A DNA stretch of 63,900 nt from Gemmatimonadota bacterium (GTDB taxonomy: Bacteria; Gemmatimonadota; Gemmatimonadetes; Gemmatimonadales; Gemmatimonadaceae), in contig BJHH01000007.1 in the NCBI GenBank assembly GCA_014192065.1, positions 1-63,900 on the forward strand, in the 5' to 3' direction. The translations under genes were made by a program, and so were the position numbers. This document shows positions 1 to 63,900 of this stretch, piece after piece. Within the stretch, counting starts at the first letter, position 1. Every line of letters begins with the position of its first letter. Under the pieces are notes generated by a model. It did not search any database. It had not been told where the DNA came from and saw only the letters and a program-made list of their open reading frames with translations.

Positions 1-1240
1 ACAGGGCCAGCAGCAACAGGGCCAGCAGCAACAGGGCCAGCAGCAACAGGGCCAGCAGCAACAGGGCCAGCAGCAACAGGGCCAGCAGCAACAGGGCCAG
101 CAGCAACAGGGCCAGCAGCAACAGGGCGGCCAACAGCAGCAGGGTGGCCAGCAGCAGCAGGGCGGTAAGCCGCAGCAGGGCGGTAAGCCGCAGCAGGGCG
201 GGCAACAGGGCGCTGAGGGCGGGGCGCAGCAGCAAGTTGCCGACATGTTGCAGAAGGCCGCTGAGGCGCTCGCCGAAGGTCGGAAGGCGCAGGTGGATCA
301 GTGGAAGAACGAGGTGACCGGCGAAATCGACCGCTCGCTGCAGGAGATGTTGCAGCTCGCGCGCCAGCAGGACGAGTTGGCCAACCGTGCACGCCGCAAC
401 CCGAACGATCCCACCCTCCGCTCCGAGCAGGGGGCGTTGCAGCAGGGTGTGGACAAGGCCGCTCAGCGGCTGGCCGATGAGGCCAAGCGGTCGGCGCTCG
501 TCTCACAGGGGTCGCAACGCGCCATGTCGGACGCACAGCAGCGTGTGCAGCAGGCCGCACGCGACGCCGCGGATCCGCGCACAATGACGCAGGCAGCCAA
601 CTCGATGTCGGACGCCGCGTCGGCACTTCGGCAAGTCGGGTCGGCGCTGGCGCGCGATCGCGAACGCGCGAATAACTCGCAATCGGCGTCAGGTTTGCCC
701 GAACTCCTCGCGCAGCTGCAGCAGCTCGCGCAGCAGCAGGGTGGCCTCAACGGGCAGATGCAGGGGCTACTGCAGATGGCGCAGCAGCAGGCGAGGCAGG
801 GACAGCAGGGTGGTGAGATGCGCGACCAGGCCCGCGAGCTGAGTCGTTCGCAGCGTGAGGTCGCGCGCCAGCTCGCTGAAGTCGGCGATGCCGACCAGTC
901 GGGACGCGCCGCCGAACTCGCGCGTGAAGCGCGCCAGCTCGCCCAGGCGCTGGAGCAGGGCGCGGTCGATCCGGCCGTGCTGGAGCGGCAGCAGCGACTG
1001 TTTCGCCGGATGCTCGACGCCGGCAAGACCCTTCAGAACGACAAGCAGGACGAATCGGCCAAGCGCGAGTCGAAGCCTGGTGACCAGTCAAATCCATTCC
1101 TGCCGCCGAACGGAACGGCCGCAGGTCGTGCCGCGCTGAAGTTTCGCGTCCCCGAATGGAATGAGCTGCGCGCGCTGAGCCCTGAGGAACGCCGCCTTGT
1201 GATCGACTACTTCCGTCGGCTCAACGGCGAAAAGCCGTAG
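1..1240 (+). CDS. Gln-rich helical protein, C-terminal part (DUF4175-like), 5' truncated
   Basis: The reading frame is open from the window edge (first full codon at base 2), so the real start lies outside. Codons 1-40 are eight perfect copies of a 15-base unit encoding Q-G-Q-Q-Q. A degenerate Gly/Gln/Lys/Pro stretch follows to about base 240. The rest is about 330 residues of long amphipathic, Gln- and Ala-rich helices, probably coiled coil, ending in a conserved-looking tail (LSPEERRLVIDYFRRLN). This organisation resembles the C-terminal low-complexity half of DUF4175-type proteins, which often sit beside TPR and ThuA/DUF4159-like genes. The two genes downstream fit that setting. The first in-frame ATG, at 245, is probably internal. 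Function unknown; family assignment is inference. Confidence 0.7.
   Translation, partial: QGQQQQGQQQQGQQQQGQQQQGQQQQGQQQQGQQQQGQQQQGGQQQQGGQQQQGGKPQQGGKPQQGGQQGAEGGAQQQVADMLQKAAEALAEGRKAQVDQWKNEVTGEIDRSLQEMLQLARQQDELANRARRNPNDPTLRSEQGALQQGVDKAAQRLADEAKRSALVSQGSQRAMSDAQQRVQQAARDAADPRTMTQAANSMSDAASALRQVGSALARDRERANNSQSASGLPELLAQLQQLAQQQGGLNGQMQGLLQMAQQQARQGQQGGEMRDQARELSRSQREVARQLAEVGDADQSGRAAELAREARQLAQALEQGAVDPAVLERQQRLFRRMLDAGKTLQNDKQDESAKRESKPGDQSNPFLPPNGTAAGRAALKFRVPEWNELRALSPEERRLVIDYFRRLNGEKP
2..121 (+). repeat. 15-bp tandem repeat, 8 units, coding for QGQQQ
   Basis: The unit cagggccagcagcaa is repeated eight times without a mismatch inside the truncated gene at the window edge. It is in frame, so copy-number change would lengthen or shorten the Gln-rich linker without breaking the gene. 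The array may extend beyond the window. Confidence 0.9.
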
Positions 1241-1263
1241 CCAAGCCGTTGGTTCACGGCGCG

Positions 1264-2943
1264 ATGCGCTTAGCCGTTCTGGCCGTCTGGTTTGCGGCAG
1301 CCTCGCTCGGGGCGCAGGCGCAGCCGTCAGCAGTCACCCGTGCGGTCGAGATCGAGCAGGCCGGCCGGTGGCGCGACGCGATCGTGGCGTGGCGCAGCGT
1401 GATCGACGGCGGCGACGCGGGGCAGGGGGTGCTCGGGCTTGAACGGGTGTTTTCGCAGCTCGGCCAGGAAGATTCCGTCATCGTCGCGATCGACACACTC
1501 ATTCCCCGCCAGCCGGACAATCGTATCCTGCGCGGGGTACAGCTGCGGACTCTGCGCGCACTGGGCCGCGAGCAATCCGTGCGCGAGGCATTCGCGGCGT
1601 GGGTGAAGGCCGTGCCGGGCGACGTCGCGCCGTACAAGGAATATGCGATGCAGCTGATCTCGGATACGCGCACCGCGCTTGCCGATTCGGTGCTGCAGGG
1701 GGGCGTCGCGGCGCTGGGTGGCTCGAAGCCGCTGCTTGTCGAACTCGCACAGCTGCAGGTCGCGCTGGGCCGATGGGGTCGCGGTGCCGCACTCTGGCGC
1801 GACGTGATGGCGGCTGAGCCGTATATGGACCAGGCCGCGCTCTTCTCGATGTACAACGTGCCGTCGGCAAGTCGCGACTCGGTTCGTGCCGCGCTGCTAG
1901 GGACGATGCAGGCGCCCGCCGACGCGGCCACACGAAAGGTCCACGGCCAGCTCGAACTGCAGTGGGGAAATCCGCGCGAAGGCTGGCGGCTCCTCTCCAC
2001 GCTCACGATCGCCGACTCCGCCTACGACACCTGGAGCGATTTCGCGGCCGAGGCTGAGCGGCAGCAGGCGTGGCTGGTGGCACGTGACGCGCTGATCCGG
2101 ATGAACATCGCGCGCCCTGCGGTGACGATCCAGTTGCGGGCGGCGACGGCGGCGGTGTCGGGTGGCGAGCCGTCCTCTGCGCTGACGATCCTCGCGCTGA
2201 CGCGCACAAAAACCGACGCGGCCACCGTGCGGTCGCAGGTGTTGCCGCTCGAGGTGCGTGCACTCACGAATCTCGGGCGCGCCGCAGATGCGGAGGCGCT
2301 CGTGGCGCGCGAAGGGGGGCAGGCCGACGCGCTGACGCAGCGGCAGTTCGCCAAGCAGATCGCCTGGGGTTGGGTGCGGGCCGGAGAAGTGGAGAAGGCC
2401 AAAGCGGCACTGGCCGGCGCGAGCGGCGATGACGACGAAGAAGTTTCCGGGTGGATCGCGCTGTTCGAGGGCGACCTCACGCGTGCCCGCGCGGGGCTTC
2501 GGCGCCCTGCCGACGCCACCCCGGACGTGGTCACCGCGATGGCGCTGCTCGGCCGCACGCGCGGCGAGACTGGGCGAGTCGCGGGCGCGGCGTTCCTGGC
2601 GCTTGCGCGCGGCGACACCGCGACGGCGGCCCAACGGTTCGAACGTGCCGCCGACGAACTCGGCGATGCGGCGCCGCTCCTGCTCGGCTACGCCGCGCGC
2701 TTGTGGAGCCAGCGCCGCAACGACGCGCAGGCGATCAGCATCTGGGGCCGGATCGTGAATTCCTACCCGATTTCGCCCGAGGCCGCGGAGTCCGACCTCG
2801 AGTGGGCGCGCACGCTGCGGCGCAAGGGCGACCTCGCGGGTGCCACAGAACGGTTCGAACACCTTATCCTTTCGTTTCCCAACAGTGCGCTCGTGCCGCA
2901 GGCCCGTCGCGAACTGGAAACCCTTCGGAGCGGCGTCGCGTGA
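1264..2943 (+). CDS. Exported TPR-repeat protein
   Basis: About 559 residues. I chose the ATG at 1264 because it begins a clear signal peptide (MRLAVLAVWFAAASLGAQAQ); the in-frame TTG at 1249 would only add five polar residues. The mature protein is a run of Ala-rich helical repeats. The last ones (around 'SYPISPEAAESDLEWARTLRRKGDLAG') have the clearest tetratricopeptide spacing. It lies 23 bases after the Gln-rich gene and overlaps the next gene by GTGA, so the three are probably co-transcribed. A periplasmic scaffold role is inferred; no catalytic motif is visible. Confidence 0.85.
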   Translation: MRLAVLAVWFAAASLGAQAQPSAVTRAVEIEQAGRWRDAIVAWRSVIDGGDAGQGVLGLERVFSQLGQEDSVIVAIDTLIPRQPDNRILRGVQLRTLRALGREQSVREAFAAWVKAVPGDVAPYKEYAMQLISDTRTALADSVLQGGVAALGGSKPLLVELAQLQVALGRWGRGAALWRDVMAAEPYMDQAALFSMYNVPSASRDSVRAALLGTMQAPADAATRKVHGQLELQWGNPREGWRLLSTLTIADSAYDTWSDFAAEAERQQAWLVARDALIRMNIARPAVTIQLRAATAAVSGGEPSSALTILALTRTKTDAATVRSQVLPLEVRALTNLGRAADAEALVAREGGQADALTQRQFAKQIAWGWVRAGEVEKAKAALAGASGDDDEEVSGWIALFEGDLTRARAGLRRPADATPDVVTAMALLGRTRGETGRVAGAAFLALARGDTATAAQRFERAADELGDAAPLLLGYAARLWSQRRNDAQAISIWGRIVNSYPISPEAAESDLEWARTLRRKGDLAGATERFEHLILSFPNSALVPQARRELETLRSGVA

Positions 2944-4250
2944 TAATTCGCAACGGTACTGTGGTTCATTCGCGGCTCGGCCGCACGCTGGCGCTCGCCG
3001 CGCTCGCGTTCGCGCTCGCGCTCGCCACCTTGGCTTCGCGCGGGCTGGCGCAGCAGATCCTCGTGCCGATGGACGAGTCGCAGCAGAATCACCTGCGCGC
3101 GTATGGTCTCACGTACCTGGCGCTCAAGAATGGGGATCGCGCCGAATGGTGGATCAACTATCGCGGAGGAAGCTTTCTGCTTCCCGACAGCCCCGCGATT
3201 CGCCGCAAGGCGGCGCTCGATGGCGTGACGTTCATGCCGATCGACGCCGCGGCGATCGCGGCCGCCCGCCGCGAGATCTCGCAGAGTAACATGGACGCGA
3301 TCCCGCTCGAGAAGGCCCCGCGCGTCGCGATCTACGCCGCGCCCAAATCGCCGCCCTGGGATGACGCGGTGACGCTCGCCCTGAAGTACGCGGGCATCGA
3401 GTACACGCAGATCTGGGACGACGATATGCTCGCGCAGGACCTGTCGAAGTACGACTGGATTCATCTCTTCCACGAAGACTTCACCGGGCAATTCAACAAG
3501 CTGTACCTCGGGTTTCGCGACCAGCCCTGGTTTATCGAACAGCGCGACCGCGACATGGGTACGGCCATCAAGCACAACTTTCCCAACGTGCCGTCGCTCA
3601 AGAAGGCCGTCGCGGGCCGCATTCGCACCTTCGTGGACAATGGCGGGTTCATTTTTGCGATGTGCGGCGCCACGGAGACGATCGAACTCGCGCTCGCGGC
3701 GCAGGGCGTGGACATCGCGGCCGCGTTTTCCGACGGTACGCCAATGGACGCCGACGCCGATGCCAAGATGGACTGGTCGAAAACGTTTGCCTTCCAGGGT
3801 GCGCGCCTCGAGATGAATCCCGGCGTCAACGCCATGAGCGACATCGACGGACACCAGGTGAACGTGGCGTCGCGGCGCCAGAGTCTGAACACCTTCACGC
3901 TCTTCAACTTTTCGGCGAAGTTCGATCCGGTCGCAACGATGCTGGTGCAGAACCACCGTAATGTCGTACCGGACTTCTATGGAGTGACCACGTCGTTCGT
4001 AAAAGCGCGCTTGAAGCCTGGCGTGAGCGTGTTAGCCAACGAGGAGGGGACGCCGTGGGTGAAATACGTGCACGGTGACTTCGGTAAGGGCTCGTGGACC
4101 TTTTTCGGCGGGCATGATCCTGAAGATCCGCAGCACAACATCGGCGCGCCGCCGACCGACCTCGCGCAACGCCCCAACTCGCCGGGCTACCGTTTGATCC
4201 TGAACAACGTCCTGTTTCCGGCTGCAAAAAAGAAGCCACTGAAGACCTGA
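2940..4250 (+). CDS. Exported protein of the family mislabelled 'asparagine synthetase B'
   Basis: About 436 residues from a GTG that overlaps the upstream stop (GTGA). An in-frame GTG at 2961 is an alternative. A signal peptide (LALAALAFALALATLASRGLA) precedes the mature start QQILVPMDESQQNHLRAYGLTY. The protein matches a Bacteroidota/Gemmatimonadota family I recognise from segments such as NYRGGSFLLPD, HLFHEDFTGQF, GGFIFAMCGATE, GGHDPEDPQH and NSPGYRLILNNVLFP. Databases often call it asparagine synthetase B, but it has no N-terminal Cys amidotransferase and no ATP-pyrophosphatase motif. The fold may be ThuA/class-I-amidotransferase-like. True function unknown. Confidence 0.85.
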   Translation: MIIRNGTVVHSRLGRTLALAALAFALALATLASRGLAQQILVPMDESQQNHLRAYGLTYLALKNGDRAEWWINYRGGSFLLPDSPAIRRKAALDGVTFMPIDAAAIAAARREISQSNMDAIPLEKAPRVAIYAAPKSPPWDDAVTLALKYAGIEYTQIWDDDMLAQDLSKYDWIHLFHEDFTGQFNKLYLGFRDQPWFIEQRDRDMGTAIKHNFPNVPSLKKAVAGRIRTFVDNGGFIFAMCGATETIELALAAQGVDIAAAFSDGTPMDADADAKMDWSKTFAFQGARLEMNPGVNAMSDIDGHQVNVASRRQSLNTFTLFNFSAKFDPVATMLVQNHRNVVPDFYGVTTSFVKARLKPGVSVLANEEGTPWVKYVHGDFGKGSWTFFGGHDPEDPQHNIGAPPTDLAQRPNSPGYRLILNNVLFPAAKKKPLKT

Positions 4251-4263
4251 TGCACGGCCCGCG

Positions 4264-4306
4264 CGCATCCGCGCGAGCATCGGCGCGAGCATCCGCGCGA
4301 GCATGA
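4264..4306 (+). repeat. 12-bp tandem repeat in front of the helicase start
   Basis: Three imperfect copies of catccgcgcgag, with a partial fourth that supplies the ATG at 4303, fill the 52-base gap between the previous stop and the helicase start. No Shine-Dalgarno-like motif is evident there. Slippage in the repeat could create or shift start codons. Confidence 0.6.
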
Positions 4307-6855
4307 GCGCGCCGGTTACCGGAGCCCGGCTTGCCGCCATGGCGGCGCGGGCCATTCGCTCGGCGATCGCGCTGGCGGGTGGCCGCGAAGTGTGCTTTAC
4401 CTGCACCGTCGACGCGACCGGGTTGGTAGTGAGCGCTCGGGCTGTCGCGCGCGGCGACTCCAATAGCGTCCTGGCCCTTCCGGGGTTCGCGCGCCGCGGG
4501 GAGATGCTCGTCCATAATCATCCGTCGGGCCAGCTGGAGCCGTCGGGGCCAGACCTCGACATTGCCGCGCGGATGCACGACGAAGGGATCGGCTTTGGGA
4601 TTGTCGACAATGCGGCCGAGCGGTTGTACGTCGTGGTCGAAGTCCCGCGTGCGGCCGAGGTCACGCCACTCGATGAGGACGAGGTCGCCGCGCTGCTCGG
4701 TCCCGACGGCCCCATCGCACAGCATTTAGGTCGCTACGAGGACCGTCCGAGCCAGCGCGAGATGGCCGCGCGCATCGCCAAACTCTATTCGCTCGGCGGG
4801 ATCGGCCTCCTCGAGGCCGGCACCGGCGTCGGCAAGTCGCTCGGGTATCTCGTGCCTGCGTTACGGTGGGCTGCGGCGAATGGCGAGCGTACGATCGTGA
4901 GCACGAACACGATCACGCTGCAGGAGCAGTTGGTAGGCAAGGATCTGCCGTTTCTCGAGACGGCGCTGACGGACCAGCGCGTACGATTTGCGATGCTCAA
5001 GGGGTGGCGGAACTACGTCTGCCTGCAGCGGCTCGATCACGCGCGGGCGGCAGCGACTTCGCTCTTCGACGATGGAGCACGCGGTGATCTCGAGATGATC
5101 GATGCCTGGGCGGCGCGCACCTCGGATGGATCACTAGCCGACCTGCCCGAGGCGCCGCGTCCCGATGTGTGGGACGAAGTGGCGGCTGAAGCGGATCTCT
5201 GCACGCGACTTCGGTGCTCGCACTTCGACCGTTGCTTCGTCTTCGCCGCGCGGCGGACGGCGGCGCAAGCCGACGTGGTCGTGGTGAACCACCATCTCCT
5301 GATGGCCGACCTCGCCGTGCGTCGGGCATCGCAGAACTGGACCGAATCTGCCGTGCTACCGGCGTACGCGCGGCTCGTGATCGACGAGGGGCATCACCTT
5401 GAAGACGCCGCGTCGTCGCACCTCGCGTCGAAAGCGTCCCGCCGTGGAATCCTGCGTTTGCTCTCGCGGCTCGAGCGCAAGGGGCGTGGCCTCTTGCCGA
5501 CGCTCGAAATGCAGCTTGGCCGTTCCCACGACCTGCTCTCCACGGCAAGTCTCGACCTCGTGCGCGTGCGCCTGTACGGTACGACGGCGGCGGCGCGGCA
5601 GACCACCGAGCTGCTGTTCGACGTCCTCGACCAGTGGATGACACGCCAGTCGGACACTCAGGTGCGACTGACGGACCGCTTCGACGACGACCCCATCTGG
5701 CGCGAAGGGCTGAGCCGCGCGTTGGACGACATGCTGCGCGAACTCGACTCGCTTTCGGACGGGCTGATCCTCGTGCGCGACCGCATCGAGACGGACGAAA
5801 AAAGGGCCGAGGAACTCGCCACCGTGCTGGGCGAGTTGCGCGGCGTGATCCGTCGGCTGGAGTCCGCCGGAGACGCGCTGCGTAGCGCGCTCAGGCCGAC
5901 CAGCGATTCGCACGAACGCATCCGTTGGATCGAGGCGCGGGGTGGCGGGCCGTTGGAGGAGAGCGAGGGTGGGGGACGCGAACGCTTGCGCCACGTAGGT
6001 GTCGCCAGCGTGCCGCTCGACCTCGCGCCGATTCTGCGCGAGGATCTGTTCCGCCGCGTCGAAACGTGCATCGTGACGAGCGCCACACTCGCAGTCGGCG
6101 ACGGGTTCGGGTTCATCGCGTCGCGGCTCGGTCTCGATCAAGACGATGTTGAGCCCGCGACGGCGCACCTCGGCTCGCCGTTCGATTTTGCAACGCAGGC
6201 GGTGCTCGCCATTCCCACCGACATGCCGATGCCGGGGGCGGGCGACGGCGCCCACCTGGAACGGACCGTCGAGGTGGCCGCCGATCTCGTCCGCGCCGCG
6301 GGCGGTGGCGTCTTCCTGCTCTTCACGAGCCACCGCGACGTGCGTGAGGCCGCGAGGCTGCTGCGCGCAGCCGGTATCGACCGCGACTGGCCGCTGCTCG
6401 TGCACGGCGAGGACTCGCGCGACGCGATCCTCCGGCGTTTCCGTGCGCACGGCGATGCCGTGCTGGTCGGCACAGCGTCGTTCTGGGAGGGCGTGGACGT
6501 GCCGGGCCGTGCGCTGCGAGGACTCCTGCTCGCGCGGATCCCGTTCCGTGTACCATCGGAGCCGATTACGGCCGCGCACTGCGAGGCGATCGAGGCCGCA
6601 GGCGGTGACGCATTCTCGGACTATATGATCCCCCACGCGGCCCTCCGGCTCAAGCAGGGCTTCGGGCGCCTGATCCGGTCGACCACCGACCGCGGCGCCG
6701 TCGTCATCTGCGATCCTCGGGTCGTGCGAAAGGGATATGGCGCAGCGCTCCTTGCTGGCCTCCCCCCCGCCCGCCGCCTCGAGGGGCCGTGGGTGACCCT
6801 GCGGCCAGAGCTCGAGCGGTTCTACCGTGCAACCAATACCGGTATAAGCGGGTAG
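4303..6855 (+). CDS. DinG/XPD-type DNA helicase with N-terminal RadC/JAB (JAMM) domain
   Basis: 850 residues. Residues 1-115 form a JAB/MPN domain with a full JAMM-type signature: E29, H71-N-H73-P-S-G, S81 and D84. The HxHPSG-x3-PS-x2-D spacing equals that of RadC. Residues from about 150 on form an SF2 helicase of the DinG/XPD type: Walker A AGTGVGKS (172-179), iron-sulfur cysteines C240, C300, C305 and C311 (the last three spaced x4 and x5, as in E. coli DinG), DEGH box at 361-364, and C-terminal motifs such as VGTASFWEGVDVPG and RLIRS. The likely role is ATP- and Fe-S-dependent 5'-3' unwinding of damaged or R-loop DNA. The JAB part could be a nuclease- or protease-like module. Family assignment is firm; the fused role is inferred. 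Confidence 0.93.
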   Translation: MSAPVTGARLAAMAARAIRSAIALAGGREVCFTCTVDATGLVVSARAVARGDSNSVLALPGFARRGEMLVHNHPSGQLEPSGPDLDIAARMHDEGIGFGIVDNAAERLYVVVEVPRAAEVTPLDEDEVAALLGPDGPIAQHLGRYEDRPSQREMAARIAKLYSLGGIGLLEAGTGVGKSLGYLVPALRWAAANGERTIVSTNTITLQEQLVGKDLPFLETALTDQRVRFAMLKGWRNYVCLQRLDHARAAATSLFDDGARGDLEMIDAWAARTSDGSLADLPEAPRPDVWDEVAAEADLCTRLRCSHFDRCFVFAARRTAAQADVVVVNHHLLMADLAVRRASQNWTESAVLPAYARLVIDEGHHLEDAASSHLASKASRRGILRLLSRLERKGRGLLPTLEMQLGRSHDLLSTASLDLVRVRLYGTTAAARQTTELLFDVLDQWMTRQSDTQVRLTDRFDDDPIWREGLSRALDDMLRELDSLSDGLILVRDRIETDEKRAEELATVLGELRGVIRRLESAGDALRSALRPTSDSHERIRWIEARGGGPLEESEGGGRERLRHVGVASVPLDLAPILREDLFRRVETCIVTSATLAVGDGFGFIASRLGLDQDDVEPATAHLGSPFDFATQAVLAIPTDMPMPGAGDGAHLERTVEVAADLVRAAGGGVFLLFTSHRDVREAARLLRAAGIDRDWPLLVHGEDSRDAILRRFRAHGDAVLVGTASFWEGVDVPGRALRGLLLARIPFRVPSEPITAAHCEAIEAAGGDAFSDYMIPHAALRLKQGFGRLIRSTTDRGAVVICDPRVVRKGYGAALLAGLPPARRLEGPWVTLRPELERFYRATNTGISG

Positions 6856-6864
6856 ATTCTCATT

Positions 6865-7476
6865 ATGCCAATACCTGGAAAAATCATCTGCGTCGGCCGG
6901 AACTACCGTGACCACGCCAAAGAAATGGGGGGCGACGTTCCCAAGGAACCGCTTCTCTTCCTCAAGCCGCCCTCCTGCGTGATCGATGCGGGCGTGGCCA
7001 TCGAACTGCCGCCGAACGCTGGTCGGATCGATTACGAGGGCGAAATTGGTGTGGTGGTCGGTGCCCGGCTCAAAAATGCCGACGAGGCCACGGCGCGGAA
7101 AGCAATTCGCGGCCTGATCGCCGCGAATGACGTGTCGGCTCGCGACTGGCAGAACAGCGATGGTCAGTGGGCGCGCGCCAAGGGGTGCGACACCTTCCTG
7201 CCGCTCGGCAACGAAGTACCCGCCCCGGACGATCTGGACGCTGTGACGGTTGTGACGCGCCATAACGGCGTGGAGCGCCAGCGCGCGACAGGAGCGGACA
7301 TGGTCTTCAAGATTCCGTTCCTGCTCTCGTACATCTCGCGCTATATCACGCTCGAGCCAGGCGACATATTGCTCACCGGCACGCCGGCCGGCGTCTCGCA
7401 GATTCAGCCCGGCGACACGGTCGAGGTTGAACTGCTTGGCCTGTCGAAGGTCAGCAACCCCGTTGCCGCCGCGTAG
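6865..7476 (+). CDS. Fumarylacetoacetate hydrolase (FAH) family protein
   Basis: 203 residues, beginning MPIPGKIICVGRNYRDHAKEMG, the usual N-terminus of short FAH-family proteins. Family motifs include FLKPPSCVI, DYEGEIGVVVG (metal-binding Glu residues), NDVSARDWQ, GCDTFLPLG and DILLTGTPAGV near the C-terminus. The fold binds Mg2+ or Mn2+ and acts on beta-diketo or oxaloacetate-type acids. Close relatives include acylpyruvase and oxaloacetate decarboxylase, so the substrate cannot be fixed from sequence alone. It starts nine bases after the helicase stop and is probably co-transcribed. Confidence 0.92.
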   Translation: MPIPGKIICVGRNYRDHAKEMGGDVPKEPLLFLKPPSCVIDAGVAIELPPNAGRIDYEGEIGVVVGARLKNADEATARKAIRGLIAANDVSARDWQNSDGQWARAKGCDTFLPLGNEVPAPDDLDAVTVVTRHNGVERQRATGADMVFKIPFLLSYISRYITLEPGDILLTGTPAGVSQIQPGDTVEVELLGLSKVSNPVAAA

Positions 7477-7520
7477 CACTCGGGTCCAACGAACGGTTGT
7501 CATCACGCCGTGAGCGCGCC

Positions 7521-8396
7521 GTGACGGGGCCACGCCGCCGTCTGATTTCGACGCCGGGTGAGCGTCGCGATCCTGAGGGCCGCGGCCCCGGCTCGGTGGT
7601 CGTGTCGCTTGTCGTCCACGCGCTGGTCGTGCTCGCATTCCTGCAGATCACCGCTGGCCCCGGCGGCGATTGGATCGCCTCGATGCTGCGTAGCGCGCCG
7701 GCGACGCCGGTTGAGCGGATCGGGTTCCTCCAGTTGCCTCGCGGCGCGCCACCGACGGAAGTGCCGCGTCGTGGCGGCGACAACCGGGCGTTTGCGAAGG
7801 CGCCGCCAACGGCCGTTGCGCACGTGGCGCCGGTCGCGGTACCGTCTTCACTGCCTCCTCTACCGAATCGACCTCCACGTGCCGGAGGCGATATCGGGAC
7901 AGGCCCGCTGGTTGGCGGGGGCGGTGATACGCGTGGCGTGCGGCCGTCCTATTCGGATCCCCGACTCTGGGCGCCGTCGGCGCCCATGGTCACTGCGCCC
8001 TTGTCGGCGACGGCGAGACTCGACAGCGCGATCGCCCCGATCTTTCGCGAACTCGCCGACTCGATGCGGCGCGCCGCCGCCGAAGGCCGCGACCCGGCAG
8101 ACTGGACGTTCAAGATTGGCGGGCAGCGGTTCGGTGTCGACAGGCGGTTCATCCGCCTTGGACCGGTGTCGATCCCGACGGCTGCGCTCGCGTTCCTGCC
8201 GCTCAATGTGCAGGGGAATCCGACGACGATCGATCACGACCGCCGGCTCACGCAGATGCGTGGCGAGATTCTCAACCAGGCGGCGCGAGCGGCCCGTGAC
8301 GAGGACTTTCAAAAAGCGGTGAAGTCGCTCCGCGAGCGGAAGCAGAAGGAACGTGACGAAGGCAAGAAAGTGGAGCCGTCGAAAATCATTCCGTAG
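7521..8396 (+). CDS. Membrane-anchored hypothetical protein, TonB-like layout
   Basis: About 291 residues. I prefer the GTG at 7521; a TTG at 7497 gives eight more residues. A short cytoplasmic head rich in Arg is followed by one hydrophobic segment (VVVSLVVHALVVLAFLQI). A Pro/Gly-rich stretch and a folded tail follow, with KIGGQRFGVDRRFIRLGPVSIPTAALAFLPLN and a Lys-rich end. This layout recalls TonB/energy-transducer N-termini, but no TonB C-terminal domain is visible. It ends next to the convergent LexA-like gene, and the two coding ends overlap by 11 bases. Confidence 0.75.
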   Translation: MTGPRRRLISTPGERRDPEGRGPGSVVVSLVVHALVVLAFLQITAGPGGDWIASMLRSAPATPVERIGFLQLPRGAPPTEVPRRGGDNRAFAKAPPTAVAHVAPVAVPSSLPPLPNRPPRAGGDIGTGPLVGGGGDTRGVRPSYSDPRLWAPSAPMVTAPLSATARLDSAIAPIFRELADSMRRAAAEGRDPADWTFKIGGQRFGVDRRFIRLGPVSIPTAALAFLPLNVQGNPTTIDHDRRLTQMRGEILNQAARAARDEDFQKAVKSLRERKQKERDEGKKVEPSKIIP

Positions 8397-9027
8397 CGGG
8401 ACCTTCGTTTGCCGAGGGTGGCCGCGGCGGCCTGAGTACGCCGGCCACGACGCCGAGCACCACGAAGTCATCGCCGACACCAAGTTCGACCTCTTCTCCT
8501 GTGCCAGCGCCATCGAGGATCAGCGTCGCACCGCGGCGCGTCATGGCCCGCACCAGCAGCGCGCCACCCACCCGCGCCACGATCAGGTGGCCTTCCTGCG
8601 CCCGCGCCGATGGATGCACGATCACGAGATCGTTTTGCAGGATGCCGTGCGCCGGAGCGCCTTGGGGGAGCGCGCGCACCAAAAAGGCGTCGGGCGCGCC
8701 CACCAGCCGGCGATCCAGCGTCACATGATCGTCGGCTTCGAGCATGCCCGTGACGGGGTTCAGCGACATGAGCGGGACCGGCATCGTGCCCTGTGCGCCG
8801 GCGAATCCGACGAGCGACACGCCACGCGACCGGCCCGGATGCTTCCGGACGTAGCCTTTGCGTTCGAGCGAAATGATCAGGTCGGCCACCGACTTGGTAC
8901 TCGGAATCTTTAGCGCGCGACCGATCTCGCGCACGCTCGGCTGATACGTGTGCTCGGCGAGAAAGTCGAGCAGGAACTCGTAGAGCTCCTGCTCGATGTT
9001 GGAAAGTGAGTCGCGCGGAGATGTCAC
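8386..9027 (-). CDS. LexA-like repressor lacking the Ser/Lys autoproteolysis dyad
   Basis: 213 residues. The N-terminal winged helix (about 5-70: YEFLLDFLAEHTYQPSVREIGRALKIPSTKSVADLIISLERKGYV) matches LexA. The C-terminal half follows the LexA S24 domain (LVRALPQGAPAHGILQNDLVIV, VARVGGALLVRAM). In an ungapped comparison with E. coli LexA, catalytic Ser119 corresponds to Gly123 and Lys156 to Arg160, so self-cleavage should be lost. It may be a constitutive or ligand-controlled regulator derived from LexA. It sits 45 bases downstream of gltX on the same strand. No LexA box was recognised upstream. Confidence 0.85.
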   Translation of the reverse strand: MTSPRDSLSNIEQELYEFLLDFLAEHTYQPSVREIGRALKIPSTKSVADLIISLERKGYVRKHPGRSRGVSLVGFAGAQGTMPVPLMSLNPVTGMLEADDHVTLDRRLVGAPDAFLVRALPQGAPAHGILQNDLVIVHPSARAQEGHLIVARVGGALLVRAMTRRGATLILDGAGTGEEVELGVGDDFVVLGVVAGVLRPPRPPSANEGPATE

Positions 9028-9072
9028 AGGTGCCGGTGGCTTGGGGGGAGGCCCAAGATGGTCATCAGCGAG

Positions 9073-10512
9073 TCACGGCGCGAGTCGCGGATGCGAGAGG
9101 GCCGCGTCGATCCGCGCGATCGAGCGGTCGCGGCCGAGGAGGAGCAGCACGTCGAAGATGCCCGGGCTCTCTGCCACGCCTGTGAGGGCGACGCGCAGCG
9201 GCTGGAAGAGCTTCCCGGCGCCGACTCCGTGTGCCTCGGCGAGGATGCGTAGCGCGGGTTCCACGGCCGTCGCGTCCCACGGTTCGAGCGTAGCGAGCGC
9301 CGCCCGCGCGCCGGCAAGGAGCGTGCGCGAGAGGGCCGCGTCCTTCCACTGCTTGGCGGTGGCCTGCTCGTCGTATGCCACGCTGGTACCGAAATAGGGC
9401 TGCGACTGGCGCACGATGTCGTCGACCGTGCGCGAGCGAATCCGGAGCAGGTCCACGAGCAGGGCCGTCCATTCCGGTCGAGCGTTCAAGTCCGTCACGG
9501 ATGAGAAGCCGGCCGCTTCGATAGCCACGGCCACCCGCGCGGCGAGCGCCTCGAGCGGAATGCGCTGGAGGTGCTGCCCGTTCATCCACTCGAGCTTCTT
9601 GATGTCGAACACCGACGCCTTGGCGAGCAGGCCATCCTCACTGAAGGCCTCGATCATCTCGGCCGGTGACATCACCTCACGATCGCCGCCCGGGCTCCAG
9701 CCCAGCAGTGCGAGGAAGTTGCACATTGCATCGGGCAGGATTCCTAGGTGCTCGTAGTCGCCAACGGCGGTGGCGCCGTGCCGCTTGGACAGCTTCTTGC
9801 CATCGGTGCCGAGCACGTTCGGAAAGTGCGCAAAGCGTGGCAGGGCCCCGCCGAGCGCGCGGTAAAGCAGGATCTGTTTTGGGGTGTTGCTGATGTGATC
9901 TTCGCCGCGCAGCACGTGTGTGATGCGCATCGCGATGTCGTCCGAAACAACGGCCAGGTTGTAGATCGGCGTGCCGTCCGAGCGGAGGATCACGAGGTCG
10001 TCGAGGTCCTTGTTCGGGAAGCTGATGTCACCGTGCACGATGTCGTTCCACGTGGTCGTCCCCTCAGGGACACGAAAGCGGATCGTGTGCGGTAGGCCAG
10101 CTGCGGTGCGACTCGCGACGTCGGCGGCTTCGAGTCGATCGCAGCGGCGGTCGTAGCGAAACGTCTCTTGCTTTGCCTCGGCCTCTGCGCGACGCCCGTC
10201 GAGTTCGGCAGCGGTGCAGAAGCAGCGATAGGCAGCGCCGGACTCAAGTAGCGCGGCGGCATCACGCGCGTGGCGTTGGACGTTCGCGCCCTGGAACACC
10301 ACATCCTCGTCCCACTGCAGTCCAAGCCAGATCAGCCCGTCGAAGATCGCACGGGTAGAGTCGTCGCTGCTCCGCGCCTTGTCGGTGTCCTCAATACGGA
10401 GGAGGAACTGGCCGCCGAGCTTGCGGGCGTACAGCCAGTTGAACAGCGCCGTGCGCGCGCCGCCGACGTGGAGGTAGCCCGTCGGCGACGGGGCAAATCT
10501 GACGCGGACCAT
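9073..10512 (-). CDS. gltX: Glutamate--tRNA ligase
   Basis: 479 residues, the normal bacterial length. The class I signature region is FAPSPTGYLHVGGARTALFNWLYARK (HIGH motif as HVGG), with GDISFPNKDLDDLVILRSDGTPIYNLAVVSDD in the catalytic domain and KLSKRHGA as the KMSKS loop. The C-terminal helical anticodon-binding domain is present in full. It charges tRNA-Glu (and possibly tRNA-Gln for later amidation) in the cytoplasm. The gene follows tRNA-Ser(GCU) by 39 bases and precedes the LexA-like gene on the same strand. Confidence 0.97.
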   Translation of the reverse strand: MVRVRFAPSPTGYLHVGGARTALFNWLYARKLGGQFLLRIEDTDKARSSDDSTRAIFDGLIWLGLQWDEDVVFQGANVQRHARDAAALLESGAAYRCFCTAAELDGRRAEAEAKQETFRYDRRCDRLEAADVASRTAAGLPHTIRFRVPEGTTTWNDIVHGDISFPNKDLDDLVILRSDGTPIYNLAVVSDDIAMRITHVLRGEDHISNTPKQILLYRALGGALPRFAHFPNVLGTDGKKLSKRHGATAVGDYEHLGILPDAMCNFLALLGWSPGGDREVMSPAEMIEAFSEDGLLAKASVFDIKKLEWMNGQHLQRIPLEALAARVAVAIEAAGFSSVTDLNARPEWTALLVDLLRIRSRTVDDIVRQSQPYFGTSVAYDEQATAKQWKDAALSRTLLAGARAALATLEPWDATAVEPALRILAEAHGVGAGKLFQPLRVALTGVAESPGIFDVLLLLGRDRSIARIDAALSHPRLAP

Positions 10513-10551
10513 GTGATGACCAGCCAGGTTCTCGTTTCTTACGACTGCGAA

Positions 10552-10642
10552 CGGAGACGGAGGGATTCGAACCCTCGATACAGGTATAAGCCCGTATAAC
10601 GGTTTAGCAAACCGCCGCCTTCAGCCTCTCGGCCACGTCTCC
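10552..10642 (-). tRNA. tRNA-Ser(GCU)
   Basis: 91 nt read on the minus strand. The acceptor GGAGACG pairs with CGTCTCC, followed by discriminator G. The anticodon stem-loop GCGGT-TTGCTAA-ACCGT gives anticodon GCT. A long class II variable arm lies between the anticodon and T arms, and the T arm is GAGGG-TTCGAAT-CCCTC. Its 5' half (positions 1-37) is the sequence that recurs at about 15.68 kb and 29.25 kb, so it appears to be an integration target. Confidence 0.95.
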
Positions 10643-10693
10643 CATGTTGTGCTGCAAGCACTTCGCTACTGCGCCAGCCCCGCTTCAACCCGC

Positions 10694-10737
10694 TTGTTTG
10701 CCGCTTGTTTGCCGCTTGTTTGCCGCTTGTTTGCCGT
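10694..10737 (+). repeat. 11-bp tandem repeat (4 units) in integrase tail, copy 1
   Basis: Four copies of ttgtttgccgc, the last ending in t, encode the Lys/Gln/Ala-rich tail of the integrase remnant. The second remnant at 15.7 kb has five copies. Confidence 0.9.
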
Positions 10738-10853
10738 TGACTTGGCGGTGACGGTCCACTGAGGCGACAGCTTCGTTCAGGTCTTCTTGATTCGCGATGT
10801 TGTAGCGGTCAAACATAACACGAGTCTTCCATCCGCACAGCCTCATGAGTCGG
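10738..10853. repeat. 116-bp direct repeat A (partner at 15752-15867)
   Basis: This segment of the integrase remnant is repeated 5,014 bases downstream with a single mismatch that I could find. With the adjoining 11-bp repeats and the 20-bp tRNA match, it brackets the first SusC/SusD pair. Confidence 0.93.
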
Positions 10854-11016
10854 CCCTCGCTGACACCCGCCTCGACAAACTCGCGGGCAGCGGTGCGGCG
10901 GAGGTCATGCACTAGTCGGACAGGAGCCGGGACGGGCATGGCGCTTCGCGAACTTGAGTCGTAATGTTTTGCCAGCGGTGTAGGTCCTTTCCCAACTCCC
11001 AAGCATAGAGACCGTC

Positions 11017-14000
11017 ATGCCTAGGCGTGTGTCGTTGCGACTATTGGCGCTGCTAGGCGCCTTGTTCCTCGCTTTCCCGGCAGCCAATGCTGCGGCTGCC
11101 GCCGCCACTGGTACGGTGAGAGGCCGGGTCACCGACGCCGAAGACGGCTCGCCCATCGGCTCCGCGCAGGTGTCCATCGTCGGCACGCGGCTCGTGGCGC
11201 TCACGAATACCAACGGCGACTACGTATTGCCGGGCGTGACAAGCGGTCCCGTGACGGTCCGCATCGTGCGCATCGGCTACCAGCCGGCGACGCAGGCCGC
11301 AGTGGTTCCCGACGGAGGGACCGTCGTCGCGAACTTTAGCGCGACCCGCTCAGTGACCCGCCTCGAAGAGGTCGTCACGACGGCCACCGGAGACCTGGCG
11401 CGTCGCGAGGTCGGGAATGTCATGGCAACATTGTCCGCAGACAAGCTGACCAAGGAGGCACCCGTGACGAACGTCAACGAGATTCTCCAGTCGCGCATCC
11501 CCGGGGTGCTAGTAGTCCAGGGTTCCGGGCAGGTCGGCGCGTCGTCGTCCATCCGCATTCGCGGCACGAGTTCGCTGTCGCTCAGCAATGAGCCGATCGT
11601 GATTGTCGACGGCATCCGCTACGACAACAACGCCATCACCGCGAACACCACAACGCAGCGCGTCAACGCGTTCAGCGACTTCAACCCCGAGGACATCGAG
11701 ACGATCGACGTCATCAAGGGTCCCTCGGCGGCAGCGCTCTACGGCACCGCGGCCGCGAACGGCGTCATCGTCATCAAGACTAAGCGCGGCACCCAGGGCA
11801 AGACGCAGTGGCGCCTGTTCACCGAACGGGGCCAGATCTCGCAGCCGTCGAAGTTCGAGGACAACTGGCAGAGCTGGGGGCGCAACGTCGTGAACGGCGC
11901 GCCGACCGGCGCCGCGATCCAGTGCAAGGTGGTCAACCTCTCGCTCGGCCGTTGCGTGCAGGACAGCCTGTCGAGGAACAATCCGTACACCAACCCGCTG
12001 ACCAATCCGTACAAGACGGGCGAGGCCCGAACCGCGGGCGTCTCCGCCGGTGGCGGAAACGATCTCCTCCGGTACTTCGTGTCGCTCACACGGCAGAACG
12101 AGGTGGGCCCATACCAGATGCCTGACACGGACGTGAAGCGCATCACCGCCGAACGCGGTACCCCGCCAACCGGCATCCAGATCCGTCCGAACCAGCTGCA
12201 GCAGACGTCGCTGCGCGGCAACTTCTCGTTCGCGCTGGCGTCAAAGGCTACGGTAGACGTGAACGTCGGGTACATCGACCGCAACCTGCACACGCCGTTC
12301 GACGGCGGCTTTTTCGCCGGAATGACGTTCCAGCTGATGACGGCGCCTGGGTACACGTACAACCGCACGCTCGGGACGCAGCGCGAGTTCGTCGGTGACA
12401 TCTTCTCGATCGAACAGCGGCTGAGCGAACAGCGGTGGACCGGGAGCACCACGTTCAACTGGAACCCGCTCGATTGGCTTAAGGTGCACTCGGTCATCGG
12501 GATTGACCAGAACCATCAGTACAACTATCGCATGCAGAAGAACGGCGAGGGCACCAGCGTCGGTGTCGCATGGGGCCCGATCGGCCGTGAGGGCGGCAAG
12601 GACGCCGACCGCATCAATCTGAACAAGACATCCTTCAACGCCAGCGCGACGGCGACGAGTAACCTGACCAACGTGATCACGTCGAAAACCACGCTGGGTG
12701 TGCAGTGGTTCAAGGACCAGACGTACGACACCTTCGTTGAAGGGTACGGGCTCCTCCCTGGCGCTACGTCGCCAAACGCCGCCGGCCGGATCCGGATCTC
12801 GTCCGAGTTCACCACGGAGAACGCCACGGAAGGCGTCTTTCTCGAAGAGCAGCTCGCGTGGCGCGACCGGCTTTTCGGAACATTCGGCGTGCGCCAGGAC
12901 AAGAACAGCGCGTTCGGCCGATCGGTCGGCAACACCCAGTACCCGCGGGCATCGCTGTCGTACCTGATCTCGGACGAGAAGTGGTTCCCGGCGATCAAGT
13001 ACGTCGACCGCCTCCGCCTCCGCACCGCGTGGGGCAAGGCCGGCGTCCAGCCCACCACGATCGCCGCCCTGCAGTTCCTGTCGGGGGCGACCTTCCCGAT
13101 CGGCGGTTCCGAGGTCCCTGGTTTGCGCCTGAGCAGCATCGGCAATCCCGGCCTGAAGCCCGAGGTCACGACCGAGACCGAAATCGGCGCCGACTTCGCG
13201 CTCCTGAAGGAGCGCATCAACGTCGAACTCACGTATTTCAACAAGCAGAGCCACGACGCGCTCTTCGCGCGCCCTCTACCACCGTCGTATGGTGCCGGCG
13301 GATCGCAGTTCCAGAACCTCGCCTCCGTCGAGAATACGGGAGTGGAAGTCTCCGTTGACGGCCAGGTGATCGACCGTCCGTACTTCAACTGGAACGTTCG
13401 GGTCGGCGGGTCGCACCTCAAGAACACGCTCAAGGACGCGGGCACCGTGCCGCTGGCGGTCACGCCGGGCAACCGCCAGGTCGTCGGGTATCCGCTCAAT
13501 GGGCTCTGGGATCGCAAGATCATTTCCTATACGGACGCGAACGGCGACGGCAAGATCACGGAGAACGAGGTTGTGCTCTCCGATACGGCGCTGTTCAAGG
13601 GATCGACGCTCCCGGAGTGGGAGGCCGGCGTCACGAACACGTTCGGCTTCCTGAAGAACACGGTGCACATCACCGCGCAGTTCGACTACCGCGGTGGGTT
13701 CTTCAACCAGTGGGGCTACGAGAGCCAGCGGTGCGTGTCTACCGGCAACTGTCGTGCGGTCAACGATCCGACGGCGCCGCTCGAGGCGCAGGCACGCTCG
13801 GTCATGGGTGCCAGCTCCGCAAACAAGACGATCTGGGGCTTCTTCGTCCCGAACGATTTTGTCCGCTTCCGGGAACTCAGCGTCACCTACGACTTCTCGA
13901 AGAACCTCACGCAGAAGTACCTCCGTTCGAAGGGCGCGTCGCTCTCGCTGAGCGGGCGCAACCTGGGCGTGCTCTGGACCAAGTACCCTGGGCTCGACCC

Positions 14001-14103
14001 TGAAGCGAACAGCTCAGTCGCCAACACGGGCGGCGGTAACAACGACTTCTATTCGCCGCCGGTGCTGCGGACCTACCAGGTGCGGTTGAATGTCGCGTTC
14101 TAA
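11017..14103 (+). CDS. SusC/RagA-type TonB-dependent outer-membrane transporter (pair 1)
   Basis: 1028 residues. A signal peptide (LLALLGALFLAFPAANAAA) is followed by a carboxypeptidase-regulatory-like domain (about 30-115, GTVRGRVTDAEDGSPIGSAQV). A plug domain (about 120-250) has the SusC signatures LQSRIPGVLVVQGSG, SIRIRGTSSL and PEDIETIDVIKGPSAAALYG. The remainder is a 22-strand-type barrel with a C-terminal strand ending in F (TYQVRLNVAF). An EF-hand-like loop DANGDGKITENE sits around residue 845. It should import a ligand captured by the SusD partner that starts just after its stop, using TonB energy. The substrate is unknown; linked hydrolases hint at peptides. It lies inside the tRNA-Ser island, flanked by integrase remnants. 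Confidence 0.95.
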   Translation: MPRRVSLRLLALLGALFLAFPAANAAAAAATGTVRGRVTDAEDGSPIGSAQVSIVGTRLVALTNTNGDYVLPGVTSGPVTVRIVRIGYQPATQAAVVPDGGTVVANFSATRSVTRLEEVVTTATGDLARREVGNVMATLSADKLTKEAPVTNVNEILQSRIPGVLVVQGSGQVGASSSIRIRGTSSLSLSNEPIVIVDGIRYDNNAITANTTTQRVNAFSDFNPEDIETIDVIKGPSAAALYGTAAANGVIVIKTKRGTQGKTQWRLFTERGQISQPSKFEDNWQSWGRNVVNGAPTGAAIQCKVVNLSLGRCVQDSLSRNNPYTNPLTNPYKTGEARTAGVSAGGGNDLLRYFVSLTRQNEVGPYQMPDTDVKRITAERGTPPTGIQIRPNQLQQTSLRGNFSFALASKATVDVNVGYIDRNLHTPFDGGFFAGMTFQLMTAPGYTYNRTLGTQREFVGDIFSIEQRLSEQRWTGSTTFNWNPLDWLKVHSVIGIDQNHQYNYRMQKNGEGTSVGVAWGPIGREGGKDADRINLNKTSFNASATATSNLTNVITSKTTLGVQWFKDQTYDTFVEGYGLLPGATSPNAAGRIRISSEFTTENATEGVFLEEQLAWRDRLFGTFGVRQDKNSAFGRSVGNTQYPRASLSYLISDEKWFPAIKYVDRLRLRTAWGKAGVQPTTIAALQFLSGATFPIGGSEVPGLRLSSIGNPGLKPEVTTETEIGADFALLKERINVELTYFNKQSHDALFARPLPPSYGAGGSQFQNLASVENTGVEVSVDGQVIDRPYFNWNVRVGGSHLKNTLKDAGTVPLAVTPGNRQVVGYPLNGLWDRKIISYTDANGDGKITENEVVLSDTALFKGSTLPEWEAGVTNTFGFLKNTVHITAQFDYRGGFFNQWGYESQRCVSTGNCRAVNDPTAPLEAQARSVMGASSANKTIWGFFVPNDFVRFRELSVTYDFSKNLTQKYLRSKGASLSLSGRNLGVLWTKYPGLDPEANSSVANTGGGNNDFYSPPVLRTYQVRLNVAF

Positions 14104-14143
14104 CATGACCAACGGTTTTCTCCCATTCGGAGCTCGACGGACG

Positions 14144-15520
14144 ATGACTTCCATTCAGACCAAGGCGCGCACGCGCCGCGTGGGGCCGTGGGCGTGGCAG
14201 GTTGCCGCTGCCCTGGTGCTCACTGCGTGCGACGCTAGTTCGCTGTTGGACGTGAACACGCCGGATCAGATTACGCCGGCCGCCGCGGCCAGTCCCGCGG
14301 GCGCGGCTGCCATACGCGCGGCTGCGATCGGCAACTTCGCCAACTTTTTCGCCGGTGATCCCTCCGGCGGCTCGCCGGTCGGCATGAACATGTACAGCGG
14401 GATATTCTCCGACGAGATCATCTCGTCGCGCGGTGGAACCGAGCACCTCGACCAGCGCGCCCAGAACGACAACCTGTTCCCGTCGACGTCGTGGAACGTG
14501 GTAGGCACCGCGAGTACGCAGATCATTCGTGCAATCAAGGCGCTCAATACGTACGTCGCCGCCAGCGCGTCGCGGAACATGCAGGTCGGCGAACTGTATG
14601 GAAAAAGGGGGTTCCTGATGGCCATCACCGCAGAGATATTCTGCAACGGCGTCCCGATTGCCAATGCCGATGATGCCAATCCGGTCACGGAGACCCTCAA
14701 CAACGTTGACCTCTACACTCGCTCGCTTGCTCAGTTCGACTCGGCGCTCGCCGTTCTGTCGCCGACGGCCGCCGGCGACCTGACGTACCGTTACATGGTC
14801 CGCGTCGGCAAGGCGCGCGCCCTGATGAACCTCAACAAGTACCCCCAGGCGGTCGCTGTCCTTGGAGCGGGCGGAGACGGCAGCGGGAGCGCCGCCATCC
14901 CGAGCTCGTTCGTGTTTAACGTCGAGTACGGCACGGTGTCGATCGTCAACACCATGTACGACTGGATGGTCGCCACGCCGAACTTCGGGGCGGCCGACAA
15001 GGAGGGAGGCAACGGACTCGACTTCGTGACCTCCGGCGATCCGCGGGTCAAGGCCGCCAAGACAACGGTGGCGGGTCAGGACGGGACGCGCATCTTCACC
15101 TCGCTGATGTACCCGCTGCCCACGTCACCCGTCCCGCTCGCTACCGGAACCGAGGCCCGGCTGATCGAGGCCGAGGCCCTCCTTGCCGCAGGCGACGGCA
15201 CGGGTTGGCTCAACGGGCTCAACGCCCTACGCGCGGCCTTCACGGGAGCTCCCGCGCTTGCGCCGTTGGCCGACCCTGGTAACAAAGACGCCCGCGTCGA
15301 CCTGATGTTCCGCGAGCGCGCGTTCTGGTTGTACATGACGGCCCATCGCGTCGGCGACCTGCGCCGGCTCAGCCGCCAGTACGGACGCACGGCAGCGACG
15401 ATTTGGCCGACGGGCGCCTACTTCAAGGGGGGCGTATACGGCACGGACGTGGCCCTCAAGCCGTCGCAAGCCGAGCAGAACAACGGCGCTTGGAAGGCGT
15501 GCACGGACCGGAATCCGTAG
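14144..15520 (+). CDS. SusD/RagB-type surface lipoprotein (pair 1)
   Basis: About 458 residues from the ATG at 14144, which gives a compact lipoprotein signal ending in the lipobox LTAC. In-frame ATGs at 14105 and 14090 are possible. The mature protein has the helical TPR-like fold of SusD-type binding proteins, with a typical C-terminal piece (VDLMFRERAFWLYMTAHRVGDLRRLSRQYGR). It would cap the SusC channel and bind the nutrient at the cell surface. A strong hairpin follows the stop. Confidence 0.9.
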   Translation: MTSIQTKARTRRVGPWAWQVAAALVLTACDASSLLDVNTPDQITPAAAASPAGAAAIRAAAIGNFANFFAGDPSGGSPVGMNMYSGIFSDEIISSRGGTEHLDQRAQNDNLFPSTSWNVVGTASTQIIRAIKALNTYVAASASRNMQVGELYGKRGFLMAITAEIFCNGVPIANADDANPVTETLNNVDLYTRSLAQFDSALAVLSPTAAGDLTYRYMVRVGKARALMNLNKYPQAVAVLGAGGDGSGSAAIPSSFVFNVEYGTVSIVNTMYDWMVATPNFGAADKEGGNGLDFVTSGDPRVKAAKTTVAGQDGTRIFTSLMYPLPTSPVPLATGTEARLIEAEALLAAGDGTGWLNGLNALRAAFTGAPALAPLADPGNKDARVDLMFRERAFWLYMTAHRVGDLRRLSRQYGRTAATIWPTGAYFKGGVYGTDVALKPSQAEQNNGAWKACTDRNP

Positions 15521-15550
15521 GCGGGATCGGCGGCATCGCAGCTTTCACAC

Positions 15551-15585
15551 GGAGGGGCCGGTTCGCGTTGCGAGCCGGCCCCTCC
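15551..15585 (+). terminator. Hairpin terminator after SusD (pair 1)
   Basis: An arm of 15 bases (ggaggggccggttcg) pairs with cgagccggcccctcc across a five-base loop, with one G-U pair. It lies 30 bases after the SusD stop. The following sequence (gtgctttct) has only a weak T run, so efficiency is uncertain. Confidence 0.7.
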
Positions 15586-15676
15586 GTGCTTTCTGCATGG
15601 CGCCGTGCCCGTGCGTTCGTGGGGTTGATGCCGGACTATAAAGTTGGCTCTTCGTAGTGCGGCATCTTTGAGGTCC

Positions 15677-15696
15677 AGCAAACCGCCGCCTTCAGC
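15677..15696 (-). other. att-like fragment of tRNA-Ser(GCU), internal copy
   Basis: agcaaaccgccgccttcagc is identical to 10606-10625, the D-arm-to-anticodon-loop part of tRNA-Ser(GCU). It is joined directly to the 11-bp repeats of the second integrase remnant. The tRNA 5' end and the spacer present in copy 1 are missing, consistent with a deletion. Confidence 0.85.
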
Positions 15697-15751
15697 TTGT
15701 TTGCCGCTTGTTTGCCGCTTGTTTGCCGCTTGTTTGCCGCTTGTTTGCCGT
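15697..15751 (+). repeat. 11-bp tandem repeat (5 units) in integrase tail, copy 2
   Basis: Five copies of ttgtttgccgc, the last ending in t, compared with four in copy 1. The copy-number difference suggests slippage since duplication. Confidence 0.9.
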
Positions 15752-15867
15752 TGACTTGGCGGTGACGGTCCACTGAGGCGACAGCTTCGTTCAGGTCTTC
15801 TTGATTCGTGATGTTGTAGCGGTCAAACATAACACGAGTCTTCCATCCGCACAGCCTCATGAGTCGG
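15752..15867. repeat. 116-bp direct repeat A (partner at 10738-10853)
   Basis: Second copy of the integrase-derived direct repeat; one difference seen (gattcgt instead of gattcgc). Same orientation as copy 1. Confidence 0.93.
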
Positions 15868-16077
15868 TCAGGAACACCCGCCGTGCGACACGCCCGCTTC
15901 CACGCTGGGCAACACGAGTCCCATAACGTTCGAGCAGGCGGCAGTGGCCTAACTCACTGCCCACTGATTCCCGTACCCCTCAGTTCGGTGACCGCACACT
16001 TTGGGGCGTCCTCGTGAACTACACGCGGGCCACGGGCGACCGGTAGCGGCACCCTTCGTCGCGCGCCAACTTGGGGC

Positions 16078-18012
16078 ATGCTTCGACCTATTCGGCTTCT
16101 CGCGTTGGCGGCGCTCTTCGATGGGGCGCTGCTGGCTGGCGCCCCGCTCACACTGTTTGCCCAAGCTGCTCCCGCGCCCGATGCGTCGCGGATGCCTCCA
16201 GTCGGGTGGGTCGGATCGCCGAAGCAATACGATGCACTGAAGGTCTCGACCGACCTGATGATCCCCACACGTGATGGCAAGCGCATGGCGACCGATGTGT
16301 ACCGGCCGGCTCGCTATGGCGTGCCCGTGACGCAGCCACTGCCGGTGTTGTTGAATCGCACGCCGTACAACAAAGCGGCGCTCGCCGAACTAGCCGTGTG
16401 GTACGCCGAGCGGGGCTACGTGGTGGCGTTGCAGGACACGCGCGGTCGCTACAAGTCTGAAGGCACGTTCTCCAAGGTGCAGCCCGCCGACGCCACCGAT
16501 GGGTACGACGTCATCGAATGGCTCGCCAAGCAGCCCTACGCCAACGGCGTGGTCGGCATGTGGGGCACGTCGTTCTCGGCCCACACCGAGGCCGGCGCCG
16601 CGCAGTACAACCCGCCATCGCTCAAGTCGATGGTGCTCAACATGGGTGGCCTCGCCAATGGTTGGGATCACGGTGTGCGCTATCGCGGCACGTATGAAAT
16701 GGGGCGTCAGCTCACCTGGGCGTGGAGCCAGTTGCTGGCCGACGCGCGCTCGCCCGATGTGCAGGCGCTGCTCACCAAGGAAAAGGTCGAGGACTGGTAC
16801 AGCGTGCAGCCCATGCGGCGCGGCCTCAATCCACTCTCGGTAAACCCGCAGTATGAAGGGTGGTACTTCGACTTCTTCGAGCACGCCGACTACGACGCGT
16901 TCTGGAAGGACCCCATGCTGGCGTGGGATGAACACTACGGGGAAACGTCCGATATCCCCATGATGCACGTGGGCGGATGGTATGACATTTTCACCGCCGG
17001 CACGTTCAAAAATTTTACCGAGTTGCGCAAACTCAAGAAGACGCCGCAGCGCATCGTCGTCGGTCCGTGGACACATGGCGGTAACAATCGCAGCTTCGCG
17101 GGCGACGTAGCCTATGGCGACAGTGCTGCCATCCCCGATTTCCTCACCGACTTCCATCTGCGCTGGTTCGACCATCACCTGAAAGGCGTAGCGAATGGCA
17201 TCGAGAAGGACTCGGCGGTTCGCCTGTTCGTGATGGGTACGGGAGATGGTCGCAAAGACGCCAATGGGCGCCTGCAGCACGGCGGCTACTGGCGTACGAG
17301 CAACGCCTGGCCAGTCACGAACACGCGCATGGTGCCGTACTACTTCCAGGCCGACGGCTCGCTGCGCGCCACGAAGCCGAAGGCGCTGCACTCGAAAACC
17401 ACATATACCTTCGATCCGCGCCATCCGGTGCCGACGGTCGGTGGCGGGTCGTCCGCGCGCCTTAAAGACGGTGCGTACGATCAGCGTGAAGACCCGCGCT
17501 TCCCACCTTCCCAAGCACCTTGGCTGCCGCTGCGCTCCCGCGCCGACGTGGTCGTTTTCCAGACGGAGCCCCTCACCGCGGACATGACGGTCATCGGCCC
17601 GATCACCGTCACGCTCTTCGCCTCCGTCACCACGGTAGACGCGGACTTCACCGCGAAGCTGGTTGACGTCTATCCCTCGAGCACCGACTGGCCCGGCGGT
17701 TTTGATCTCAATCTCACCGACGCCATCGTGCGTGGACGCTATCGCGCCACCCGCGATCATGCCGTGATGCTGCAGCCCGGACGCGTGTACGAGTTCACGA
17801 TTGATCCTTTCCCCACGGCGAACGTGTTCAAGAAGGGGCATCGTATTCGTGTCGACATCTCCAGCAGCAACTTCCCGCGCTTCGACGTGAATCCGAATAC
17901 GGGGGAACCACTGGGAAAGAATCGCCGCCTGGTCACGACCGACATCTCGATTCAGCACAGTGCGACCTATCCGTCGCACATCGTACTGCCGCTCGCGCCC
18001 GCGCGTCCGTAA
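16078..18012 (+). CDS. Secreted CocE/NonD (X-Pro dipeptidyl-peptidase-like) hydrolase
   Basis: 644 residues with a signal peptide (LLALAALFDGALLAGAPLTLFAQ). The alpha/beta-hydrolase part begins at TDLMIPTRDGKRMATDVYRP. The nucleophile motif is WGTSFS, Ser165 being the likely catalytic Ser. The catalytic His is likely in VVGPWTHGGNN. The C-terminal half is the jelly-roll X-Pro-C domain typical of S15/CocE enzymes (DVVVFQTEPLTADMTVIGPI, RGRYRA, FKKGHRIRVDISSSNFPRFDVNPNTG). It cleaves acyl or peptidyl bonds outside the cytoplasm; the exact substrate is unknown. The CitMHS-type transporter starts seven bases after its stop, so the two are likely one operon. Confidence 0.93.
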   Translation: MLRPIRLLALAALFDGALLAGAPLTLFAQAAPAPDASRMPPVGWVGSPKQYDALKVSTDLMIPTRDGKRMATDVYRPARYGVPVTQPLPVLLNRTPYNKAALAELAVWYAERGYVVALQDTRGRYKSEGTFSKVQPADATDGYDVIEWLAKQPYANGVVGMWGTSFSAHTEAGAAQYNPPSLKSMVLNMGGLANGWDHGVRYRGTYEMGRQLTWAWSQLLADARSPDVQALLTKEKVEDWYSVQPMRRGLNPLSVNPQYEGWYFDFFEHADYDAFWKDPMLAWDEHYGETSDIPMMHVGGWYDIFTAGTFKNFTELRKLKKTPQRIVVGPWTHGGNNRSFAGDVAYGDSAAIPDFLTDFHLRWFDHHLKGVANGIEKDSAVRLFVMGTGDGRKDANGRLQHGGYWRTSNAWPVTNTRMVPYYFQADGSLRATKPKALHSKTTYTFDPRHPVPTVGGGSSARLKDGAYDQREDPRFPPSQAPWLPLRSRADVVVFQTEPLTADMTVIGPITVTLFASVTTVDADFTAKLVDVYPSSTDWPGGFDLNLTDAIVRGRYRATRDHAVMLQPGRVYEFTIDPFPTANVFKKGHRIRVDISSSNFPRFDVNPNTGEPLGKNRRLVTTDISIQHSATYPSHIVLPLAPARP

Positions 18013-18019
18013 CGCAGCG

Positions 18020-19342
18020 ATGTTGCTCACCCTCCTCGCCTACGGCATGGTTCTCGTGTTCATGACGCTGATCATGACCAAGAAGCTCTCCCCGCTCACG
18101 GCGCTGATTCTCGTGCCGGTGGCCTTTGGCATCGCGGGTGGGTTCGCCCTGCAGCTCGGGGAGATGATGGTCGCCGGCATCACCAAGCTGGCCCCCACCG
18201 GCGTGATGCTGATGTTCGCCATTTTGTATTTCGCGATCATGCTTGACGCCGGCCTGTTCGAGCCGTTCGTGCAGCGATTGATCGCATGGGTGCACGGCGA
18301 CCCGATGAAAGTTGTCGTCGGCTCGGCGGTGTTGGCGCTGCTCGTTTCACTTGACGGCGACGGCTCTACGACCTACATGATCACCATCGCCGCCATGTTG
18401 CCGCTGTTTCGGCGACTCGGTATGCGACCGCTTGTACTGGCCTGCGTCACGATGCTCGCGTCCGGGGTCATGAATACGCTGCCGTGGGGCGGACCGACCG
18501 CGCGCGCAGCGAGCGCGCTCTCGATCGACGTGAGCACGGTGTTCGTGCCCATGATCCCCGCCCTCGTTGTCGGCGTCTGCTGGGTGTTGTATGTGTCGTA
18601 TCGGCTTGGGCTTGGCGAACGCCGCCGGCTCGCCGCGGTGGGTGCGTTGTCTCCGGCCAACGAACAGGTATTGCGCGAGGAGCTCGCCAATCCTGAGCTG
18701 CGGGACGACACGCGGCACCGACGTCCCCGCCGGCTTTTCGTGAATGCGGCGCTCACCGTGGCCTTGCTCGCGGCGCTCGTCGCCGCCGTGCTGCCGTTGC
18801 CGGTACTCTTCATGATCGGCTTCGCCGTCGCGATGCTGCTCAACTACCCGACGATCGACGAGCAGAAGGCGTTGTTGTCGCGACATGCGGGGAATGTGCT
18901 GGCCGTGGTCGGCCTCATTTTCGCGGCCGGCATCTTCACCGGCATTCTCTCCGGCACGAAGATGGTCGACGCCATGGCCGAGAGCGTGATCCAGTTGGTG
19001 CCGCCGGTGCTCGGCCCCTATCTCGCGATCGTGACCGGTGTGCTCAGTATTCCGTTCACGTTCTTCATTTCCAACGACGCGTTCTACTTCGGTGTGCTCC
19101 CGATTCTTGCGCGAGCGGGCGAGGCGTACGGGATCACGGCCGCCGAGATGGCCCGCGCGTCGTTGATCGGGCAGCCCGTGCACCTCCTGAGCCCGCTCGT
19201 GCCGTCCACCTTCCTCCTGGTCGGACTGGTGGGTGTCGATTTCGACGACCATCAACGCTATACGCTCAAGTGGGCGCTGGCGTCGGCTGCGGTGCTGCTC
19301 CTGGCGGGGCTCGTGACGCTCGTGATTCCGCTACGCGGGTAG
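18020..19342 (+). CDS. Citrate transporter-like (CitMHS) membrane protein
   Basis: 440 residues, nearly all hydrophobic, with about 11-12 membrane segments. The ATG at 18020 gives MLLTLLAYGMVLVFMTLIMTKKLSPLTALI, the usual CitMHS N-terminus. Conserved stretches include SLDGDGSTTYMITIAAMLPLF, MNTLPWGGPTARAASAL and FTFFISNDAFYFGVLPIL. The family takes up citrate or similar carboxylates with metal ions or cations. Placement behind a secreted hydrolase suggests import of a released acid. Substrate unproven. Confidence 0.93.
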   Translation: MLLTLLAYGMVLVFMTLIMTKKLSPLTALILVPVAFGIAGGFALQLGEMMVAGITKLAPTGVMLMFAILYFAIMLDAGLFEPFVQRLIAWVHGDPMKVVVGSAVLALLVSLDGDGSTTYMITIAAMLPLFRRLGMRPLVLACVTMLASGVMNTLPWGGPTARAASALSIDVSTVFVPMIPALVVGVCWVLYVSYRLGLGERRRLAAVGALSPANEQVLREELANPELRDDTRHRRPRRLFVNAALTVALLAALVAAVLPLPVLFMIGFAVAMLLNYPTIDEQKALLSRHAGNVLAVVGLIFAAGIFTGILSGTKMVDAMAESVIQLVPPVLGPYLAIVTGVLSIPFTFFISNDAFYFGVLPILARAGEAYGITAAEMARASLIGQPVHLLSPLVPSTFLLVGLVGVDFDDHQRYTLKWALASAAVLLLAGLVTLVIPLRG

Positions 19343-19579
19343 CCGCTGCGGGGGTAGCCGCTGCGGCTGCTGCTGTGCTTGCGGAGGGCATTGCCTCTGC
19401 CGATAATCGTCGCAACCGCCGGGCAGGTCGGCCAGAGTTACGAGGCGCAATCGCTGACGCCCACTGAAGCTCATTTTCTGTGAGCACTACGTGCGTGGAC
19501 ATTCCCGCCGCGCTATCATTACTCGCGGGACTCCGCCCGACTCATGAAGTGCACCTTCTGACTCTTTATACCTTTTCCA

Positions 19580-19774
19580 ATGATGCCACGAAACACTCTG
19601 CGTCGCCGAGCCGGCCTGACGATTCTTGTCGCTGCCTTCGCTTCGTTTCTCCTCTCCGTCTGGCTCTGGTTTACGGGCAGCCACGAGCAGGGTCTTTATG
19701 TGGGACTGTGGGTGCCCTCAATTCTCTCGTTCGGGTGCGTCGCACTCCAGATCAGCGGTGTCCGCGATGAGTGA
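19580..19774 (+). CDS. Small two-helix membrane protein
   Basis: 64 residues. A basic N-terminus (MMPRNTLRRRAG) is followed by two hydrophobic segments (LTILVAAFASFLLSVWLWF and GLYVGLWVPSILSFGCVALQI). Its end overlaps the next small gene by eight bases, which suggests translational coupling. The layout resembles small conserved membrane proteins seen in many high-GC bacteria, but I cannot name a function. Confidence 0.65.
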   Translation: MMPRNTLRRRAGLTILVAAFASFLLSVWLWFTGSHEQGLYVGLWVPSILSFGCVALQISGVRDE

Positions 19775-19919
19775 CCTCGTCCTCTTTGCGATCGGACTGG
19801 CAGTCGCTGTTCCGGCAGGGACCGTCGTGGTCGCTCTGTTGTACGCCGCCGGCATCGATGAGCAAGAAGCGAAGAAGAGTCAGGCACGGCGAGAACCGGA
19901 TCTGCTGCCGCGGGCCTAG
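19767..19919 (+). CDS. Small one-helix membrane protein
   Basis: 50 residues: MSDLVLFAIGLAVAVPAGTVVVALLYAAGIDEQEAKKSQ and a short charged tail. The ATG at 19767 lies inside the end of the preceding 64-residue gene. One membrane span with a charged cytoplasmic tail. The pair probably forms a unit; role unknown. Confidence 0.6.
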   Translation: MSDLVLFAIGLAVAVPAGTVVVALLYAAGIDEQEAKKSQARREPDLLPRA

Positions 19920-20020
19920 ACGGGGCACTGTCTTCCTCAGCGCACATCAGCCCGGGATGATCCTGCGCACACTCGTGAAATGGGACGGCCGGGTACGGCG
20001 TTGAGGCGCCATCAACTGCC

Positions 20021-20737
20021 ATGAAGCGCACCTACCTGGTCGTCGGCCACTCGAGCGGTATCGGACTCGCACTCACTCAACTGGCCCTGGATGCCGGCCA
20101 CGCGGTGGTCGGAGTGTCGCGACGCGTTTCGGGCATCGTCACGCCTGACCTCAGCGAACGCCAGGCCGACGTGCTCGAGGTCGATGTCGCCTCGCTAGAC
20201 CTACCGGCTGCCCTGGACGGCGTTGCGTACTGCCCCGGGAGCCTGAATCTCAAGTCGTTCGGGGCGCTCCAGGAATCACAGTTCCTGGACGACTTCCGCA
20301 TTTCGGCGCTCGGTGCGGTGCGCGTGCTCCAGGCGACCGCCAATGCCCTCAAGGCCGGTCGGCAGCCCGGCGTCGTGCTCTTCAGCACAGTGGCAGTGCG
20401 GCAGGGTATGCCGTTTCACGCATCGATTGCGATGGCCAAGGGGGCGGTGGAGGGGCTCACCCGATCGCTCGCGGCGGAATGGGCGCCGGTGATCCGCGTC
20501 AACGCTGTTGCGCCATCGCTCACGAGCACCCCCCTCACGGCGCGGCTTCTTTCGAGCGACGAGCGTCTGCAGGCGAGCCGGGACCGTCACCCACTCCGCC
20601 AGGTCGGGCAGCCCGACGACGTCGCCGCAACCGCGCTGTTCCTCCTTGGCGATCAATCGCGGTGGATCACCGGCCAGGTCTGGGGGGTGGACGGCGGCAT
20701 GTCCAGCGTGCGCACGGAGCGACGCGGGGACAGATGA
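20021..20737 (+). CDS. SDR-family oxidoreductase-like protein lacking the active-site Tyr
   Basis: 238 residues with a Rossmann start (YLVVGHSSGIGLAL), a GVAYCPGSL stretch in place of NNAG, and the typical SDR end (GQPDDVAATALFLLGDQSRWITGQVWGVDGG). At the YxxxK site the sequence is I136-A-M-A-K140, so the Lys is kept and the catalytic Tyr is Ile. Subfamilies with HASIAMAKGA-like motifs exist, so this is probably not decay. It may use another acid or act without redox catalysis. Confidence 0.88.
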   Translation: MKRTYLVVGHSSGIGLALTQLALDAGHAVVGVSRRVSGIVTPDLSERQADVLEVDVASLDLPAALDGVAYCPGSLNLKSFGALQESQFLDDFRISALGAVRVLQATANALKAGRQPGVVLFSTVAVRQGMPFHASIAMAKGAVEGLTRSLAAEWAPVIRVNAVAPSLTSTPLTARLLSSDERLQASRDRHPLRQVGQPDDVAATALFLLGDQSRWITGQVWGVDGGMSSVRTERRGDR

Positions 20738-20800
20738 CGCAAGCCTTGCCTTCGGCTGCCGCGGATGACGACACCCGCCTTGCGCGGCGCTGCTGATGGA

Positions 20801-21175
20801 TCAGACGACGAGCGCGCCCCCGGAAATACCAATACAGAGCACGAGCATACCGAGCGCGGGCAGCGATTTCCGCAACGGATCGCGGACTCTGACGTGCATC
20901 GCCAGCGCCCCGAGCATCAGAACGCAGATCAGCGCAGCCGCCGGGAATATCACCGCCGGCAACCAGATGCCCGCGATCAATGCCAGTGCCGATCCCACCT
21001 TGAGTGTCCCGATGGCGTAGGCGAACCATGCCGGCAGTCCGTATGCGGCGAACTCCTCCAGCATCGAGGCGGCGTTGGCTCCCCGATACGCCGTGGGTCG
21101 ATCAAATCGCAGCAGCCACACATTCAGTAGTCCAAGCGCCGCTACGACCTGCAGGATGACCATGACCGTTCTCAT
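20801..21175 (-). CDS. DoxX-like membrane protein A
   Basis: 124 residues, four hydrophobic segments starting MRTVMVILQVVAALGLLNVWLLRF, with the DoxX-like VRVRDPLRKSLPALGML near the end. It diverges from the related gene at 21244, so the 68-base gap between them must hold both promoters. DoxX-like proteins act in membrane redox or quinone-linked processes, but this subgroup (DoxX-like, about 115-125 residues) has no assigned reaction. Confidence 0.8.
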   Translation of the reverse strand: MRTVMVILQVVAALGLLNVWLLRFDRPTAYRGANAASMLEEFAAYGLPAWFAYAIGTLKVGSALALIAGIWLPAVIFPAAALICVLMLGALAMHVRVRDPLRKSLPALGMLVLCIGISGGALVV

Positions 21176-21243
21176 ATCCGCTCCAGTGTGTGACACGTAA
21201 TGTCGCGCCCTGCGGGGGTGAAGACTACTAAGATAAGGATACA

Positions 21244-21591
21244 ATGCAACTCGCCGCAGCCCTTGCGCAGGCCCTCTCGATCGTCGCGTTTGCCGGGTAC
21301 GGCGCGAGCGCGTTGGTGACCGACCGCATGGCAGCGGAATTCCAGCGCTTCGGTCTCGCCCATTTACGAGTGCTGACCGGCACCCTGCAAATCGTGGGAA
21401 GCGTGGCCCTTTTCGTCGGTTACTTCTTCCGTCCACTTCTCTTGCTGTCGGCCGGCGGCTTCGCAGCGATGATGGTGATTGGACTGGTCGTACGAGTGAG
21501 GATCCGGGATCCGTTTGTCGAGATGATCCCGGCGTTCACTCTCATGTGCCTTAATCTGTTTGTAGCCTTATCCGCGTCATCGCGAGGGTGA
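21244..21591 (+). CDS. DoxX-like membrane protein B
   Basis: 115 residues with four membrane segments (MQLAAALAQALSIVAFAGYGASALV to FTLMCLNLFVALS) and VRVRIRDPFVEMIPAF, which parallels VRVRDPLRKSLPA of the divergent neighbour. The two look like distant paralogues. A tRNA 3' fragment begins seven bases after its stop. Confidence 0.8.
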   Translation: MQLAAALAQALSIVAFAGYGASALVTDRMAAEFQRFGLAHLRVLTGTLQIVGSVALFVGYFFRPLLLLSAGGFAAMMVIGLVVRVRIRDPFVEMIPAFTLMCLNLFVALSASSRG

Positions 21592-21597
21592 GCGCAC

Positions 21598-21629
21598 CGG
21601 GGTCGTGGGTTCAAATCCCGCAGTCCCGA
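21598..21629 (+). other. 3' fragment of a tRNA gene (tRNA-Pro-like), possible att remnant
   Basis: The sequence has a complete T arm (gtggg-ttcaaat-cccgc), the 3' acceptor strand agtcccg, and A at the discriminator place. No 5' half is present upstream. C1-G72-type acceptors ending tcccg-A are typical of tRNA-Pro, but the identity is inferred. Such 3' ends are common leftovers of integrase attachment sites. Confidence 0.65.
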
Positions 21630-21746
21630 TGAATGACGAGGTCAACAGCAGTGGCTCCGCTTATCTGAACAGGTTTTGGGCCTGAGATAAGTGGAGTGGC
21701 GGGCGGGTTATGCCCCGTTCGAAGCGACGCTGACTTGGAGCCCAGT

Positions 21747-21818
21747 ATGAGCCGGAAGGGGAACTGCTGCAACAATGCCGTGGCGGAATCTTTCTTCAGT
21801 AGTCTGTTGCAGTTTTAA
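21747..21818 (+). pseudogene. IS3-family transposase (OrfB) fragment
   Basis: The frame reads MSRKGNCCNNAVAESFFSSLLQF then stop. It matches the highly conserved MSRKGxCxDNAxxESFF block of IS3-family integrases, with C and N replacing the usual W-D. The catalytic domain on both sides is missing. A dead IS remnant. Confidence 0.8.
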
Positions 21819-22103
21819 GGTCGTGCTGAAGATCCGCCGACCGATGTCCTTCCATCTGCTGCCCATCCTTATGAGAAGTGAACCTACGCTTCCCAAAGTG
21901 CCTCGTCGAATTGGGGTGCAGGCCAGCTGACGCGACCTATCGAATACGCGCGGCGCTCCCACCTCGACAGCATGGGCGCCCCGCTGGTCCGTACGGTTAT
22001 GATTGGCCAGTGTTCATGGCGCACGCTTCGGGCACCAGAACGCACGAGACGGCGGAGCGCGTTCGCGCCCCGCCGTCCCCGGCCCTGCATAATCTTCCAG
22101 CAG

Positions 22104-23354
22104 TTACGGCTTAAAGTTCGGGTTGTTGTCGAGTTCCGTCCGCGGTACTGGGTAGCAGGTCTGCGAACCCACGGACCCGAAGCCAGTGCGCCAGTACGGC
22201 GTGCCGGTCACCGCGACCCGGTTCGCCGCCGCGACGGGATGGCGGCGCCAGTCGCCCATGCGCTTGCCTTCGATCCAGAAATCTAGGGCTTTCTGGTTGA
22301 AGAGTTCGTACAGGACGCTGGCCGCATCCGTGGCGCCGGCGTACACCGCCTGACCAGCTGCGACGCGCTGTCGATTGATCAGGGTGAGCTGCTGTGTGGC
22401 GTCGGTCGATGCCTCGGCCACGATGTAATCCGCCTCGAGCTTCGATGCGAGTCGGATCGGCGAGGCATAAGTCTGAAACTTCTGCTGCACGACGAACGGC
22501 CCGGCTGCTTGGTCGACCGCAACGAACTTGTGCTGCGACGGGAGCAGGAAAGTGATGCGCGGGTCGGTGGTCTGGTAATACGGCGGGACGCTGACGGTGC
22601 CCCGATCCACCGTGAACCGCCAATACGCGTTGGACAGGCGACCGCGATTGGCGAGATCGTCGGTATAGGTGAGGTTGTAGGTGAACCCGGCCGGAACGGC
22701 GTTTGCGTCCGCAAGCGCACCGGACTTGTCGCCCTTCTGCAGCTTGGCGCGGGCGCGTCCGACCAGTGCCGCGCGGGCCAGCGCCAGTCCGTCAGCCGAG
22801 CCGTTGGCGGTACCGACATCGACCGCCTTGCCAAACCAGAAGATGGCCGAGTCGAGAAGCTGGACCGTGGTCAGTTGCGGCCCCGACGATAGGGTTCCGC
22901 TGCAGAAATCAAGGGCGATGTAGAGGATGCTGTACGCCCGGTACGTTGCGCCGCGCGCCAGGTTGATATTGGTGGTCGGGTTGGGGAGCGCAAGGTCGAG
23001 CAGGATCTTCCCCGACGACGCGGCCAGCTGGAGGCCCGACCAGCGGCCGGCGAGCGTGCCGTTGTCGACTGACACTTCACGCTTGCCGAACTCGTTCTGG
23101 CTCGAGCTCGTCTCGATGATGTACGTCTCGCCAGTAAAATGTGACTCGAACATGGCGGTGGCGCCGAACTCCGTTGCAAAGTTCTGCTGCACCGTTGCCG
23201 CCAAGTCGCCCGCGGTGGCCGCCGGGTTGACCGTGATCGCATCGATCAGGTTCGGGTTGGTGACGTTTAGGAACTTGTCGGTGCAGGCGAGCGTGCCTAG
23301 GACGAGCGCGCCGCCGATCATGGTGCGCGAGACCGCGCGTTGGATCGTCATCAT
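22104..23354 (-). CDS. SusD/RagB-type surface lipoprotein (pair 2)
   Basis: 416 residues from the ATG at 23354, preceded by a good ribosome-binding site (gagagga). The lipoprotein signal ends LGTLAC. The body is SusD-like and ends with the family's LFNQKALDFWIEGKRMGDWRRHP segment and CYPVPRTELDNNP. It lies 20 bases after its SusC partner on the minus strand. Expected to bind a nutrient at the surface; substrate not predictable. Confidence 0.92.
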   Translation of the reverse strand: MMTIQRAVSRTMIGGALVLGTLACTDKFLNVTNPNLIDAITVNPAATAGDLAATVQQNFATEFGATAMFESHFTGETYIIETSSSQNEFGKREVSVDNGTLAGRWSGLQLAASSGKILLDLALPNPTTNINLARGATYRAYSILYIALDFCSGTLSSGPQLTTVQLLDSAIFWFGKAVDVGTANGSADGLALARAALVGRARAKLQKGDKSGALADANAVPAGFTYNLTYTDDLANRGRLSNAYWRFTVDRGTVSVPPYYQTTDPRITFLLPSQHKFVAVDQAAGPFVVQQKFQTYASPIRLASKLEADYIVAEASTDATQQLTLINRQRVAAGQAVYAGATDAASVLYELFNQKALDFWIEGKRMGDWRRHPVAAANRVAVTGTPYWRTGFGSVGSQTCYPVPRTELDNNPNFKP

Positions 23355-23374
23355 GATAGTGGTCCTCTCGCCTG

Positions 23375-26300
23375 TTAGAAGGTGATGTTCACGCGAAGCA
23401 GCGACCGCTTCGGTGTTGGTAGCGTGAAGAAATCCGCACGCGAGAAGTTGCCGCTGTCGGTCACGACCTCGGGATCGGGTCCCTCGTACTTGGTCCAGAG
23501 CTTGAGGTTCTGCATCGCGAACTGGATGGACGCACTCTGCACGGTATTGCGCAGCGAGGAAAGGAAACGCTTGGGCACGTTGTACGAGATTGAGAGCTCG
23601 CGGAAGCGCACGAAATCGCCCGGCTGTTCCCACGCCTCGTAGACGTCGTTCTGGGTGGCCACGCTACCGGTGACCGTCACGAACGCAGGCTTGCCTGGAG
23701 TGTCGTTACCGTACCTGCGGAGCCGCTCGCGGCGCGAGAGCTTGTTGGGATCGAGCCGGTTCTGCCCGCGCACGAGCTGGGTCTCACGGTAGAAGTCCGT
23801 GAAATTGTCCGTGATGAAGTCCCGCTTCGAGTCGACCAGAGCCGTGACCCTGAAGTCCCGCATGATGGTGAAGCTGTTCGAGACGTTCCACTCGAGCGTC
23901 GGGTAGAGATTGCCTACCGGTGACACCGTGTCGGCGACGACGACGAGTCCGGTCGCCTCGTCGATCGACTTGATCCGCTTGGACACGTACACCCCCAACT
24001 GCTGGCCGAGCATGGCGCGCGTATGGCTGAAGCTGCCGCCGGGAGCAAAGGCCGCCACGCCGCCTAGGCTCGTCAGTTCGTTGTGCAGCGTGTTAATGCC
24101 GGCGCGAATGTCCCATTCGAAGTTGTTCATCTGGACGGCCGCGACCGTCAGGCCGAGTTCCACGCCGCTGTTGACGACCGAGCCGATATTCCGCAGCGGG
24201 TTGCTGTTGAAGCCGAGCGACGGGGCGATGGGCTTGGCGATGATCAGGTCTTTGGTCTGCTTGTTGTAGTAGGTGAGCTCGGCCGATACGCGATCCTTCC
24301 AGAAGCTCGCGTCGAGGCCCGCCTCGTACTCCGTGCCCCGCTCCGGCTTGAGGTCGGCGTTGCCCGGGTTCCCCGGGTTGGCGCCATTGAGGGTGGCACC
24401 GGTGATGTTGTATGGCGAAGCCACGAGCGTCGTAAGCGCAGCGCCCGGTGCCGGCGAACGGCCGGTCGTGCCCCATGAGGTCCGGACGCGAAGCGAGCTG
24501 AAGTACCTCGTCCACTTGGCGAGCGACGGTTCGTCCGAGAGGGTCCAGGTCGCGCCCACCTTCGGGAGCACGAAGGCCGGAGCCGCGGCGCCGAACGCAG
24601 AGTTCTTGTCGACGCGCACGGCCATCTGGATGAACATCCGGTTGAGGTAGCCGATCTGCAGCTGACTTAGGTACCCAAACTGCTTCTGTTCGGTGAATAG
24701 GCCCCCACCGGTGTTCGTCGCGGCGGAACTGACCGAGTTGTTCGCGTTCGTGACGAACCCGACGCCCGAGCTGAGAGTGTTGGTGTTTCGAGTCGATACC
24801 ACTTGAAGGCCAAAGGAGAGGTTGCCCTCCCACTGCTTCTGCGCGCCAAGCGTGCGGCGGATGTTGCCAAGGTAGTCCACGGTGTATCGCTCGGCCGTGC
24901 GCGCCTGGCGGCTCACCCGGCCCAGGTCGGTCTGGCCTCCATACCACGCGCTGTCGTTCTTGGGGTTGAACTCGCCCTGCTCGTCCATCGCGAAATCGAC
25001 GCCAATGGTGAACTTGTTGGTTAACCATGGGGTCGGCATGTAGTTGGCGGCCATGGACATCGTCACGCGGTGCGTCAGCAGCTGGTTGTCGATGGCTGCG
25101 ATCGCGTTGTAATGACGATTGTACCCGAACCAGCTGTCCGCGCTGTTCTCCGGCTTGTCGGAGCGGGTCAGCGGCGAGCCCAGAAGCGCGCCGGCGATCC
25201 ACCCATACAGCGAGTTGTCCAGGTTGGGCAGCCGCGTTCGGTTTTGAGCGAGGCCGAGGCCAAGGTCGATCGTCAGCCGCGAATCCGGGACGTAGTTGAA
25301 GTTGGAGCGGATGTTGTACTTGTCCAGGTTGCTGTTGGGCAACGTGCCGAGTGCGCCTTGGGTTCCAAACGACAGATTGTAGCCGTAGTTCTGGCCGCCG
25401 CCGCGCCCATTCCACGTCGTTGAGAAGTCCCGGCCCGTGCGGAGGACGTTGTACCGCACCCAAACGTTGTCGTGGACGAGCGCTCCGACCGCCTGGCCGC
25501 GGCAAAGCGGATTGGTGCTCGCTGGGGCGACGAGGGCCGCGGAGCAAGTGCCGTAACTGTCTGCTGGCAGGTAGTTCTGGTCGGTCGAACCGACCTCGAA
25601 CTTCACCGTCTGCACGAACTGGTTGGCGCCGGGGCGACCCTTCTTGGTGATGATCTGGATCACGCCCGCCGAGGCGTCGGCGCCGTACAGCGTGGCGGCG
25701 GCTGGCCCTTTCACCACCTCGATGCTCTCGATCTCATCCGGGTTCAGGTCATTCATGCGGTCGTAGGACTGGCCGCTCACATTTCCGTTGATCGCCCCCT
25801 CGATGACCCGCACGCCGTCGACGAAGAGCAGCGGTTGGTTGGAGAGGTAGACCGACGAGGCGCCTCGGATGCGAATCGTCTTGGATGTACCGAGGACGCC
25901 CGAGTTTGCGCTGATCGCGACGCCCGGTATGCGCGACTGCAGCAAGGCGCCGACGCTCGTCACCGGAGCATCCTTCAGGATCTCCGAGACCGCGAGCGAC
26001 GCGACCTGCGCGGACTGGGCCCTCCGCTCCTGATTGCCCACCGTCCCGGTGACGACGACTTCCGACAGTGTCGCCGCCGTCGCAGTCATCGCGACGTTGA
26101 ACGTAATCGTCTGTCCAGCCGCCACCCTGAGCGTGTCGCCGGCGGCCTTGAAGCCAAGGCGAAAAACCGCCACGGTCACGCGTCCTGGTCGGATGTTCGT
26201 CAAGCGATACTCGCCGACGCCGCTGGTGATCGTCGCGAGGGCGGTGCCTCCGATAGTCACCCGGGCATCGGCGATCGGAGCGCCATTGGCGCCGTCGGTG

Positions 26301-26422
26301 ACCTTGCCGGTGATTATTCCGGTCTGGGCGACGAGTGCTGCCGGGATCGCCATTAGCAACCCTACAAGAGCTGGCAGACAGGCAAGGGAACGCGCACGAG
26401 CCAACGCGGATGTATCCGTCAT
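23375..26422 (-). CDS. SusC/RagA-type TonB-dependent outer-membrane transporter (pair 2)
   Basis: 1015 residues. Signal peptide (LACLPALVGLLMAIPAALVAQ), regulatory-like domain (GIITGKVTDGANGAPIADARV), plug with LLQSRIPGVAISANSG, TIRIRGASSVYLSN and PDEIESIEVVKGPAAATLYGADASAGVIQIITKKG, then the barrel ending LLRVNITF. An AGGCAGGA ribosome-binding site precedes the ATG. Same domain plan as pair 1 but clearly divergent in sequence, so not a recent duplicate. It faces away from the S9 peptidase gene, with the decayed hydrolase between. Confidence 0.95.
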   Translation of the reverse strand: MTDTSALARARSLACLPALVGLLMAIPAALVAQTGIITGKVTDGANGAPIADARVTIGGTALATITSGVGEYRLTNIRPGRVTVAVFRLGFKAAGDTLRVAAGQTITFNVAMTATAATLSEVVVTGTVGNQERRAQSAQVASLAVSEILKDAPVTSVGALLQSRIPGVAISANSGVLGTSKTIRIRGASSVYLSNQPLLFVDGVRVIEGAINGNVSGQSYDRMNDLNPDEIESIEVVKGPAAATLYGADASAGVIQIITKKGRPGANQFVQTVKFEVGSTDQNYLPADSYGTCSAALVAPASTNPLCRGQAVGALVHDNVWVRYNVLRTGRDFSTTWNGRGGGQNYGYNLSFGTQGALGTLPNSNLDKYNIRSNFNYVPDSRLTIDLGLGLAQNRTRLPNLDNSLYGWIAGALLGSPLTRSDKPENSADSWFGYNRHYNAIAAIDNQLLTHRVTMSMAANYMPTPWLTNKFTIGVDFAMDEQGEFNPKNDSAWYGGQTDLGRVSRQARTAERYTVDYLGNIRRTLGAQKQWEGNLSFGLQVVSTRNTNTLSSGVGFVTNANNSVSSAATNTGGGLFTEQKQFGYLSQLQIGYLNRMFIQMAVRVDKNSAFGAAAPAFVLPKVGATWTLSDEPSLAKWTRYFSSLRVRTSWGTTGRSPAPGAALTTLVASPYNITGATLNGANPGNPGNADLKPERGTEYEAGLDASFWKDRVSAELTYYNKQTKDLIIAKPIAPSLGFNSNPLRNIGSVVNSGVELGLTVAAVQMNNFEWDIRAGINTLHNELTSLGGVAAFAPGGSFSHTRAMLGQQLGVYVSKRIKSIDEATGLVVVADTVSPVGNLYPTLEWNVSNSFTIMRDFRVTALVDSKRDFITDNFTDFYRETQLVRGQNRLDPNKLSRRERLRRYGNDTPGKPAFVTVTGSVATQNDVYEAWEQPGDFVRFRELSISYNVPKRFLSSLRNTVQSASIQFAMQNLKLWTKYEGPDPEVVTDSGNFSRADFFTLPTPKRSLLRVNITF

Positions 26423-26621
26423 CGAAATATCCTGCCTTGGGAAATGGTGGTTTACCCGCCCAAAACTTTTACGGCATACAGGCCTGCAGGCGGGCAGGCC
26501 CTACTGTATTTGTGCTCGCCTAAGCGCCGCGATGTCACGGCTGCCCATAATATTTAGATCCAACGTGGTGCAGGTTCTGGTCGCGTGTCAAGGAATCGCA
26601 GACCTGATCCCTGACTCGGCA

Positions 26622-26915
26622 TCATCGGGGCGCGGCCGTTCGCCGGACGGCCGGCGGCACGTCCATGTGGGCCAGGCGAACGTTCTGGCCGTACATCGTC
26701 ACCGCCATGTACGACACGGTGAGGGGTTACGGAATGTCGTCGTACGTGATGCTGCCGAGCGCGACGTCGGTGGGCGCGATCGGCAGCGCGGCTGGGTGGC
26801 CGGTCGCCTGTGCCAGTACCGTAGGAGAGGCGGTCAGGGTCACCGCGAGTAGGGCTATCGCTCGCCGGACGAGGCCGGCCGAGGGGGCCGTTCGTCGTAG
26901 ATAACCTGCCTTCAT
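26622..26915 (-). pseudogene. Exported alpha/beta hydrolase, N-terminal remnant with in-frame stop
   Basis: From the ATG at 26915 the frame gives a signal peptide (LVRRAIALLAVTLTASPTVLAQ) and ATGHPAALPIAPTDVALGSITYDDIP. A TAA at 26727-26729 interrupts it. The same frame continues as SYMAVTMYGQNVRLAHMDVPPA up to a second stop at 26622. That pattern matches the start of secreted alpha/beta hydrolases whose next element would be a LLHG oxyanion motif, which is missing. A truncated, dead gene. Confidence 0.65.
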
Positions 26916-27003
26916 GCAAGCTAAGACCGGCGTTTTCAACCTGGCGTGGCGTGGCTGGGCGCACGCGCGAGTTGACCTAGACACCCGGTGACCCGTACAA
27001 TCT

Positions 27004-27020
27004 TAGTACTGTTCGTACTA
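27004..27020. promoter_or_regulatory. Inverted repeat upstream of S9 peptidase (candidate operator)
   Basis: tagtac-N5-gtacta forms a perfect 6-bp palindrome arm pair, ending 23 bases before the ATG at 27044. Its position near the expected promoter or start site suggests a repressor site. The binding protein is unknown. Confidence 0.4.
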
Positions 27021-27043
27021 GCCCCAAGACCTCCGGGATAAAA

Positions 27044-29128
27044 ATGCGATCCACGATCCGCGCGTCGCTCGTGCTCGGCGCCCTCAGCACGGCCATCGTA
27101 TTGGTCGCGATCAACCCCGCGCCACTGCGTGCCCAGGCCACCCGCCTCACGCCGGCCGACGTCTTTCGCTTCGAGTTCGCCGCCGACGCGCAGGTGTCGC
27201 CGGACGGCCAGTGGATCGCCTACGTTCGGCAATCGGCCGACCAGATGACCGATCGCCGGTATTCGAATGTCTGGATCATGAAGACCGACGGCTCCGATCA
27301 TCGGCCGGTCACGACGGGCAAGTTCAGCGAGGATACTCCGCGCTGGTCGCCCGATGGCAAGCGGCTCGCCTACATCTCCAACAGGAATGGCAGCCCGCAG
27401 GTGTACGTCCGGTGGATGGACAACGGCACGACCGTCCAGGCTACGAACGTGACGAATTCTCCGAGCGCCGTCGCTTGGTCGCCGGACGGGACGCGGATCG
27501 CGTTCCTGAAGCTGGTGCCGAAACCGGCGCTGGTGATTGGCGAGCCGATCACCCCGCCATCTGGAGCCACATGGGCGGCCCCACCAAAGGTGACTGACAA
27601 GCTGGTGTTCCGGTACGACGGCGTCGGCGAACTGCCGAGCGGATATGTGCATGTGTTCGTGGTTCCGTCTGACGGCGGCACGGAGCGCCAGATCAGTAGC
27701 GGCGACTTCCACGACGGGGGCGGCGTCTTCGGCGGCGGCGCACTCACTTGGACCGCCGATGGCGCGGAACTGGTGTTACCGGCCCGTCGAGGTGAACGGC
27801 CCGAATGGAACGCGCGTGAAACCGACCTCTACGCGTTCGCCGTCAAGGACGGCACCGCCCGGCGGCTCACAAGCCGATTCGGTCCCGACGAGAGTCCCGC
27901 AGTGTCGCCCGATGGCAAGCTCATCGCATTCGTCGGCTACGACGACCGGAAGCTCGGCTACCAGAACAACGTCCTTTATACCATGAACCGGGACGGCTCC
28001 GAAAAACGGGCCATTTCGTCGAAGCTCGACCGGAGCGTTGCTCGGCCGACGTGGGCCGCCGACGGCAAGGGGATTTATGCCTCCTACGACGACCAGGGAA
28101 ACACCAAGCTCGCGTTATTCGCGCTGGACGGTTCGCATCGCATCGTCGCCGGTAACCTTGGCGGTGGCGGCTCGGCGTCCGGCGGGGGAAGCTTCAGTGT
28201 CGCCAAGGACGGCACAATCGCGTTCACGACTAGCACACCGAGCCTGCCGTCGGAAATCGCCGTGCTTCGGCCCGGGCCGGCCGCGCAGCCCCGCATCCTC
28301 ACAGCGCTTAACGCAGGGCTCCTCGCCGGCAGGACACTTGGCCATGTGGAGGAGATCTGGTACCCGTCCTCCAAGGACCAGCGGAAGATCCAGGGGTGGC
28401 TCATCAGGCCCCCGGGATTCGATCCCGCCCAGAAGTATCCAATGATCCTCGAAATGCATGGCGGACCGTTCAGCAACTACGGTGATCGGTTCGACGTGGA
28501 AAAGCAGCTGATGGCTGCGCTCGGTTACGTCGTGCTCTACACCAACCCGCGGGGCAGCACCAGCTACGGCGAGGAATTCGCCGACCTGATCCACCACGCA
28601 TATCCAGGTGACGATTTCTTCGACCTCAATTCCGGGGTCGACGCGGCGATCGCCAAGGGATTCGTCGACGCCAACAACCTGTTCGTCACCGGCGGCAGCG
28701 GCGGTGGCGTCCTTACCGCGTGGATGATTGGCCACACCACACGCTTCAAGGCGGCACTCGCGTTCTATCCCGTGATCAACTGGGAGAGCTTCACGCTCAC
28801 CTCTGACATGGCGCCATCGGCGGTCAACAATTGGTTCCCCGGCTTCTCCTGGGACAACCCGGAGAATTACGCCAAGCGGTCGCTGCTGTCGGTGGTAAAG
28901 AACGTGAAGACGCCGACGCTGGTGATGGTGGGCGAGGAGGACTTCCGCACCCCCACGTCCGAGTCGGAGCAGTACTACAAGGCGCTCAAGATGCTGGGCG
29001 TCGACGCCGTCTTTGTCCGCGTCCCGGAGGAACCGCACGGGATTCGCCGGCGGCCGAGTCACGAGGCGGCCAAGCTGACGACGTTGGCGGGCTGGTTCGA
29101 GAAGTACCGCAGCCGCGCCACTCCCTGA
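27044..29128 (+). CDS. Exported S9-family (prolyl oligopeptidase-like) peptidase
   Basis: 694 residues with a signal peptide (LVLGALSTAIVLVAINPAPLRAQ). Residues 35-410 form a WD40/TolB-like beta propeller (repeated SPDGxxIA motifs). The catalytic alpha/beta domain has GGSGGG with Ser552, Asp in GEEDFRTP, and His in EEPHGI. Such enzymes remove acyl-amino acids or dipeptides from oligopeptides. It is the last gene of the island segment before the tRNA-Ser 5' fragment, next to a SusC/SusD pair, which supports peptide use. Confidence 0.95.
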   Translation: MRSTIRASLVLGALSTAIVLVAINPAPLRAQATRLTPADVFRFEFAADAQVSPDGQWIAYVRQSADQMTDRRYSNVWIMKTDGSDHRPVTTGKFSEDTPRWSPDGKRLAYISNRNGSPQVYVRWMDNGTTVQATNVTNSPSAVAWSPDGTRIAFLKLVPKPALVIGEPITPPSGATWAAPPKVTDKLVFRYDGVGELPSGYVHVFVVPSDGGTERQISSGDFHDGGGVFGGGALTWTADGAELVLPARRGERPEWNARETDLYAFAVKDGTARRLTSRFGPDESPAVSPDGKLIAFVGYDDRKLGYQNNVLYTMNRDGSEKRAISSKLDRSVARPTWAADGKGIYASYDDQGNTKLALFALDGSHRIVAGNLGGGGSASGGGSFSVAKDGTIAFTTSTPSLPSEIAVLRPGPAAQPRILTALNAGLLAGRTLGHVEEIWYPSSKDQRKIQGWLIRPPGFDPAQKYPMILEMHGGPFSNYGDRFDVEKQLMAALGYVVLYTNPRGSTSYGEEFADLIHHAYPGDDFFDLNSGVDAAIAKGFVDANNLFVTGGSGGGVLTAWMIGHTTRFKAALAFYPVINWESFTLTSDMAPSAVNNWFPGFSWDNPENYAKRSLLSVVKNVKTPTLVMVGEEDFRTPTSESEQYYKALKMLGVDAVFVRVPEEPHGIRRRPSHEAAKLTTLAGWFEKYRSRATP

Positions 29129-29243
29129 GAATCCGCCATACCTCTGGTGACAGGCGTTCTGACGAAGTGCCTGGCAGTGAGTGCCGGCGCGCAGGGCACA
29201 ATTCCACGTCCGCGAGTCTTCGGGCCTGGGAATCGCCGGGGCC

Positions 29244-29278
29244 CAAGCCGCCGCCTTCAGCCTCTCGGCCACGTTTCC
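29244..29278 (-). other. Displaced 5' half of tRNA-Ser(GCU) (att-like end)
   Basis: 33 of 35 bases match the 5' half of tRNA-Ser(GCU) (10608-10642), including 27 identical in a row (29248-29274 against 10612-10638). The acceptor strand reads ggaaacg instead of ggagacg. No 3' half follows. This is what remains when an element inserting in the anticodon loop supplies a new 5' half to the tRNA. Confidence 0.85.
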
Positions 29279-29367
29279 TGATACTGCGTGTTCAATACTG
29301 GCGAACTCGAAGTCACCGCCTGTGAGATCAGGGTTCAACAGCGGGCGTTCGGCAACTGCGGTCGGAA

Positions 29368-29453
29368 CGGAGGGCACAGGACTCGAACCTGTAAGCGGCT
29401 TTCACCGCGGCGGTTTTCAAGACCGCTGCCTTACCAATTAGGACTAGCCCTCC
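29368..29453 (-). tRNA. tRNA-Ser(UGA)
   Basis: 86 nt on the minus strand. The acceptor GGAGGGC pairs with GCCCTCC, followed by G. The anticodon stem-loop GCGGT-CTTGAAA-ACCGC gives anticodon TGA. A class II variable arm is built on GCGG/CCGC, and the T arm is ACAGG-TTCGAGT-CCTGT. It is a different serine isoacceptor from the gene at 10.6 kb and lies 90 bases beyond the displaced tRNA fragment. Confidence 0.93.
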
Positions 29454-29531
29454 CGAGCCAGTTGAATTTCGCGGAACCGATGCCGCGGCACAACGTCAGC
29501 ACCGGCCGGATCTGGATGGATGCTCCCGCGA

Positions 29532-31853
29532 CTACGGTGTCTTCTTTGCGGGGGTGTTTGCCGGAACCATTGGTGGCACGGCTTTCGTCACGGGGATCTC
29601 GGTTCGGAGTGCGGAGTCACCGCGCAGAGCAGGGAGCCAGCCGGCTGAATCGGGTGGCGGTACCTGCGTGTCGAGGCGAGCGGCCACGGCGACGCCGCGC
29701 GCCCGGTTGTATGTGATAGCAGCTTCCGCGCGTTTGCCATGGGTTCCCTGCGCCTCGGCGAGGATATACCCCAGATGCACGAACAGAAAGGGAATCCCGG
29801 CCGACGGGCGGTCCACCCAGTCCCCCTTCCGGGCGAGCGCGTCGGGCGCCTTGAAGTCGTTCCAGAGTGCCTCGGTGCGGGGGAGGTTCATGAAGCCGTC
29901 GCCGGGCACTTCAATGATATCGCCGCCAACCTTCACCGAGTCGGTCAGGAGGCGCCGCGTGAGCCCTTCGGTCACGAGGTACGCGTCGAGCCCAAGGTTC
30001 TCGGAGGGGTAGCCGGCCGACGTGCGACTGAAGTACACCGAGCGCCTTCCATCCTTGACCATCTGCAGGACGAGGATGTCGGCCTTTTGCAGGAACTGCC
30101 TCGGGACAATGGCCCGGATCTTCCCCGCCTCGAAGAGTTGCGCTTTCTCCAGGTCTACGCCGATCTCCATGGCATCGACCTGGTCGAGATTCATGTCCAC
30201 GACGGCGCCAGTCGGCTTGGTCCAGGCCTTGCCTCGGTACACTGCCGGGCCCTTCGCCTCGTCGTACGCGACAACCGGCCGGCGAATCATCTGTCGCGCG
30301 TACCAGTCGGTGTTCATCAGCGAGGTATTGGCCACGAGCACGTCTCGGCGCACGCCGAGGACTTCCTGAGCGTACCAGAGCGGGAAGGTGTCGTTGTCGC
30401 CGACCGTGACCAGTACGCCGTACGGCTCCACCGAGTTGAGGAGGTCCACGGCGAAGTCGGCGGTGTCGGTCTCGCCACGCCGAGACGCGCTGTTCCAGTT
30501 GGCGAAGAGCGGCACAACAGCCAATAGGAGAACCGGTGCAGTGATGGCCCAGTTGCGCGTCTTGGGTACCTCAACCTTCGAGCCGTCGGCCAGTTTGCGC
30601 GACTCCGATCCGAAGAGGGCCGCCAGCGATTCCCAGACGTAGGTGAGGCCAAGTGCAGCCCAGACGCTCCAGGCCGAGAAACTCCAGAGGTAGAAGTAGT
30701 CCCGGTCACGCACCTCTCGCTCGACGCTGTCGCCGAGCTCGGGCGCCTGCGAAGCGCCGTACAGGAAGTTCAAATAATAAATGAGCAGCAAGGTCAGCGT
30801 GAACATCAGCGGCCCAAAGAAGGTGAAGCTCTGAGGGTCGCGTTTGTAGTGGACCCAGCCGCCGAGCAAGCCAAGCACGAGGAATACCGCGGCCAGCGCA
30901 CCCTGCAGGATCTGATGCTCGCTGTGGGCGTCACGGACCCACTGCCACTTGAAGTACATCCACCACATGCCGATCTGTGCCGAGAACGGCGTGCCGCGGC
31001 GGTCGGACAGCGACGGCTTGCCGTACTGCTCGCGGTTGAAGTTGTACATGAAGGCGGTATACGTCTGCTTGGAGAATGTGCAGCCGAGGCCGATCTTCTC
31101 GCGGCAGCCGGTGGGTTCGCCTTCGTTCACTGCCGGAAAGTGCGCAGCACGAATCGGTTGTGTCGCGAACGGGGTTATGCCGAGCAGGAGCACACCGACG
31201 CAGGCCGCCAACAGTTTCCAACGCAGGATCGTCTTGGGGCGGCGGATGAGGATCGCCAGCCCGACGGCCGGTGCCGGCAACATGCCGGCCATGTGAATGC
31301 CGTAGCCGATGCCCAGTACGTAGGCGATCAGGATGAGCACCTTGTCGGCCTTGGGGCCGTCCGGGTCGTCGCACCAGCGGACCGTGAGCCACGCGACAAT
31401 CGCCAGCAGCGCGAGCGAAACCGTGTAGACCTTCTCGTTCACGACCGACTGCGCCCAGACCGTGAACGACGTGGCGCCAATCAGTACGGTGAGCGACCCG
31501 CCAGCGATGCGCTGCCAGCGTGCCGCAAACCAGCCAACCAGCACACCCTCAGTGATGAGGAACCACATCCCGGCTGCGACCGCGCTCGAGACCGCGGCCA
31601 GCAGGTTGACGCGCATCGCCACGGATGGCGCAATGGGGAGGATGCTGAACACGCGCCCGATGAGCACGAACATCGGGTTCCCTGGCGGATGCGGAATGCC
31701 GAGGGTGTACGCCGCCGCGATGTACTCGCTGGTGTCCCACATCGCCGTCTCTGGGGCGAGCGTGAGGACATACAGCGCGAGTACGGCGAACGCGGCGATA
31801 GCCGCGGCCCCATAGCTGGGGCGATGGTCGAGCGATTGGGCGGCGGTTGCCAT
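29532..31853 (-). CDS. DUF2723 multi-spanning membrane protein (TMEM260-like glycosyltransferase family)
   Basis: 773 residues. The N-terminal 400 are hydrophobic, with about 10-12 membrane spans. The start carries the DUF2723 signature LTLAPETAMWDTSEYIAAAYTLGIPHPPGNPMFVLIG, whose Asp/Glu resembles GT-C glycosyltransferases. The C-terminal part is soluble and ends Pro/Lys-rich. Eukaryotic TMEM260 of this family is an O-mannosyltransferase, so a lipid-linked sugar transferase acting on exported proteins is plausible, though unproven in bacteria. Confidence 0.9.
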   Translation of the reverse strand: MATAAQSLDHRPSYGAAAIAAFAVLALYVLTLAPETAMWDTSEYIAAAYTLGIPHPPGNPMFVLIGRVFSILPIAPSVAMRVNLLAAVSSAVAAGMWFLITEGVLVGWFAARWQRIAGGSLTVLIGATSFTVWAQSVVNEKVYTVSLALLAIVAWLTVRWCDDPDGPKADKVLILIAYVLGIGYGIHMAGMLPAPAVGLAILIRRPKTILRWKLLAACVGVLLLGITPFATQPIRAAHFPAVNEGEPTGCREKIGLGCTFSKQTYTAFMYNFNREQYGKPSLSDRRGTPFSAQIGMWWMYFKWQWVRDAHSEHQILQGALAAVFLVLGLLGGWVHYKRDPQSFTFFGPLMFTLTLLLIYYLNFLYGASQAPELGDSVEREVRDRDYFYLWSFSAWSVWAALGLTYVWESLAALFGSESRKLADGSKVEVPKTRNWAITAPVLLLAVVPLFANWNSASRRGETDTADFAVDLLNSVEPYGVLVTVGDNDTFPLWYAQEVLGVRRDVLVANTSLMNTDWYARQMIRRPVVAYDEAKGPAVYRGKAWTKPTGAVVDMNLDQVDAMEIGVDLEKAQLFEAGKIRAIVPRQFLQKADILVLQMVKDGRRSVYFSRTSAGYPSENLGLDAYLVTEGLTRRLLTDSVKVGGDIIEVPGDGFMNLPRTEALWNDFKAPDALARKGDWVDRPSAGIPFLFVHLGYILAEAQGTHGKRAEAAITYNRARGVAVAARLDTQVPPPDSAGWLPALRGDSALRTEIPVTKAVPPMVPANTPAKKTP

Positions 31854-32006
31854 CAGTCTCTTCGGCTCTACGGGACGGGGTTGAACAGTCCTACAATCTG
31901 GCGCCGGGAGGGTTCCGCGGGGAGTGGCTGAGGCGGGTTCCCCGTAGAGGCCGTAGCCAGCGGGTGGGCCGGCGATCGGATGCGCCTGCGGGCCAGACGG
32001 ACGGCG

Positions 32007-33539
32007 TTAGTGCCTGAAGGTCCGGCGGCCGGTGAACACCATCGCCATTCCATGCTCGTCTGCAGCCGCGATGACTTCCGCGTCGCGCACCGAGCCACCC
32101 GGCTGAACAATCGCCGTCACCCCTGCCGCGGCGGCCTGGTCGATCCCGTCGCGGAACGGGAAGAAAGCATCGGAGCCTAGGGCGCAACCGGCGGTTTCGT
32201 GCCCAGCGGATTTGGCCTTGTGCACGGCGACAAAGGACGCGTCCACGCGCGACATCTGTCCCGCGCCGATGCCGATGGTGGCACCGTCGCGGGCGAGTAC
32301 GATGGCGTTCGATTTGACGCTGGCCACGGCGCGCCAGGCAAAGAGCAGGTCGGCCCGCTCGGCGCTCGTGGGTTGCCGTTTGCTCACCACGGTCCAGCCG
32401 ACCTCGTCGAGGCGCGCCGAAGGGCGCTGTTGCACGAGAAGGCCGCCGCGCACGCGCTTGAGGTCGGTCGGCGCGAATGCGCCCGGTGTGCCGACGAGCA
32501 CGCGAAGGTTTTTCTTCGCGGCCAGCGTGTCGAGCGCGCTGTCACTGAAAGCCGGTGCGACGACGCACTCCACAAAAAGCGAGGCCACCAGCGCGCCCGC
32601 GACATCATCCACGGGTACACTGAACGCGATGACGGAGCCGAACGCGCTCAGCGGATCACAGGCCAGCGCCTTGCGGTATGCATCGGAGGCGTCGGTGCCG
32701 GTCGCGAGTCCGCAGGGCGTGGTGTGTTTGACGATCGCACACGCGCATGTTCCGTCGAATGCGTCGAGCGCGAGCAACGCGCCCTCGAGGTCGAGCAGGT
32801 TGTTGAACGAAAGCTCCTTGCCGCCTTTCTGTACGAGCCCCGCGAGTCCGGCGCCCTGGTCCTCAACGTAGAACGCGGCCTTCTGCTCCGGATTTTCTCC
32901 GTAGCGAAGCGCCTGCTGCCGGTCGAACGCCAGCGTGATCCGCTCCGGAAACTGGTCCCCGGCCTGCCCGGCGAACCACGACGCGATGGCGGCGTCGTAT
33001 GCCGCGGTATGCGCGTAGACCTTCGCGGCGAGTTGGCGCCGAAGATCGGCCACCCCGGCAGCACTCGGTGCGAGCGACTCGAGCACGCGGCGGTAGTCGG
33101 CCGGGTCCACGACGACCGTGACCGCTGCGAAGTTCTTCGCGGCCGAGCGGAGCATCGACGGGCCACCGATGTCGATCTGCTCGATGACATCATCCGGTTT
33201 CACGCCGGGCTTTCGCGCGGTTTCGCGGAACGGATACAGATTGACGCAGACCACGTCGATCGTGGTGATGCCGTGCGCTGCGATGGCGGCGAGATGCTCG
33301 GGCAGGTCGCGGCGGGCGAGTAAGCCGCCGTGCACGGCCGGGTGCAACGTCTTCACGCGTCCGTCGAGCATCTCCGGAAAATTCGTGACGTCGCTGATGT
33401 CGAGGCAGGCGAGCCCTGCGGCGCGAAGCGTTTTCGCCGTGCCACCGGTGGAGACGAGTTCAAAGCCAAGCTCGGTGAGGCCGCGGGCGAAGTCGACCAG
33501 TCCTGATTTGTCGGAAACGGAGAGCAGTGCGCGGGGCAT
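32007..33539 (-). CDS. purH: Bifunctional AICAR formyltransferase/IMP cyclohydrolase
   Basis: 510 residues, standard length. N-terminal IMP cyclohydrolase domain ([35 protein letters not shown]). C-terminal AICAR transformylase with [23 protein letters not shown], and end [34 protein letters not shown]. It performs the last two steps of IMP synthesis. It follows purN on the same strand by 118 bases. Confidence 0.97.
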
Positions 33540-33657
33540 TGAACAGTCTGACGGGAGACGGAAGGCTAGTGACGGACGACGGATGGCCGATGAGACAATT
33601 TGGCGACAGGCGAGAGGAGAGGGGACTCCCCATCCGCCAGCCTTGTGATGGCGACGC

Positions 33658-34362
33658 TTATGGGATCGGAGGAATCACGATGGTGACGCCGGGTGGTGGA
33701 TTGTCGAACAACGTCGCGGCGATGCGCTCGCGCTCGGCTCCATCTGCCGAAGTGAGGGAGAGGCGGTGGGAGATGACCAGATGCAAGGCCCGCGGATACA
33801 GGTAGTGCTCGGCCACGAGTACGCGGGCCGCGAGCTGGCTGGGTGAGTCGTTGGGCAATACGGGCACGCGGGCCTGCACGACCGGTGCGCCGCGGTCGTA
33901 CTCAGCGTCGACGAAGTGCACGGTGGCTCCCGATACCGCGTCGCCGGCGTCGAGTACGGCGCGGTGAACGCGGGCGCCGTACATGCCGTGGCCACCATGG
34001 TTGGGTAACAGCGCGGGATGGATGTTCAGGATCCGTCCCGCGAAAGCTTCCGTTACAGCGCGCGGCACCAGCTTGAGGTAGCCGGCCAGCGCGATGGCGG
34101 CGACACGATGCCCGCCGAGCCGCTCGAGGAGTGTGGCCGAGTCGGCAGGGTCGTCGAGCGTCGCCGTAGCGATCCCGCGTTGCGCAGCGCGAATGAGCGC
34201 TCCGGCGTTGGCACGGTCGGACATGACGAGCACGACCGTGGCGGGCGCGTCGGGGCCGAGCGCATCGAAGTAGTCGACAAGGGCGCCGAGGTTGGATCCA
34301 GACCCGGAGGCGAATACGGCCAGGCGGGCCGTGGGCTGTCCCTCCGGCGCGGTGTGCGTCAC
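33658..34362 (-). CDS. purN: Phosphoribosylglycinamide formyltransferase
   Basis: 234 residues. It has the N-terminal FASGSGSNLGALVDYF, then GYLKLVPRAVTEAFAGRILNIHPALLPNHGGHGMYGARVH with the catalytic Asn and His, and HFVDAEYDRGAPVVQARVPV with the catalytic Asp. It uses 10-formyl-THF for GAR formylation in purine synthesis. The C-terminal tail is about 20-30 residues longer than in E. coli. It starts 21 bases after the GmhB-like gene and precedes purH. Confidence 0.95.
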   Translation of the reverse strand: MTHTAPEGQPTARLAVFASGSGSNLGALVDYFDALGPDAPATVVLVMSDRANAGALIRAAQRGIATATLDDPADSATLLERLGGHRVAAIALAGYLKLVPRAVTEAFAGRILNIHPALLPNHGGHGMYGARVHRAVLDAGDAVSGATVHFVDAEYDRGAPVVQARVPVLPNDSPSQLAARVLVAEHYLYPRALHLVISHRLSLTSADGAERERIAATLFDNPPPGVTIVIPPIP

Positions 34363-34383
34363 GGTGTCACCGCAGCCGGCCGA

Positions 34384-34962
34384 TCACGCGACCCGTCCGA
34401 TGGCCGCTTCGATGGCGGCCTGTAGTGTCGGTGCGACGCGGCACTCAGCCTGCGCGCGATTGATCTCGTCCAACGGCGTTCCCGGTCCGGGGACCAGAAT
34501 CCCTCGGCCGCCGAAATGGAGTGCCGGCGCGACGTCGCGCCAGCGGTCGCCAATGAAGCCCGATCGCGCCGCGTCGATCGCGTGGTCGCGAATTGCCTGT
34601 TCGTAAAGGGCGATACCTGGTTTGCGGCAGTCACACGGGCCGCTGAAATCGGGGTGATGCGGGCAAAAGTACTCGGCGTCGATCCGGGCACCGAACTCCG
34701 CGAGCAGTGCGCCCGTGCGTTTGCGTACCGCGTCATACTCTGCCGGCTTGATGAGCCCGCGGGCGAGCCCTGACTGATTGGTGATGACGATGACTGGCCA
34801 ATGCAACTGTTGCGCTAGGCGCAACGCCGTTGCCACGCCCGACATCAACTCGACGGCATTGGGGTCACGCAGGTAGCCAGTGTCGCGGATAATCGTGCCG
34901 TCGCGGTCGAGGAAGAGCGCGGGCCGCAGGGTGCGTAGCGGCGACGACTGGGACTCGCTCAC
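34384..34962 (-). CDS. gmhB: D-glycero-D-manno-heptose 1,7-bisphosphate phosphatase-like HAD enzyme
   Basis: 192 residues from a GTG that overlaps the selA stop (AGGTGA). HAD motifs: ALFLDRDGTII (nucleophile Asp), VIVITNQSGLARG, and IGDRWRDVAPA. A zinc-loop pattern CPHHPDFSGPCDCRKPG is characteristic of GmhB and histidinol-phosphatase relatives. GmhB acts in ADP-heptose synthesis for LPS. Histidinol phosphatase is an alternative, but the gene context does not support it. Confidence 0.88.
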   Translation of the reverse strand: MSESQSSPLRTLRPALFLDRDGTIIRDTGYLRDPNAVELMSGVATALRLAQQLHWPVIVITNQSGLARGLIKPAEYDAVRKRTGALLAEFGARIDAEYFCPHHPDFSGPCDCRKPGIALYEQAIRDHAIDAARSGFIGDRWRDVAPALHFGGRGILVPGPGTPLDEINRAQAECRVAPTLQAAIEAAIGRVA

Positions 34963-36323
34963 CTGTTCAGCGCCTGCGCGACCGAGCTGCACAGCAGCTC
35001 GTCCACGGATTCGGTCACGCTTCTGAGGTCGAGCAGTAGATGGCCGTCCACCGTGCGGCCGATCACTGGTGTGCGGCCGCCGCGAAGGCGTCGGTCGTAT
35101 TCTCCGGCTTGGCCCCCAAGCAATCGCACCGCTGACGAGGGAATTCGCGACGCAGGGAATGCGCCACCACCGACCGTGGCCTCTGTCGCCACGACATCGC
35201 AGTCGATGCCACGCCCCTTGAGCTGTGCGCACAGGGCGTCGGCGCGGGCGGTGACGGCGACGGTCGGCATCGTCAGCATCCGGAGTACCGGAATGTCTTG
35301 CACCGCGGCGGCCGGATCGCGGTAGAGTTCGAGCGTCGCTTCGAGTGCGGCCAGCGTGAACTTGTCGACGCGAAGCGCCCGCGCGAGCGGATTGTCGCGC
35401 ATCGCCCCGACGACGGCCCGTGTGCCCAGAACGATGCCGGACTGCGGCCCGCCGAGGAGCTTGTCGCCGCTCATGAGCACCACCGACGCGCCAGCGCGGA
35501 CCGCATCGGACGCGGTGGGCTCTCCGCGCAGGCCCCACGCTGCGAGGTCCAGCATCAGGCCGCTGCCGAAGTCGTGCACGAGCGGCACGCCGGCTGCGGC
35601 CGCGACTGGCGCGAGCGCCGAGGGCATGACCGACGCCACGAATCCTTCGATCACGAAGTTGCTGCGGTGCACCGAGGCGATCGCGCCGGTACGCGGGCCA
35701 ATCGCCTGCTGGTAGTCCGCGAGATGGGTCCGGTTGGTGGTGCCCACCTCAACCAGGGTAGCGCCACTCTTGTTCATGATCGACGGCACCCGAAAGCTTC
35801 CGCCGATCTCGACGAGTTCGCCGCGCGAGATGATGACCTCGCGGCCGTCGGCGAGCGTATTGAGTGCCAGCACGAGCGCTGCCGCGCAATTATTGACGAC
35901 GAACGCGTCCTCCGCGCCGGTGAGTTCACAGAGGATGCGCGCGCAATGGCCGTGACGCGACCCGCGCGAGCCCGCCGCGAGGTCGTATTCGAGGTTCGAG
36001 TATCCGAACGCCACGGCCTGCGCCGCCGCGATGGCGCGTGCGGCCACCGGTGCCCGACCGAGGTTGGTGTGCAAAACGACTCCGGTCGCGTTGATCACAG
36101 GCCGGAGCGAGCGTTCGAGCGCGCGGTCGACCTCAGCGGTGACCGCGGCCACCCACGCCGTTTCGGAGTCTGGTCCGACCGCCGGGTCGCGGCGTGCCGT
36201 CTCGATGCTGCGTCGTACCGCGTCGGCAATGACCTCGCGCGGTGCCGCAGTATGGAGTGCGCGTACGCCCTCGTACTCCAGCAGCGTGCTCACCGCGGGC
36301 AGGCGGCGGCGCGCGTCGCTCAT
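34959..36323 (-). CDS. selA: L-seryl-tRNA(Sec) selenium transferase
   Basis: 454 residues, normal SelA length. The N-terminal domain binds tRNA-Sec. The PLP core has NNCAAALVLALNTLA, GELVEIGGSFRVP, EVGTTNRTHLADY, HRSNFVIEGF, VHDFGSGLMLDL and SGDKLLGGPQSG with the PLP Lys. It converts seryl- to selenocysteinyl-tRNA(Sec) using selenophosphate. It is embedded by start/stop overlaps between a lipoprotein and gmhB. No selB, selD or tRNA-Sec is present in this window. Confidence 0.96.
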   Translation of the reverse strand: MSDARRRLPAVSTLLEYEGVRALHTAAPREVIADAVRRSIETARRDPAVGPDSETAWVAAVTAEVDRALERSLRPVINATGVVLHTNLGRAPVAARAIAAAQAVAFGYSNLEYDLAAGSRGSRHGHCARILCELTGAEDAFVVNNCAAALVLALNTLADGREVIISRGELVEIGGSFRVPSIMNKSGATLVEVGTTNRTHLADYQQAIGPRTGAIASVHRSNFVIEGFVASVMPSALAPVAAAAGVPLVHDFGSGLMLDLAAWGLRGEPTASDAVRAGASVVLMSGDKLLGGPQSGIVLGTRAVVGAMRDNPLARALRVDKFTLAALEATLELYRDPAAAVQDIPVLRMLTMPTVAVTARADALCAQLKGRGIDCDVVATEATVGGGAFPASRIPSSAVRLLGGQAGEYDRRLRGGRTPVIGRTVDGHLLLDLRSVTESVDELLCSSVAQALNR

Positions 36324-37645
36324 CGGTTGCCCTGCGGCGGGGGACGTCGCGCCGACTTGACGGTCGAATCGCGCAGCGCGGCCTTGCGGCGAATGAGGAG
36401 GCGGTCTGTGGAGCGCGCAGGACCGGCGAGCGCACGCACGTCGCGCGCAAAGAGCCGCAGCGTATCCGGCTCCAGCAATGGCACCGCCGTGACGATCACG
36501 AATTCGCTCCGCGGCACAGGTCGTCCGAAGACCGGCGGAGGCACGCGCGTCGCGGTGTCGCGCGCCGCGCGTATGCTCGCGATCTGTGCCTGCGCGGTGG
36601 AGTCGCGCAGCTGGGTTCTCTTCAGTGAATCTGCCGTCGCAAGCGACCGTCGGCCCTTTTCCGAGGTATCGGCCCGCGCCATCGAATCGGCGCGGGCCGT
36701 CACGGACCGGATGGCAACCGAATCATGTTGACCGGCCACCATGACGCTGAGGATCCGGAGTGCGGTTGAGTCAGCGCCGCGTGCACGGACGAGCCGGAGT
36801 TGACCTACGGTGAGCGAGTCCGCTGGCGATAACGCGCGATCGAATCGAATGCGGATCGTCACCGAATCGATGACGGTGACCTCACCCAATCGCGCGCCTA
36901 CGGTGTCGTGCGGAAACATGTACAGATCGTTGCGTGCGGAGTCGCTGACCGTGACGGTGACGGAATCCCACGACTCACGTGCGTCCCGGATGCCGTTGGT
37001 ATTCTGGTCCATCCACGCCCGTACGGTGAACCGTTGCGCGGGGAGGGATCCGAGCGAGAAGCGCCCGCTGCTGTCGGCGGTGGTAGCCCACTTGAATACC
37101 GTGTCGCTGCCAATGGTCGCTTCGATCCGCGCGCCGGCCGCCGTACGACCGGCAACCCAATCGAACGCGACGCCGCGCAGTACACCGTTCGGAAACTCCG
37201 AGCCGGTCGAAAACACCGTACTGAATCGCTGGTCGGCGGCGTTGCCGCGCAAGTCGTTCAGGCCCGGCAGTACGCTGACGGTGTACGCCGTGTTCGGTCG
37301 CCAGCCATGCTGTGGTCGCACGACCAGCCGGTCGCGGCCCCAGGCGACGCTCGGCCGCCCATCACTCGGAGAAATCAGGACGAGTTGATCGAGCGACTGA
37401 GCTCCGCGCGGGCGTTCACTGACGATTTCGTCAAATTGAAAATCCACGACGCGGGGATTGACACGCACCGAACCGCTTTCTGGCGTGACCTTCACCAACG
37501 TCGGCGGCGCCGTGTCCGGCGGTCCGCCCGGTGGCATGCCCTGCGATGCGCAGCCGGCGATGATCGCGGCCGTAAGGACCATGGCGCACGCGGCGCGCGC
37601 GCGGTATGGCTCGCCGATGCGGTGGACGCCGCGCCCGGTCATCAT
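36320..37645 (-). CDS. Ig-like-domain lipoprotein (SbsA/Big_5 type)
   Basis: 441 residues from the ATG at 37645, which overlaps the valS stop by ATGA. Lipoprotein signal ends IIAGCASQ, followed by GMPPGGPPDTAPPTLVKVTPESGSVRVNPRVVDFQFDE. That is the start of an Ig-like SbsA domain found in many Bacteroidota/Gemmatimonadota lipoproteins. A carnitine-transporter-like beta domain follows (FDWVAGRTAAGARIEATIG...WMDQNTNGIRDARE). The C-terminal third is Ser/Asp/Arg-rich. Outer-membrane or surface role inferred. Its end overlaps the selA start. Confidence 0.82.
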   Translation of the reverse strand: MMTGRGVHRIGEPYRARAACAMVLTAAIIAGCASQGMPPGGPPDTAPPTLVKVTPESGSVRVNPRVVDFQFDEIVSERPRGAQSLDQLVLISPSDGRPSVAWGRDRLVVRPQHGWRPNTAYTVSVLPGLNDLRGNAADQRFSTVFSTGSEFPNGVLRGVAFDWVAGRTAAGARIEATIGSDTVFKWATTADSSGRFSLGSLPAQRFTVRAWMDQNTNGIRDARESWDSVTVTVSDSARNDLYMFPHDTVGARLGEVTVIDSVTIRIRFDRALSPADSLTVGQLRLVRARGADSTALRILSVMVAGQHDSVAIRSVTARADSMARADTSEKGRRSLATADSLKRTQLRDSTAQAQIASIRAARDTATRVPPPVFGRPVPRSEFVIVTAVPLLEPDTLRLFARDVRALAGPARSTDRLLIRRKAALRDSTVKSARRPPPQGNR

Positions 37646-40431
37646 GCGCCGCCGAGTGACCGCAGCTTCGCGGCGAGCTGGTCGGCGCGAAGCGACCACT
37701 CCCGTTCCTTGGCGCGTTCGGCTTCCACGATCGCCGCTGGCGCCTTGGCGGTGAACTTCTCGTTGCTGAGTCGGCCACGGAGCGCATCGAGCTGTGTCTG
37801 CAGCCCGGTGAGCTCGCTACTGAGCTTTTCGCGTTCGCGCGCAAAGTCGACGACCCCTTCGAGCGAGACGCTCACCTCGCCACCACCGGGGAGTAGCGTC
37901 CGCGCGGCGGCACTGGCCGGGATCGCCGACGCTAGGACGAGTTCGCAGCGCGCCATACGCGTCACGAAGGCCGAGTCCACGCTGAGCGCCTGTCCGGCCG
38001 CGTCCGTGATGGCGACCTGCACCAACTGGCCGGCGGGAACGGCATAGTCGCTACGGATCTCGCGCACCGCCGTGATCGCGTCACGGTCGGCGTTGAAGGT
38101 CGCCGCTCCCGCCGTCGTTGCGCGGCCGAGCGGTATGGGCCAGCGGGCCTGCGCGAGCCACTCGTTGGCGCCCCGGCCTGGCAGCTTCTGCCAGAGCGAC
38201 TCGGTAACGAACGGCATCACGGGGTGCAGGAGGCGCAGCGCCTGGTCGAATCCGTGCACGAGCACGGCGCGCGCGGTGTCGCGCTCCGCGTGTCCGGGCG
38301 TGAGTCGCGTCTTCGCGTGCTCGAGGTACCAATCGGCGAGATCGTTCCAGACGAACGCGCGCGCCGACTCGGCGTACTCGTCGAGCCGGAGGCCGAGTTT
38401 GTGGTCGCGGTCACTCCACGCACCACCGCCCGGCGGACGGGCCGGGCCCAGGCCTGTGTCTGCTGCGGCAATCGCGGTGTCGATGCGCCCAAGAATCCAA
38501 TGGTCAGCCGGCGTGAGTTCGGCGGCAGTCAATCCCGCAATCGGCTTCACTGGCTCGTCGCCCACTTGGATGAGCAGGAATCGTCCGATGTTCCAGAGCT
38601 TGGTCGCGAAGTTGCGCCCAGGCGCGAACGACTGTTCGATGTTTTCATGATCGAGCAGCAGGTCGCTCCCGAGTCCCATCCCCGCGATCACGGTCCAACG
38701 CAACGCGTCGGCGCCGTACAGTCCGACGACGTCAAGCGGATCGATGCCATTGCCGAGTGACTTGGACATGCGTCGGTGCTGCGCATCGCGCGCCGTGCCG
38801 TGCAGGTACACCGAGTGAAACGGGACGACGCCATCTGGCGACTCGGCCGATCGGGTGACGTACATACCGCTCATGATCATGCGCGCAACCCAGAAGAACA
38901 GAATCTCCGGCGCGGTCACGAGCACATCGGTCGGGTAGAACGCCTGCAGGTCCGCGGTTTTGTCGGGCCAGCCGAGGGTCGAAAACGGCCAGAGCTGCGA
39001 CGAGAACCAGGTGTCGAGGACGTCGTTGTCCTGGCGCGTGCCGCCGCCGCAGCCTGGACAGGTCGCCGCGTCGTCGCGGCTGGCGAAGTGGGCGGGGCAA
39101 CCAGCCTGCGGTGCGAGACAGTAGAAGACGGGAATGCGATGTCCCCACCAGATCTGCCTCGAAATGTTCCAGTCGCGGATGTTCTCCATCCAGTTCACGT
39201 ACACCGCTTCCCACCGTTCGGGCAGGATCCGTACCCGGCCGTCACGCACCGCGGCCAGCGCCGGCGCGGCCAGCGGGGCCATCTTCACAAACCACTGGTC
39301 ACTGAGGCGCGGCTCGACCACCGTGTCGCAGCGGTAGCATCGCCGTACGGCGTTGTGGTGCTGGTCCGTCTTCACCATCGCACCGGCCTTTTCGAGATCC
39401 TTCGCGACGCGCTTGCGCGCGTCGAACCGGTCGAGCCCGGCGTACTGCTCGGGCACGCGTCCTGCCGCGTCCGTCCCCTCGCCGATCTTGCCGTCGTTCG
39501 TCAGGATGATCGGCATCGAGAGCGCGTGGCGCTTGCCCACTTCGAAGTCGTTCGCGTCGTGCGCGGGCGTGATCTTGAGCGCGCCGGTGCCAAACTCGCG
39601 ATCGACGTACTCGTCGGCGATCACGGGAATCTCGACCCCGTTCGCCGGATTCACGACCTGCTGGCCAACGAAGCGCGCGTAACGCTCGTCGGCGGGGTGC
39701 ACCGCCACGGCGACGTCGCCGAACATGGTTTCGGGTCGAGTGGTCGCCACCACGATCGACTGCGTGGCGTCGGCGGCCAGCGGGTAGCGCACGTGGTACA
39801 TCAGTCCCTGCGCTGGGTGCGACTCGGCTTCTTCGTCCGAGAGCGCCGTGAGGCAGCGCGAGCACCAATGTGTGACGCGGTGTCCACGGTAGATCAGTCC
39901 GTCCTCGTACCAGCGAACGAAGATCTCGCGCACGGCGCGTGAGAGTTCAGGCGAAAAGGTATAGGCGGTGCGGTCCCAGTCGCACGACGCACCGATTGCG
40001 CGCAGTTGCTTGAGGATGACACCACCCTTCTCGGTGACGAACTGCTGCACCTCTGCAATGAACGCGTCACGGCCGAGGTCGTCGCGCGTCTTGCCGGCCT
40101 TGGCGAGCTGCTTCTCGACGACGTTTTGCGTGGCGATCCCGGCGTGGTCGGTGCCTGGCATCCAGAGGGCAGCGTCGCCGCACATGCGGCGCCAGCGGAT
40201 GAGCACGTCCTGCACAGTGTTGTTGAGTCCGTGGCCCATGTGCAGTACGCCCGTGACGTTGGGCGGCGGCATGACAATCACGTAGGGATTTACTGGGCCA
40301 CCGGCGCGCACGGATTCGCTTGCCGCGGCGCGGAACACGCCAGCACGCTCCCACTGCTCGTACAGCGCGGGGTCGGATTGTGCCGCGTCGTAACGCGACG
40401 GAAGTTCGTCAGTCGGAGACGGGTTCGACAT
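37642..40431 (-). CDS. valS: Valine--tRNA ligase
   Basis: 929 residues. The HIGH motif is in PPPNVTGVLHMGHGLNNTVQD and the KMSKS motif in HRRMSKSLGNGIDP. The editing domain has TTRPETMFGDVAVAVHP. Zinc-type cysteines occur in CYRCDTVVEP and CPGCGGG. The C-terminal coiled coil of valine enzymes is present (FAREREKLSSELTGLQTQLDALRGRLSNEKF). It diverges from thrS, starts 59 bases from that gene, and leads a long minus-strand operon. Confidence 0.97.
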   Translation of the reverse strand: MSNPSPTDELPSRYDAAQSDPALYEQWERAGVFRAAASESVRAGGPVNPYVIVMPPPNVTGVLHMGHGLNNTVQDVLIRWRRMCGDAALWMPGTDHAGIATQNVVEKQLAKAGKTRDDLGRDAFIAEVQQFVTEKGGVILKQLRAIGASCDWDRTAYTFSPELSRAVREIFVRWYEDGLIYRGHRVTHWCSRCLTALSDEEAESHPAQGLMYHVRYPLAADATQSIVVATTRPETMFGDVAVAVHPADERYARFVGQQVVNPANGVEIPVIADEYVDREFGTGALKITPAHDANDFEVGKRHALSMPIILTNDGKIGEGTDAAGRVPEQYAGLDRFDARKRVAKDLEKAGAMVKTDQHHNAVRRCYRCDTVVEPRLSDQWFVKMAPLAAPALAAVRDGRVRILPERWEAVYVNWMENIRDWNISRQIWWGHRIPVFYCLAPQAGCPAHFASRDDAATCPGCGGGTRQDNDVLDTWFSSQLWPFSTLGWPDKTADLQAFYPTDVLVTAPEILFFWVARMIMSGMYVTRSAESPDGVVPFHSVYLHGTARDAQHRRMSKSLGNGIDPLDVVGLYGADALRWTVIAGMGLGSDLLLDHENIEQSFAPGRNFATKLWNIGRFLLIQVGDEPVKPIAGLTAAELTPADHWILGRIDTAIAAADTGLGPARPPGGGAWSDRDHKLGLRLDEYAESARAFVWNDLADWYLEHAKTRLTPGHAERDTARAVLVHGFDQALRLLHPVMPFVTESLWQKLPGRGANEWLAQARWPIPLGRATTAGAATFNADRDAITAVREIRSDYAVPAGQLVQVAITDAAGQALSVDSAFVTRMARCELVLASAIPASAAARTLLPGGGEVSVSLEGVVDFAREREKLSSELTGLQTQLDALRGRLSNEKFTAKAPAAIVEAERAKEREWSLRADQLAAKLRSLGGA

Positions 40432-40490
40432 TGCCTATCAAAAGTAGCGAGACGGTGGCGTTGGGCGCGACGGCTCCGTTAGCTTCCAAT

Positions 40491-42440
40491 GTGGCTTCCA
40501 GTAGCGAGTTAACTCTCCATCTCGTCCTCCCGAACGGCGCGACCCGCGACGTGCCGGCAGGGACGCTCGCCCGCGACGTGGTGTTGTCAATCGGTCCGGG
40601 ACTGCTCAAAGCGGCCATCGCCGTCGCGATTGACGGCGAGGTCCAGGATCTGATGACGCCAATCCGGACGAGCGGTGCGTTCGTCGTGCTCAAGGCCAGC
40701 GACCCCCGTTCGCTCGATGTGCTGCGCCATTCCGGCGCCCACATCCTGGCGACCGCAGTCCGCCGGCTCCGCCCGGATGCCAAGATCGGTTTTGGTCCCG
40801 CGATCGAAGACGGCTTCTACTACGACTTCGAGGTGGAGAAGCCGTTCACGCCTGAGGACCTCGAGGCGTTTGAAGCTGAGATGGCGAAGGTCGTCGCCGA
40901 GGCGCTGCCATTCGTCCGCGATGAGATCTCCAAGGACGAAGGGATGAAGCGGTTTGCCGACGACCCGCTCAAACTCGAGCGGCTCGCCGAGCTTGGTGCC
41001 GACGAGGTGATCTCGACGTACACCGACGGTCCGTTCGTGGATCTGTGCCGCGGCCCGCACGTGCCGGACACGTCCCATCTCAAGAATTTCAAGCTCCTGA
41101 GCACCGCCGGCGCCTACTGGCGTGGCGACGAGCGACGGCAGATGCTCCAGCGCATCTACGCAACGGCCTTCTGGAAAAAGGAAGAGCTGGAGGCGCACAT
41201 CCATCGCCTCTCCGAGGCGCGGCGGCGCGACCATCGGGTGGTGGGCAAGCAACTCGACCTCTTCATGTTTCATCCGTACGCACCCGGTGCCGCGTTCTGG
41301 ACCGAACGTGGCACGCTGCTGTACAACGCGCTGGTGGACTACGTCCGTGAGTTGCAGCGCGTCGACTATCAGGAAATCAAGACGCCGCTCCTCTACAACA
41401 AGGGGCTCTGGGAAACGTCCGGGCACTGGGGCAAGTACCGGGAGAATATGTTCCTCGTCCTCGACAACGAGACGTCGGAGCACGATTTCTCGCTCAAGCC
41501 GATGAACTGCCCGTCGCACTATCTGCTGTATAGTGCGAAGAAGCATTCGTATCGCGAACTGCCGCTCCGCTACGCGACCTTCGACGTGCTGCATCGTAAT
41601 GAAGTGTCGGGCGCACTGTCGGGGCTCACTCGCGTCCGCCAGTTCGCCCAGGACGACTGCCACATTTTCCTGATGCCGTCGCAGATCCGCGACGAAGTCG
41701 AACGGCTCACGAAGTTCATCCTGGGCTACTACGGCGCGTTCGGGTTGAAGGCCCGGCTCAAATTTGCGACCCGGCCTGAGACGCGGATCGGCACCGACGA
41801 TTTGTGGGACGGTGCGGAGCGTTCGCTGCGCGAAGCACTCGACGCGACCGGGCTTCCGTACGAGATGAAGCCGGGTGACGGCGCGTTTTACGGGCCGAAG
41901 ATCGACTTTGACGTCACGGATTCGATCGGGCGGCACTGGCAGCTGGGCACGATTCAGCTCGACTACAACGCGCCCGATCGGTTCGACCTGAACTACACCG
42001 GCGAGGACAATGCCGACCACCGCCCGGTGGTGATCCATCGCGCCGTGAGCGGTTCGTTCGAGCGGTTCATCGCCATTCTCATTGAGCATTTTGCCGGCGC
42101 GTTCCCGGTCTGGCTTTCACCGGAGCAGGTGCGGGTCCTGCCGATCGCGCACGATTTCGCCGACACGGCGCGCGCTGTCACGGCGGCGATGCGCGCGGCA
42201 GGCATTCGCGCGCACCTCGACGACCGGAACGACACGCTCAACTATCGGATCCGCGAAGCCGAGACGATGAAGACGCCCTATATGGCCGTGATCGGTCAGC
42301 GCGAAGCAGAGTCCGGAACACTGGCGGTGCGCGAGCGGGGGCAGGGCAAAAAGCAGGAAGTTGTCTCCGTCGAAGCGTTCATTGCGCGAGTGCAGGAGGA
42401 GATTCGCACGCGTGCGCTTCCGCCGGTCACCGAGGAGTGA
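40491..42440 (+). CDS. thrS: Threonine--tRNA ligase
   Basis: 649 residues from the GTG at 40491, which puts the TGS domain (ELTLHLVLPNGATRDVPAG) near the start as in other ThrS. A GTG at 40455 and a TTG at 40431 are in frame too. The editing domain has HSGAHILATAVRRLRPDAKIGFGPAIEDGFYYDFE with the metal-binding His. The class II core has MNCPSHYLLY, LTRVRQFAQDDCHIF and FYGPKIDF. The end overlaps the next gene by GTGA. Possible autoregulation by an upstream leader is not evident. Confidence 0.97.
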   Translation: MASSSELTLHLVLPNGATRDVPAGTLARDVVLSIGPGLLKAAIAVAIDGEVQDLMTPIRTSGAFVVLKASDPRSLDVLRHSGAHILATAVRRLRPDAKIGFGPAIEDGFYYDFEVEKPFTPEDLEAFEAEMAKVVAEALPFVRDEISKDEGMKRFADDPLKLERLAELGADEVISTYTDGPFVDLCRGPHVPDTSHLKNFKLLSTAGAYWRGDERRQMLQRIYATAFWKKEELEAHIHRLSEARRRDHRVVGKQLDLFMFHPYAPGAAFWTERGTLLYNALVDYVRELQRVDYQEIKTPLLYNKGLWETSGHWGKYRENMFLVLDNETSEHDFSLKPMNCPSHYLLYSAKKHSYRELPLRYATFDVLHRNEVSGALSGLTRVRQFAQDDCHIFLMPSQIRDEVERLTKFILGYYGAFGLKARLKFATRPETRIGTDDLWDGAERSLREALDATGLPYEMKPGDGAFYGPKIDFDVTDSIGRHWQLGTIQLDYNAPDRFDLNYTGEDNADHRPVVIHRAVSGSFERFIAILIEHFAGAFPVWLSPEQVRVLPIAHDFADTARAVTAAMRAAGIRAHLDDRNDTLNYRIREAETMKTPYMAVIGQREAESGTLAVRERGQGKKQEVVSVEAFIARVQEEIRTRALPPVTEE

Positions 42441-43069
42441 GGCTCCAGCGCGCGCACGTCGCGGCGAGCCACCGTGCGCTGGGCGCGGGGTGTTGCTTGG
42501 CGGTGACGGCCGCTTTCGCTGGTGCGCAGGGCTCTGTGGGGTACGCGCCAGTCGCAGCGCGGCTCTCGCCCGTGGGAATCGTCCGGGCTGCGCCGGACGG
42601 ACTGCGGCCGTTCTTCCAGACCACCTCGACAAGCCGCGGCCGTCCGCCTGTTGAACCCGCTCGAGTCGTCGGCGAAGCGTTGGCCGGCGCCTACGCTGGC
42701 CTCGCCGGATACTTCGTCGGCAGTTGGCTCGGTGGGCTCACGGGCGAATGGTTGGACGCGGCGTCAGAAGGGACCAAGGAGCAGATCCGGTTCTCCATGG
42801 AAGTCGTCGGCGCGGGCCTCGCGACCGCGACAGCCGTCACGGTCGTTGGCAATATCGGCGACCAGACGGGTTCGTACCCGGCCGCACTTGCTGGTACGGC
42901 CGGCGGCGTCGTGGCAGGCATCATCCTGAATCAACTCCTCTACGGGCATGCGCGACTCCCTACTGAGGGAAAGTGGGCACGCATGCGCTGGATCGAAGCG
43001 TCGCTTGAGGCGATGCTGCCCTCGATCGGCGCGACCCTGGCATTTACTTCGAGTAGGCGATACAAATGA
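42437..43069 (+). CDS. Hypothetical membrane-associated protein
   Basis: 210 residues from a GTG overlapping the thrS stop. A signal-like N-terminus (CCLAVTAAFAGAQG) is followed by a Pro/Arg stretch and then two Gly-rich hydrophobic hairpins (ALAGAYAGLAGYFVGSWLGGL and VVGAGLATATAVTVVGN...AGTAGGVVAGIIL). These resemble glycine-zipper segments. The end overlaps the thiolase gene by ATGA. No family recognised. Confidence 0.7.
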   Translation: MRLQRAHVAASHRALGAGCCLAVTAAFAGAQGSVGYAPVAARLSPVGIVRAAPDGLRPFFQTTSTSRGRPPVEPARVVGEALAGAYAGLAGYFVGSWLGGLTGEWLDAASEGTKEQIRFSMEVVGAGLATATAVTVVGNIGDQTGSYPAALAGTAGGVVAGIILNQLLYGHARLPTEGKWARMRWIEASLEAMLPSIGATLAFTSSRRYK

Positions 43070-44283
43070 CCGACCGTTCGCGCATCCCCGTCATCGTGTC
43101 CGCGGCCCGCACGCCAATCGGGCGGTTCCTCGGTGGATTGAGTGGACTCTCTGGGCCCGATCTCGGCGCCCATGCGATTCGCGCCGCCGTAGAGCGGGCG
43201 GGTATCGACGCGTCGCTACTCGACGAAGTGATCATGGGCAACGTCGTGCAGGGCGGCGTAGGGCAGGCTCCCGCGCGCCAGGCTGCGATCAAGGCCGGCA
43301 TTCCGGCGACGGTGCCGGCATTTGCGGTGAACAAGGTGTGCGGTTCTGGCCTCCAGGCCGTGATGCTCGCCGCACAGGCCATCAAGGCGGGCGATGCGCA
43401 GGCGCTCGTCGCCGGCGGCATGGAGTCGATGAGCAACGCGCCCTTCTATCTGAACGGACTCCGCAGCGGCGTGAAGTTCGGCAACCAGGCGCTCGTTGAC
43501 GGTCTCGTCCACGACGGACTCTGGTGTGCCTTCGGCCAGAACCACATGGGCGGGTACGCCGAATACACCGCCAAGAAGGCCGGGATTACGCGCGCACGGC
43601 AGGACGAGTTTGCCTTCGCGTCGCACCAGAAGGCTGTGGCGGCGATCGAGAGTGGTGCGTTTACCGCCGAGATCGCGCCGGTTGAGATTCCCGGCAAGAA
43701 GGGACCGACCGTCGTCGCGAACGACGAAAGTCCGCGCAAGGACACCACGCTCGAGGTGCTCGGCAAGTTGAAGCCAGCGTTCCCGAAGGACGCACCGAAA
43801 GAGATGAAGCCCGAAGAACTCACGGTCACGGCCGGTAACGCGCCGGGCCTCTCCGATGGCGGTTCGGCGCTCGTCGTCACCAGCGACGCATTCGCGGCGG
43901 CGCACGGACTGCCGGTCATGGCGCGCATCACGGGCTATGCGTCGGGCGGTATGGAGCCCAAGGACCTCTTCTTCGCGCCGATCCTTGCTGTGCAGAACCT
44001 GATGGCGAAGACGGGTACCACGATCGGTGACTACGACCTGATCGAGGCCAACGAGGCGTTTGCCAGCCAGGCGCTCGCCGACGGCGACGGATTGGGCTGG
44101 GATTTTGCCCGCGTGAACGTGAACGGCGGGGCGATCGCGCTCGGCCACCCGATCGGCTCAAGCGGTGCGCGTGTGCTCGCGACGCTGCTCTACGCCCTCA
44201 AGGCGCGCGGCAAGAGTACCGGGCTCGCGACGCTCTGCCTTGGTGGCGGAAACGCCGTGGCGCTGAGCGTCGAGCTGGTCTAG
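43066..44283 (+). CDS. Acetyl-CoA acetyltransferase (thiolase)
   Basis: 405 residues. Catalytic Cys92 in [46 protein letters not shown] with the catalytic His, and LCLGGGNA with the second catalytic Cys. It condenses or cleaves acetyl/acyl-CoA. Followed by 3-hydroxyacyl-CoA dehydrogenase and acyl-CoA dehydrogenase genes, it fits fatty-acid, branched-chain or butanoate metabolism. A PHB role is possible, but no phaB or phaC is present here. Confidence 0.95.
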
Positions 44284-44292
44284 CCATGGCCG

Positions 44293-44345
44293 GTCGCGCG
44301 GCCTGATAGTCGCGCGGCCTAGAAGTCGCGCGGCCCTGAGGTCGG
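44293..44345 (+). repeat. 16-bp tandem repeat, about 3.3 units, between thiolase and dehydrogenase genes
   Basis: gtcgcgcggcct plus four variable bases occurs at 44293, 44309 and 44325, with a partial copy at 44341. It fills part of the 149-base spacer. No role is evident; it could be slippage-derived. Confidence 0.7.
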
Positions 44346-44432
44346 AGCAGCGGTCATGGAGGAGGCTCGCGGTGGCTACTTTTCTGATCGCGCGGCGCAT
44401 GCCGCACCAACGTTCTAGGTGAAAGAGCCACG

Positions 44433-45284
44433 ATGACCGAAACGATCGCAGTTATTGGCGCTGGACAGATGGGCAATGGCATTGCCCACGTGACCGCGCA
44501 GTCCGGCATCGCCGTCACATTGATCGACGTGTCGGCCGACGCACTGGCCAAGGGGAAGGCGACGATCGAGAAAAATCTCGAGCGTCAGGTCAAGAAGGGC
44601 GCGCTCGACGCCACAACCCGCGACGCTACCATGGGTCGCATCAGCACGTCGACGGATCTTGGCGCCGTCTCCCAGGCCACGGTCGCCATCGAAGCCGCGA
44701 CGGAACGGCGCGACCTCAAATTTAAGATCTTCGCGGAGCTCGATCGGCTCGCGCCCGCCGGCGCGCTGCTGGCGACGAATACCAGTTCGATCTCGATCAC
44801 GGAGATCGCCGCGCAGACCAAGCGACCGGCCGACGTCATCGGCATGCACTTCATGAATCCGGTGCCGATGATGAAGCTCGTCGAGGTGATCCGCGGGCTG
44901 GCCACGAGCGATGCGACGGCGCAGCGGACGGTCGCACTGGCCGCCGCGCTCGGCAAGACTCCAGTGGAGGCAAACGACTTCCCGGGGTTCATCGCCAATC
45001 GCATCCTGATGCCGATGATCAATGAAGCGGTCTATTGCGTGATGGAAGGTGTCGGCACGCCGGCCGCGGTGGACGAGGTGATGAAGCTCGGTATGAACCA
45101 TCCGATGGGACCGCTCGCCCTGGCCGACCTCATCGGCCTCGATACCTGTGTTGCGATTCTCGACGTACTGCACGAAGGATTCGGCGACCCCAAGTACCGT
45201 GCCTGCCCGCTGCTGAGGAAGTACGTCGCGGCGGGATGGCTCGGTCGAAAGAGCGGACGCGGGTTCCATAACTACAGCGCATAG
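44433..45284 (+). CDS. 3-hydroxybutyryl-CoA dehydrogenase
   Basis: 283 residues, the usual length for single-function enzymes. NAD-binding start IAVIGAGQMGNGIAHVTAQSGIAVTLIDVS. NTSSISITEIAAQTKRPADVIGMHFMNPVPMMKLVEVIRG carries the catalytic His. The C-terminal helical domain has DFPGFIANRILMPMINEA and NHPMGPLALADLIGLDTC. It oxidises 3-hydroxyacyl-CoA with NAD(P). It sits 18 bases before the acyl-CoA dehydrogenase gene. Confidence 0.96.
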   Translation: MTETIAVIGAGQMGNGIAHVTAQSGIAVTLIDVSADALAKGKATIEKNLERQVKKGALDATTRDATMGRISTSTDLGAVSQATVAIEAATERRDLKFKIFAELDRLAPAGALLATNTSSISITEIAAQTKRPADVIGMHFMNPVPMMKLVEVIRGLATSDATAQRTVALAAALGKTPVEANDFPGFIANRILMPMINEAVYCVMEGVGTPAAVDEVMKLGMNHPMGPLALADLIGLDTCVAILDVLHEGFGDPKYRACPLLRKYVAAGWLGRKSGRGFHNYSA

Positions 45285-45302
45285 ACCGCCACCCGCCGAC
45301 CA

Positions 45303-46463
45303 ATGATCGAAACGCTCACGCACCTCAGCGAACAACAGCGCGAGATCCAGCAGGTGGCGCGTGACTTCGCTACCGAACGGCTCACACCTAACGCGGGTGC
45401 CTGGGACAGGGTGAGTGAACAGCCGGCGAGCATCGTGCGCGAGCTTGGCGACCTCGGCTTCCTCGGGATGCTGCTGCCCGAGGAGTACGGCGGGCTCGGC
45501 CTCGATTCGCTGAGCTATCTGATCGCGCTCGAAGAGATCGCGGCTGGCGATGCCTCAACGGCCGTCGCCATGTCTGTGCACAATTCGCTGCCGACCGAGA
45601 TGATCCTCGCGTTTGGGAGCGAGGCACAGAAGACGACGTTCCTGCCGAAGATGGCGACCGGCGAGTGGCTTGGAGCGTTTGCGCTCAGCGAGCCAGAGGC
45701 CGGCTCCGACGCCTCGGCCGTGAGCACGCAGGCCGTCCGCGACGGCGATAGCTGGGTGCTGAACGGCACCAAAGCCTGGGTGACGAACGGCAACCGCGCA
45801 CAGGTGATTCTGGCGATGGTGCGCACCGACACGCCAGGCAATCGGCGTGGCTCGCGCGGGATTTCGGCGTTTATCATCACGCCCGATCTGCCCGGATTCC
45901 ACGTGGGAAAGAAGGAAGACAAGATGGGCCTCCGTGCGTCGCCAACCGTGCAGCTCTCCTTCGATGGCCTGCGTGTGCCGGCCGACCGGTTGCTCGGTGC
46001 GGAAGGCCAGGGTTTCGTCTACGCGATGCAGTCCCTCGAAGCCGGCCGCCTTGGGATTGCCGCGCAGGCGGTTGGCATCGCCAAGGCCGCGCTCGAGCAT
46101 GCCATCAAGTACACCCGCCAGCGGCATCAGTTCGGGAAGCCGCTCACTGAGTTCCAAGCCGTGGAGTTCAAGCTCGCCGACATGGCGACGCGCTTGCACG
46201 CCTCACGCGCGATGCTGCATACCACGGCGGCCGCGAAGGATCGCGGCGAAAACGTCGGTGCGCACGCCGCGATGAGTAAGCTGTTCGCGAGCGAGACCGC
46301 CATGTGGGTGACCACGCAGGCGATTCAATTGTTCGGCGGATATGGCTACGTCACGGACTATCCCGTGGAGCGCCTCTTCCGCGACGCCAAGGTCACCGAG
46401 ATCTACGAAGGCTCCTCTGAGATTCAACGGATCGTGATTGGGCGAGCGGTCACGGCTTCATAA
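45303..46463 (+). CDS. Acyl-CoA dehydrogenase (short-chain type)
   Basis: 386 residues with FAD-binding FALSEPEAGSDASAVST and a C-terminal helical domain QLFGGYGYVTDYPVERLFRDAKVTEIYEGSSEIQRIVIGR. The Glu of IYEGSSE is the expected catalytic base, as in butyryl-CoA dehydrogenase. It introduces the alpha-beta double bond and passes electrons to ETF. With the two preceding genes it gives three of the four beta-oxidation steps; no enoyl-CoA hydratase is in the window. Confidence 0.96.
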   Translation: MIETLTHLSEQQREIQQVARDFATERLTPNAGAWDRVSEQPASIVRELGDLGFLGMLLPEEYGGLGLDSLSYLIALEEIAAGDASTAVAMSVHNSLPTEMILAFGSEAQKTTFLPKMATGEWLGAFALSEPEAGSDASAVSTQAVRDGDSWVLNGTKAWVTNGNRAQVILAMVRTDTPGNRRGSRGISAFIITPDLPGFHVGKKEDKMGLRASPTVQLSFDGLRVPADRLLGAEGQGFVYAMQSLEAGRLGIAAQAVGIAKAALEHAIKYTRQRHQFGKPLTEFQAVEFKLADMATRLHASRAMLHTTAAAKDRGENVGAHAAMSKLFASETAMWVTTQAIQLFGGYGYVTDYPVERLFRDAKVTEIYEGSSEIQRIVIGRAVTAS

Positions 46464-46608
46464 GTGGTCGTCGTTGTGGTGTGTAGTCGCCGTTCGTAGA
46501 AATCGTCACCAACTCCCGTCTACATATTTTCTCCATCATGCAGCGTTTCGAAACCGTTGAATCCATGGACTTCACGCGTACCTGGCCGCAATGGCCGAGG
46601 ATGAGCTG

Positions 46609-47055
46609 ATGGGCGAACGAATACCGATCGCGTCCGACCACGCCGGCTTCGAGCTGAAGGAAAAGCTCAAGGCAACGCTGGCGGCGTTGGGGTATGACGT
46701 GGAGGACCTCGGCACCAACTCGGCAGCGAGCACCGACTATCCCGACTACGCGCACCCGCTCGCGAACGCGATCGCGTCGGGTGCCGCGAAGCGGGGCGTG
46801 CTGCTCTGCGGCACCGGACTCGGCATGAGTTACGCGGCCAATCGCCACCCGCACGTGCGCGCGGCCGTGGCCTGGTTGCCCGAAATCGCGGAACTCGCCC
46901 GCAAGCACAACGACGCGAACGTATTGGTTGTCCCGGCGCGTTTCGTATCGGAACAGGACAGTGAGCACATTCTGAAGAAGTTTCTCGACACGCCATTCGA
47001 GGGCGGGCGGCACCAGCCGCGCGTCAACAAGATCGAACTCGGCGACACGCCATGA
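46609..47055 (+). CDS. rpiB: Ribose-5-phosphate isomerase B
   Basis: 148 residues from the ATG at 46609, which has a GAGG site eight bases upstream and begins [18 protein letters not shown]. An ATG at 46591 would add six residues. Active-site features are SDHAG and [17 protein letters not shown] with the catalytic Cys. It interconverts ribose- and ribulose-5-phosphate. The end overlaps glyA by ATGA, a linkage common in bacteria. Confidence 0.95.
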
Positions 47056-48329
47056 GCGGATGGGGCGCGTGGGACCGTGTGGCGCCGGGGCGGGCCCTTG
47101 GCGGGGCCGATCCAGAAATCGCTGGCCTGATTGTTGAGGAGACGCGGCGGCAGTCGGACGGGCTCGAGCTCATCGCGAGCGAGAACTTTGTGTCGCCAGC
47201 CGTGCTCGAGGCCATGGGCTCGCCGCTGACGAACAAGTATGCCGAAGGACTCCCGGGTAAGCGCTACTACGGTGGCTGCGAAGTCGTGGACAAAGTTGAG
47301 CAGCTCGCGATCGATCGCGCCAAACAGTTGTTCGGCGCCGAACATGCCAATGTGCAGCCCCACTCCGGTGCGCAGGCGAACGCCGCGGTCTACCTCGCGT
47401 TCCTCAAGCCGGGCGACACGGTCCTCGGGCTTGATCTCTCGCAGGGCGGGCATCTCACGCACGGATCGCCGGTGAACTTCTCCGGGCTCCTTTACCGTGG
47501 GGTGCACTATGGTGTGAACGACGACGGCATCATCGACATGGATCGCATGGCTGCGGCGGCACGCGAGCACAAGCCGAAAATGATCATCGCCGGTTACAGC
47601 GCCTACTCGCGGGTGATCGATTTCGCACGCTTCGCCGAAGTGGCAAAAGAGGTCGGTGCAATCCTGCTGGTCGATATGGCGCACTTCGCGGGACTCTCGG
47701 CCAGCGGCGTCTACCCATCACCAGTCCCGCACGCCGACGTCGTGACGACCACCACGCACAAGACGCTGCGCGGCCCACGCGGCGGGCTGATCCTTTGCAA
47801 GGCGCAGTATGCGAAGGTCATCGACAAGGCGATGTTCCCAGGAACACAGGGTGGACCGCTCGAGCATGTGATCGCCGCCAAGGCGGTCGCGTTCAAGGAA
47901 GCGCTCGACCCGTCATTCACGGTGTACTGTCGGCAGGTCGTGGACAACGCCCGCGCGCTGGCCGCTGCACTGGCCGCGCATGGATTTCACATCGTGAGCG
48001 GCGGCACCGACAACCACCTGATGCTGGTGGATCTGCGGTCCAAGGGGCTCACCGGTAAGGTCGCCGAGGAGGCGCTCGACAAGGCGGGGATCACGGTGAA
48101 CAAGAACACGGTGCCGAAGGAGACGCAGTCGCCGTTCGTTACGAGCGGTATCCGGATTGGTACGCCCGCGATCACGACGCGTGGGATGGCCACGGCGGAG
48201 ATGCAGCAGGTATCCGACCTGATCACCCGCGTGCTGGCGGCGCCTGCCGATGCGGCGGTTCACGCCGCCGTCCGTGCAGAAGTCTTGACGCTCACGAAGC
48301 GATTCCCGCTCTACCACAACGGGGTGTAG
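47052..48329 (+). CDS. glyA: Serine hydroxymethyltransferase
   Basis: 425 residues, full length. [51 protein letters not shown] and [13 protein letters not shown] with the PLP Lys are diagnostic. It makes glycine and methylene-THF from serine, feeding the purine genes present elsewhere in the window. Coupled to rpiB by a four-base overlap. Confidence 0.97.
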
Positions 48330-48332
48330 CGC

Positions 48333-50174
48333 ATGCGCCGGAACGCCGCTCGAGGGGTGCTCATCGCACTGGTGGGCGCAGCCTCGTCGTCGCTGGCCGG
48401 CGCTCAGCTGGTTCCCGCAGACGAAACGACGCACAACTGCCGCTTCGTGATGGTGCCGATGCGCGACGGTGTGAAGCTGAACACCAAGGTCTGCGAGGCG
48501 AAGAATAGTGCCGCGCCGCTCCCGATTATTCTGGGTCGGACCCCGTACGGCATCAATGAATGGCGGGCGATCCACGGCGAATATCGATTCCTCGCCGCCG
48601 ACGGATATCAGTTTGTCTATCAGGACAGTCGGGGTCGGCATAAGAGTGAAGGGACCTTCCTGATGAACGCGCCGCTGCGGGCACCGAACGACGCGCGCAC
48701 GTGGGACGAGAGCACCGACGCCTACGACACGGTGGATTGGCTCGTCAAGCACGTTGCCAACAACAACGGGCGGGTCGGCGTGTTGGGCGTTTCGTATCCG
48801 GGATTTCTGACGACGATGGCGGGCATCAACCCGCACCCTGCGGTGAAGGTGATCTCGCCGCAGGCGCCGATGACCGATACCTGGCTCGGCGACGACTTCT
48901 TCCATCAGGGTGCGTTCCGCCTTTCGTACGGATTCGAGTACGCGGGCGACATGGAGCTCAGCGCCAACTCATCGGTGCCGCTCCCGATTGGCAATTGGGA
49001 CACGTACGACTTCTACCTCAATCTCGGTTCGCTCGCGAACGTCGAGGCGAAGTACTTCAAAGGCAAGGTGCCCACGTGGACGGCGTTCGCCGCGCACCCG
49101 ACGTATGACGCGTACTGGCAGGCGCGCGCGGTGCAGCGACAACTCGTCAAGGTCACGATTCCGACGCTTACCGTTGGCGGCTGGTGGGACCAGGAAGACC
49201 GCTGGGGGGCACTCGCCACGTACAAGGCGCTCGAACGGAGCGATGCTGGTAACAAGAACTTTCTCGTGATGGGACCGTGGAATCATGGTGGCTGGCGCAA
49301 CGCCGCGAAGCGGATGGAGGTCGTAGATCCCGGCACCTCTGAGGAATATCTCCGTGACATCGAGGCGCCCTTCTTCGCGTCCTACCTCAAGGACACCAAG
49401 GCCGTCGCGCAGCCCGAAGCGAAGCTCTATGACGCCGGCGCAAGAACATGGCGCTCCTATGACTCGTGGCCGCCGAAGGCTGGAGTGCAGAAGAGCCTCT
49501 ACGTTCGCGCCGCCGGACTGTTGTCGTTCGATCCGCCCGCGGCGGCCGAGACAGCGTTTGACCAGTACATCTCGGATCCGGCGCGACCGGTGCCATACCG
49601 CGCGCGCCCCATCGAGCAGACCTACGACTCACGCGGCTCACGCTGGTCCGACTGGGAGACCGAGGACCAGCGATTCGTGGACGGTCGCCCCGATCTACTC
49701 ACCTGGAAGACCGAACCGCTCGCCGCGGACCTGACGATCGCTGGCGACGTCATCGCGAAGCTCGTGGCGGCGACTACCGGCCGCGATGCCGACTGGGTGG
49801 TCAAGCTCATCGACGTCTTTCCCGACAGTGTTCCAGGTAACTGGAAGCGCGGCGGCTACGAACTCATGGTCGCGCACGAGATCATGCGCGGCCGGTACCG
49901 GAAGAGCTTCACGAATCCCGAGCCGATCCAGCCGAACGTGCCAACGGAGTTCACGGTCGACCTGCACCAGCAGTCGCACACCTTTCGGAAGGGCCACCGC
50001 ATTATGGTGCAGATTCAGAGCACCTGGTTCCCGGCGTACGACAGGAATCCGCAGTCGTGGGTGACGAATATCTTTCAGGCCAAGGCGGTGGATTTTCAGG
50101 CCAAGACGCACCGGATCTGGCACACTTCTTCGAAGGCATCCCGTGTGGATCTGACAATTGTTCCGTCGCGCTGA
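48333..50174 (+). CDS. Secreted CocE/NonD (X-Pro dipeptidyl-peptidase-like) hydrolase, second copy
   Basis: 613 residues with a signal peptide (VLIALVGAASSSLAGA). VPMRDGVKLNTKV opens the hydrolase domain. The nucleophile motif is GVSYPG with Ser154; His lies in MGPWNHGGWRN. The C-terminal X-Pro-C jelly roll is complete (DLTIAGDVIAKLVAATTGRDADWVVKLIDVFPD and FRKGHRIMVQIQSTWFPAYDRNP). It differs enough from the 16 kb homologue to be an old paralogue. It starts four bases after glyA. Confidence 0.93.
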   Translation: MRRNAARGVLIALVGAASSSLAGAQLVPADETTHNCRFVMVPMRDGVKLNTKVCEAKNSAAPLPIILGRTPYGINEWRAIHGEYRFLAADGYQFVYQDSRGRHKSEGTFLMNAPLRAPNDARTWDESTDAYDTVDWLVKHVANNNGRVGVLGVSYPGFLTTMAGINPHPAVKVISPQAPMTDTWLGDDFFHQGAFRLSYGFEYAGDMELSANSSVPLPIGNWDTYDFYLNLGSLANVEAKYFKGKVPTWTAFAAHPTYDAYWQARAVQRQLVKVTIPTLTVGGWWDQEDRWGALATYKALERSDAGNKNFLVMGPWNHGGWRNAAKRMEVVDPGTSEEYLRDIEAPFFASYLKDTKAVAQPEAKLYDAGARTWRSYDSWPPKAGVQKSLYVRAAGLLSFDPPAAAETAFDQYISDPARPVPYRARPIEQTYDSRGSRWSDWETEDQRFVDGRPDLLTWKTEPLAADLTIAGDVIAKLVAATTGRDADWVVKLIDVFPDSVPGNWKRGGYELMVAHEIMRGRYRKSFTNPEPIQPNVPTEFTVDLHQQSHTFRKGHRIMVQIQSTWFPAYDRNPQSWVTNIFQAKAVDFQAKTHRIWHTSSKASRVDLTIVPSR

Positions 50175-50222
50175 GCCCACGGAACGGTTGAGAGTTCTGG
50201 TGCCTGAGGACACCTTTCACGC

Positions 50223-50609
50223 ATGAACGAGTTGGCGTTTCGCGATGGAGTCATGGACCGGATCCGGCTCAGGGAGCCCCGGTACCACGAGCACGCCTAT
50301 CTCTTCGTGCTGTCGGCGCTTGAGTTCTGCCAGTCGAGGCTCACGGCGCGTCGCCACCTGAGCGGGCGCGAGCTGCTTGACGGGTGCCGCGGTCTCGCGA
50401 TTGAGCGCTACGGCCTGCTGGCCCGCACGGTGCTCGAGTACTGGGGGATCACGGAGACGTCGGACTTCGGCGACGTGGTCTTCGCGCTCGTCGACCTCGG
50501 GTTATTGCAGAGCGAGCCGAATGACACGAAAGAGGAGTTCGCGGACGTGTATGATTTTGAGGATGCGTTCGACCGCGACTACCCCTGGAAGGTCGCGCAG
50601 GTCGCCTAG
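50223..50609 (+). CDS. Minf_1886-type conserved protein
   Basis: 128 residues with the pattern RYHEHAYLFVLSALEFCQSRLTARRHLSGRELLDGCRGLAIERYGLLARTVLEYWGI and an acidic end (EEFADVYDFEDAFDRDYPWKV). I recognise this as the Minf_1886 family, found across Verrucomicrobiota, Planctomycetota and Gemmatimonadota. It is cytoplasmic, mostly helical and of unknown function. Confidence 0.85.
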   Translation: MNELAFRDGVMDRIRLREPRYHEHAYLFVLSALEFCQSRLTARRHLSGRELLDGCRGLAIERYGLLARTVLEYWGITETSDFGDVVFALVDLGLLQSEPNDTKEEFADVYDFEDAFDRDYPWKVAQVA

Positions 50610-50624
50610 GGCGACGACAGGGCG

Positions 50625-50756
50625 ATGCATCTCTCGAACGTGCCTGTCACGACAGCCGCGCATACCGCAGCGAGAGACGCGCTCGCGATCGCCGCTGGCA
50701 CTGGCCCGTACGGCCTCATGTGCGCCGCGTTGCCGGACGTTGGCGGCCGCTCGTGA
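50625..50756 (+). CDS. Possible 43-residue leader ORF before thiL
   Basis: An ATG at 50625 opens MHLSNVPVTTAAHTAARDA and continues to a TGA at 50754-50756, overlapping the probable thiL GTG (GTGA). It is too short to assign and may be non-coding. The overlap would allow translational coupling. Low confidence. Confidence 0.3.
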   Translation: MHLSNVPVTTAAHTAARDALAIAAGTGPYGLMCAALPDVGGRS

Positions 50757-51700
50757 CGGCCAACATTCCACTCGGCCCGGGACCGGAGTTCGACCTCCTG
50801 CGCGCGATCGTTGCACGCTACGGCCAGATGAGCGCGGGAATCGGCGACGATGCGGCCACGCTCAGAGTGCCGGACGGTGAACAGCTCGTGGTCAGCACGG
50901 ACGTTGCGGTCGAGGACGTCCATTTTCGCGCCACGTGGCTTACGCCGAACGAGATCGGATTCCGCTCCGCGACCGCCGCACTGTCGGATCTGGCCGCGAT
51001 GGGCGCAAAGCCGCTTGGCATGGTGATCGCGTTGACGCTCCCGCCGCGTCGGCGCGCAGGCGCTGAGGCGCTCGCTGACGGGATCGCGCGCGCGGCCCGG
51101 GACTTCGGTGCGCCGATCATCGGCGGTGACCTGAGCGATGGAGCGGTGCTTGCGATCGCCGTGACGGTGCTCGGTTCGGCCGCGCGCCCGCTCTATCGCA
51201 CGGGCGCGCGCCCCGGCGATGCGCTCTGGGTGACGGGGCAGCTTGGTGGATCAGTGCTCGCGTTGCGCGCGCTGCTTGCCGGCACGGCGCCGGCGCCTGG
51301 GCATCGGATGCGGTTCGCTGCGCCGCGCGCGCGCATCGCCGAGGCGCAATGGCTCGCCGAACGCGGGGCCACTGCGGCCATCGACATTTCGGACGGTCTC
51401 GCGGCAGACGCCTCGCACATCGCCGCGGCGAGTGGCATGCGCCTCACGCTCGATCTGGATCGCGTGCCCTGCGTCGACGGCGCGACCGCTGCCGACGCGG
51501 CGGCGAGCGGCGAAGAGTACGAGCTGCTCATCGCCGGCCCCGCCGACCTCGATGCGGCCGCGTTTGCATCCCGGTTCGGCCTTCCGCTCACGAAGGTCGG
51601 CAACGTCGCGTCTGCCTTGCCTGGTGCCGCTGGAGTGGACGCCCTGCAGGGTGGCAGGCCGGTGGCGCTTCCCGCCGGCTTCAGCCACTTCCAGCCATGA
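50753..51700 (+). CDS. thiL: Thiamine-monophosphate kinase
   Basis: 315 residues from the GTG at 50753; a GTG at 50720 is also in frame. EFDLLRAIVARYG, GIGDDAATL and VVSTDVAVEDVHF, ATAALSDLAAMGAKPLG, IGGDLSDG, and AIDISDGLAADASHIAAASG match ThiL. It phosphorylates thiamine monophosphate to the diphosphate with ATP. The end overlaps plsC by ATGA. Related SelD/PurM proteins lack this motif set, so the call is firm. Confidence 0.94.
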   Translation: MTANIPLGPGPEFDLLRAIVARYGQMSAGIGDDAATLRVPDGEQLVVSTDVAVEDVHFRATWLTPNEIGFRSATAALSDLAAMGAKPLGMVIALTLPPRRRAGAEALADGIARAARDFGAPIIGGDLSDGAVLAIAVTVLGSAARPLYRTGARPGDALWVTGQLGGSVLALRALLAGTAPAPGHRMRFAAPRARIAEAQWLAERGATAAIDISDGLAADASHIAAASGMRLTLDLDRVPCVDGATAADAAASGEEYELLIAGPADLDAAAFASRFGLPLTKVGNVASALPGAAGVDALQGGRPVALPAGFSHFQP

Positions 51701-52449
51701 TCCGCACCGCGTGGACGCTATGCATCGCGATGCTCGCGGCGCTGATCTGTGCGACGGGCGTGATCATCGCTGGTGCGCTCCGTGTGCCCGACCGCAAAGG
51801 CGGCGTATTCGACACGCTCCAGCGATGGTGGGCGCGCATGATCATCTGGGGAGCCGGCGTGAAGGTGGTAGTCCACGGTCACGAGCACCTCTCGGACGGT
51901 CAACAGATCATCGTCGGTAATCATGTGTCGTGGTTCGACGTGTTCTGCGTGGCCGCCGCGATTCCGCGCTGTCGCTTCGTGGCGAAGGCCGAGGTGCGGC
52001 GCATTCCGCTCATTGGGCGCGCCGCGGGCACCGCCGGTCATGTCTACATCGAACGCGAAAACCGGAAGGCCGCGCTGGAGCAGTATAAGGCGGCGGCCGA
52101 ACGCATCCACGCCGGCTCACACATCGTGGTATTCGCCGAAGGGACGCGTGGTGCGGAGTATGCCATCCGTCCGTTCAAGAAGGGCCCGTTCATCCTCGCG
52201 GTGAGCGCGCAGGCGCCCATCGTGCCGATGCTCATTCATGGCACGATCGAGGTGATGTCGCGGACGGGATGGCGCGTCCGTTCCGGGACCGTGCACATCC
52301 ATTTGTTGCCACCGATCCTGACTCAAGGCCTCAGCTACGACGACCGCGACCGGCTGGCGGTCCGCACCCGTAACGCTGTCACCGAGCTGCTGGAGCGCGC
52401 GTACGGCGTGCACAGCCCAGCGTGGGACCCAAAGGCCACGGGCGGCTGA
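51697..52449 (+). CDS. plsC: 1-acyl-sn-glycerol-3-phosphate acyltransferase
   Basis: 250 residues from the ATG overlapping the thiL stop. An N-terminal membrane segment (LCIAMLAALICATGVIIAGAL) precedes the acyltransferase motifs NHVSWFD (HX4D), FVAKAEVRRIPLIG, FAEGTRG and VPMLIHGT. It makes phosphatidic acid at the inner membrane. It ends three bases from the convergent DUF5916 gene. Confidence 0.94.
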   Translation: MIRTAWTLCIAMLAALICATGVIIAGALRVPDRKGGVFDTLQRWWARMIIWGAGVKVVVHGHEHLSDGQQIIVGNHVSWFDVFCVAAAIPRCRFVAKAEVRRIPLIGRAAGTAGHVYIERENRKAALEQYKAAAERIHAGSHIVVFAEGTRGAEYAIRPFKKGPFILAVSAQAPIVPMLIHGTIEVMSRTGWRVRSGTVHIHLLPPILTQGLSYDDRDRLAVRTRNAVTELLERAYGVHSPAWDPKATGG

Positions 52450-52452
52450 CGC

Positions 52453-55164
52453 TTAGAAGCCGATCCACCAGCTGGCCTTGATCATGAAGACGTTGCGGGC
52501 CGGCGCGCCGAAGAGGGCGCGTGAGTCGCGTCCGAAGTCGAACCGCCCGTCCATCGTTTCGTCTTCCTGCTCACGCTGCCAGACGAGGAAGAGCGTGGAA
52601 CCGGGCCGGTACTCCCAGCGCAACACGGCGTTGCCGAGCAGCGAGCGCACGTTGAAGTCGCGGTCTGCGAAGGTGTAATCCGCCGTGCCATTGCCGTCGA
52701 AGTCGATCCGACGCTTGCCATCGGCATCCATGCAGGTGCTGCCGCCGACACAGCCGGGAACGCCGCGGACCGAGGACGCGGTGCCCTCGCGGAAGAGGTT
52801 AAAATTGTATGTGCGTGGTGCGGTGAGCTGCTTGTACGAGAGAAAATTGCCCGACGAGAGCAGTGGCTGCGCGTAGAGCTGTAGCGTGAGTTTCGGCGAG
52901 AACGTGACATTGAGCCGCGTATCGATGCCCAGCTCGCGCCGGTCGAGGTCGGCAAAGAGATACCGCGCGCCGAACGTTGGTGTGTAGGGAAGGGCCATCG
53001 AAGTCCCGACGTACTGCGCCCCGCTCCGCGACTGCTCCCACGTGGGCTCAATCGACATTTCCACACGAGGTGACGGCCGAAAGCTGATGCCGATGGCAAA
53101 CTCTTCACGCCAGCCTGCTCCCATCGCACGTCGCTCGACGGTGAACGACGGCTCGAACACGATCGGCTTCCGGTCGTCGGTGTTCAGCTCGACGCTCCAC
53201 TGGATCGAGCGAGGCGTCAGCATCATCGGCCCGCCGCGGGTACCGTTGCGGTCGACAAGCTCGGGGCTCAGTCTGAGGCTGGCGTCCCAAGTCCAATAGT
53301 TGAGGAGTGTCGCGTTGGCTTGCAGCGATACGGAGCCGTTCAAGTGCGAGTTGCCCCACGAAGCCGCTGACCACGGGTCTTCCAGGGCTTCGTGCGTCCA
53401 GTTGTGGAAGGTGGACGCCGTGAAGCGGTAGGACCGCCAGACAGGTCCAGGTGTGATCTCGCGGTACTGCACCCGCATGCCACCGTCGAGCACCTCTTGC
53501 CGGCTGCTGTAGCCGAGGTCGTTCACCTCGAAGCCAGGCGTTACCTGCGCTGCCCACGCCGAACCCGTCCAGTGCTGGCCGCGCCGCTTCTCCACCGTCG
53601 CTCGCCAGTCCACGCCGGTCATCGTCGTCGCGGATGAGTCGACGCCGAGGCGGAGCGCATCAGGCCGCTGGAAGAAGTGCGTGCTCGCGCGCTGGATGCG
53701 GGTCATCGCGGTCGAGTCGCCGCGAATGTGGCTGCCGGCCACGTATCCAAAGAAGGCGTAGGTGCGATCCTTCCACTGGTGTTCCCAGTCCACTCCGCTG
53801 CTGATGGCGAGTGACGGTAGGAACGCGAAGGTCCGGTCGCCAGGCAATGCACGTGACTGCAGGGTCGCAATGGCGCCGATCGTCGACGTGCCGCCGCCGA
53901 AGTCCTGTCGCGCGCGGACCGCGCTGTGCAGCGTCTGCGGTTCGGCCACATACGACCGTGTGTCGCTCGCATCCGCAAACCAGGCGCGACCCTTTGCTCG
54001 TTCCGTGAGCGCGGCGATCGCGCCAATCGACAGCCCGCCGGTTGTCCGCCCGGTGAGCTTGGCTGCGCCGAGGATTTTCGTCGCGTCGGGCACCTCAACC
54101 TCGTCCGCGCCGGCCGGCGCGCGGCCGCTAGGGCTCCGACCGATACGGCGCCCATAGAACAGGCGGTTGTTTCCCCCTGAAAGGGAGAAGTCGAAGATCC
54201 GTGCATCTTCTACGAAGAATGGCCGGCGCTCCTGCAAGAACGTCTCGAACGCGGTGAGGTTGATCACCGCCGGGTCGGACTCCACTTGGCCGAAGTCGGG
54301 GTTGATCGTGGCGTCGAGCGTGAACGCCGATCCGAGACCGTACTTCATATCGATACCCATCCGCTGCTGGCTCGAACTGCCATCAACGAAAGGATTGCCC
54401 GGCTCGGCTGGCTCGAATCGCGCCGATCCGAGCGCGTATGGGCGCAGCTCAATGCGTCGCGCGGCGCGTGCGGTGCGGATCCCCGTGAGGGTGCCGAACT
54501 GCGACACGAAACCGCGGCGAAGCTGGGACATCAGCGCGAAATGCGTCTCTTCTTTGGCGCTGTTGCGGCTACGAACGAAGTTCACGCCCCACGTTTGCTC
54601 GCCGGTCGAGGTCTCGTAGCGGAGCTGCGACAACGGAATGCGTAGCTCCGCGCTCCAGCCCAGCGAGTCGAGGCGCACGGCCGACTCCCAGACCGCGTCC
54701 CACGCGTCGTCAGACTCAGTGTCGTTGTATGCGTACTCGTCCCGCTGCACGTTGGCCGCCGACACGACGAAGACGTATGCGGTGCGCCTATCGAGCCGCG
54801 GATCGAACGCGACGCCGAACCAATCGGCGGCGCCTTCGTCGTCGCGCCGCACGAGCTGCCGCGCAATCTTCTTCGGGTCCGCATCGAACATCCGGGCGGC
54901 GACGTAGATCGCCGCATCGTCGTAGAGGACGCGCACTTCGGTGCGTTCATCTGCGGCAGCACCCTCAACCGGCGCACGCTGCACGAAACGGCTGGCTACC
55001 GCGGCTTGGCTCCACGCGGCATCGTCCAGCTGCCCATCAATGGCAATCGACCCCGTCCGGCGGACCGCTGCGATGGATGGTTTTGCGGCGGATGGTGGCT
55101 CCTGTGCAGCGAGTGGGAGGGTCGATGAGGCGCAGACGAGGAACGCGATGAGGGGGCGGAGCAC
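52453..55164 (-). CDS. Outer-membrane protein: CBM9-like domain plus DUF5916 barrel
   Basis: 903 residues with a signal peptide (IAFLVCASSTLPLAAQ). Residues 40-200 match the carbohydrate-binding family 9-like fold (IAIDGQLDDAAWSQA, VRVLYDDAAIYVAARMFD, WSAELRIPLSQLRY). The remaining 700 form a DUF5916-type beta barrel, with RRPFFVEDARIFDF and NRLFYGRRIG typical of the family. The end is WWIGF, an outer-membrane terminal strand. A role in carbohydrate or polymer handling is suggested by the domain only. Confidence 0.88.
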   Translation of the reverse strand: MLRPLIAFLVCASSTLPLAAQEPPSAAKPSIAAVRRTGSIAIDGQLDDAAWSQAAVASRFVQRAPVEGAAADERTEVRVLYDDAAIYVAARMFDADPKKIARQLVRRDDEGAADWFGVAFDPRLDRRTAYVFVVSAANVQRDEYAYNDTESDDAWDAVWESAVRLDSLGWSAELRIPLSQLRYETSTGEQTWGVNFVRSRNSAKEETHFALMSQLRRGFVSQFGTLTGIRTARAARRIELRPYALGSARFEPAEPGNPFVDGSSSQQRMGIDMKYGLGSAFTLDATINPDFGQVESDPAVINLTAFETFLQERRPFFVEDARIFDFSLSGGNNRLFYGRRIGRSPSGRAPAGADEVEVPDATKILGAAKLTGRTTGGLSIGAIAALTERAKGRAWFADASDTRSYVAEPQTLHSAVRARQDFGGGTSTIGAIATLQSRALPGDRTFAFLPSLAISSGVDWEHQWKDRTYAFFGYVAGSHIRGDSTAMTRIQRASTHFFQRPDALRLGVDSSATTMTGVDWRATVEKRRGQHWTGSAWAAQVTPGFEVNDLGYSSRQEVLDGGMRVQYREITPGPVWRSYRFTASTFHNWTHEALEDPWSAASWGNSHLNGSVSLQANATLLNYWTWDASLRLSPELVDRNGTRGGPMMLTPRSIQWSVELNTDDRKPIVFEPSFTVERRAMGAGWREEFAIGISFRPSPRVEMSIEPTWEQSRSGAQYVGTSMALPYTPTFGARYLFADLDRRELGIDTRLNVTFSPKLTLQLYAQPLLSSGNFLSYKQLTAPRTYNFNLFREGTASSVRGVPGCVGGSTCMDADGKRRIDFDGNGTADYTFADRDFNVRSLLGNAVLRWEYRPGSTLFLVWQREQEDETMDGRFDFGRDSRALFGAPARNVFMIKASWWIGF

Positions 55165-55196
55165 GGGGCGGGGTTGGGGAAGTACGCTTCCTGTAG

Positions 55197-56549
<1,353 letters not shown>

Positions 56550-56616
56550 CGGCGAGCGGCACGGCCGCACGCGGTTGCCCGAGCTGGGTGCGGCGCGTCT
56601 TTTCGGTTGAGATCTC

Positions 56617-56937
56617 ATGTCTTCCAAATCCGGTTCCCGCACTCCGCTCGCCACGCGCATCGCGATCGCCCTGGCGGCCGTGGCCATCCTGTTCTTTGCG
56701 GTGCAGGGCGGCGAGTGGGGCACGCTCGACCTGATCTCGCAGCGGACGCGGATGGCACGGCTTGAGCAGCACGTCGATTCGCTGCAGCACGTGGTCGATT
56801 CGCTCAAGGGATATCGCAAACGGCTCGATACCGACCCCGCGCTGCAGGAACGCATTGCGCGCGAAGAGTTCGGCATGGTGCGCGGGAGCAAGGAACTGCT
56901 CTACCGCTTCACGGAACCGGCTCGACCGATCAGGTAG
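56617..56937 (+). CDS. Septum formation initiator (FtsB/DivIC family)
   Basis: 106 residues. One membrane span (IAIALAAVAILFFAVQG) is followed by a coiled coil with heptad Leu/Ile/Val (RMARLEQHVDSLQHVVDSLKGYRKRL) and the family end ERIAREEFGMVRGSKELLYRF. It links to FtsL/FtsQ in the divisome. The position next to eno supports the call. Confidence 0.92.
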   Translation: MSSKSGSRTPLATRIAIALAAVAILFFAVQGGEWGTLDLISQRTRMARLEQHVDSLQHVVDSLKGYRKRLDTDPALQERIAREEFGMVRGSKELLYRFTEPARPIR

Positions 56938-57071
56938 TCCACTGACGGCGTGCGGCACCGTGCGGGCGCGGCATCGTGCGGGGGCGCTGCGGCGCAAGGT
57001 GCTCACGCGGCCCAACGTACGACCAGTTCGCCTTGACTGTCGCTCCGCGCGGGCTACTTTTCCTACACTGA

Positions 57072-57145
<74 letters not shown>

Positions 57146-57153
57146 TCGGAAAG

Positions 57154-57193
57154 AGTGGGCACGCGGCCTTCGGGTTGCGTGCCCACTATTTTT
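57154..57193 (+). terminator. Rho-independent terminator after tRNA-fMet
   Basis: agtgggcacgc pairs with gcgtgcccact across a 12-base loop, then a T run (atttttc). Confidence 0.9.
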
Positions 57194-57212
57194 CGGTTCA
57201 GATTGGCCGTAG

Positions 57213-57286
57213 GGCAGGGTAGCTCAGGTGGTTAGAGCACGGCACTCATAATGCCGGGGTCGTGGGTTCGAGTCCCACCCCTGCTA
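57213..57286 (+). tRNA. Elongator tRNA-Met(CAU)
   Basis: 74 nt with acceptor GGCAGGG against CCCTGCT (G1-U72) and A73. D arm GCTC...GAGC, anticodon loop CTCATAA, T arm GTGGG-TTCGAGT-CCCAC. Sequence resembles elongator tRNA-Met closely. A lysidine-modified tRNA-Ile(CAU) is possible but less likely. Confidence 0.88.
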
Positions 57287-57288
57287 TG

Positions 57289-57336
57289 CACGCAACGCTC
57301 CGCGCCCCAAGGGGTTGCGGGGCGTTGTGTTTTCTT
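57289..57336 (+). terminator. Probable terminator after elongator tRNA-Met
   Basis: A GC-rich hairpin built on caacgctccgc and gcggggcgttg, with a tip of cccc-aagg-gg, ends in gtgttttctt. Confidence 0.65.
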
Positions 57337-57339
57337 ATC

Positions 57340-57549
57340 GTGACCGATCAGAACCGCGCCGTCACCGACCCTGAGTCGGGGCAGGTGCACGCATCGATCG
57401 ACGACAGTGGTGTCCTACCCATCGACGAGTTGAAACGGATTCAGGCCAGCGCGGTGCGCGAAATCAGATTACTCAGCCCCGCCGCGGCCATGCAGCGGTT
57501 CGGTGCCACGGCCAAGCAGGGCCCGGTCATCGCCGTTCGCACTACCTAA
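57340..57549 (+). CDS. Small ORF resembling the end of a TonB plug domain
   Basis: 69 residues from a GTG at 57340. The sequence IDELKRIQASAVREIRLLSPAAAMQRFGATAKQGPVIAVRTT parallels the C-terminal plug pattern of SusC-type receptors (I..I.VL..P.AA..YG..A..GVI.V.T). It may be a stand-alone plug-like peptide or a fragment. It ends 119 bases before the SusC gene of pair 3. Confidence 0.45.
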   Translation: MTDQNRAVTDPESGQVHASIDDSGVLPIDELKRIQASAVREIRLLSPAAAMQRFGATAKQGPVIAVRTT

Positions 57550-57668
57550 CGCACGACCTTGTAGGTTGCATGGCATACGACTTTTACTCGTTTAGCTGAA
57601 TGTTTTTCTGGCGCTTTCGTCTCTTCGGTACTACCGTTTAAACACACTCACACTGGATTGAGGTGTAC

Positions 57669-60600
57669 ATGCGAACCAAGCTAGCTCGGTTGCTGCTTGT
57701 CAGCGCGATAGCCCTGACTGCGATCGCGGGGTCGGTATCCCCTGTGCTTGCGCAGGGTACGGTGATTTCTGGCCGCGTCGTGAGCGAGGCGGGGCCGCCG
57801 GTCGCCGGCGCCACGGTCACGCTCGGCGCTGCCGAAATCTCCACCGTCACGCGGCCCGACGGGACCTACCGCCTGCCGCTGCCCAGCGGTCGGTCCGGTG
57901 CCGGTCAGCTCACCGTCCGCCGTCTTGGATTCAAGATGGTGCAGCAAACGGTGAACATCGCTGGGGCCGCGATGGCCGTGGACTTCACGCTCGTTCCCAC
58001 CGCGACGCAGCTCGTCGGCGTGACGGTGACGGCGCTCGGCATCCTCGCCGACAAGGCCACGGTCGGCACGTCGCAGCAGACGATCTCGAGCGCTGACCTC
58101 ACCCGCACGGTGACGCCGAACATCATCAGTTCGATGTCCGGGAAAGTCAGCGGCGTCCAGATCAACCAGTCGGGCAATATGGGCGGGTCGTCGCGCATCG
58201 TGATTCGCGGTGCCGGCTCGATCCTCGGCGAGAATCAGCCGCTCTTCATCGTGGACGGTATTCCGGTCTCGAACGCCGGATTCTCGACGGCCAGCGCCGG
58301 CGGCGGCCGGGACTACGGTTCGGCGTCGGCCGACCTGAACCCCGACGATATCGCCGAAGTGACGGTGCTCAAGGGACCGAACGCGGCGGCGCTCTATGGA
58401 TCGCGCGCGACGAACGGCGCGGTGGTGATCACCACCAAGTCGGGACGTAGCGGTTCGGCGACAGATGGCGTCAAGTTCAACTTCACGACACGTATGACGA
58501 GCGACGCCCCGTCGATCATGCCGAAATACCAAAACCGGTACGGGCAGGGCTTCGGCGGTGAGTTCCAGTACGTCGACGGCGCCGGCAGCGGCGTGAATGA
58601 CGGTGCTGACGAATCGTGGGGCCCGATGCTTGACGGCCGCCTCATCGACCAGTTCTTCGGCAAGAAGCAGCCGTGGATCGCCAACCCGAACAACGTGAAG
58701 GACTACTTTCAGGCTGGCAGCACCGTCTCGAACAACCTGAACATGGTGTCGTCGGGCCGAACCATGGGGTCGCGCCTTTCGCTTACGAAGGAAGACGTGA
58801 AGGGTCTGGTGCCCAACTCGTCGATTGCGAAACTGTCCGGCTCACTCTCGGTCAACGCGGTGGTCAACAGCAAGCTCACGCTGTCTGGATCGACTCAGTA
58901 CACGCAGACCAAGGGCATGAACCGGCCGGAGAACGGGTATACCGAAGGCAACCCGTTCATGACGTTTACCTGGTTCGGTCGGCAGGTCGATGTCGCGAGG
59001 CTGAAGAACCAGTACGTCAACACGGCGAGCCCGTACGGCTTCCCAGACGGCAGCCTGTTCAACTGGAACGACAACTACCATCGGAATCCGTACTGGCAGC
59101 AGTACGACAACGAAGCGCCAGATTCTCGCGAGCACATCATCGGGCAGCTCACGGCCAACTATGCGTTTACGCCGTGGCTCTCGGGCATCCTGCGCACCGG
59201 CATGGACTCGTATCGGCAGACGCAGGAAGAACACTTCGCGGCCGGCAACATCGACCGTGCCAACCCGTCGTACAACGGCGGCTTCACGTCGTCGACGGCG
59301 CGGGCCCAGGAAACGAACTTCGAAGGCATCCTGACCGCACGCAAGTCGCTTGGGAAGTTTGACTTCACGGCCAACGGCGGTGGCAACATCCGCCGGAACG
59401 ACCGGAACGCCGCGGCGTTCTCGACCTCGGGCATCCTCGTCGCCGGCATCTACAATCTGTCGAACGCCGGCATCGCGCCCACCTTCACGAACAGTGAGAG
59501 TCACTCGGCCGTGAACTCGATGTATGGATCAGCGGTCGTGACATTTGATCGCTGGTGGACGGTCGAAGTGACCGGGCGGAATGACTGGTCTTCGACGCTC
59601 CCCGTGGAGAATGCGTCGTACTTCTACCCGTCGGTGAATAGCTCGCTGGTCCTCTCCGACCGGTTCCCGTTCCTCACGCGCAATGGCGTTCTGTCGTCAC
59701 TGAAGCTGCGCGGTGGGTATGCGCTCGTGGGTTCGGACGCGGCGCCGTACCAGCTGCGGACGCTGTACAACGGCTCGTCGAATAAGTTCAGCGGCCTACC
59801 GCTGTATAGCCTCAGCAATACGTCGGCGAATCCAAACCTCAAACCGGAGCGCACGACGAGCTCCGAGGGTGGTGTGGAGTTCGCCCTCTTCGACGACCGC
59901 ATTACGATCGACGCGACCTACTTCGTCAAGCAGACGCGCGACCAGATCATCCCGCTCACGATTGCGCCGGCCACGGGCTTCACGGCCACGACGATCAACG
60001 CGGGTCAGATCACGAACCGCGGCATCGAAGCGATGGTGTCGGCGCGCGTGATGAAGCTCGCCAATGGGTTCCAGTGGACGACGTCGCTCAACTACTCGGC
60101 CGTCAAGAACAAGGTTGATGAGCTCGCCCCCGGACTGGCCACGATCATCGTTGGTTCACAGTGGGGGACGAACATCGAGGCGCGTGCTGGTCAGCCGTAC
60201 GGTGCGATCTTCGGGTACGGCTTCAAGCGTGACTCCGCGACGGGTCAACTCCTGCTCGCTGACGGCTACCCGCAGCGCGCCAGCGCCAAGCAGGTGTTGG
60301 GTAACGTCAATCCAGACTACACGGGCGGATGGTCGAACGATTTCCACTACCGGAACTACTCGTTCAGCTTCCTGATCGACATGCAGCACGGCGGGCAGAC
60401 GTTCTCCATCGGCAACTGGTGGGGCAACTATGCGGGCATCCTCGAGAACACGCTCGAAGGCCGCGAAGTCGAGTGGAACAAGCCCGGCCTCGTGGTCAAG
60501 GGAATTGACGCGGCCACCGGGAAGGCCAACACGACCGTCATCACGGCTGAGGATTACCAGCACTCGATCTACCCGATCGTGGAGCCGGCGATCCTGAACA

Positions 60601-60842
60601 CCGGGTTTGCCAAGCTCCGTGAAATGCGCTTCGCCTATGAAGTACCGAACAGCCTGACCTCGCGGTTCAACATCTCGCAGGCGAACATCGCGCTCGTCGG
60701 ACGCAATCTGTACACCTGGACGTCGTTCCCCAACTACGACCCCGAGTACACGGCCAACTCCGGCAATGCCGGCAAAGGCTTCGAAATGGGCGCGCTGCCC
60801 TCGATGCGCTCGATCGGCCTCAACATCACGATCACACCGTGA
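57669..60842 (+). CDS. SusC/RagA-type TonB-dependent outer-membrane transporter (pair 3)
   Basis: 1057 residues from the ATG at 57669, with a GAGG site five bases upstream; the GTG at 57663 is less likely. Signal peptide (LLLVSAIALTAIAGSVSPVLAQ), regulatory-like domain (VISGRVVSEAGPPVAGATVTLG), plug with SGKVSGVQINQSG, RIVIRGAGSILG and PDDIAEVTVLKGPNAAALYGSRATNGAVVITTKSG, then barrel. The C-terminus ends NITITP rather than an aromatic. It precedes its SusD by a GTGA overlap region. Outside the tRNA-Ser island. Confidence 0.95.
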   Translation: MRTKLARLLLVSAIALTAIAGSVSPVLAQGTVISGRVVSEAGPPVAGATVTLGAAEISTVTRPDGTYRLPLPSGRSGAGQLTVRRLGFKMVQQTVNIAGAAMAVDFTLVPTATQLVGVTVTALGILADKATVGTSQQTISSADLTRTVTPNIISSMSGKVSGVQINQSGNMGGSSRIVIRGAGSILGENQPLFIVDGIPVSNAGFSTASAGGGRDYGSASADLNPDDIAEVTVLKGPNAAALYGSRATNGAVVITTKSGRSGSATDGVKFNFTTRMTSDAPSIMPKYQNRYGQGFGGEFQYVDGAGSGVNDGADESWGPMLDGRLIDQFFGKKQPWIANPNNVKDYFQAGSTVSNNLNMVSSGRTMGSRLSLTKEDVKGLVPNSSIAKLSGSLSVNAVVNSKLTLSGSTQYTQTKGMNRPENGYTEGNPFMTFTWFGRQVDVARLKNQYVNTASPYGFPDGSLFNWNDNYHRNPYWQQYDNEAPDSREHIIGQLTANYAFTPWLSGILRTGMDSYRQTQEEHFAAGNIDRANPSYNGGFTSSTARAQETNFEGILTARKSLGKFDFTANGGGNIRRNDRNAAAFSTSGILVAGIYNLSNAGIAPTFTNSESHSAVNSMYGSAVVTFDRWWTVEVTGRNDWSSTLPVENASYFYPSVNSSLVLSDRFPFLTRNGVLSSLKLRGGYALVGSDAAPYQLRTLYNGSSNKFSGLPLYSLSNTSANPNLKPERTTSSEGGVEFALFDDRITIDATYFVKQTRDQIIPLTIAPATGFTATTINAGQITNRGIEAMVSARVMKLANGFQWTTSLNYSAVKNKVDELAPGLATIIVGSQWGTNIEARAGQPYGAIFGYGFKRDSATGQLLLADGYPQRASAKQVLGNVNPDYTGGWSNDFHYRNYSFSFLIDMQHGGQTFSIGNWWGNYAGILENTLEGREVEWNKPGLVVKGIDAATGKANTTVITAEDYQHSIYPIVEPAILNTGFAKLREMRFAYEVPNSLTSRFNISQANIALVGRNLYTWTSFPNYDPEYTANSGNAGKGFEMGALPSMRSIGLNITITP

Positions 60843-60865
60843 CCGTCAACCGGGAGCATACACCT

Positions 60866-62356
60866 ATGCAACTCACTCGACTCTCGGCCGCGCTGGTCAC
60901 AATCGCCTCACTGGCGGCGATGGCCTGCAAGACTGATCTCACCGGGTTGAACACCAACCCGAATAGCCCGACCACCGCGCCGGCTACCTCGTTGTTCAGT
61001 AACGCCACGGTCACGACGTTGAGCCGGTGGAATGGATCCGGTACAACGCTCTCCATGACGTCGCTCTTTGCGCAGCACGTGGCGCAGGTCCAATACGTGG
61101 ACGAGGACCGGGGGCACATCCGCCCGACGACGGTCGACGGTTTCTACGCAGGTTCGTACACGGCCGAGCTGGAGGACTACCAAAAGGTGCAGGACCAGGG
61201 GAAAGCGTCCAATAACGCCAACTTCTGGGGCCCGGCCGCCGTCATGCAGTCGTGGGTATTCCAGAATCTCACGGACATCCTCGGCGACGTGCCATACAGC
61301 GAAGCCCTCAAGGGTGACGCTGGTGGGCCGCTCAAGCCCAAGTACGATGCCCAGAAGGACATCTACTACGGACTGCTGAAGACGCTCACGGACGCGTCGG
61401 CTGCCATGAAGACGGCGGCTGGTGAAGGGCTCGGCAGCGCCGACTTGGTATACAAGGGTGATGCGGCCAAGTGGGTGAAGTTCGCCAACTCGCTCCGCGC
61501 GCGCCTGGCGCTGCGCATGTCGACCGCGGACGCGGCCAAGGCTGCCACGGAACTCTCCGCGGCATTTGCGGCCGGCGTGATGACGTCGAACGCCGACAAC
61601 GCCATGCTGGCGTGGCCGGGTGACGGCGTGTTCGACAATCCGTGGTCGGCAAGCTTCTCCACACGCGACGACCATCGCATCTCGAAGACGCTGCTCGATA
61701 CGATGAACCTGCTCAACGACCCGCGTGTGAAGATCTACGCGCAGCCCACGAAGGCGGACCCGACGAAGTACACGGGCCTGCAGAACGGCATGGACAACGT
61801 CACGGTGACGCCGTTCTTCAATACGACCTCGCGGCCGGGAACGATTTTCTATCCGGGCACGACCACGTACGGCACGTTTGGAACGTCAGCGGGCAAGAAG
61901 ACGCCCTCGTACATCCTGACCTTTGCCGAAGTCAAGTTCATGGCGGCCGAAGCGGCGGAACGGGGCCTCGGCGGCCAGACGGGTGCGGCGGCGCACTACA
62001 GTGCCGCCGTGACCGCGTCGATTAGCCAGTGGGGCGGGTCAGCGGCGGACGCGGCTGCGTACTTGGCGCAGCCGAGCGTGGCGTATGTCCCGGGCGCCGA
62101 GGGTCTGCGGCGCATCGGTCTGCAGAAGTGGATCTCGCTGTTCACGCAGGGCACGGAAGCGTGGAGCGAATGGCGTCGCACGGGCAACCCGGCGACGATC
62201 AAGATGGGCCCGGCGGCCTATCCTGACGTGCAGCAGGTTCCGCGCCGGCTCATCTATGCCAGCAACGAACAGTCGGTGAATGCGGTCGCCCGGACAGAAG
62301 CCATCGCCCGCCAGGGGCCCGACCTGACCTCCACCCGGGTGTGGTGGAACAAGTAA
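60866..62356 (+). CDS. SusD/RagB-type surface lipoprotein (pair 3, SusD-like 2 type)
   Basis: 496 residues from the ATG at 60866, with a GGGAG site nine bases upstream. A GTG at 60839 overlaps the SusC stop and is less likely. Lipoprotein signal ends SLAAMAC. The body (LTDILGDVPYSEALKGD, AAKWVKFANSLRARLALRMS, ILTFAEVKFMAAEAAERGLGG, GTEAWSEWRRTGNP) is of the second SusD-like subfamily. It binds the ligand for the SusC partner. Confidence 0.93.
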   Translation: MQLTRLSAALVTIASLAAMACKTDLTGLNTNPNSPTTAPATSLFSNATVTTLSRWNGSGTTLSMTSLFAQHVAQVQYVDEDRGHIRPTTVDGFYAGSYTAELEDYQKVQDQGKASNNANFWGPAAVMQSWVFQNLTDILGDVPYSEALKGDAGGPLKPKYDAQKDIYYGLLKTLTDASAAMKTAAGEGLGSADLVYKGDAAKWVKFANSLRARLALRMSTADAAKAATELSAAFAAGVMTSNADNAMLAWPGDGVFDNPWSASFSTRDDHRISKTLLDTMNLLNDPRVKIYAQPTKADPTKYTGLQNGMDNVTVTPFFNTTSRPGTIFYPGTTTYGTFGTSAGKKTPSYILTFAEVKFMAAEAAERGLGGQTGAAAHYSAAVTASISQWGGSAADAAAYLAQPSVAYVPGAEGLRRIGLQKWISLFTQGTEAWSEWRRTGNPATIKMGPAAYPDVQQVPRRLIYASNEQSVNAVARTEAIARQGPDLTSTRVWWNK

Positions 62357-62379
62357 CCACGGCACAGGTCCGCGTAGGC

Positions 62380-62415
62380 CGACGGGGCATTCCGGGAGAC
62401 CGGAGTGCCCCGTCG
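62380..62415 (+). terminator. Hairpin terminator after SusD (pair 3)
   Basis: cgacggggca-ttccg pairs with cgga-tgccccgtcg (one bulge) 23 bases after the stop, followed by cttatt. A strong stem with a weak T run. Confidence 0.7.
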
Positions 62416-62584
62416 CTTATTGCCGCGTGCGAGATGATTGCATCGCTGCCGTCGGCATGTTCGATCTGTTCGGCAAACGTGCGGACGCCCTCCGTAGCCG
62501 ACGGCCAAGCATAACTTCGGGCGCCACGTCTATGAATCGCAGCACCGCCGCCTTGTGGTTCTCCACGATATTTTGGAGCGCCGC

Positions 62585-62674
62585 TTAAGAGATGAGCGGC
62601 TTCTGGGCGGCGGACGGCGTGACCGCAACGAGCGACAACAGGGTCGGAACGGCAACGAGCCGAAACGGGCGCAT
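62585..62674 (-). pseudogene. Orphan signal peptide (gene remnant)
   Basis: 29 residues: MRPFRLVAVPTLLSLVAVTPSAAQ-like secretion signal, then KPLIS and a stop. It looks like the head of an exported protein whose body has been lost. A genuine short peptide cannot be excluded. Confidence 0.4.
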
Positions 62675-62681
62675 GAGGACC

Positions 62682-62915
62682 TCAAAGGTTGATAAACCGG
62701 CAGTAAGGGAAGCAGATTTCCCTGACGGGAATCTCATCCGGTGACCGTCGATGTTGCCCGCCTTCCAGAAACTCCCCATGAATTTGCTCCGCCCTTTTAG
62801 AGGCCATCGCCGACACCATGCTGGCGTAGCGGATGGCTTGCAGTTCCATTCGCCCGCCGTCGTTGGTGCGCTTCAGTTCGATCACGACGAGGTTCTTCCC
62901 CTTGACGCCGCCGTG
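62682..62915 (-). pseudogene. PD-(D/E)XK-like nuclease fragment
   Basis: The frame reads KNLVVIELKRTNDGGRMELQAIRYASMVSAM, matching the ELK core and following helix of an endonuclease-type family I recognise. It then runs through SKRAEQIHGEFLEGG into sequence that no longer looks family-like, and stops. There is no plausible start or N-terminal domain. Part of a broken gene. Confidence 0.55.
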
Positions 62916-63626
62916 CTTTTGATCAGGCCTCTCACATGGACCCGTGGCACCGTCGTAACGGCCGCGGCGCTGGTGGCCGCGGCGCTGGTGGCCGTGGTGC
63001 TGTCCTCGGCGACGGCCGGCGCCCAGGCTCGCCACCCAGTGTCGGGCCGTGCGATTGCGCAGGTGATGGGTTACGAAGGCGCGGCCTGGCTCGAGCGGCC
63101 CGAGCGCGAGTCCGAGGAGCGGCCGTCGAAGGCCATCAAGGCGCTCGACATCAAGCCGGGCCAAGTGGTAGCCGATGTCGGGGCTGGGTCCGGCTACTAC
63201 ACCGTCCGGCTGGCCGAACGCGTCGGGCCCACCGGCCGCGTGTTCGCCACCGACATCCAGCCGGAGATGCTCTCCCTGCTTCGGTCGCGCGTCGCGCGTG
63301 CGCGGCTGGACAACGTCGAGCTGGTGCTGTCCGCGGACGCCGATCCCCGGCTGCCCGAGGGCTTATTCGACCTGGTGCTGATGGTTGACGTCTATCACGA
63401 ACTGGCGCGTCCTCAGGAGGTCCTGCGCAAGCTGCGCGCGTCGCTGAAGCCGGACGGCCGCCTCGTGCTCGTCGAGTTCCGCAAGGAAAACGCCTGGGTG
63501 CCTATTCGGGAGGAGCACAAGATGAGCGTGAAGGAAGCGCGGATGGAGCTCGAGGCGGAAGGCTACCGCTTCGAGCGCGTCATCGGCGTGCTGCCGTGGC
63601 AGCACATCCTCGTATTCCGCCGCTGA
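62913..63626 (+). CDS. SAM-dependent methyltransferase with apparent signal peptide
   Basis: 237 residues from a GTG at 62913; a TTG at 62919 and a GTG at 62970 are alternatives. The N-terminus (TAAALVAAALVAVVLSSATAGAQA) looks like a signal peptide or anchor. The class I methyltransferase core follows: VADVGAGSGYYTVRLAERVGPTGRVFATDIQPEML (SAM motif I), VLSADADPRLPEGLFDLVLMVDVYHEL, LKPDGRLVLVEF. Substrate unknown. It overlaps decayed sequence at its 5' end, and the leader is encoded by a 15-bp tandem repeat. Confidence 0.85.
   Translation: MLLIRPLTWTRGTVVTAAALVAAALVAVVLSSATAGAQARHPVSGRAIAQVMGYEGAAWLERPERESEERPSKAIKALDIKPGQVVADVGAGSGYYTVRLAERVGPTGRVFATDIQPEMLSLLRSRVARARLDNVELVLSADADPRLPEGLFDLVLMVDVYHELARPQEVLRKLRASLKPDGRLVLVEFRKENAWVPIREEHKMSVKEARMELEAEGYRFERVIGVLPWQHILVFRR
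62964..62993 (+). repeat. 15-bp tandem repeat in the methyltransferase leader
   Basis: gcggcgctggtggcc occurs twice in a row, with a partial third copy, and encodes the Ala/Leu/Val hydrophobic segment. Confidence 0.75.
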
Positions 63627-63900
63627 AGCGAGGCCTGCATTGTGGGTAGCGCCTCGGCCGCGGCCTTCGATCGCGAGCAGCGAGATGTCGTCTTTGAACG
63701 GGCCGTCGGACGACGCGCGGAAGGCGGCGGATGTCAATGTCGCGATCGCGCAGCCAGAGCAGGGCGGTGGTGAGTTCCTTCCCGAAATCTTCAAAAACCA
63801 GCACGATGCGGACATCGCGCGCAGACGGTGGCTTTGTCCGGATTTCCCGCTCTTATATTCAAGCGTATCCAGCCTTTCATTCACTCTCTCACCTCATCCC
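63627..63900. other. Window end, no intact gene
   Basis: 274 bases after the methyltransferase. Apart from the nuclease-like fragment, no gene is supported. A minus-strand stretch reading SSDGPFKDDISLLAIE near 63700 recalls the end of SpoIIE/PP2C-type phosphatases but is too short to call. Confidence 0.4.
63690..63825 (-). pseudogene. Second nuclease-like fragment
   Basis: A minus-strand frame opens after a stop and reads SARDVRIVLVFEDFGKELTTALLWLRDRDIDIR, a block typical of the C-terminal part of the same nuclease-type family as the 62.8 kb fragment. It then loses similarity. On the minus strand this C-terminal piece lies upstream of the N-terminal piece, so the gene has been rearranged. 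Confidence 0.4.

Follow-up and report, generated by a model that had tools for sequence, protein, structure and literature searches.

An 18.6-kb Island of Nutrient-Uptake and Peptidase Genes in the Split tRNA-Ser(GCU) Gene of a Gemmatimonadota Bacterium

Genomic islands in tRNA genes have been catalogued by Islander, whose 3919 entries comprise 3760 islands with 3' fragments of the target gene and 159 with 5' fragments, and which records 125 tandems (PMC4383910). A review notes that expression of the recombinant tRNA from the integrase side is seldom encountered in bacteria and is a typical feature of the pTN3-like integrases of archaea (PMC8371274). The additive flexible islands of Methylophilaceae and the tycheposons, the latter originally from Prochlorococcus, are anchored at tRNA genes and carry nutrient cargo, and the additive island also has 20-bp tRNA repeats in series (PMC10872708).

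I will use the term window for the whole stretch of DNA that was analysed, 63,900 nucleotides from a Gemmatimonadota bacterium. Within it, genes for nutrient uptake and peptidases form an 18.6-kb block inside a split tRNA-Ser(GCU) gene. The core genes on either side are those named by an earlier reading of the same DNA from its letters alone (the sequence-only reading), gltX on one side and TMEM260/DUF2723 with purH on the other. I consider it likely that the block is a decayed mosaic island, founded by a tyrosine-integrase element at the anticodon stem-loop of this single-copy tRNA gene and afterwards altered by exchange of cargo. Odd base composition was rejected as a mark of the island, its GC content of 62-65% against 65-68% in the flanks not being diagnostic. 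The features are these:

9073-10512 (-): gltX, core flank (PF00749, E=3e-96)
10552-10642 (-): tRNA-Ser(GCU), intact/restored (ARAGORN), the only tRNA-Ser(GCU) in the genome of the window
10643-10689 (-): element-derived tRNA leader (AGTAGCGAAGTGCTTGCAGCACA...), counterpart of the TAGCTAAGT leaders in G004, G008 and tRNA-Arg elements
10685-10735 (-): four 11-bp units CGGCAAACAAG, probable integrase arm-type sites in the 3' end of the integrase gene
10690-10923 (-): integrase relic 1, C-terminal part only (PF00589, E=9e-4, below gathering threshold; homology ends at 10925)
10923-15593 (+): module of SusC1 (11017-14103; TIGR04056) and SusD1 (14090-15520; weak SusD match, PF07980)
15626-15666: hairpin at the distal element end (z=-3.1), with CTCTTCRTAGTGCGGC common to the distal end in G004
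15678-15697 (-): second tRNA core copy, 20 bp exact, 5' half deleted; the leftward extension has 2 mismatches in the anticodon-loop part
15698-15867 (-): integrase relic 2, with five 11-bp units, 99% identical to relic 1 over 164 nt
16078-19342 (+): CocE/NonD-type S15 hydrolase (16078-18012; TIGR00976) and CitMHS citrate:proton symporter (17960-19342; TIGR00784)
19453-21618 (+): horizontally shared module of SDR (20021-20737) and DoxX-like (21244-21591) genes
22104-26422 (-): SusD2 (22104-23633) and SusC2 (23375-26422; TIGR04056)
27044-29128 (+): S9 peptidase, Dpp5-like (PF00326, E=6e-48; NF053518 below cut-off)
29244-29278 (-): displaced original tRNA 5' half, matching at 33/35 positions (94%), with two mutations and the anticodon-loop part lost
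29279-29367 (-): native upstream (promoter) region of tRNA-Ser(GCU), now orphaned between the displaced half and tRNA-Ser(UGA), as at empty sites
29368-29453 (-): tRNA-Ser(UGA), core flank (ARAGORN)
29532-33539 (-): TMEM260-like/DUF2723 gene (29532-31853) and purH (32007-33539), core flank

The intact tRNA gene is a composite, its 3' part native and its 5' part (about 10602-10642) derived from the element. A repeat search placed the tRNA copies at 10608-10642, 15679-15713 and 29244-29278 (the last at 94%). The integrase tails form a repeat of their own (10690-10853 and 15704-15867), the second directly behind the tRNA core copy. All three observations from which the sequence-only reading had started, namely an intact tRNA with a C-terminal integrase remnant beside it, an identical 20-base piece of the tRNA with a nearly identical remnant, and a partial copy of the 5' half at the far end, were thus recovered by ARAGORN, profile and repeat searches.

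The gene adjoins gltX in nearly all relatives examined, and where the island is lacking the order is gltX-tRNA-Ser(GCU)-tRNA-Ser(UGA)-TMEM260-purH. In G003, G001, G011 and G015 the two tRNA genes are separated by tens of bases to about 110 bp, with TMEM260 and purH next in G003, G011 and G015 (the contig of G001 ends before them); the site is uninterrupted on contigs L016, L017, L019 and L021. The continuous tRNA that the sequence-only reading expected of island-free genomes, joined to tRNA-Ser(UGA) and the TMEM260/DUF2723 gene, is what they have. Excising the island in silico leaves 89 bp between the two tRNA-Ser genes, as compared to about 38-200 bp in empty relatives. Elsewhere in the window (57072-57286) there is a tandem pair of tRNA-Met(CAU) genes with 67 bp between them.

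Going upstream from the tRNA gene one meets first a short leader, then two direct repeats with an 11-bp period inside the 3' end of the integrase gene, and then that gene itself. The leader usually carries CTAAGT 22-37 nt before the tRNA. Leaders of this type are conserved between integrase stop and tRNA in elements targeting different tRNAs and may act as a promoter, a processing signal or an integrase site. The repeat pair (GGCAAACAAGC / GGCACAATTCG) is expected by chance about 0.0002 times per 260 nt and occurs within the whole window only at the two integrase relics; copy 1 there has four of the 11-bp units and copy 2 five. In the tRNA-Ser element of G004 and the tRNA-Lys elements of G132 and G182 an inverted pair of these repeats follows at the distal end, 85-117 nt past the core. 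Found on both arms of three related elements, the paired repeats are probably integrase arm sites. The sequence GGGCACAATTC at 29.2 kb, single and in the opposite orientation, was considered as an arm site and treated as chance.

Between distal arm and core there are hairpins with z of -3.1 to -4.3. At 15.63-15.70 kb of the window, hairpin and core follow each other in the same order as at the distal ends of related elements; given this order and the shared CTCTTCRTAGTGCGGC, the stretch at 15.6-15.9 kb resembles an attP site or tandem junction from which the tRNA 5' half and leader have been deleted. At the 29.24-kb end neither hairpin nor arm pair was found and the anticodon-loop part of the core is missing, so that this end may be secondarily altered.

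The element leader has been kept in the window genome (G000) and in its congeners G004 and G008, though the integrase is truncated, interrupted or absent. Its retention is consistent with selection for tRNA expression, without amounting to proof. No consensus sigma-70 promoter was found upstream of the restored or displaced tRNA. In G008 (L012:8200-8334) a fragment like the start of an IS3-type transposase (MRKSKFSPEQILQAL) is fused to the element leader upstream of tRNA-Ser(GCU).

The two C-terminal relics are the only integrase sequences within the island interval. The minus-strand frame near 10.7-10.9 kb reads HDLRRTA...LCGWKTRVMFDRYNI; ...MFDRYNI, the C-terminal end of a tyrosine recombinase. 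The integrase end at the same tRNA in G004 has 82% amino acid identity to it; there the frame contains one stop and the gene is cut by a multi-copy repeat (L011:1-67 and L014:1-68) with 13 matches in G004. Nearly all of these sit at the ends of contigs, and the repeat, probably an insertion sequence in many copies, breaks the assembly inside the gene.

The sequence-only reading had called for a search for complete integrases with the same tail-repeat layout, and full-length ones were indeed found beside other tRNA genes. The nearest (G182, 371 aa) adjoins tRNA-Arg(CCU), and the closest relatives as a group adjoin the 5' ends of tRNA-Arg, tRNA-Lys and tRNA-Met genes; some more distant relatives face the tRNA 3' end. 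A displaced tRNA-Lys 5' half lies at the far end of the G132 element (positions 1-51, 92%, 10.3 kb away, with a full-length integrase) and of the G182 element (positions 1-42, 100%, 3.7 kb away, with an integrase fragment). The window has the marks of this family: an integrase 3' end abutting the tRNA 5' end, paired arm repeats, and a displaced 5' half at the far end. In a tree of 13 rows the 5'-type integrases form two well-supported groups, the window relic falling with the G004-Ser and Arg elements, a grouping with starred support; the relic fills only 16% of the columns.

The tRNA-Lys(UUU) element of G132 (L092:572-10930) is intact and carries a full-length integrase, HTH and Rep-like genes, an Eco57I-type methylase, a XamI-like endonuclease and a DndB-like gene. 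The one at tRNA-Arg(CCU) in G182 (L042:939-5147), with full-length integrase, HTH gene, AAA_25-like gene and primase-like ORF, is a small integrative replicon. A phage origin was considered and set aside: the closest full-length integrase found no match by peptide patterns in viral contigs, the arm repeat's exact 20-mer does not occur in them, and matches to phage and plasmid records are weak (about 24-31% identity among the matches listed).

Displaced halves, empty sites and integrase relatives together bear out the proposal of the sequence-only reading that an integrase inserted DNA into the 5' half of tRNA-Ser(GCU) and that the element supplied a new one. On the likely course of events, a founding tyrosine-integrase element would have recombined with the anticodon stem-loop region of the gene, its integrase presumably bound, as the anatomy suggests, to 11-bp arm sites lying in pairs to either side of the attP core. 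In the recombined gene, the retained chromosomal 3' part of the tRNA would have come to lie behind a 5' half and leader brought by the element, and the native 5' half would have been carried off, with its upstream region, to 29.24 kb at the far end. The second element end and integrase tail at 15.6-15.9 kb would most simply be the junction of tandem sibling elements. Both integrases would later have been truncated, leaving the element dead, while modules were exchanged at the hotspot (SusC1/SusD1, SDR/DoxX, and probably SusC2/SusD2 with the S9 peptidase), in part by recombination not mediated by the island's own integrase.

The exchange of cargo can be gauged against the core. The gltX, TMEM260 and purH genes are 75-79% identical to those of G008 in nucleotides and 48-51% at four-fold sites, that is, saturated. 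The SusC1/SusD1 module is 93-94% identical to G008 (93% to contig L012 over 4675 bp) and SDR/DoxX 96-97%, with 82-94% identity at four-fold sites for the two, and SDR/DoxX is equally close in G165, which belongs to another genus (94% over the module at 19453-21618 to both G008 and G165). Such identity beside synonymously saturated flanks means that, on the nucleotide comparison, both modules have moved horizontally between species, and in this respect the mobility supposed for SusC/SusD genes by the sequence-only reading is supported. SusC2/SusD2 is 98-99% identical in nucleotides to a 3.8-kb contig of G013 and the S9 peptidase has a 98.9% match at a contig end of G008, matches that, given where they lie, might reflect mis-assembly or mis-binning. 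The S15-CitMHS pair was discarded as a recent transfer: its proteins are 92-93% identical to those of genus g25, but identity at four-fold sites (52-57%) is near saturation and so gives no evidence of transfer.

The cargo would serve the uptake of peptides or nutrients. The enzymes beside the two SusC/SusD pairs are S15- and S9-type hydrolases and no CAZyme families were seen in the main island ORFs, so the island does not qualify as a polysaccharide utilisation locus. Two contigs of G008 (L012:1-96 and L013:9768-10542) agree in the tRNA-Ser(UGA) region and beyond it lead into two different island ends, one of them 97.5% identical to the window; this may be strain polymorphism or a chimeric contig.

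A pair of tandem elements had been the further proposal of the sequence-only reading, and that much of it is plausible: core and integrase tail each occur twice, and the junction at 15.63-15.87 kb is attP-like. On the other hand, both integrases are truncated, the middle core has lost its 5' half, and tails that are 99% identical could stem from a duplication. The claim that each element brought its own SusC/SusD pair fares worse. In its clean form, element A (10.6-15.7 kb) would have brought SusC1/SusD1 and element B (15.7-29.2 kb) S15-CitMHS-SDR-DoxX-SusC2/D2-S9, each by its integrase. An integrase tail and tRNA core do stand at the ends of each segment, and hairpin, core and integrase at 15.6 kb are in attP order. 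However, SusC1/SusD1 are homologous to G008 from 10923, the very position at which the integrase relic is cut, as far as 15593; in G008 the order is tRNA-SDR-DoxX-SusC1-SusD1, and no integrase is present; in G165 SDR/DoxX stands alone, away from the tRNA; and arm, hairpin and anticodon-loop core are all missing at the right-hand end. The edge at the relic cut and the integrase-free order in G008 argue that modules were exchanged independently of integrase boundaries, and the clean tandem is left a real possibility that falls short of probable.

I am doubtful that there was a single founding element, with insertion of a module duplicating core and integrase tail locally and gene exchange following. 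In its favour, the tails are 99% identical although both relics are broken, and the middle site has neither tRNA 5' half nor leader. But the middle site also has, to its left, a distal-arm hairpin homologous to the distal end in G004, which copying the tRNA-integrase junction alone would not supply.

It is unlikely that the locus is mainly a recombination hotspot between two tRNA-Ser genes, filled by homologous exchange over conserved flanks, with the integrase relics incidental. Across the family the two genes do lie anywhere between about 30 bp and more than 20 kb apart, in many cases with neither integrase nor displaced half detected, and on a G008 contig near-window sequence sets in exactly at tRNA-Ser(UGA). 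In several relatives the distance is 1-15 kb, and again neither integrase nor displaced half was detected in them, from which it follows that the interval acquires genes by other routes as well and is a general insertion hotspot too. Such exchange leaves unexplained, however, the displaced 5' half and the element leader at the tRNA in G000, G004 and G008.

These displaced halves were sought with the 35-mer of the tRNA 5' half, allowing up to 2 mismatches, in 179 genomes of the family. Matches fell at tRNA-Ser loci and, once each, at an extra displaced copy in G000, G004 and G008, the window genome and two congeners; the copy on contig L013 of G008 has no mutations (35/35). In G055 and G164 the pattern matched tRNA copies that lie near or at the end of a contig, and the G055 fragment, at a contig end, was discarded as a displaced copy. 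That the fragments are chance resemblances within an ordinary gene cluster, which the sequence-only reading had named as grounds for its own rejection, has virtually no probability: nothing was found in its favour, the reversed pattern gave 0 matches in the same 179 genomes, and the fragments are syntenic with empty sites. A displaced tRNA-Ser(GCU) 5' half of lower identity occurs in another genus (G024, L015:5653-5691), on a contig that also begins with a SusD-like fragment.

The locus thus offers a mapped case of SusC/SusD nutrient-uptake genes moving in Gemmatimonadota via a tRNA hotspot, with the transfer between species quantified, and it identifies an integrase family with rare 5'-half polarity. 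By that polarity an essential tRNA would be transcribed from mobile-element sequence, which makes dependence of the host on the element end testable. More tentatively, this family may routinely capture, in single-copy tRNA genes (Ser-GCU, Arg-CCU, Lys-UUU, Met-CAU), the promoter region together with the 5' half, so that the host needs the element end for an essential tRNA. If so, selection would maintain the leader and the tRNA 5' half through the turnover of integrase and cargo, the displaced native half would decay and lock in the hotspot, and the CTAAGT leader, being conserved, would serve as a promoter or as a signal for processing.

How does the island compare with known systems? Relaxase and type IV secretion genes are absent among the main island ORFs scanned, so it does not group with integrative and conjugative elements. 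The elements at tRNA-Arg in G182 and tRNA-Lys in G132 have the same integrase family, 5'-end attachment geometry and kind of arm repeat, but they keep full-length integrase, Rep/primase and HTH genes, of which the window island keeps none, and the XamI-like restriction-modification genes of G132 have no counterpart in it. It shares with the additive islands a tRNA anchor, nutrient-acquisition cargo and serial 20-bp tRNA repeats, whereas their repeats come from the 3' end of tRNA-Lys, of which they are the final 20 bp (PMC10872708). As with pTN3-like archaeal integrases, the recombinant tRNA would have to be transcribed from element sequence, although the window element is bacterial and unrelated and its integrase gene is not split across the att site (PMC8371274). 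With the Islander islands it has in common a restored, intact tRNA, a displaced fragment of the same tRNA on the expected side and in the same orientation, integrase sequence, here as C-terminal relics, beside the tRNA and an anticodon-type crossover (PMC4383910), though with relics alone the Islander filter for integrases might therefore reject it. Unlike most of those islands, 3760 of which displace the 3' end, it displaces a 5' fragment, as do 159 of the 3919 (PMC4383910). It is, then, a known kind of tRNA insertion in the rarer orientation, that of the 5'-fragment class, and decayed.
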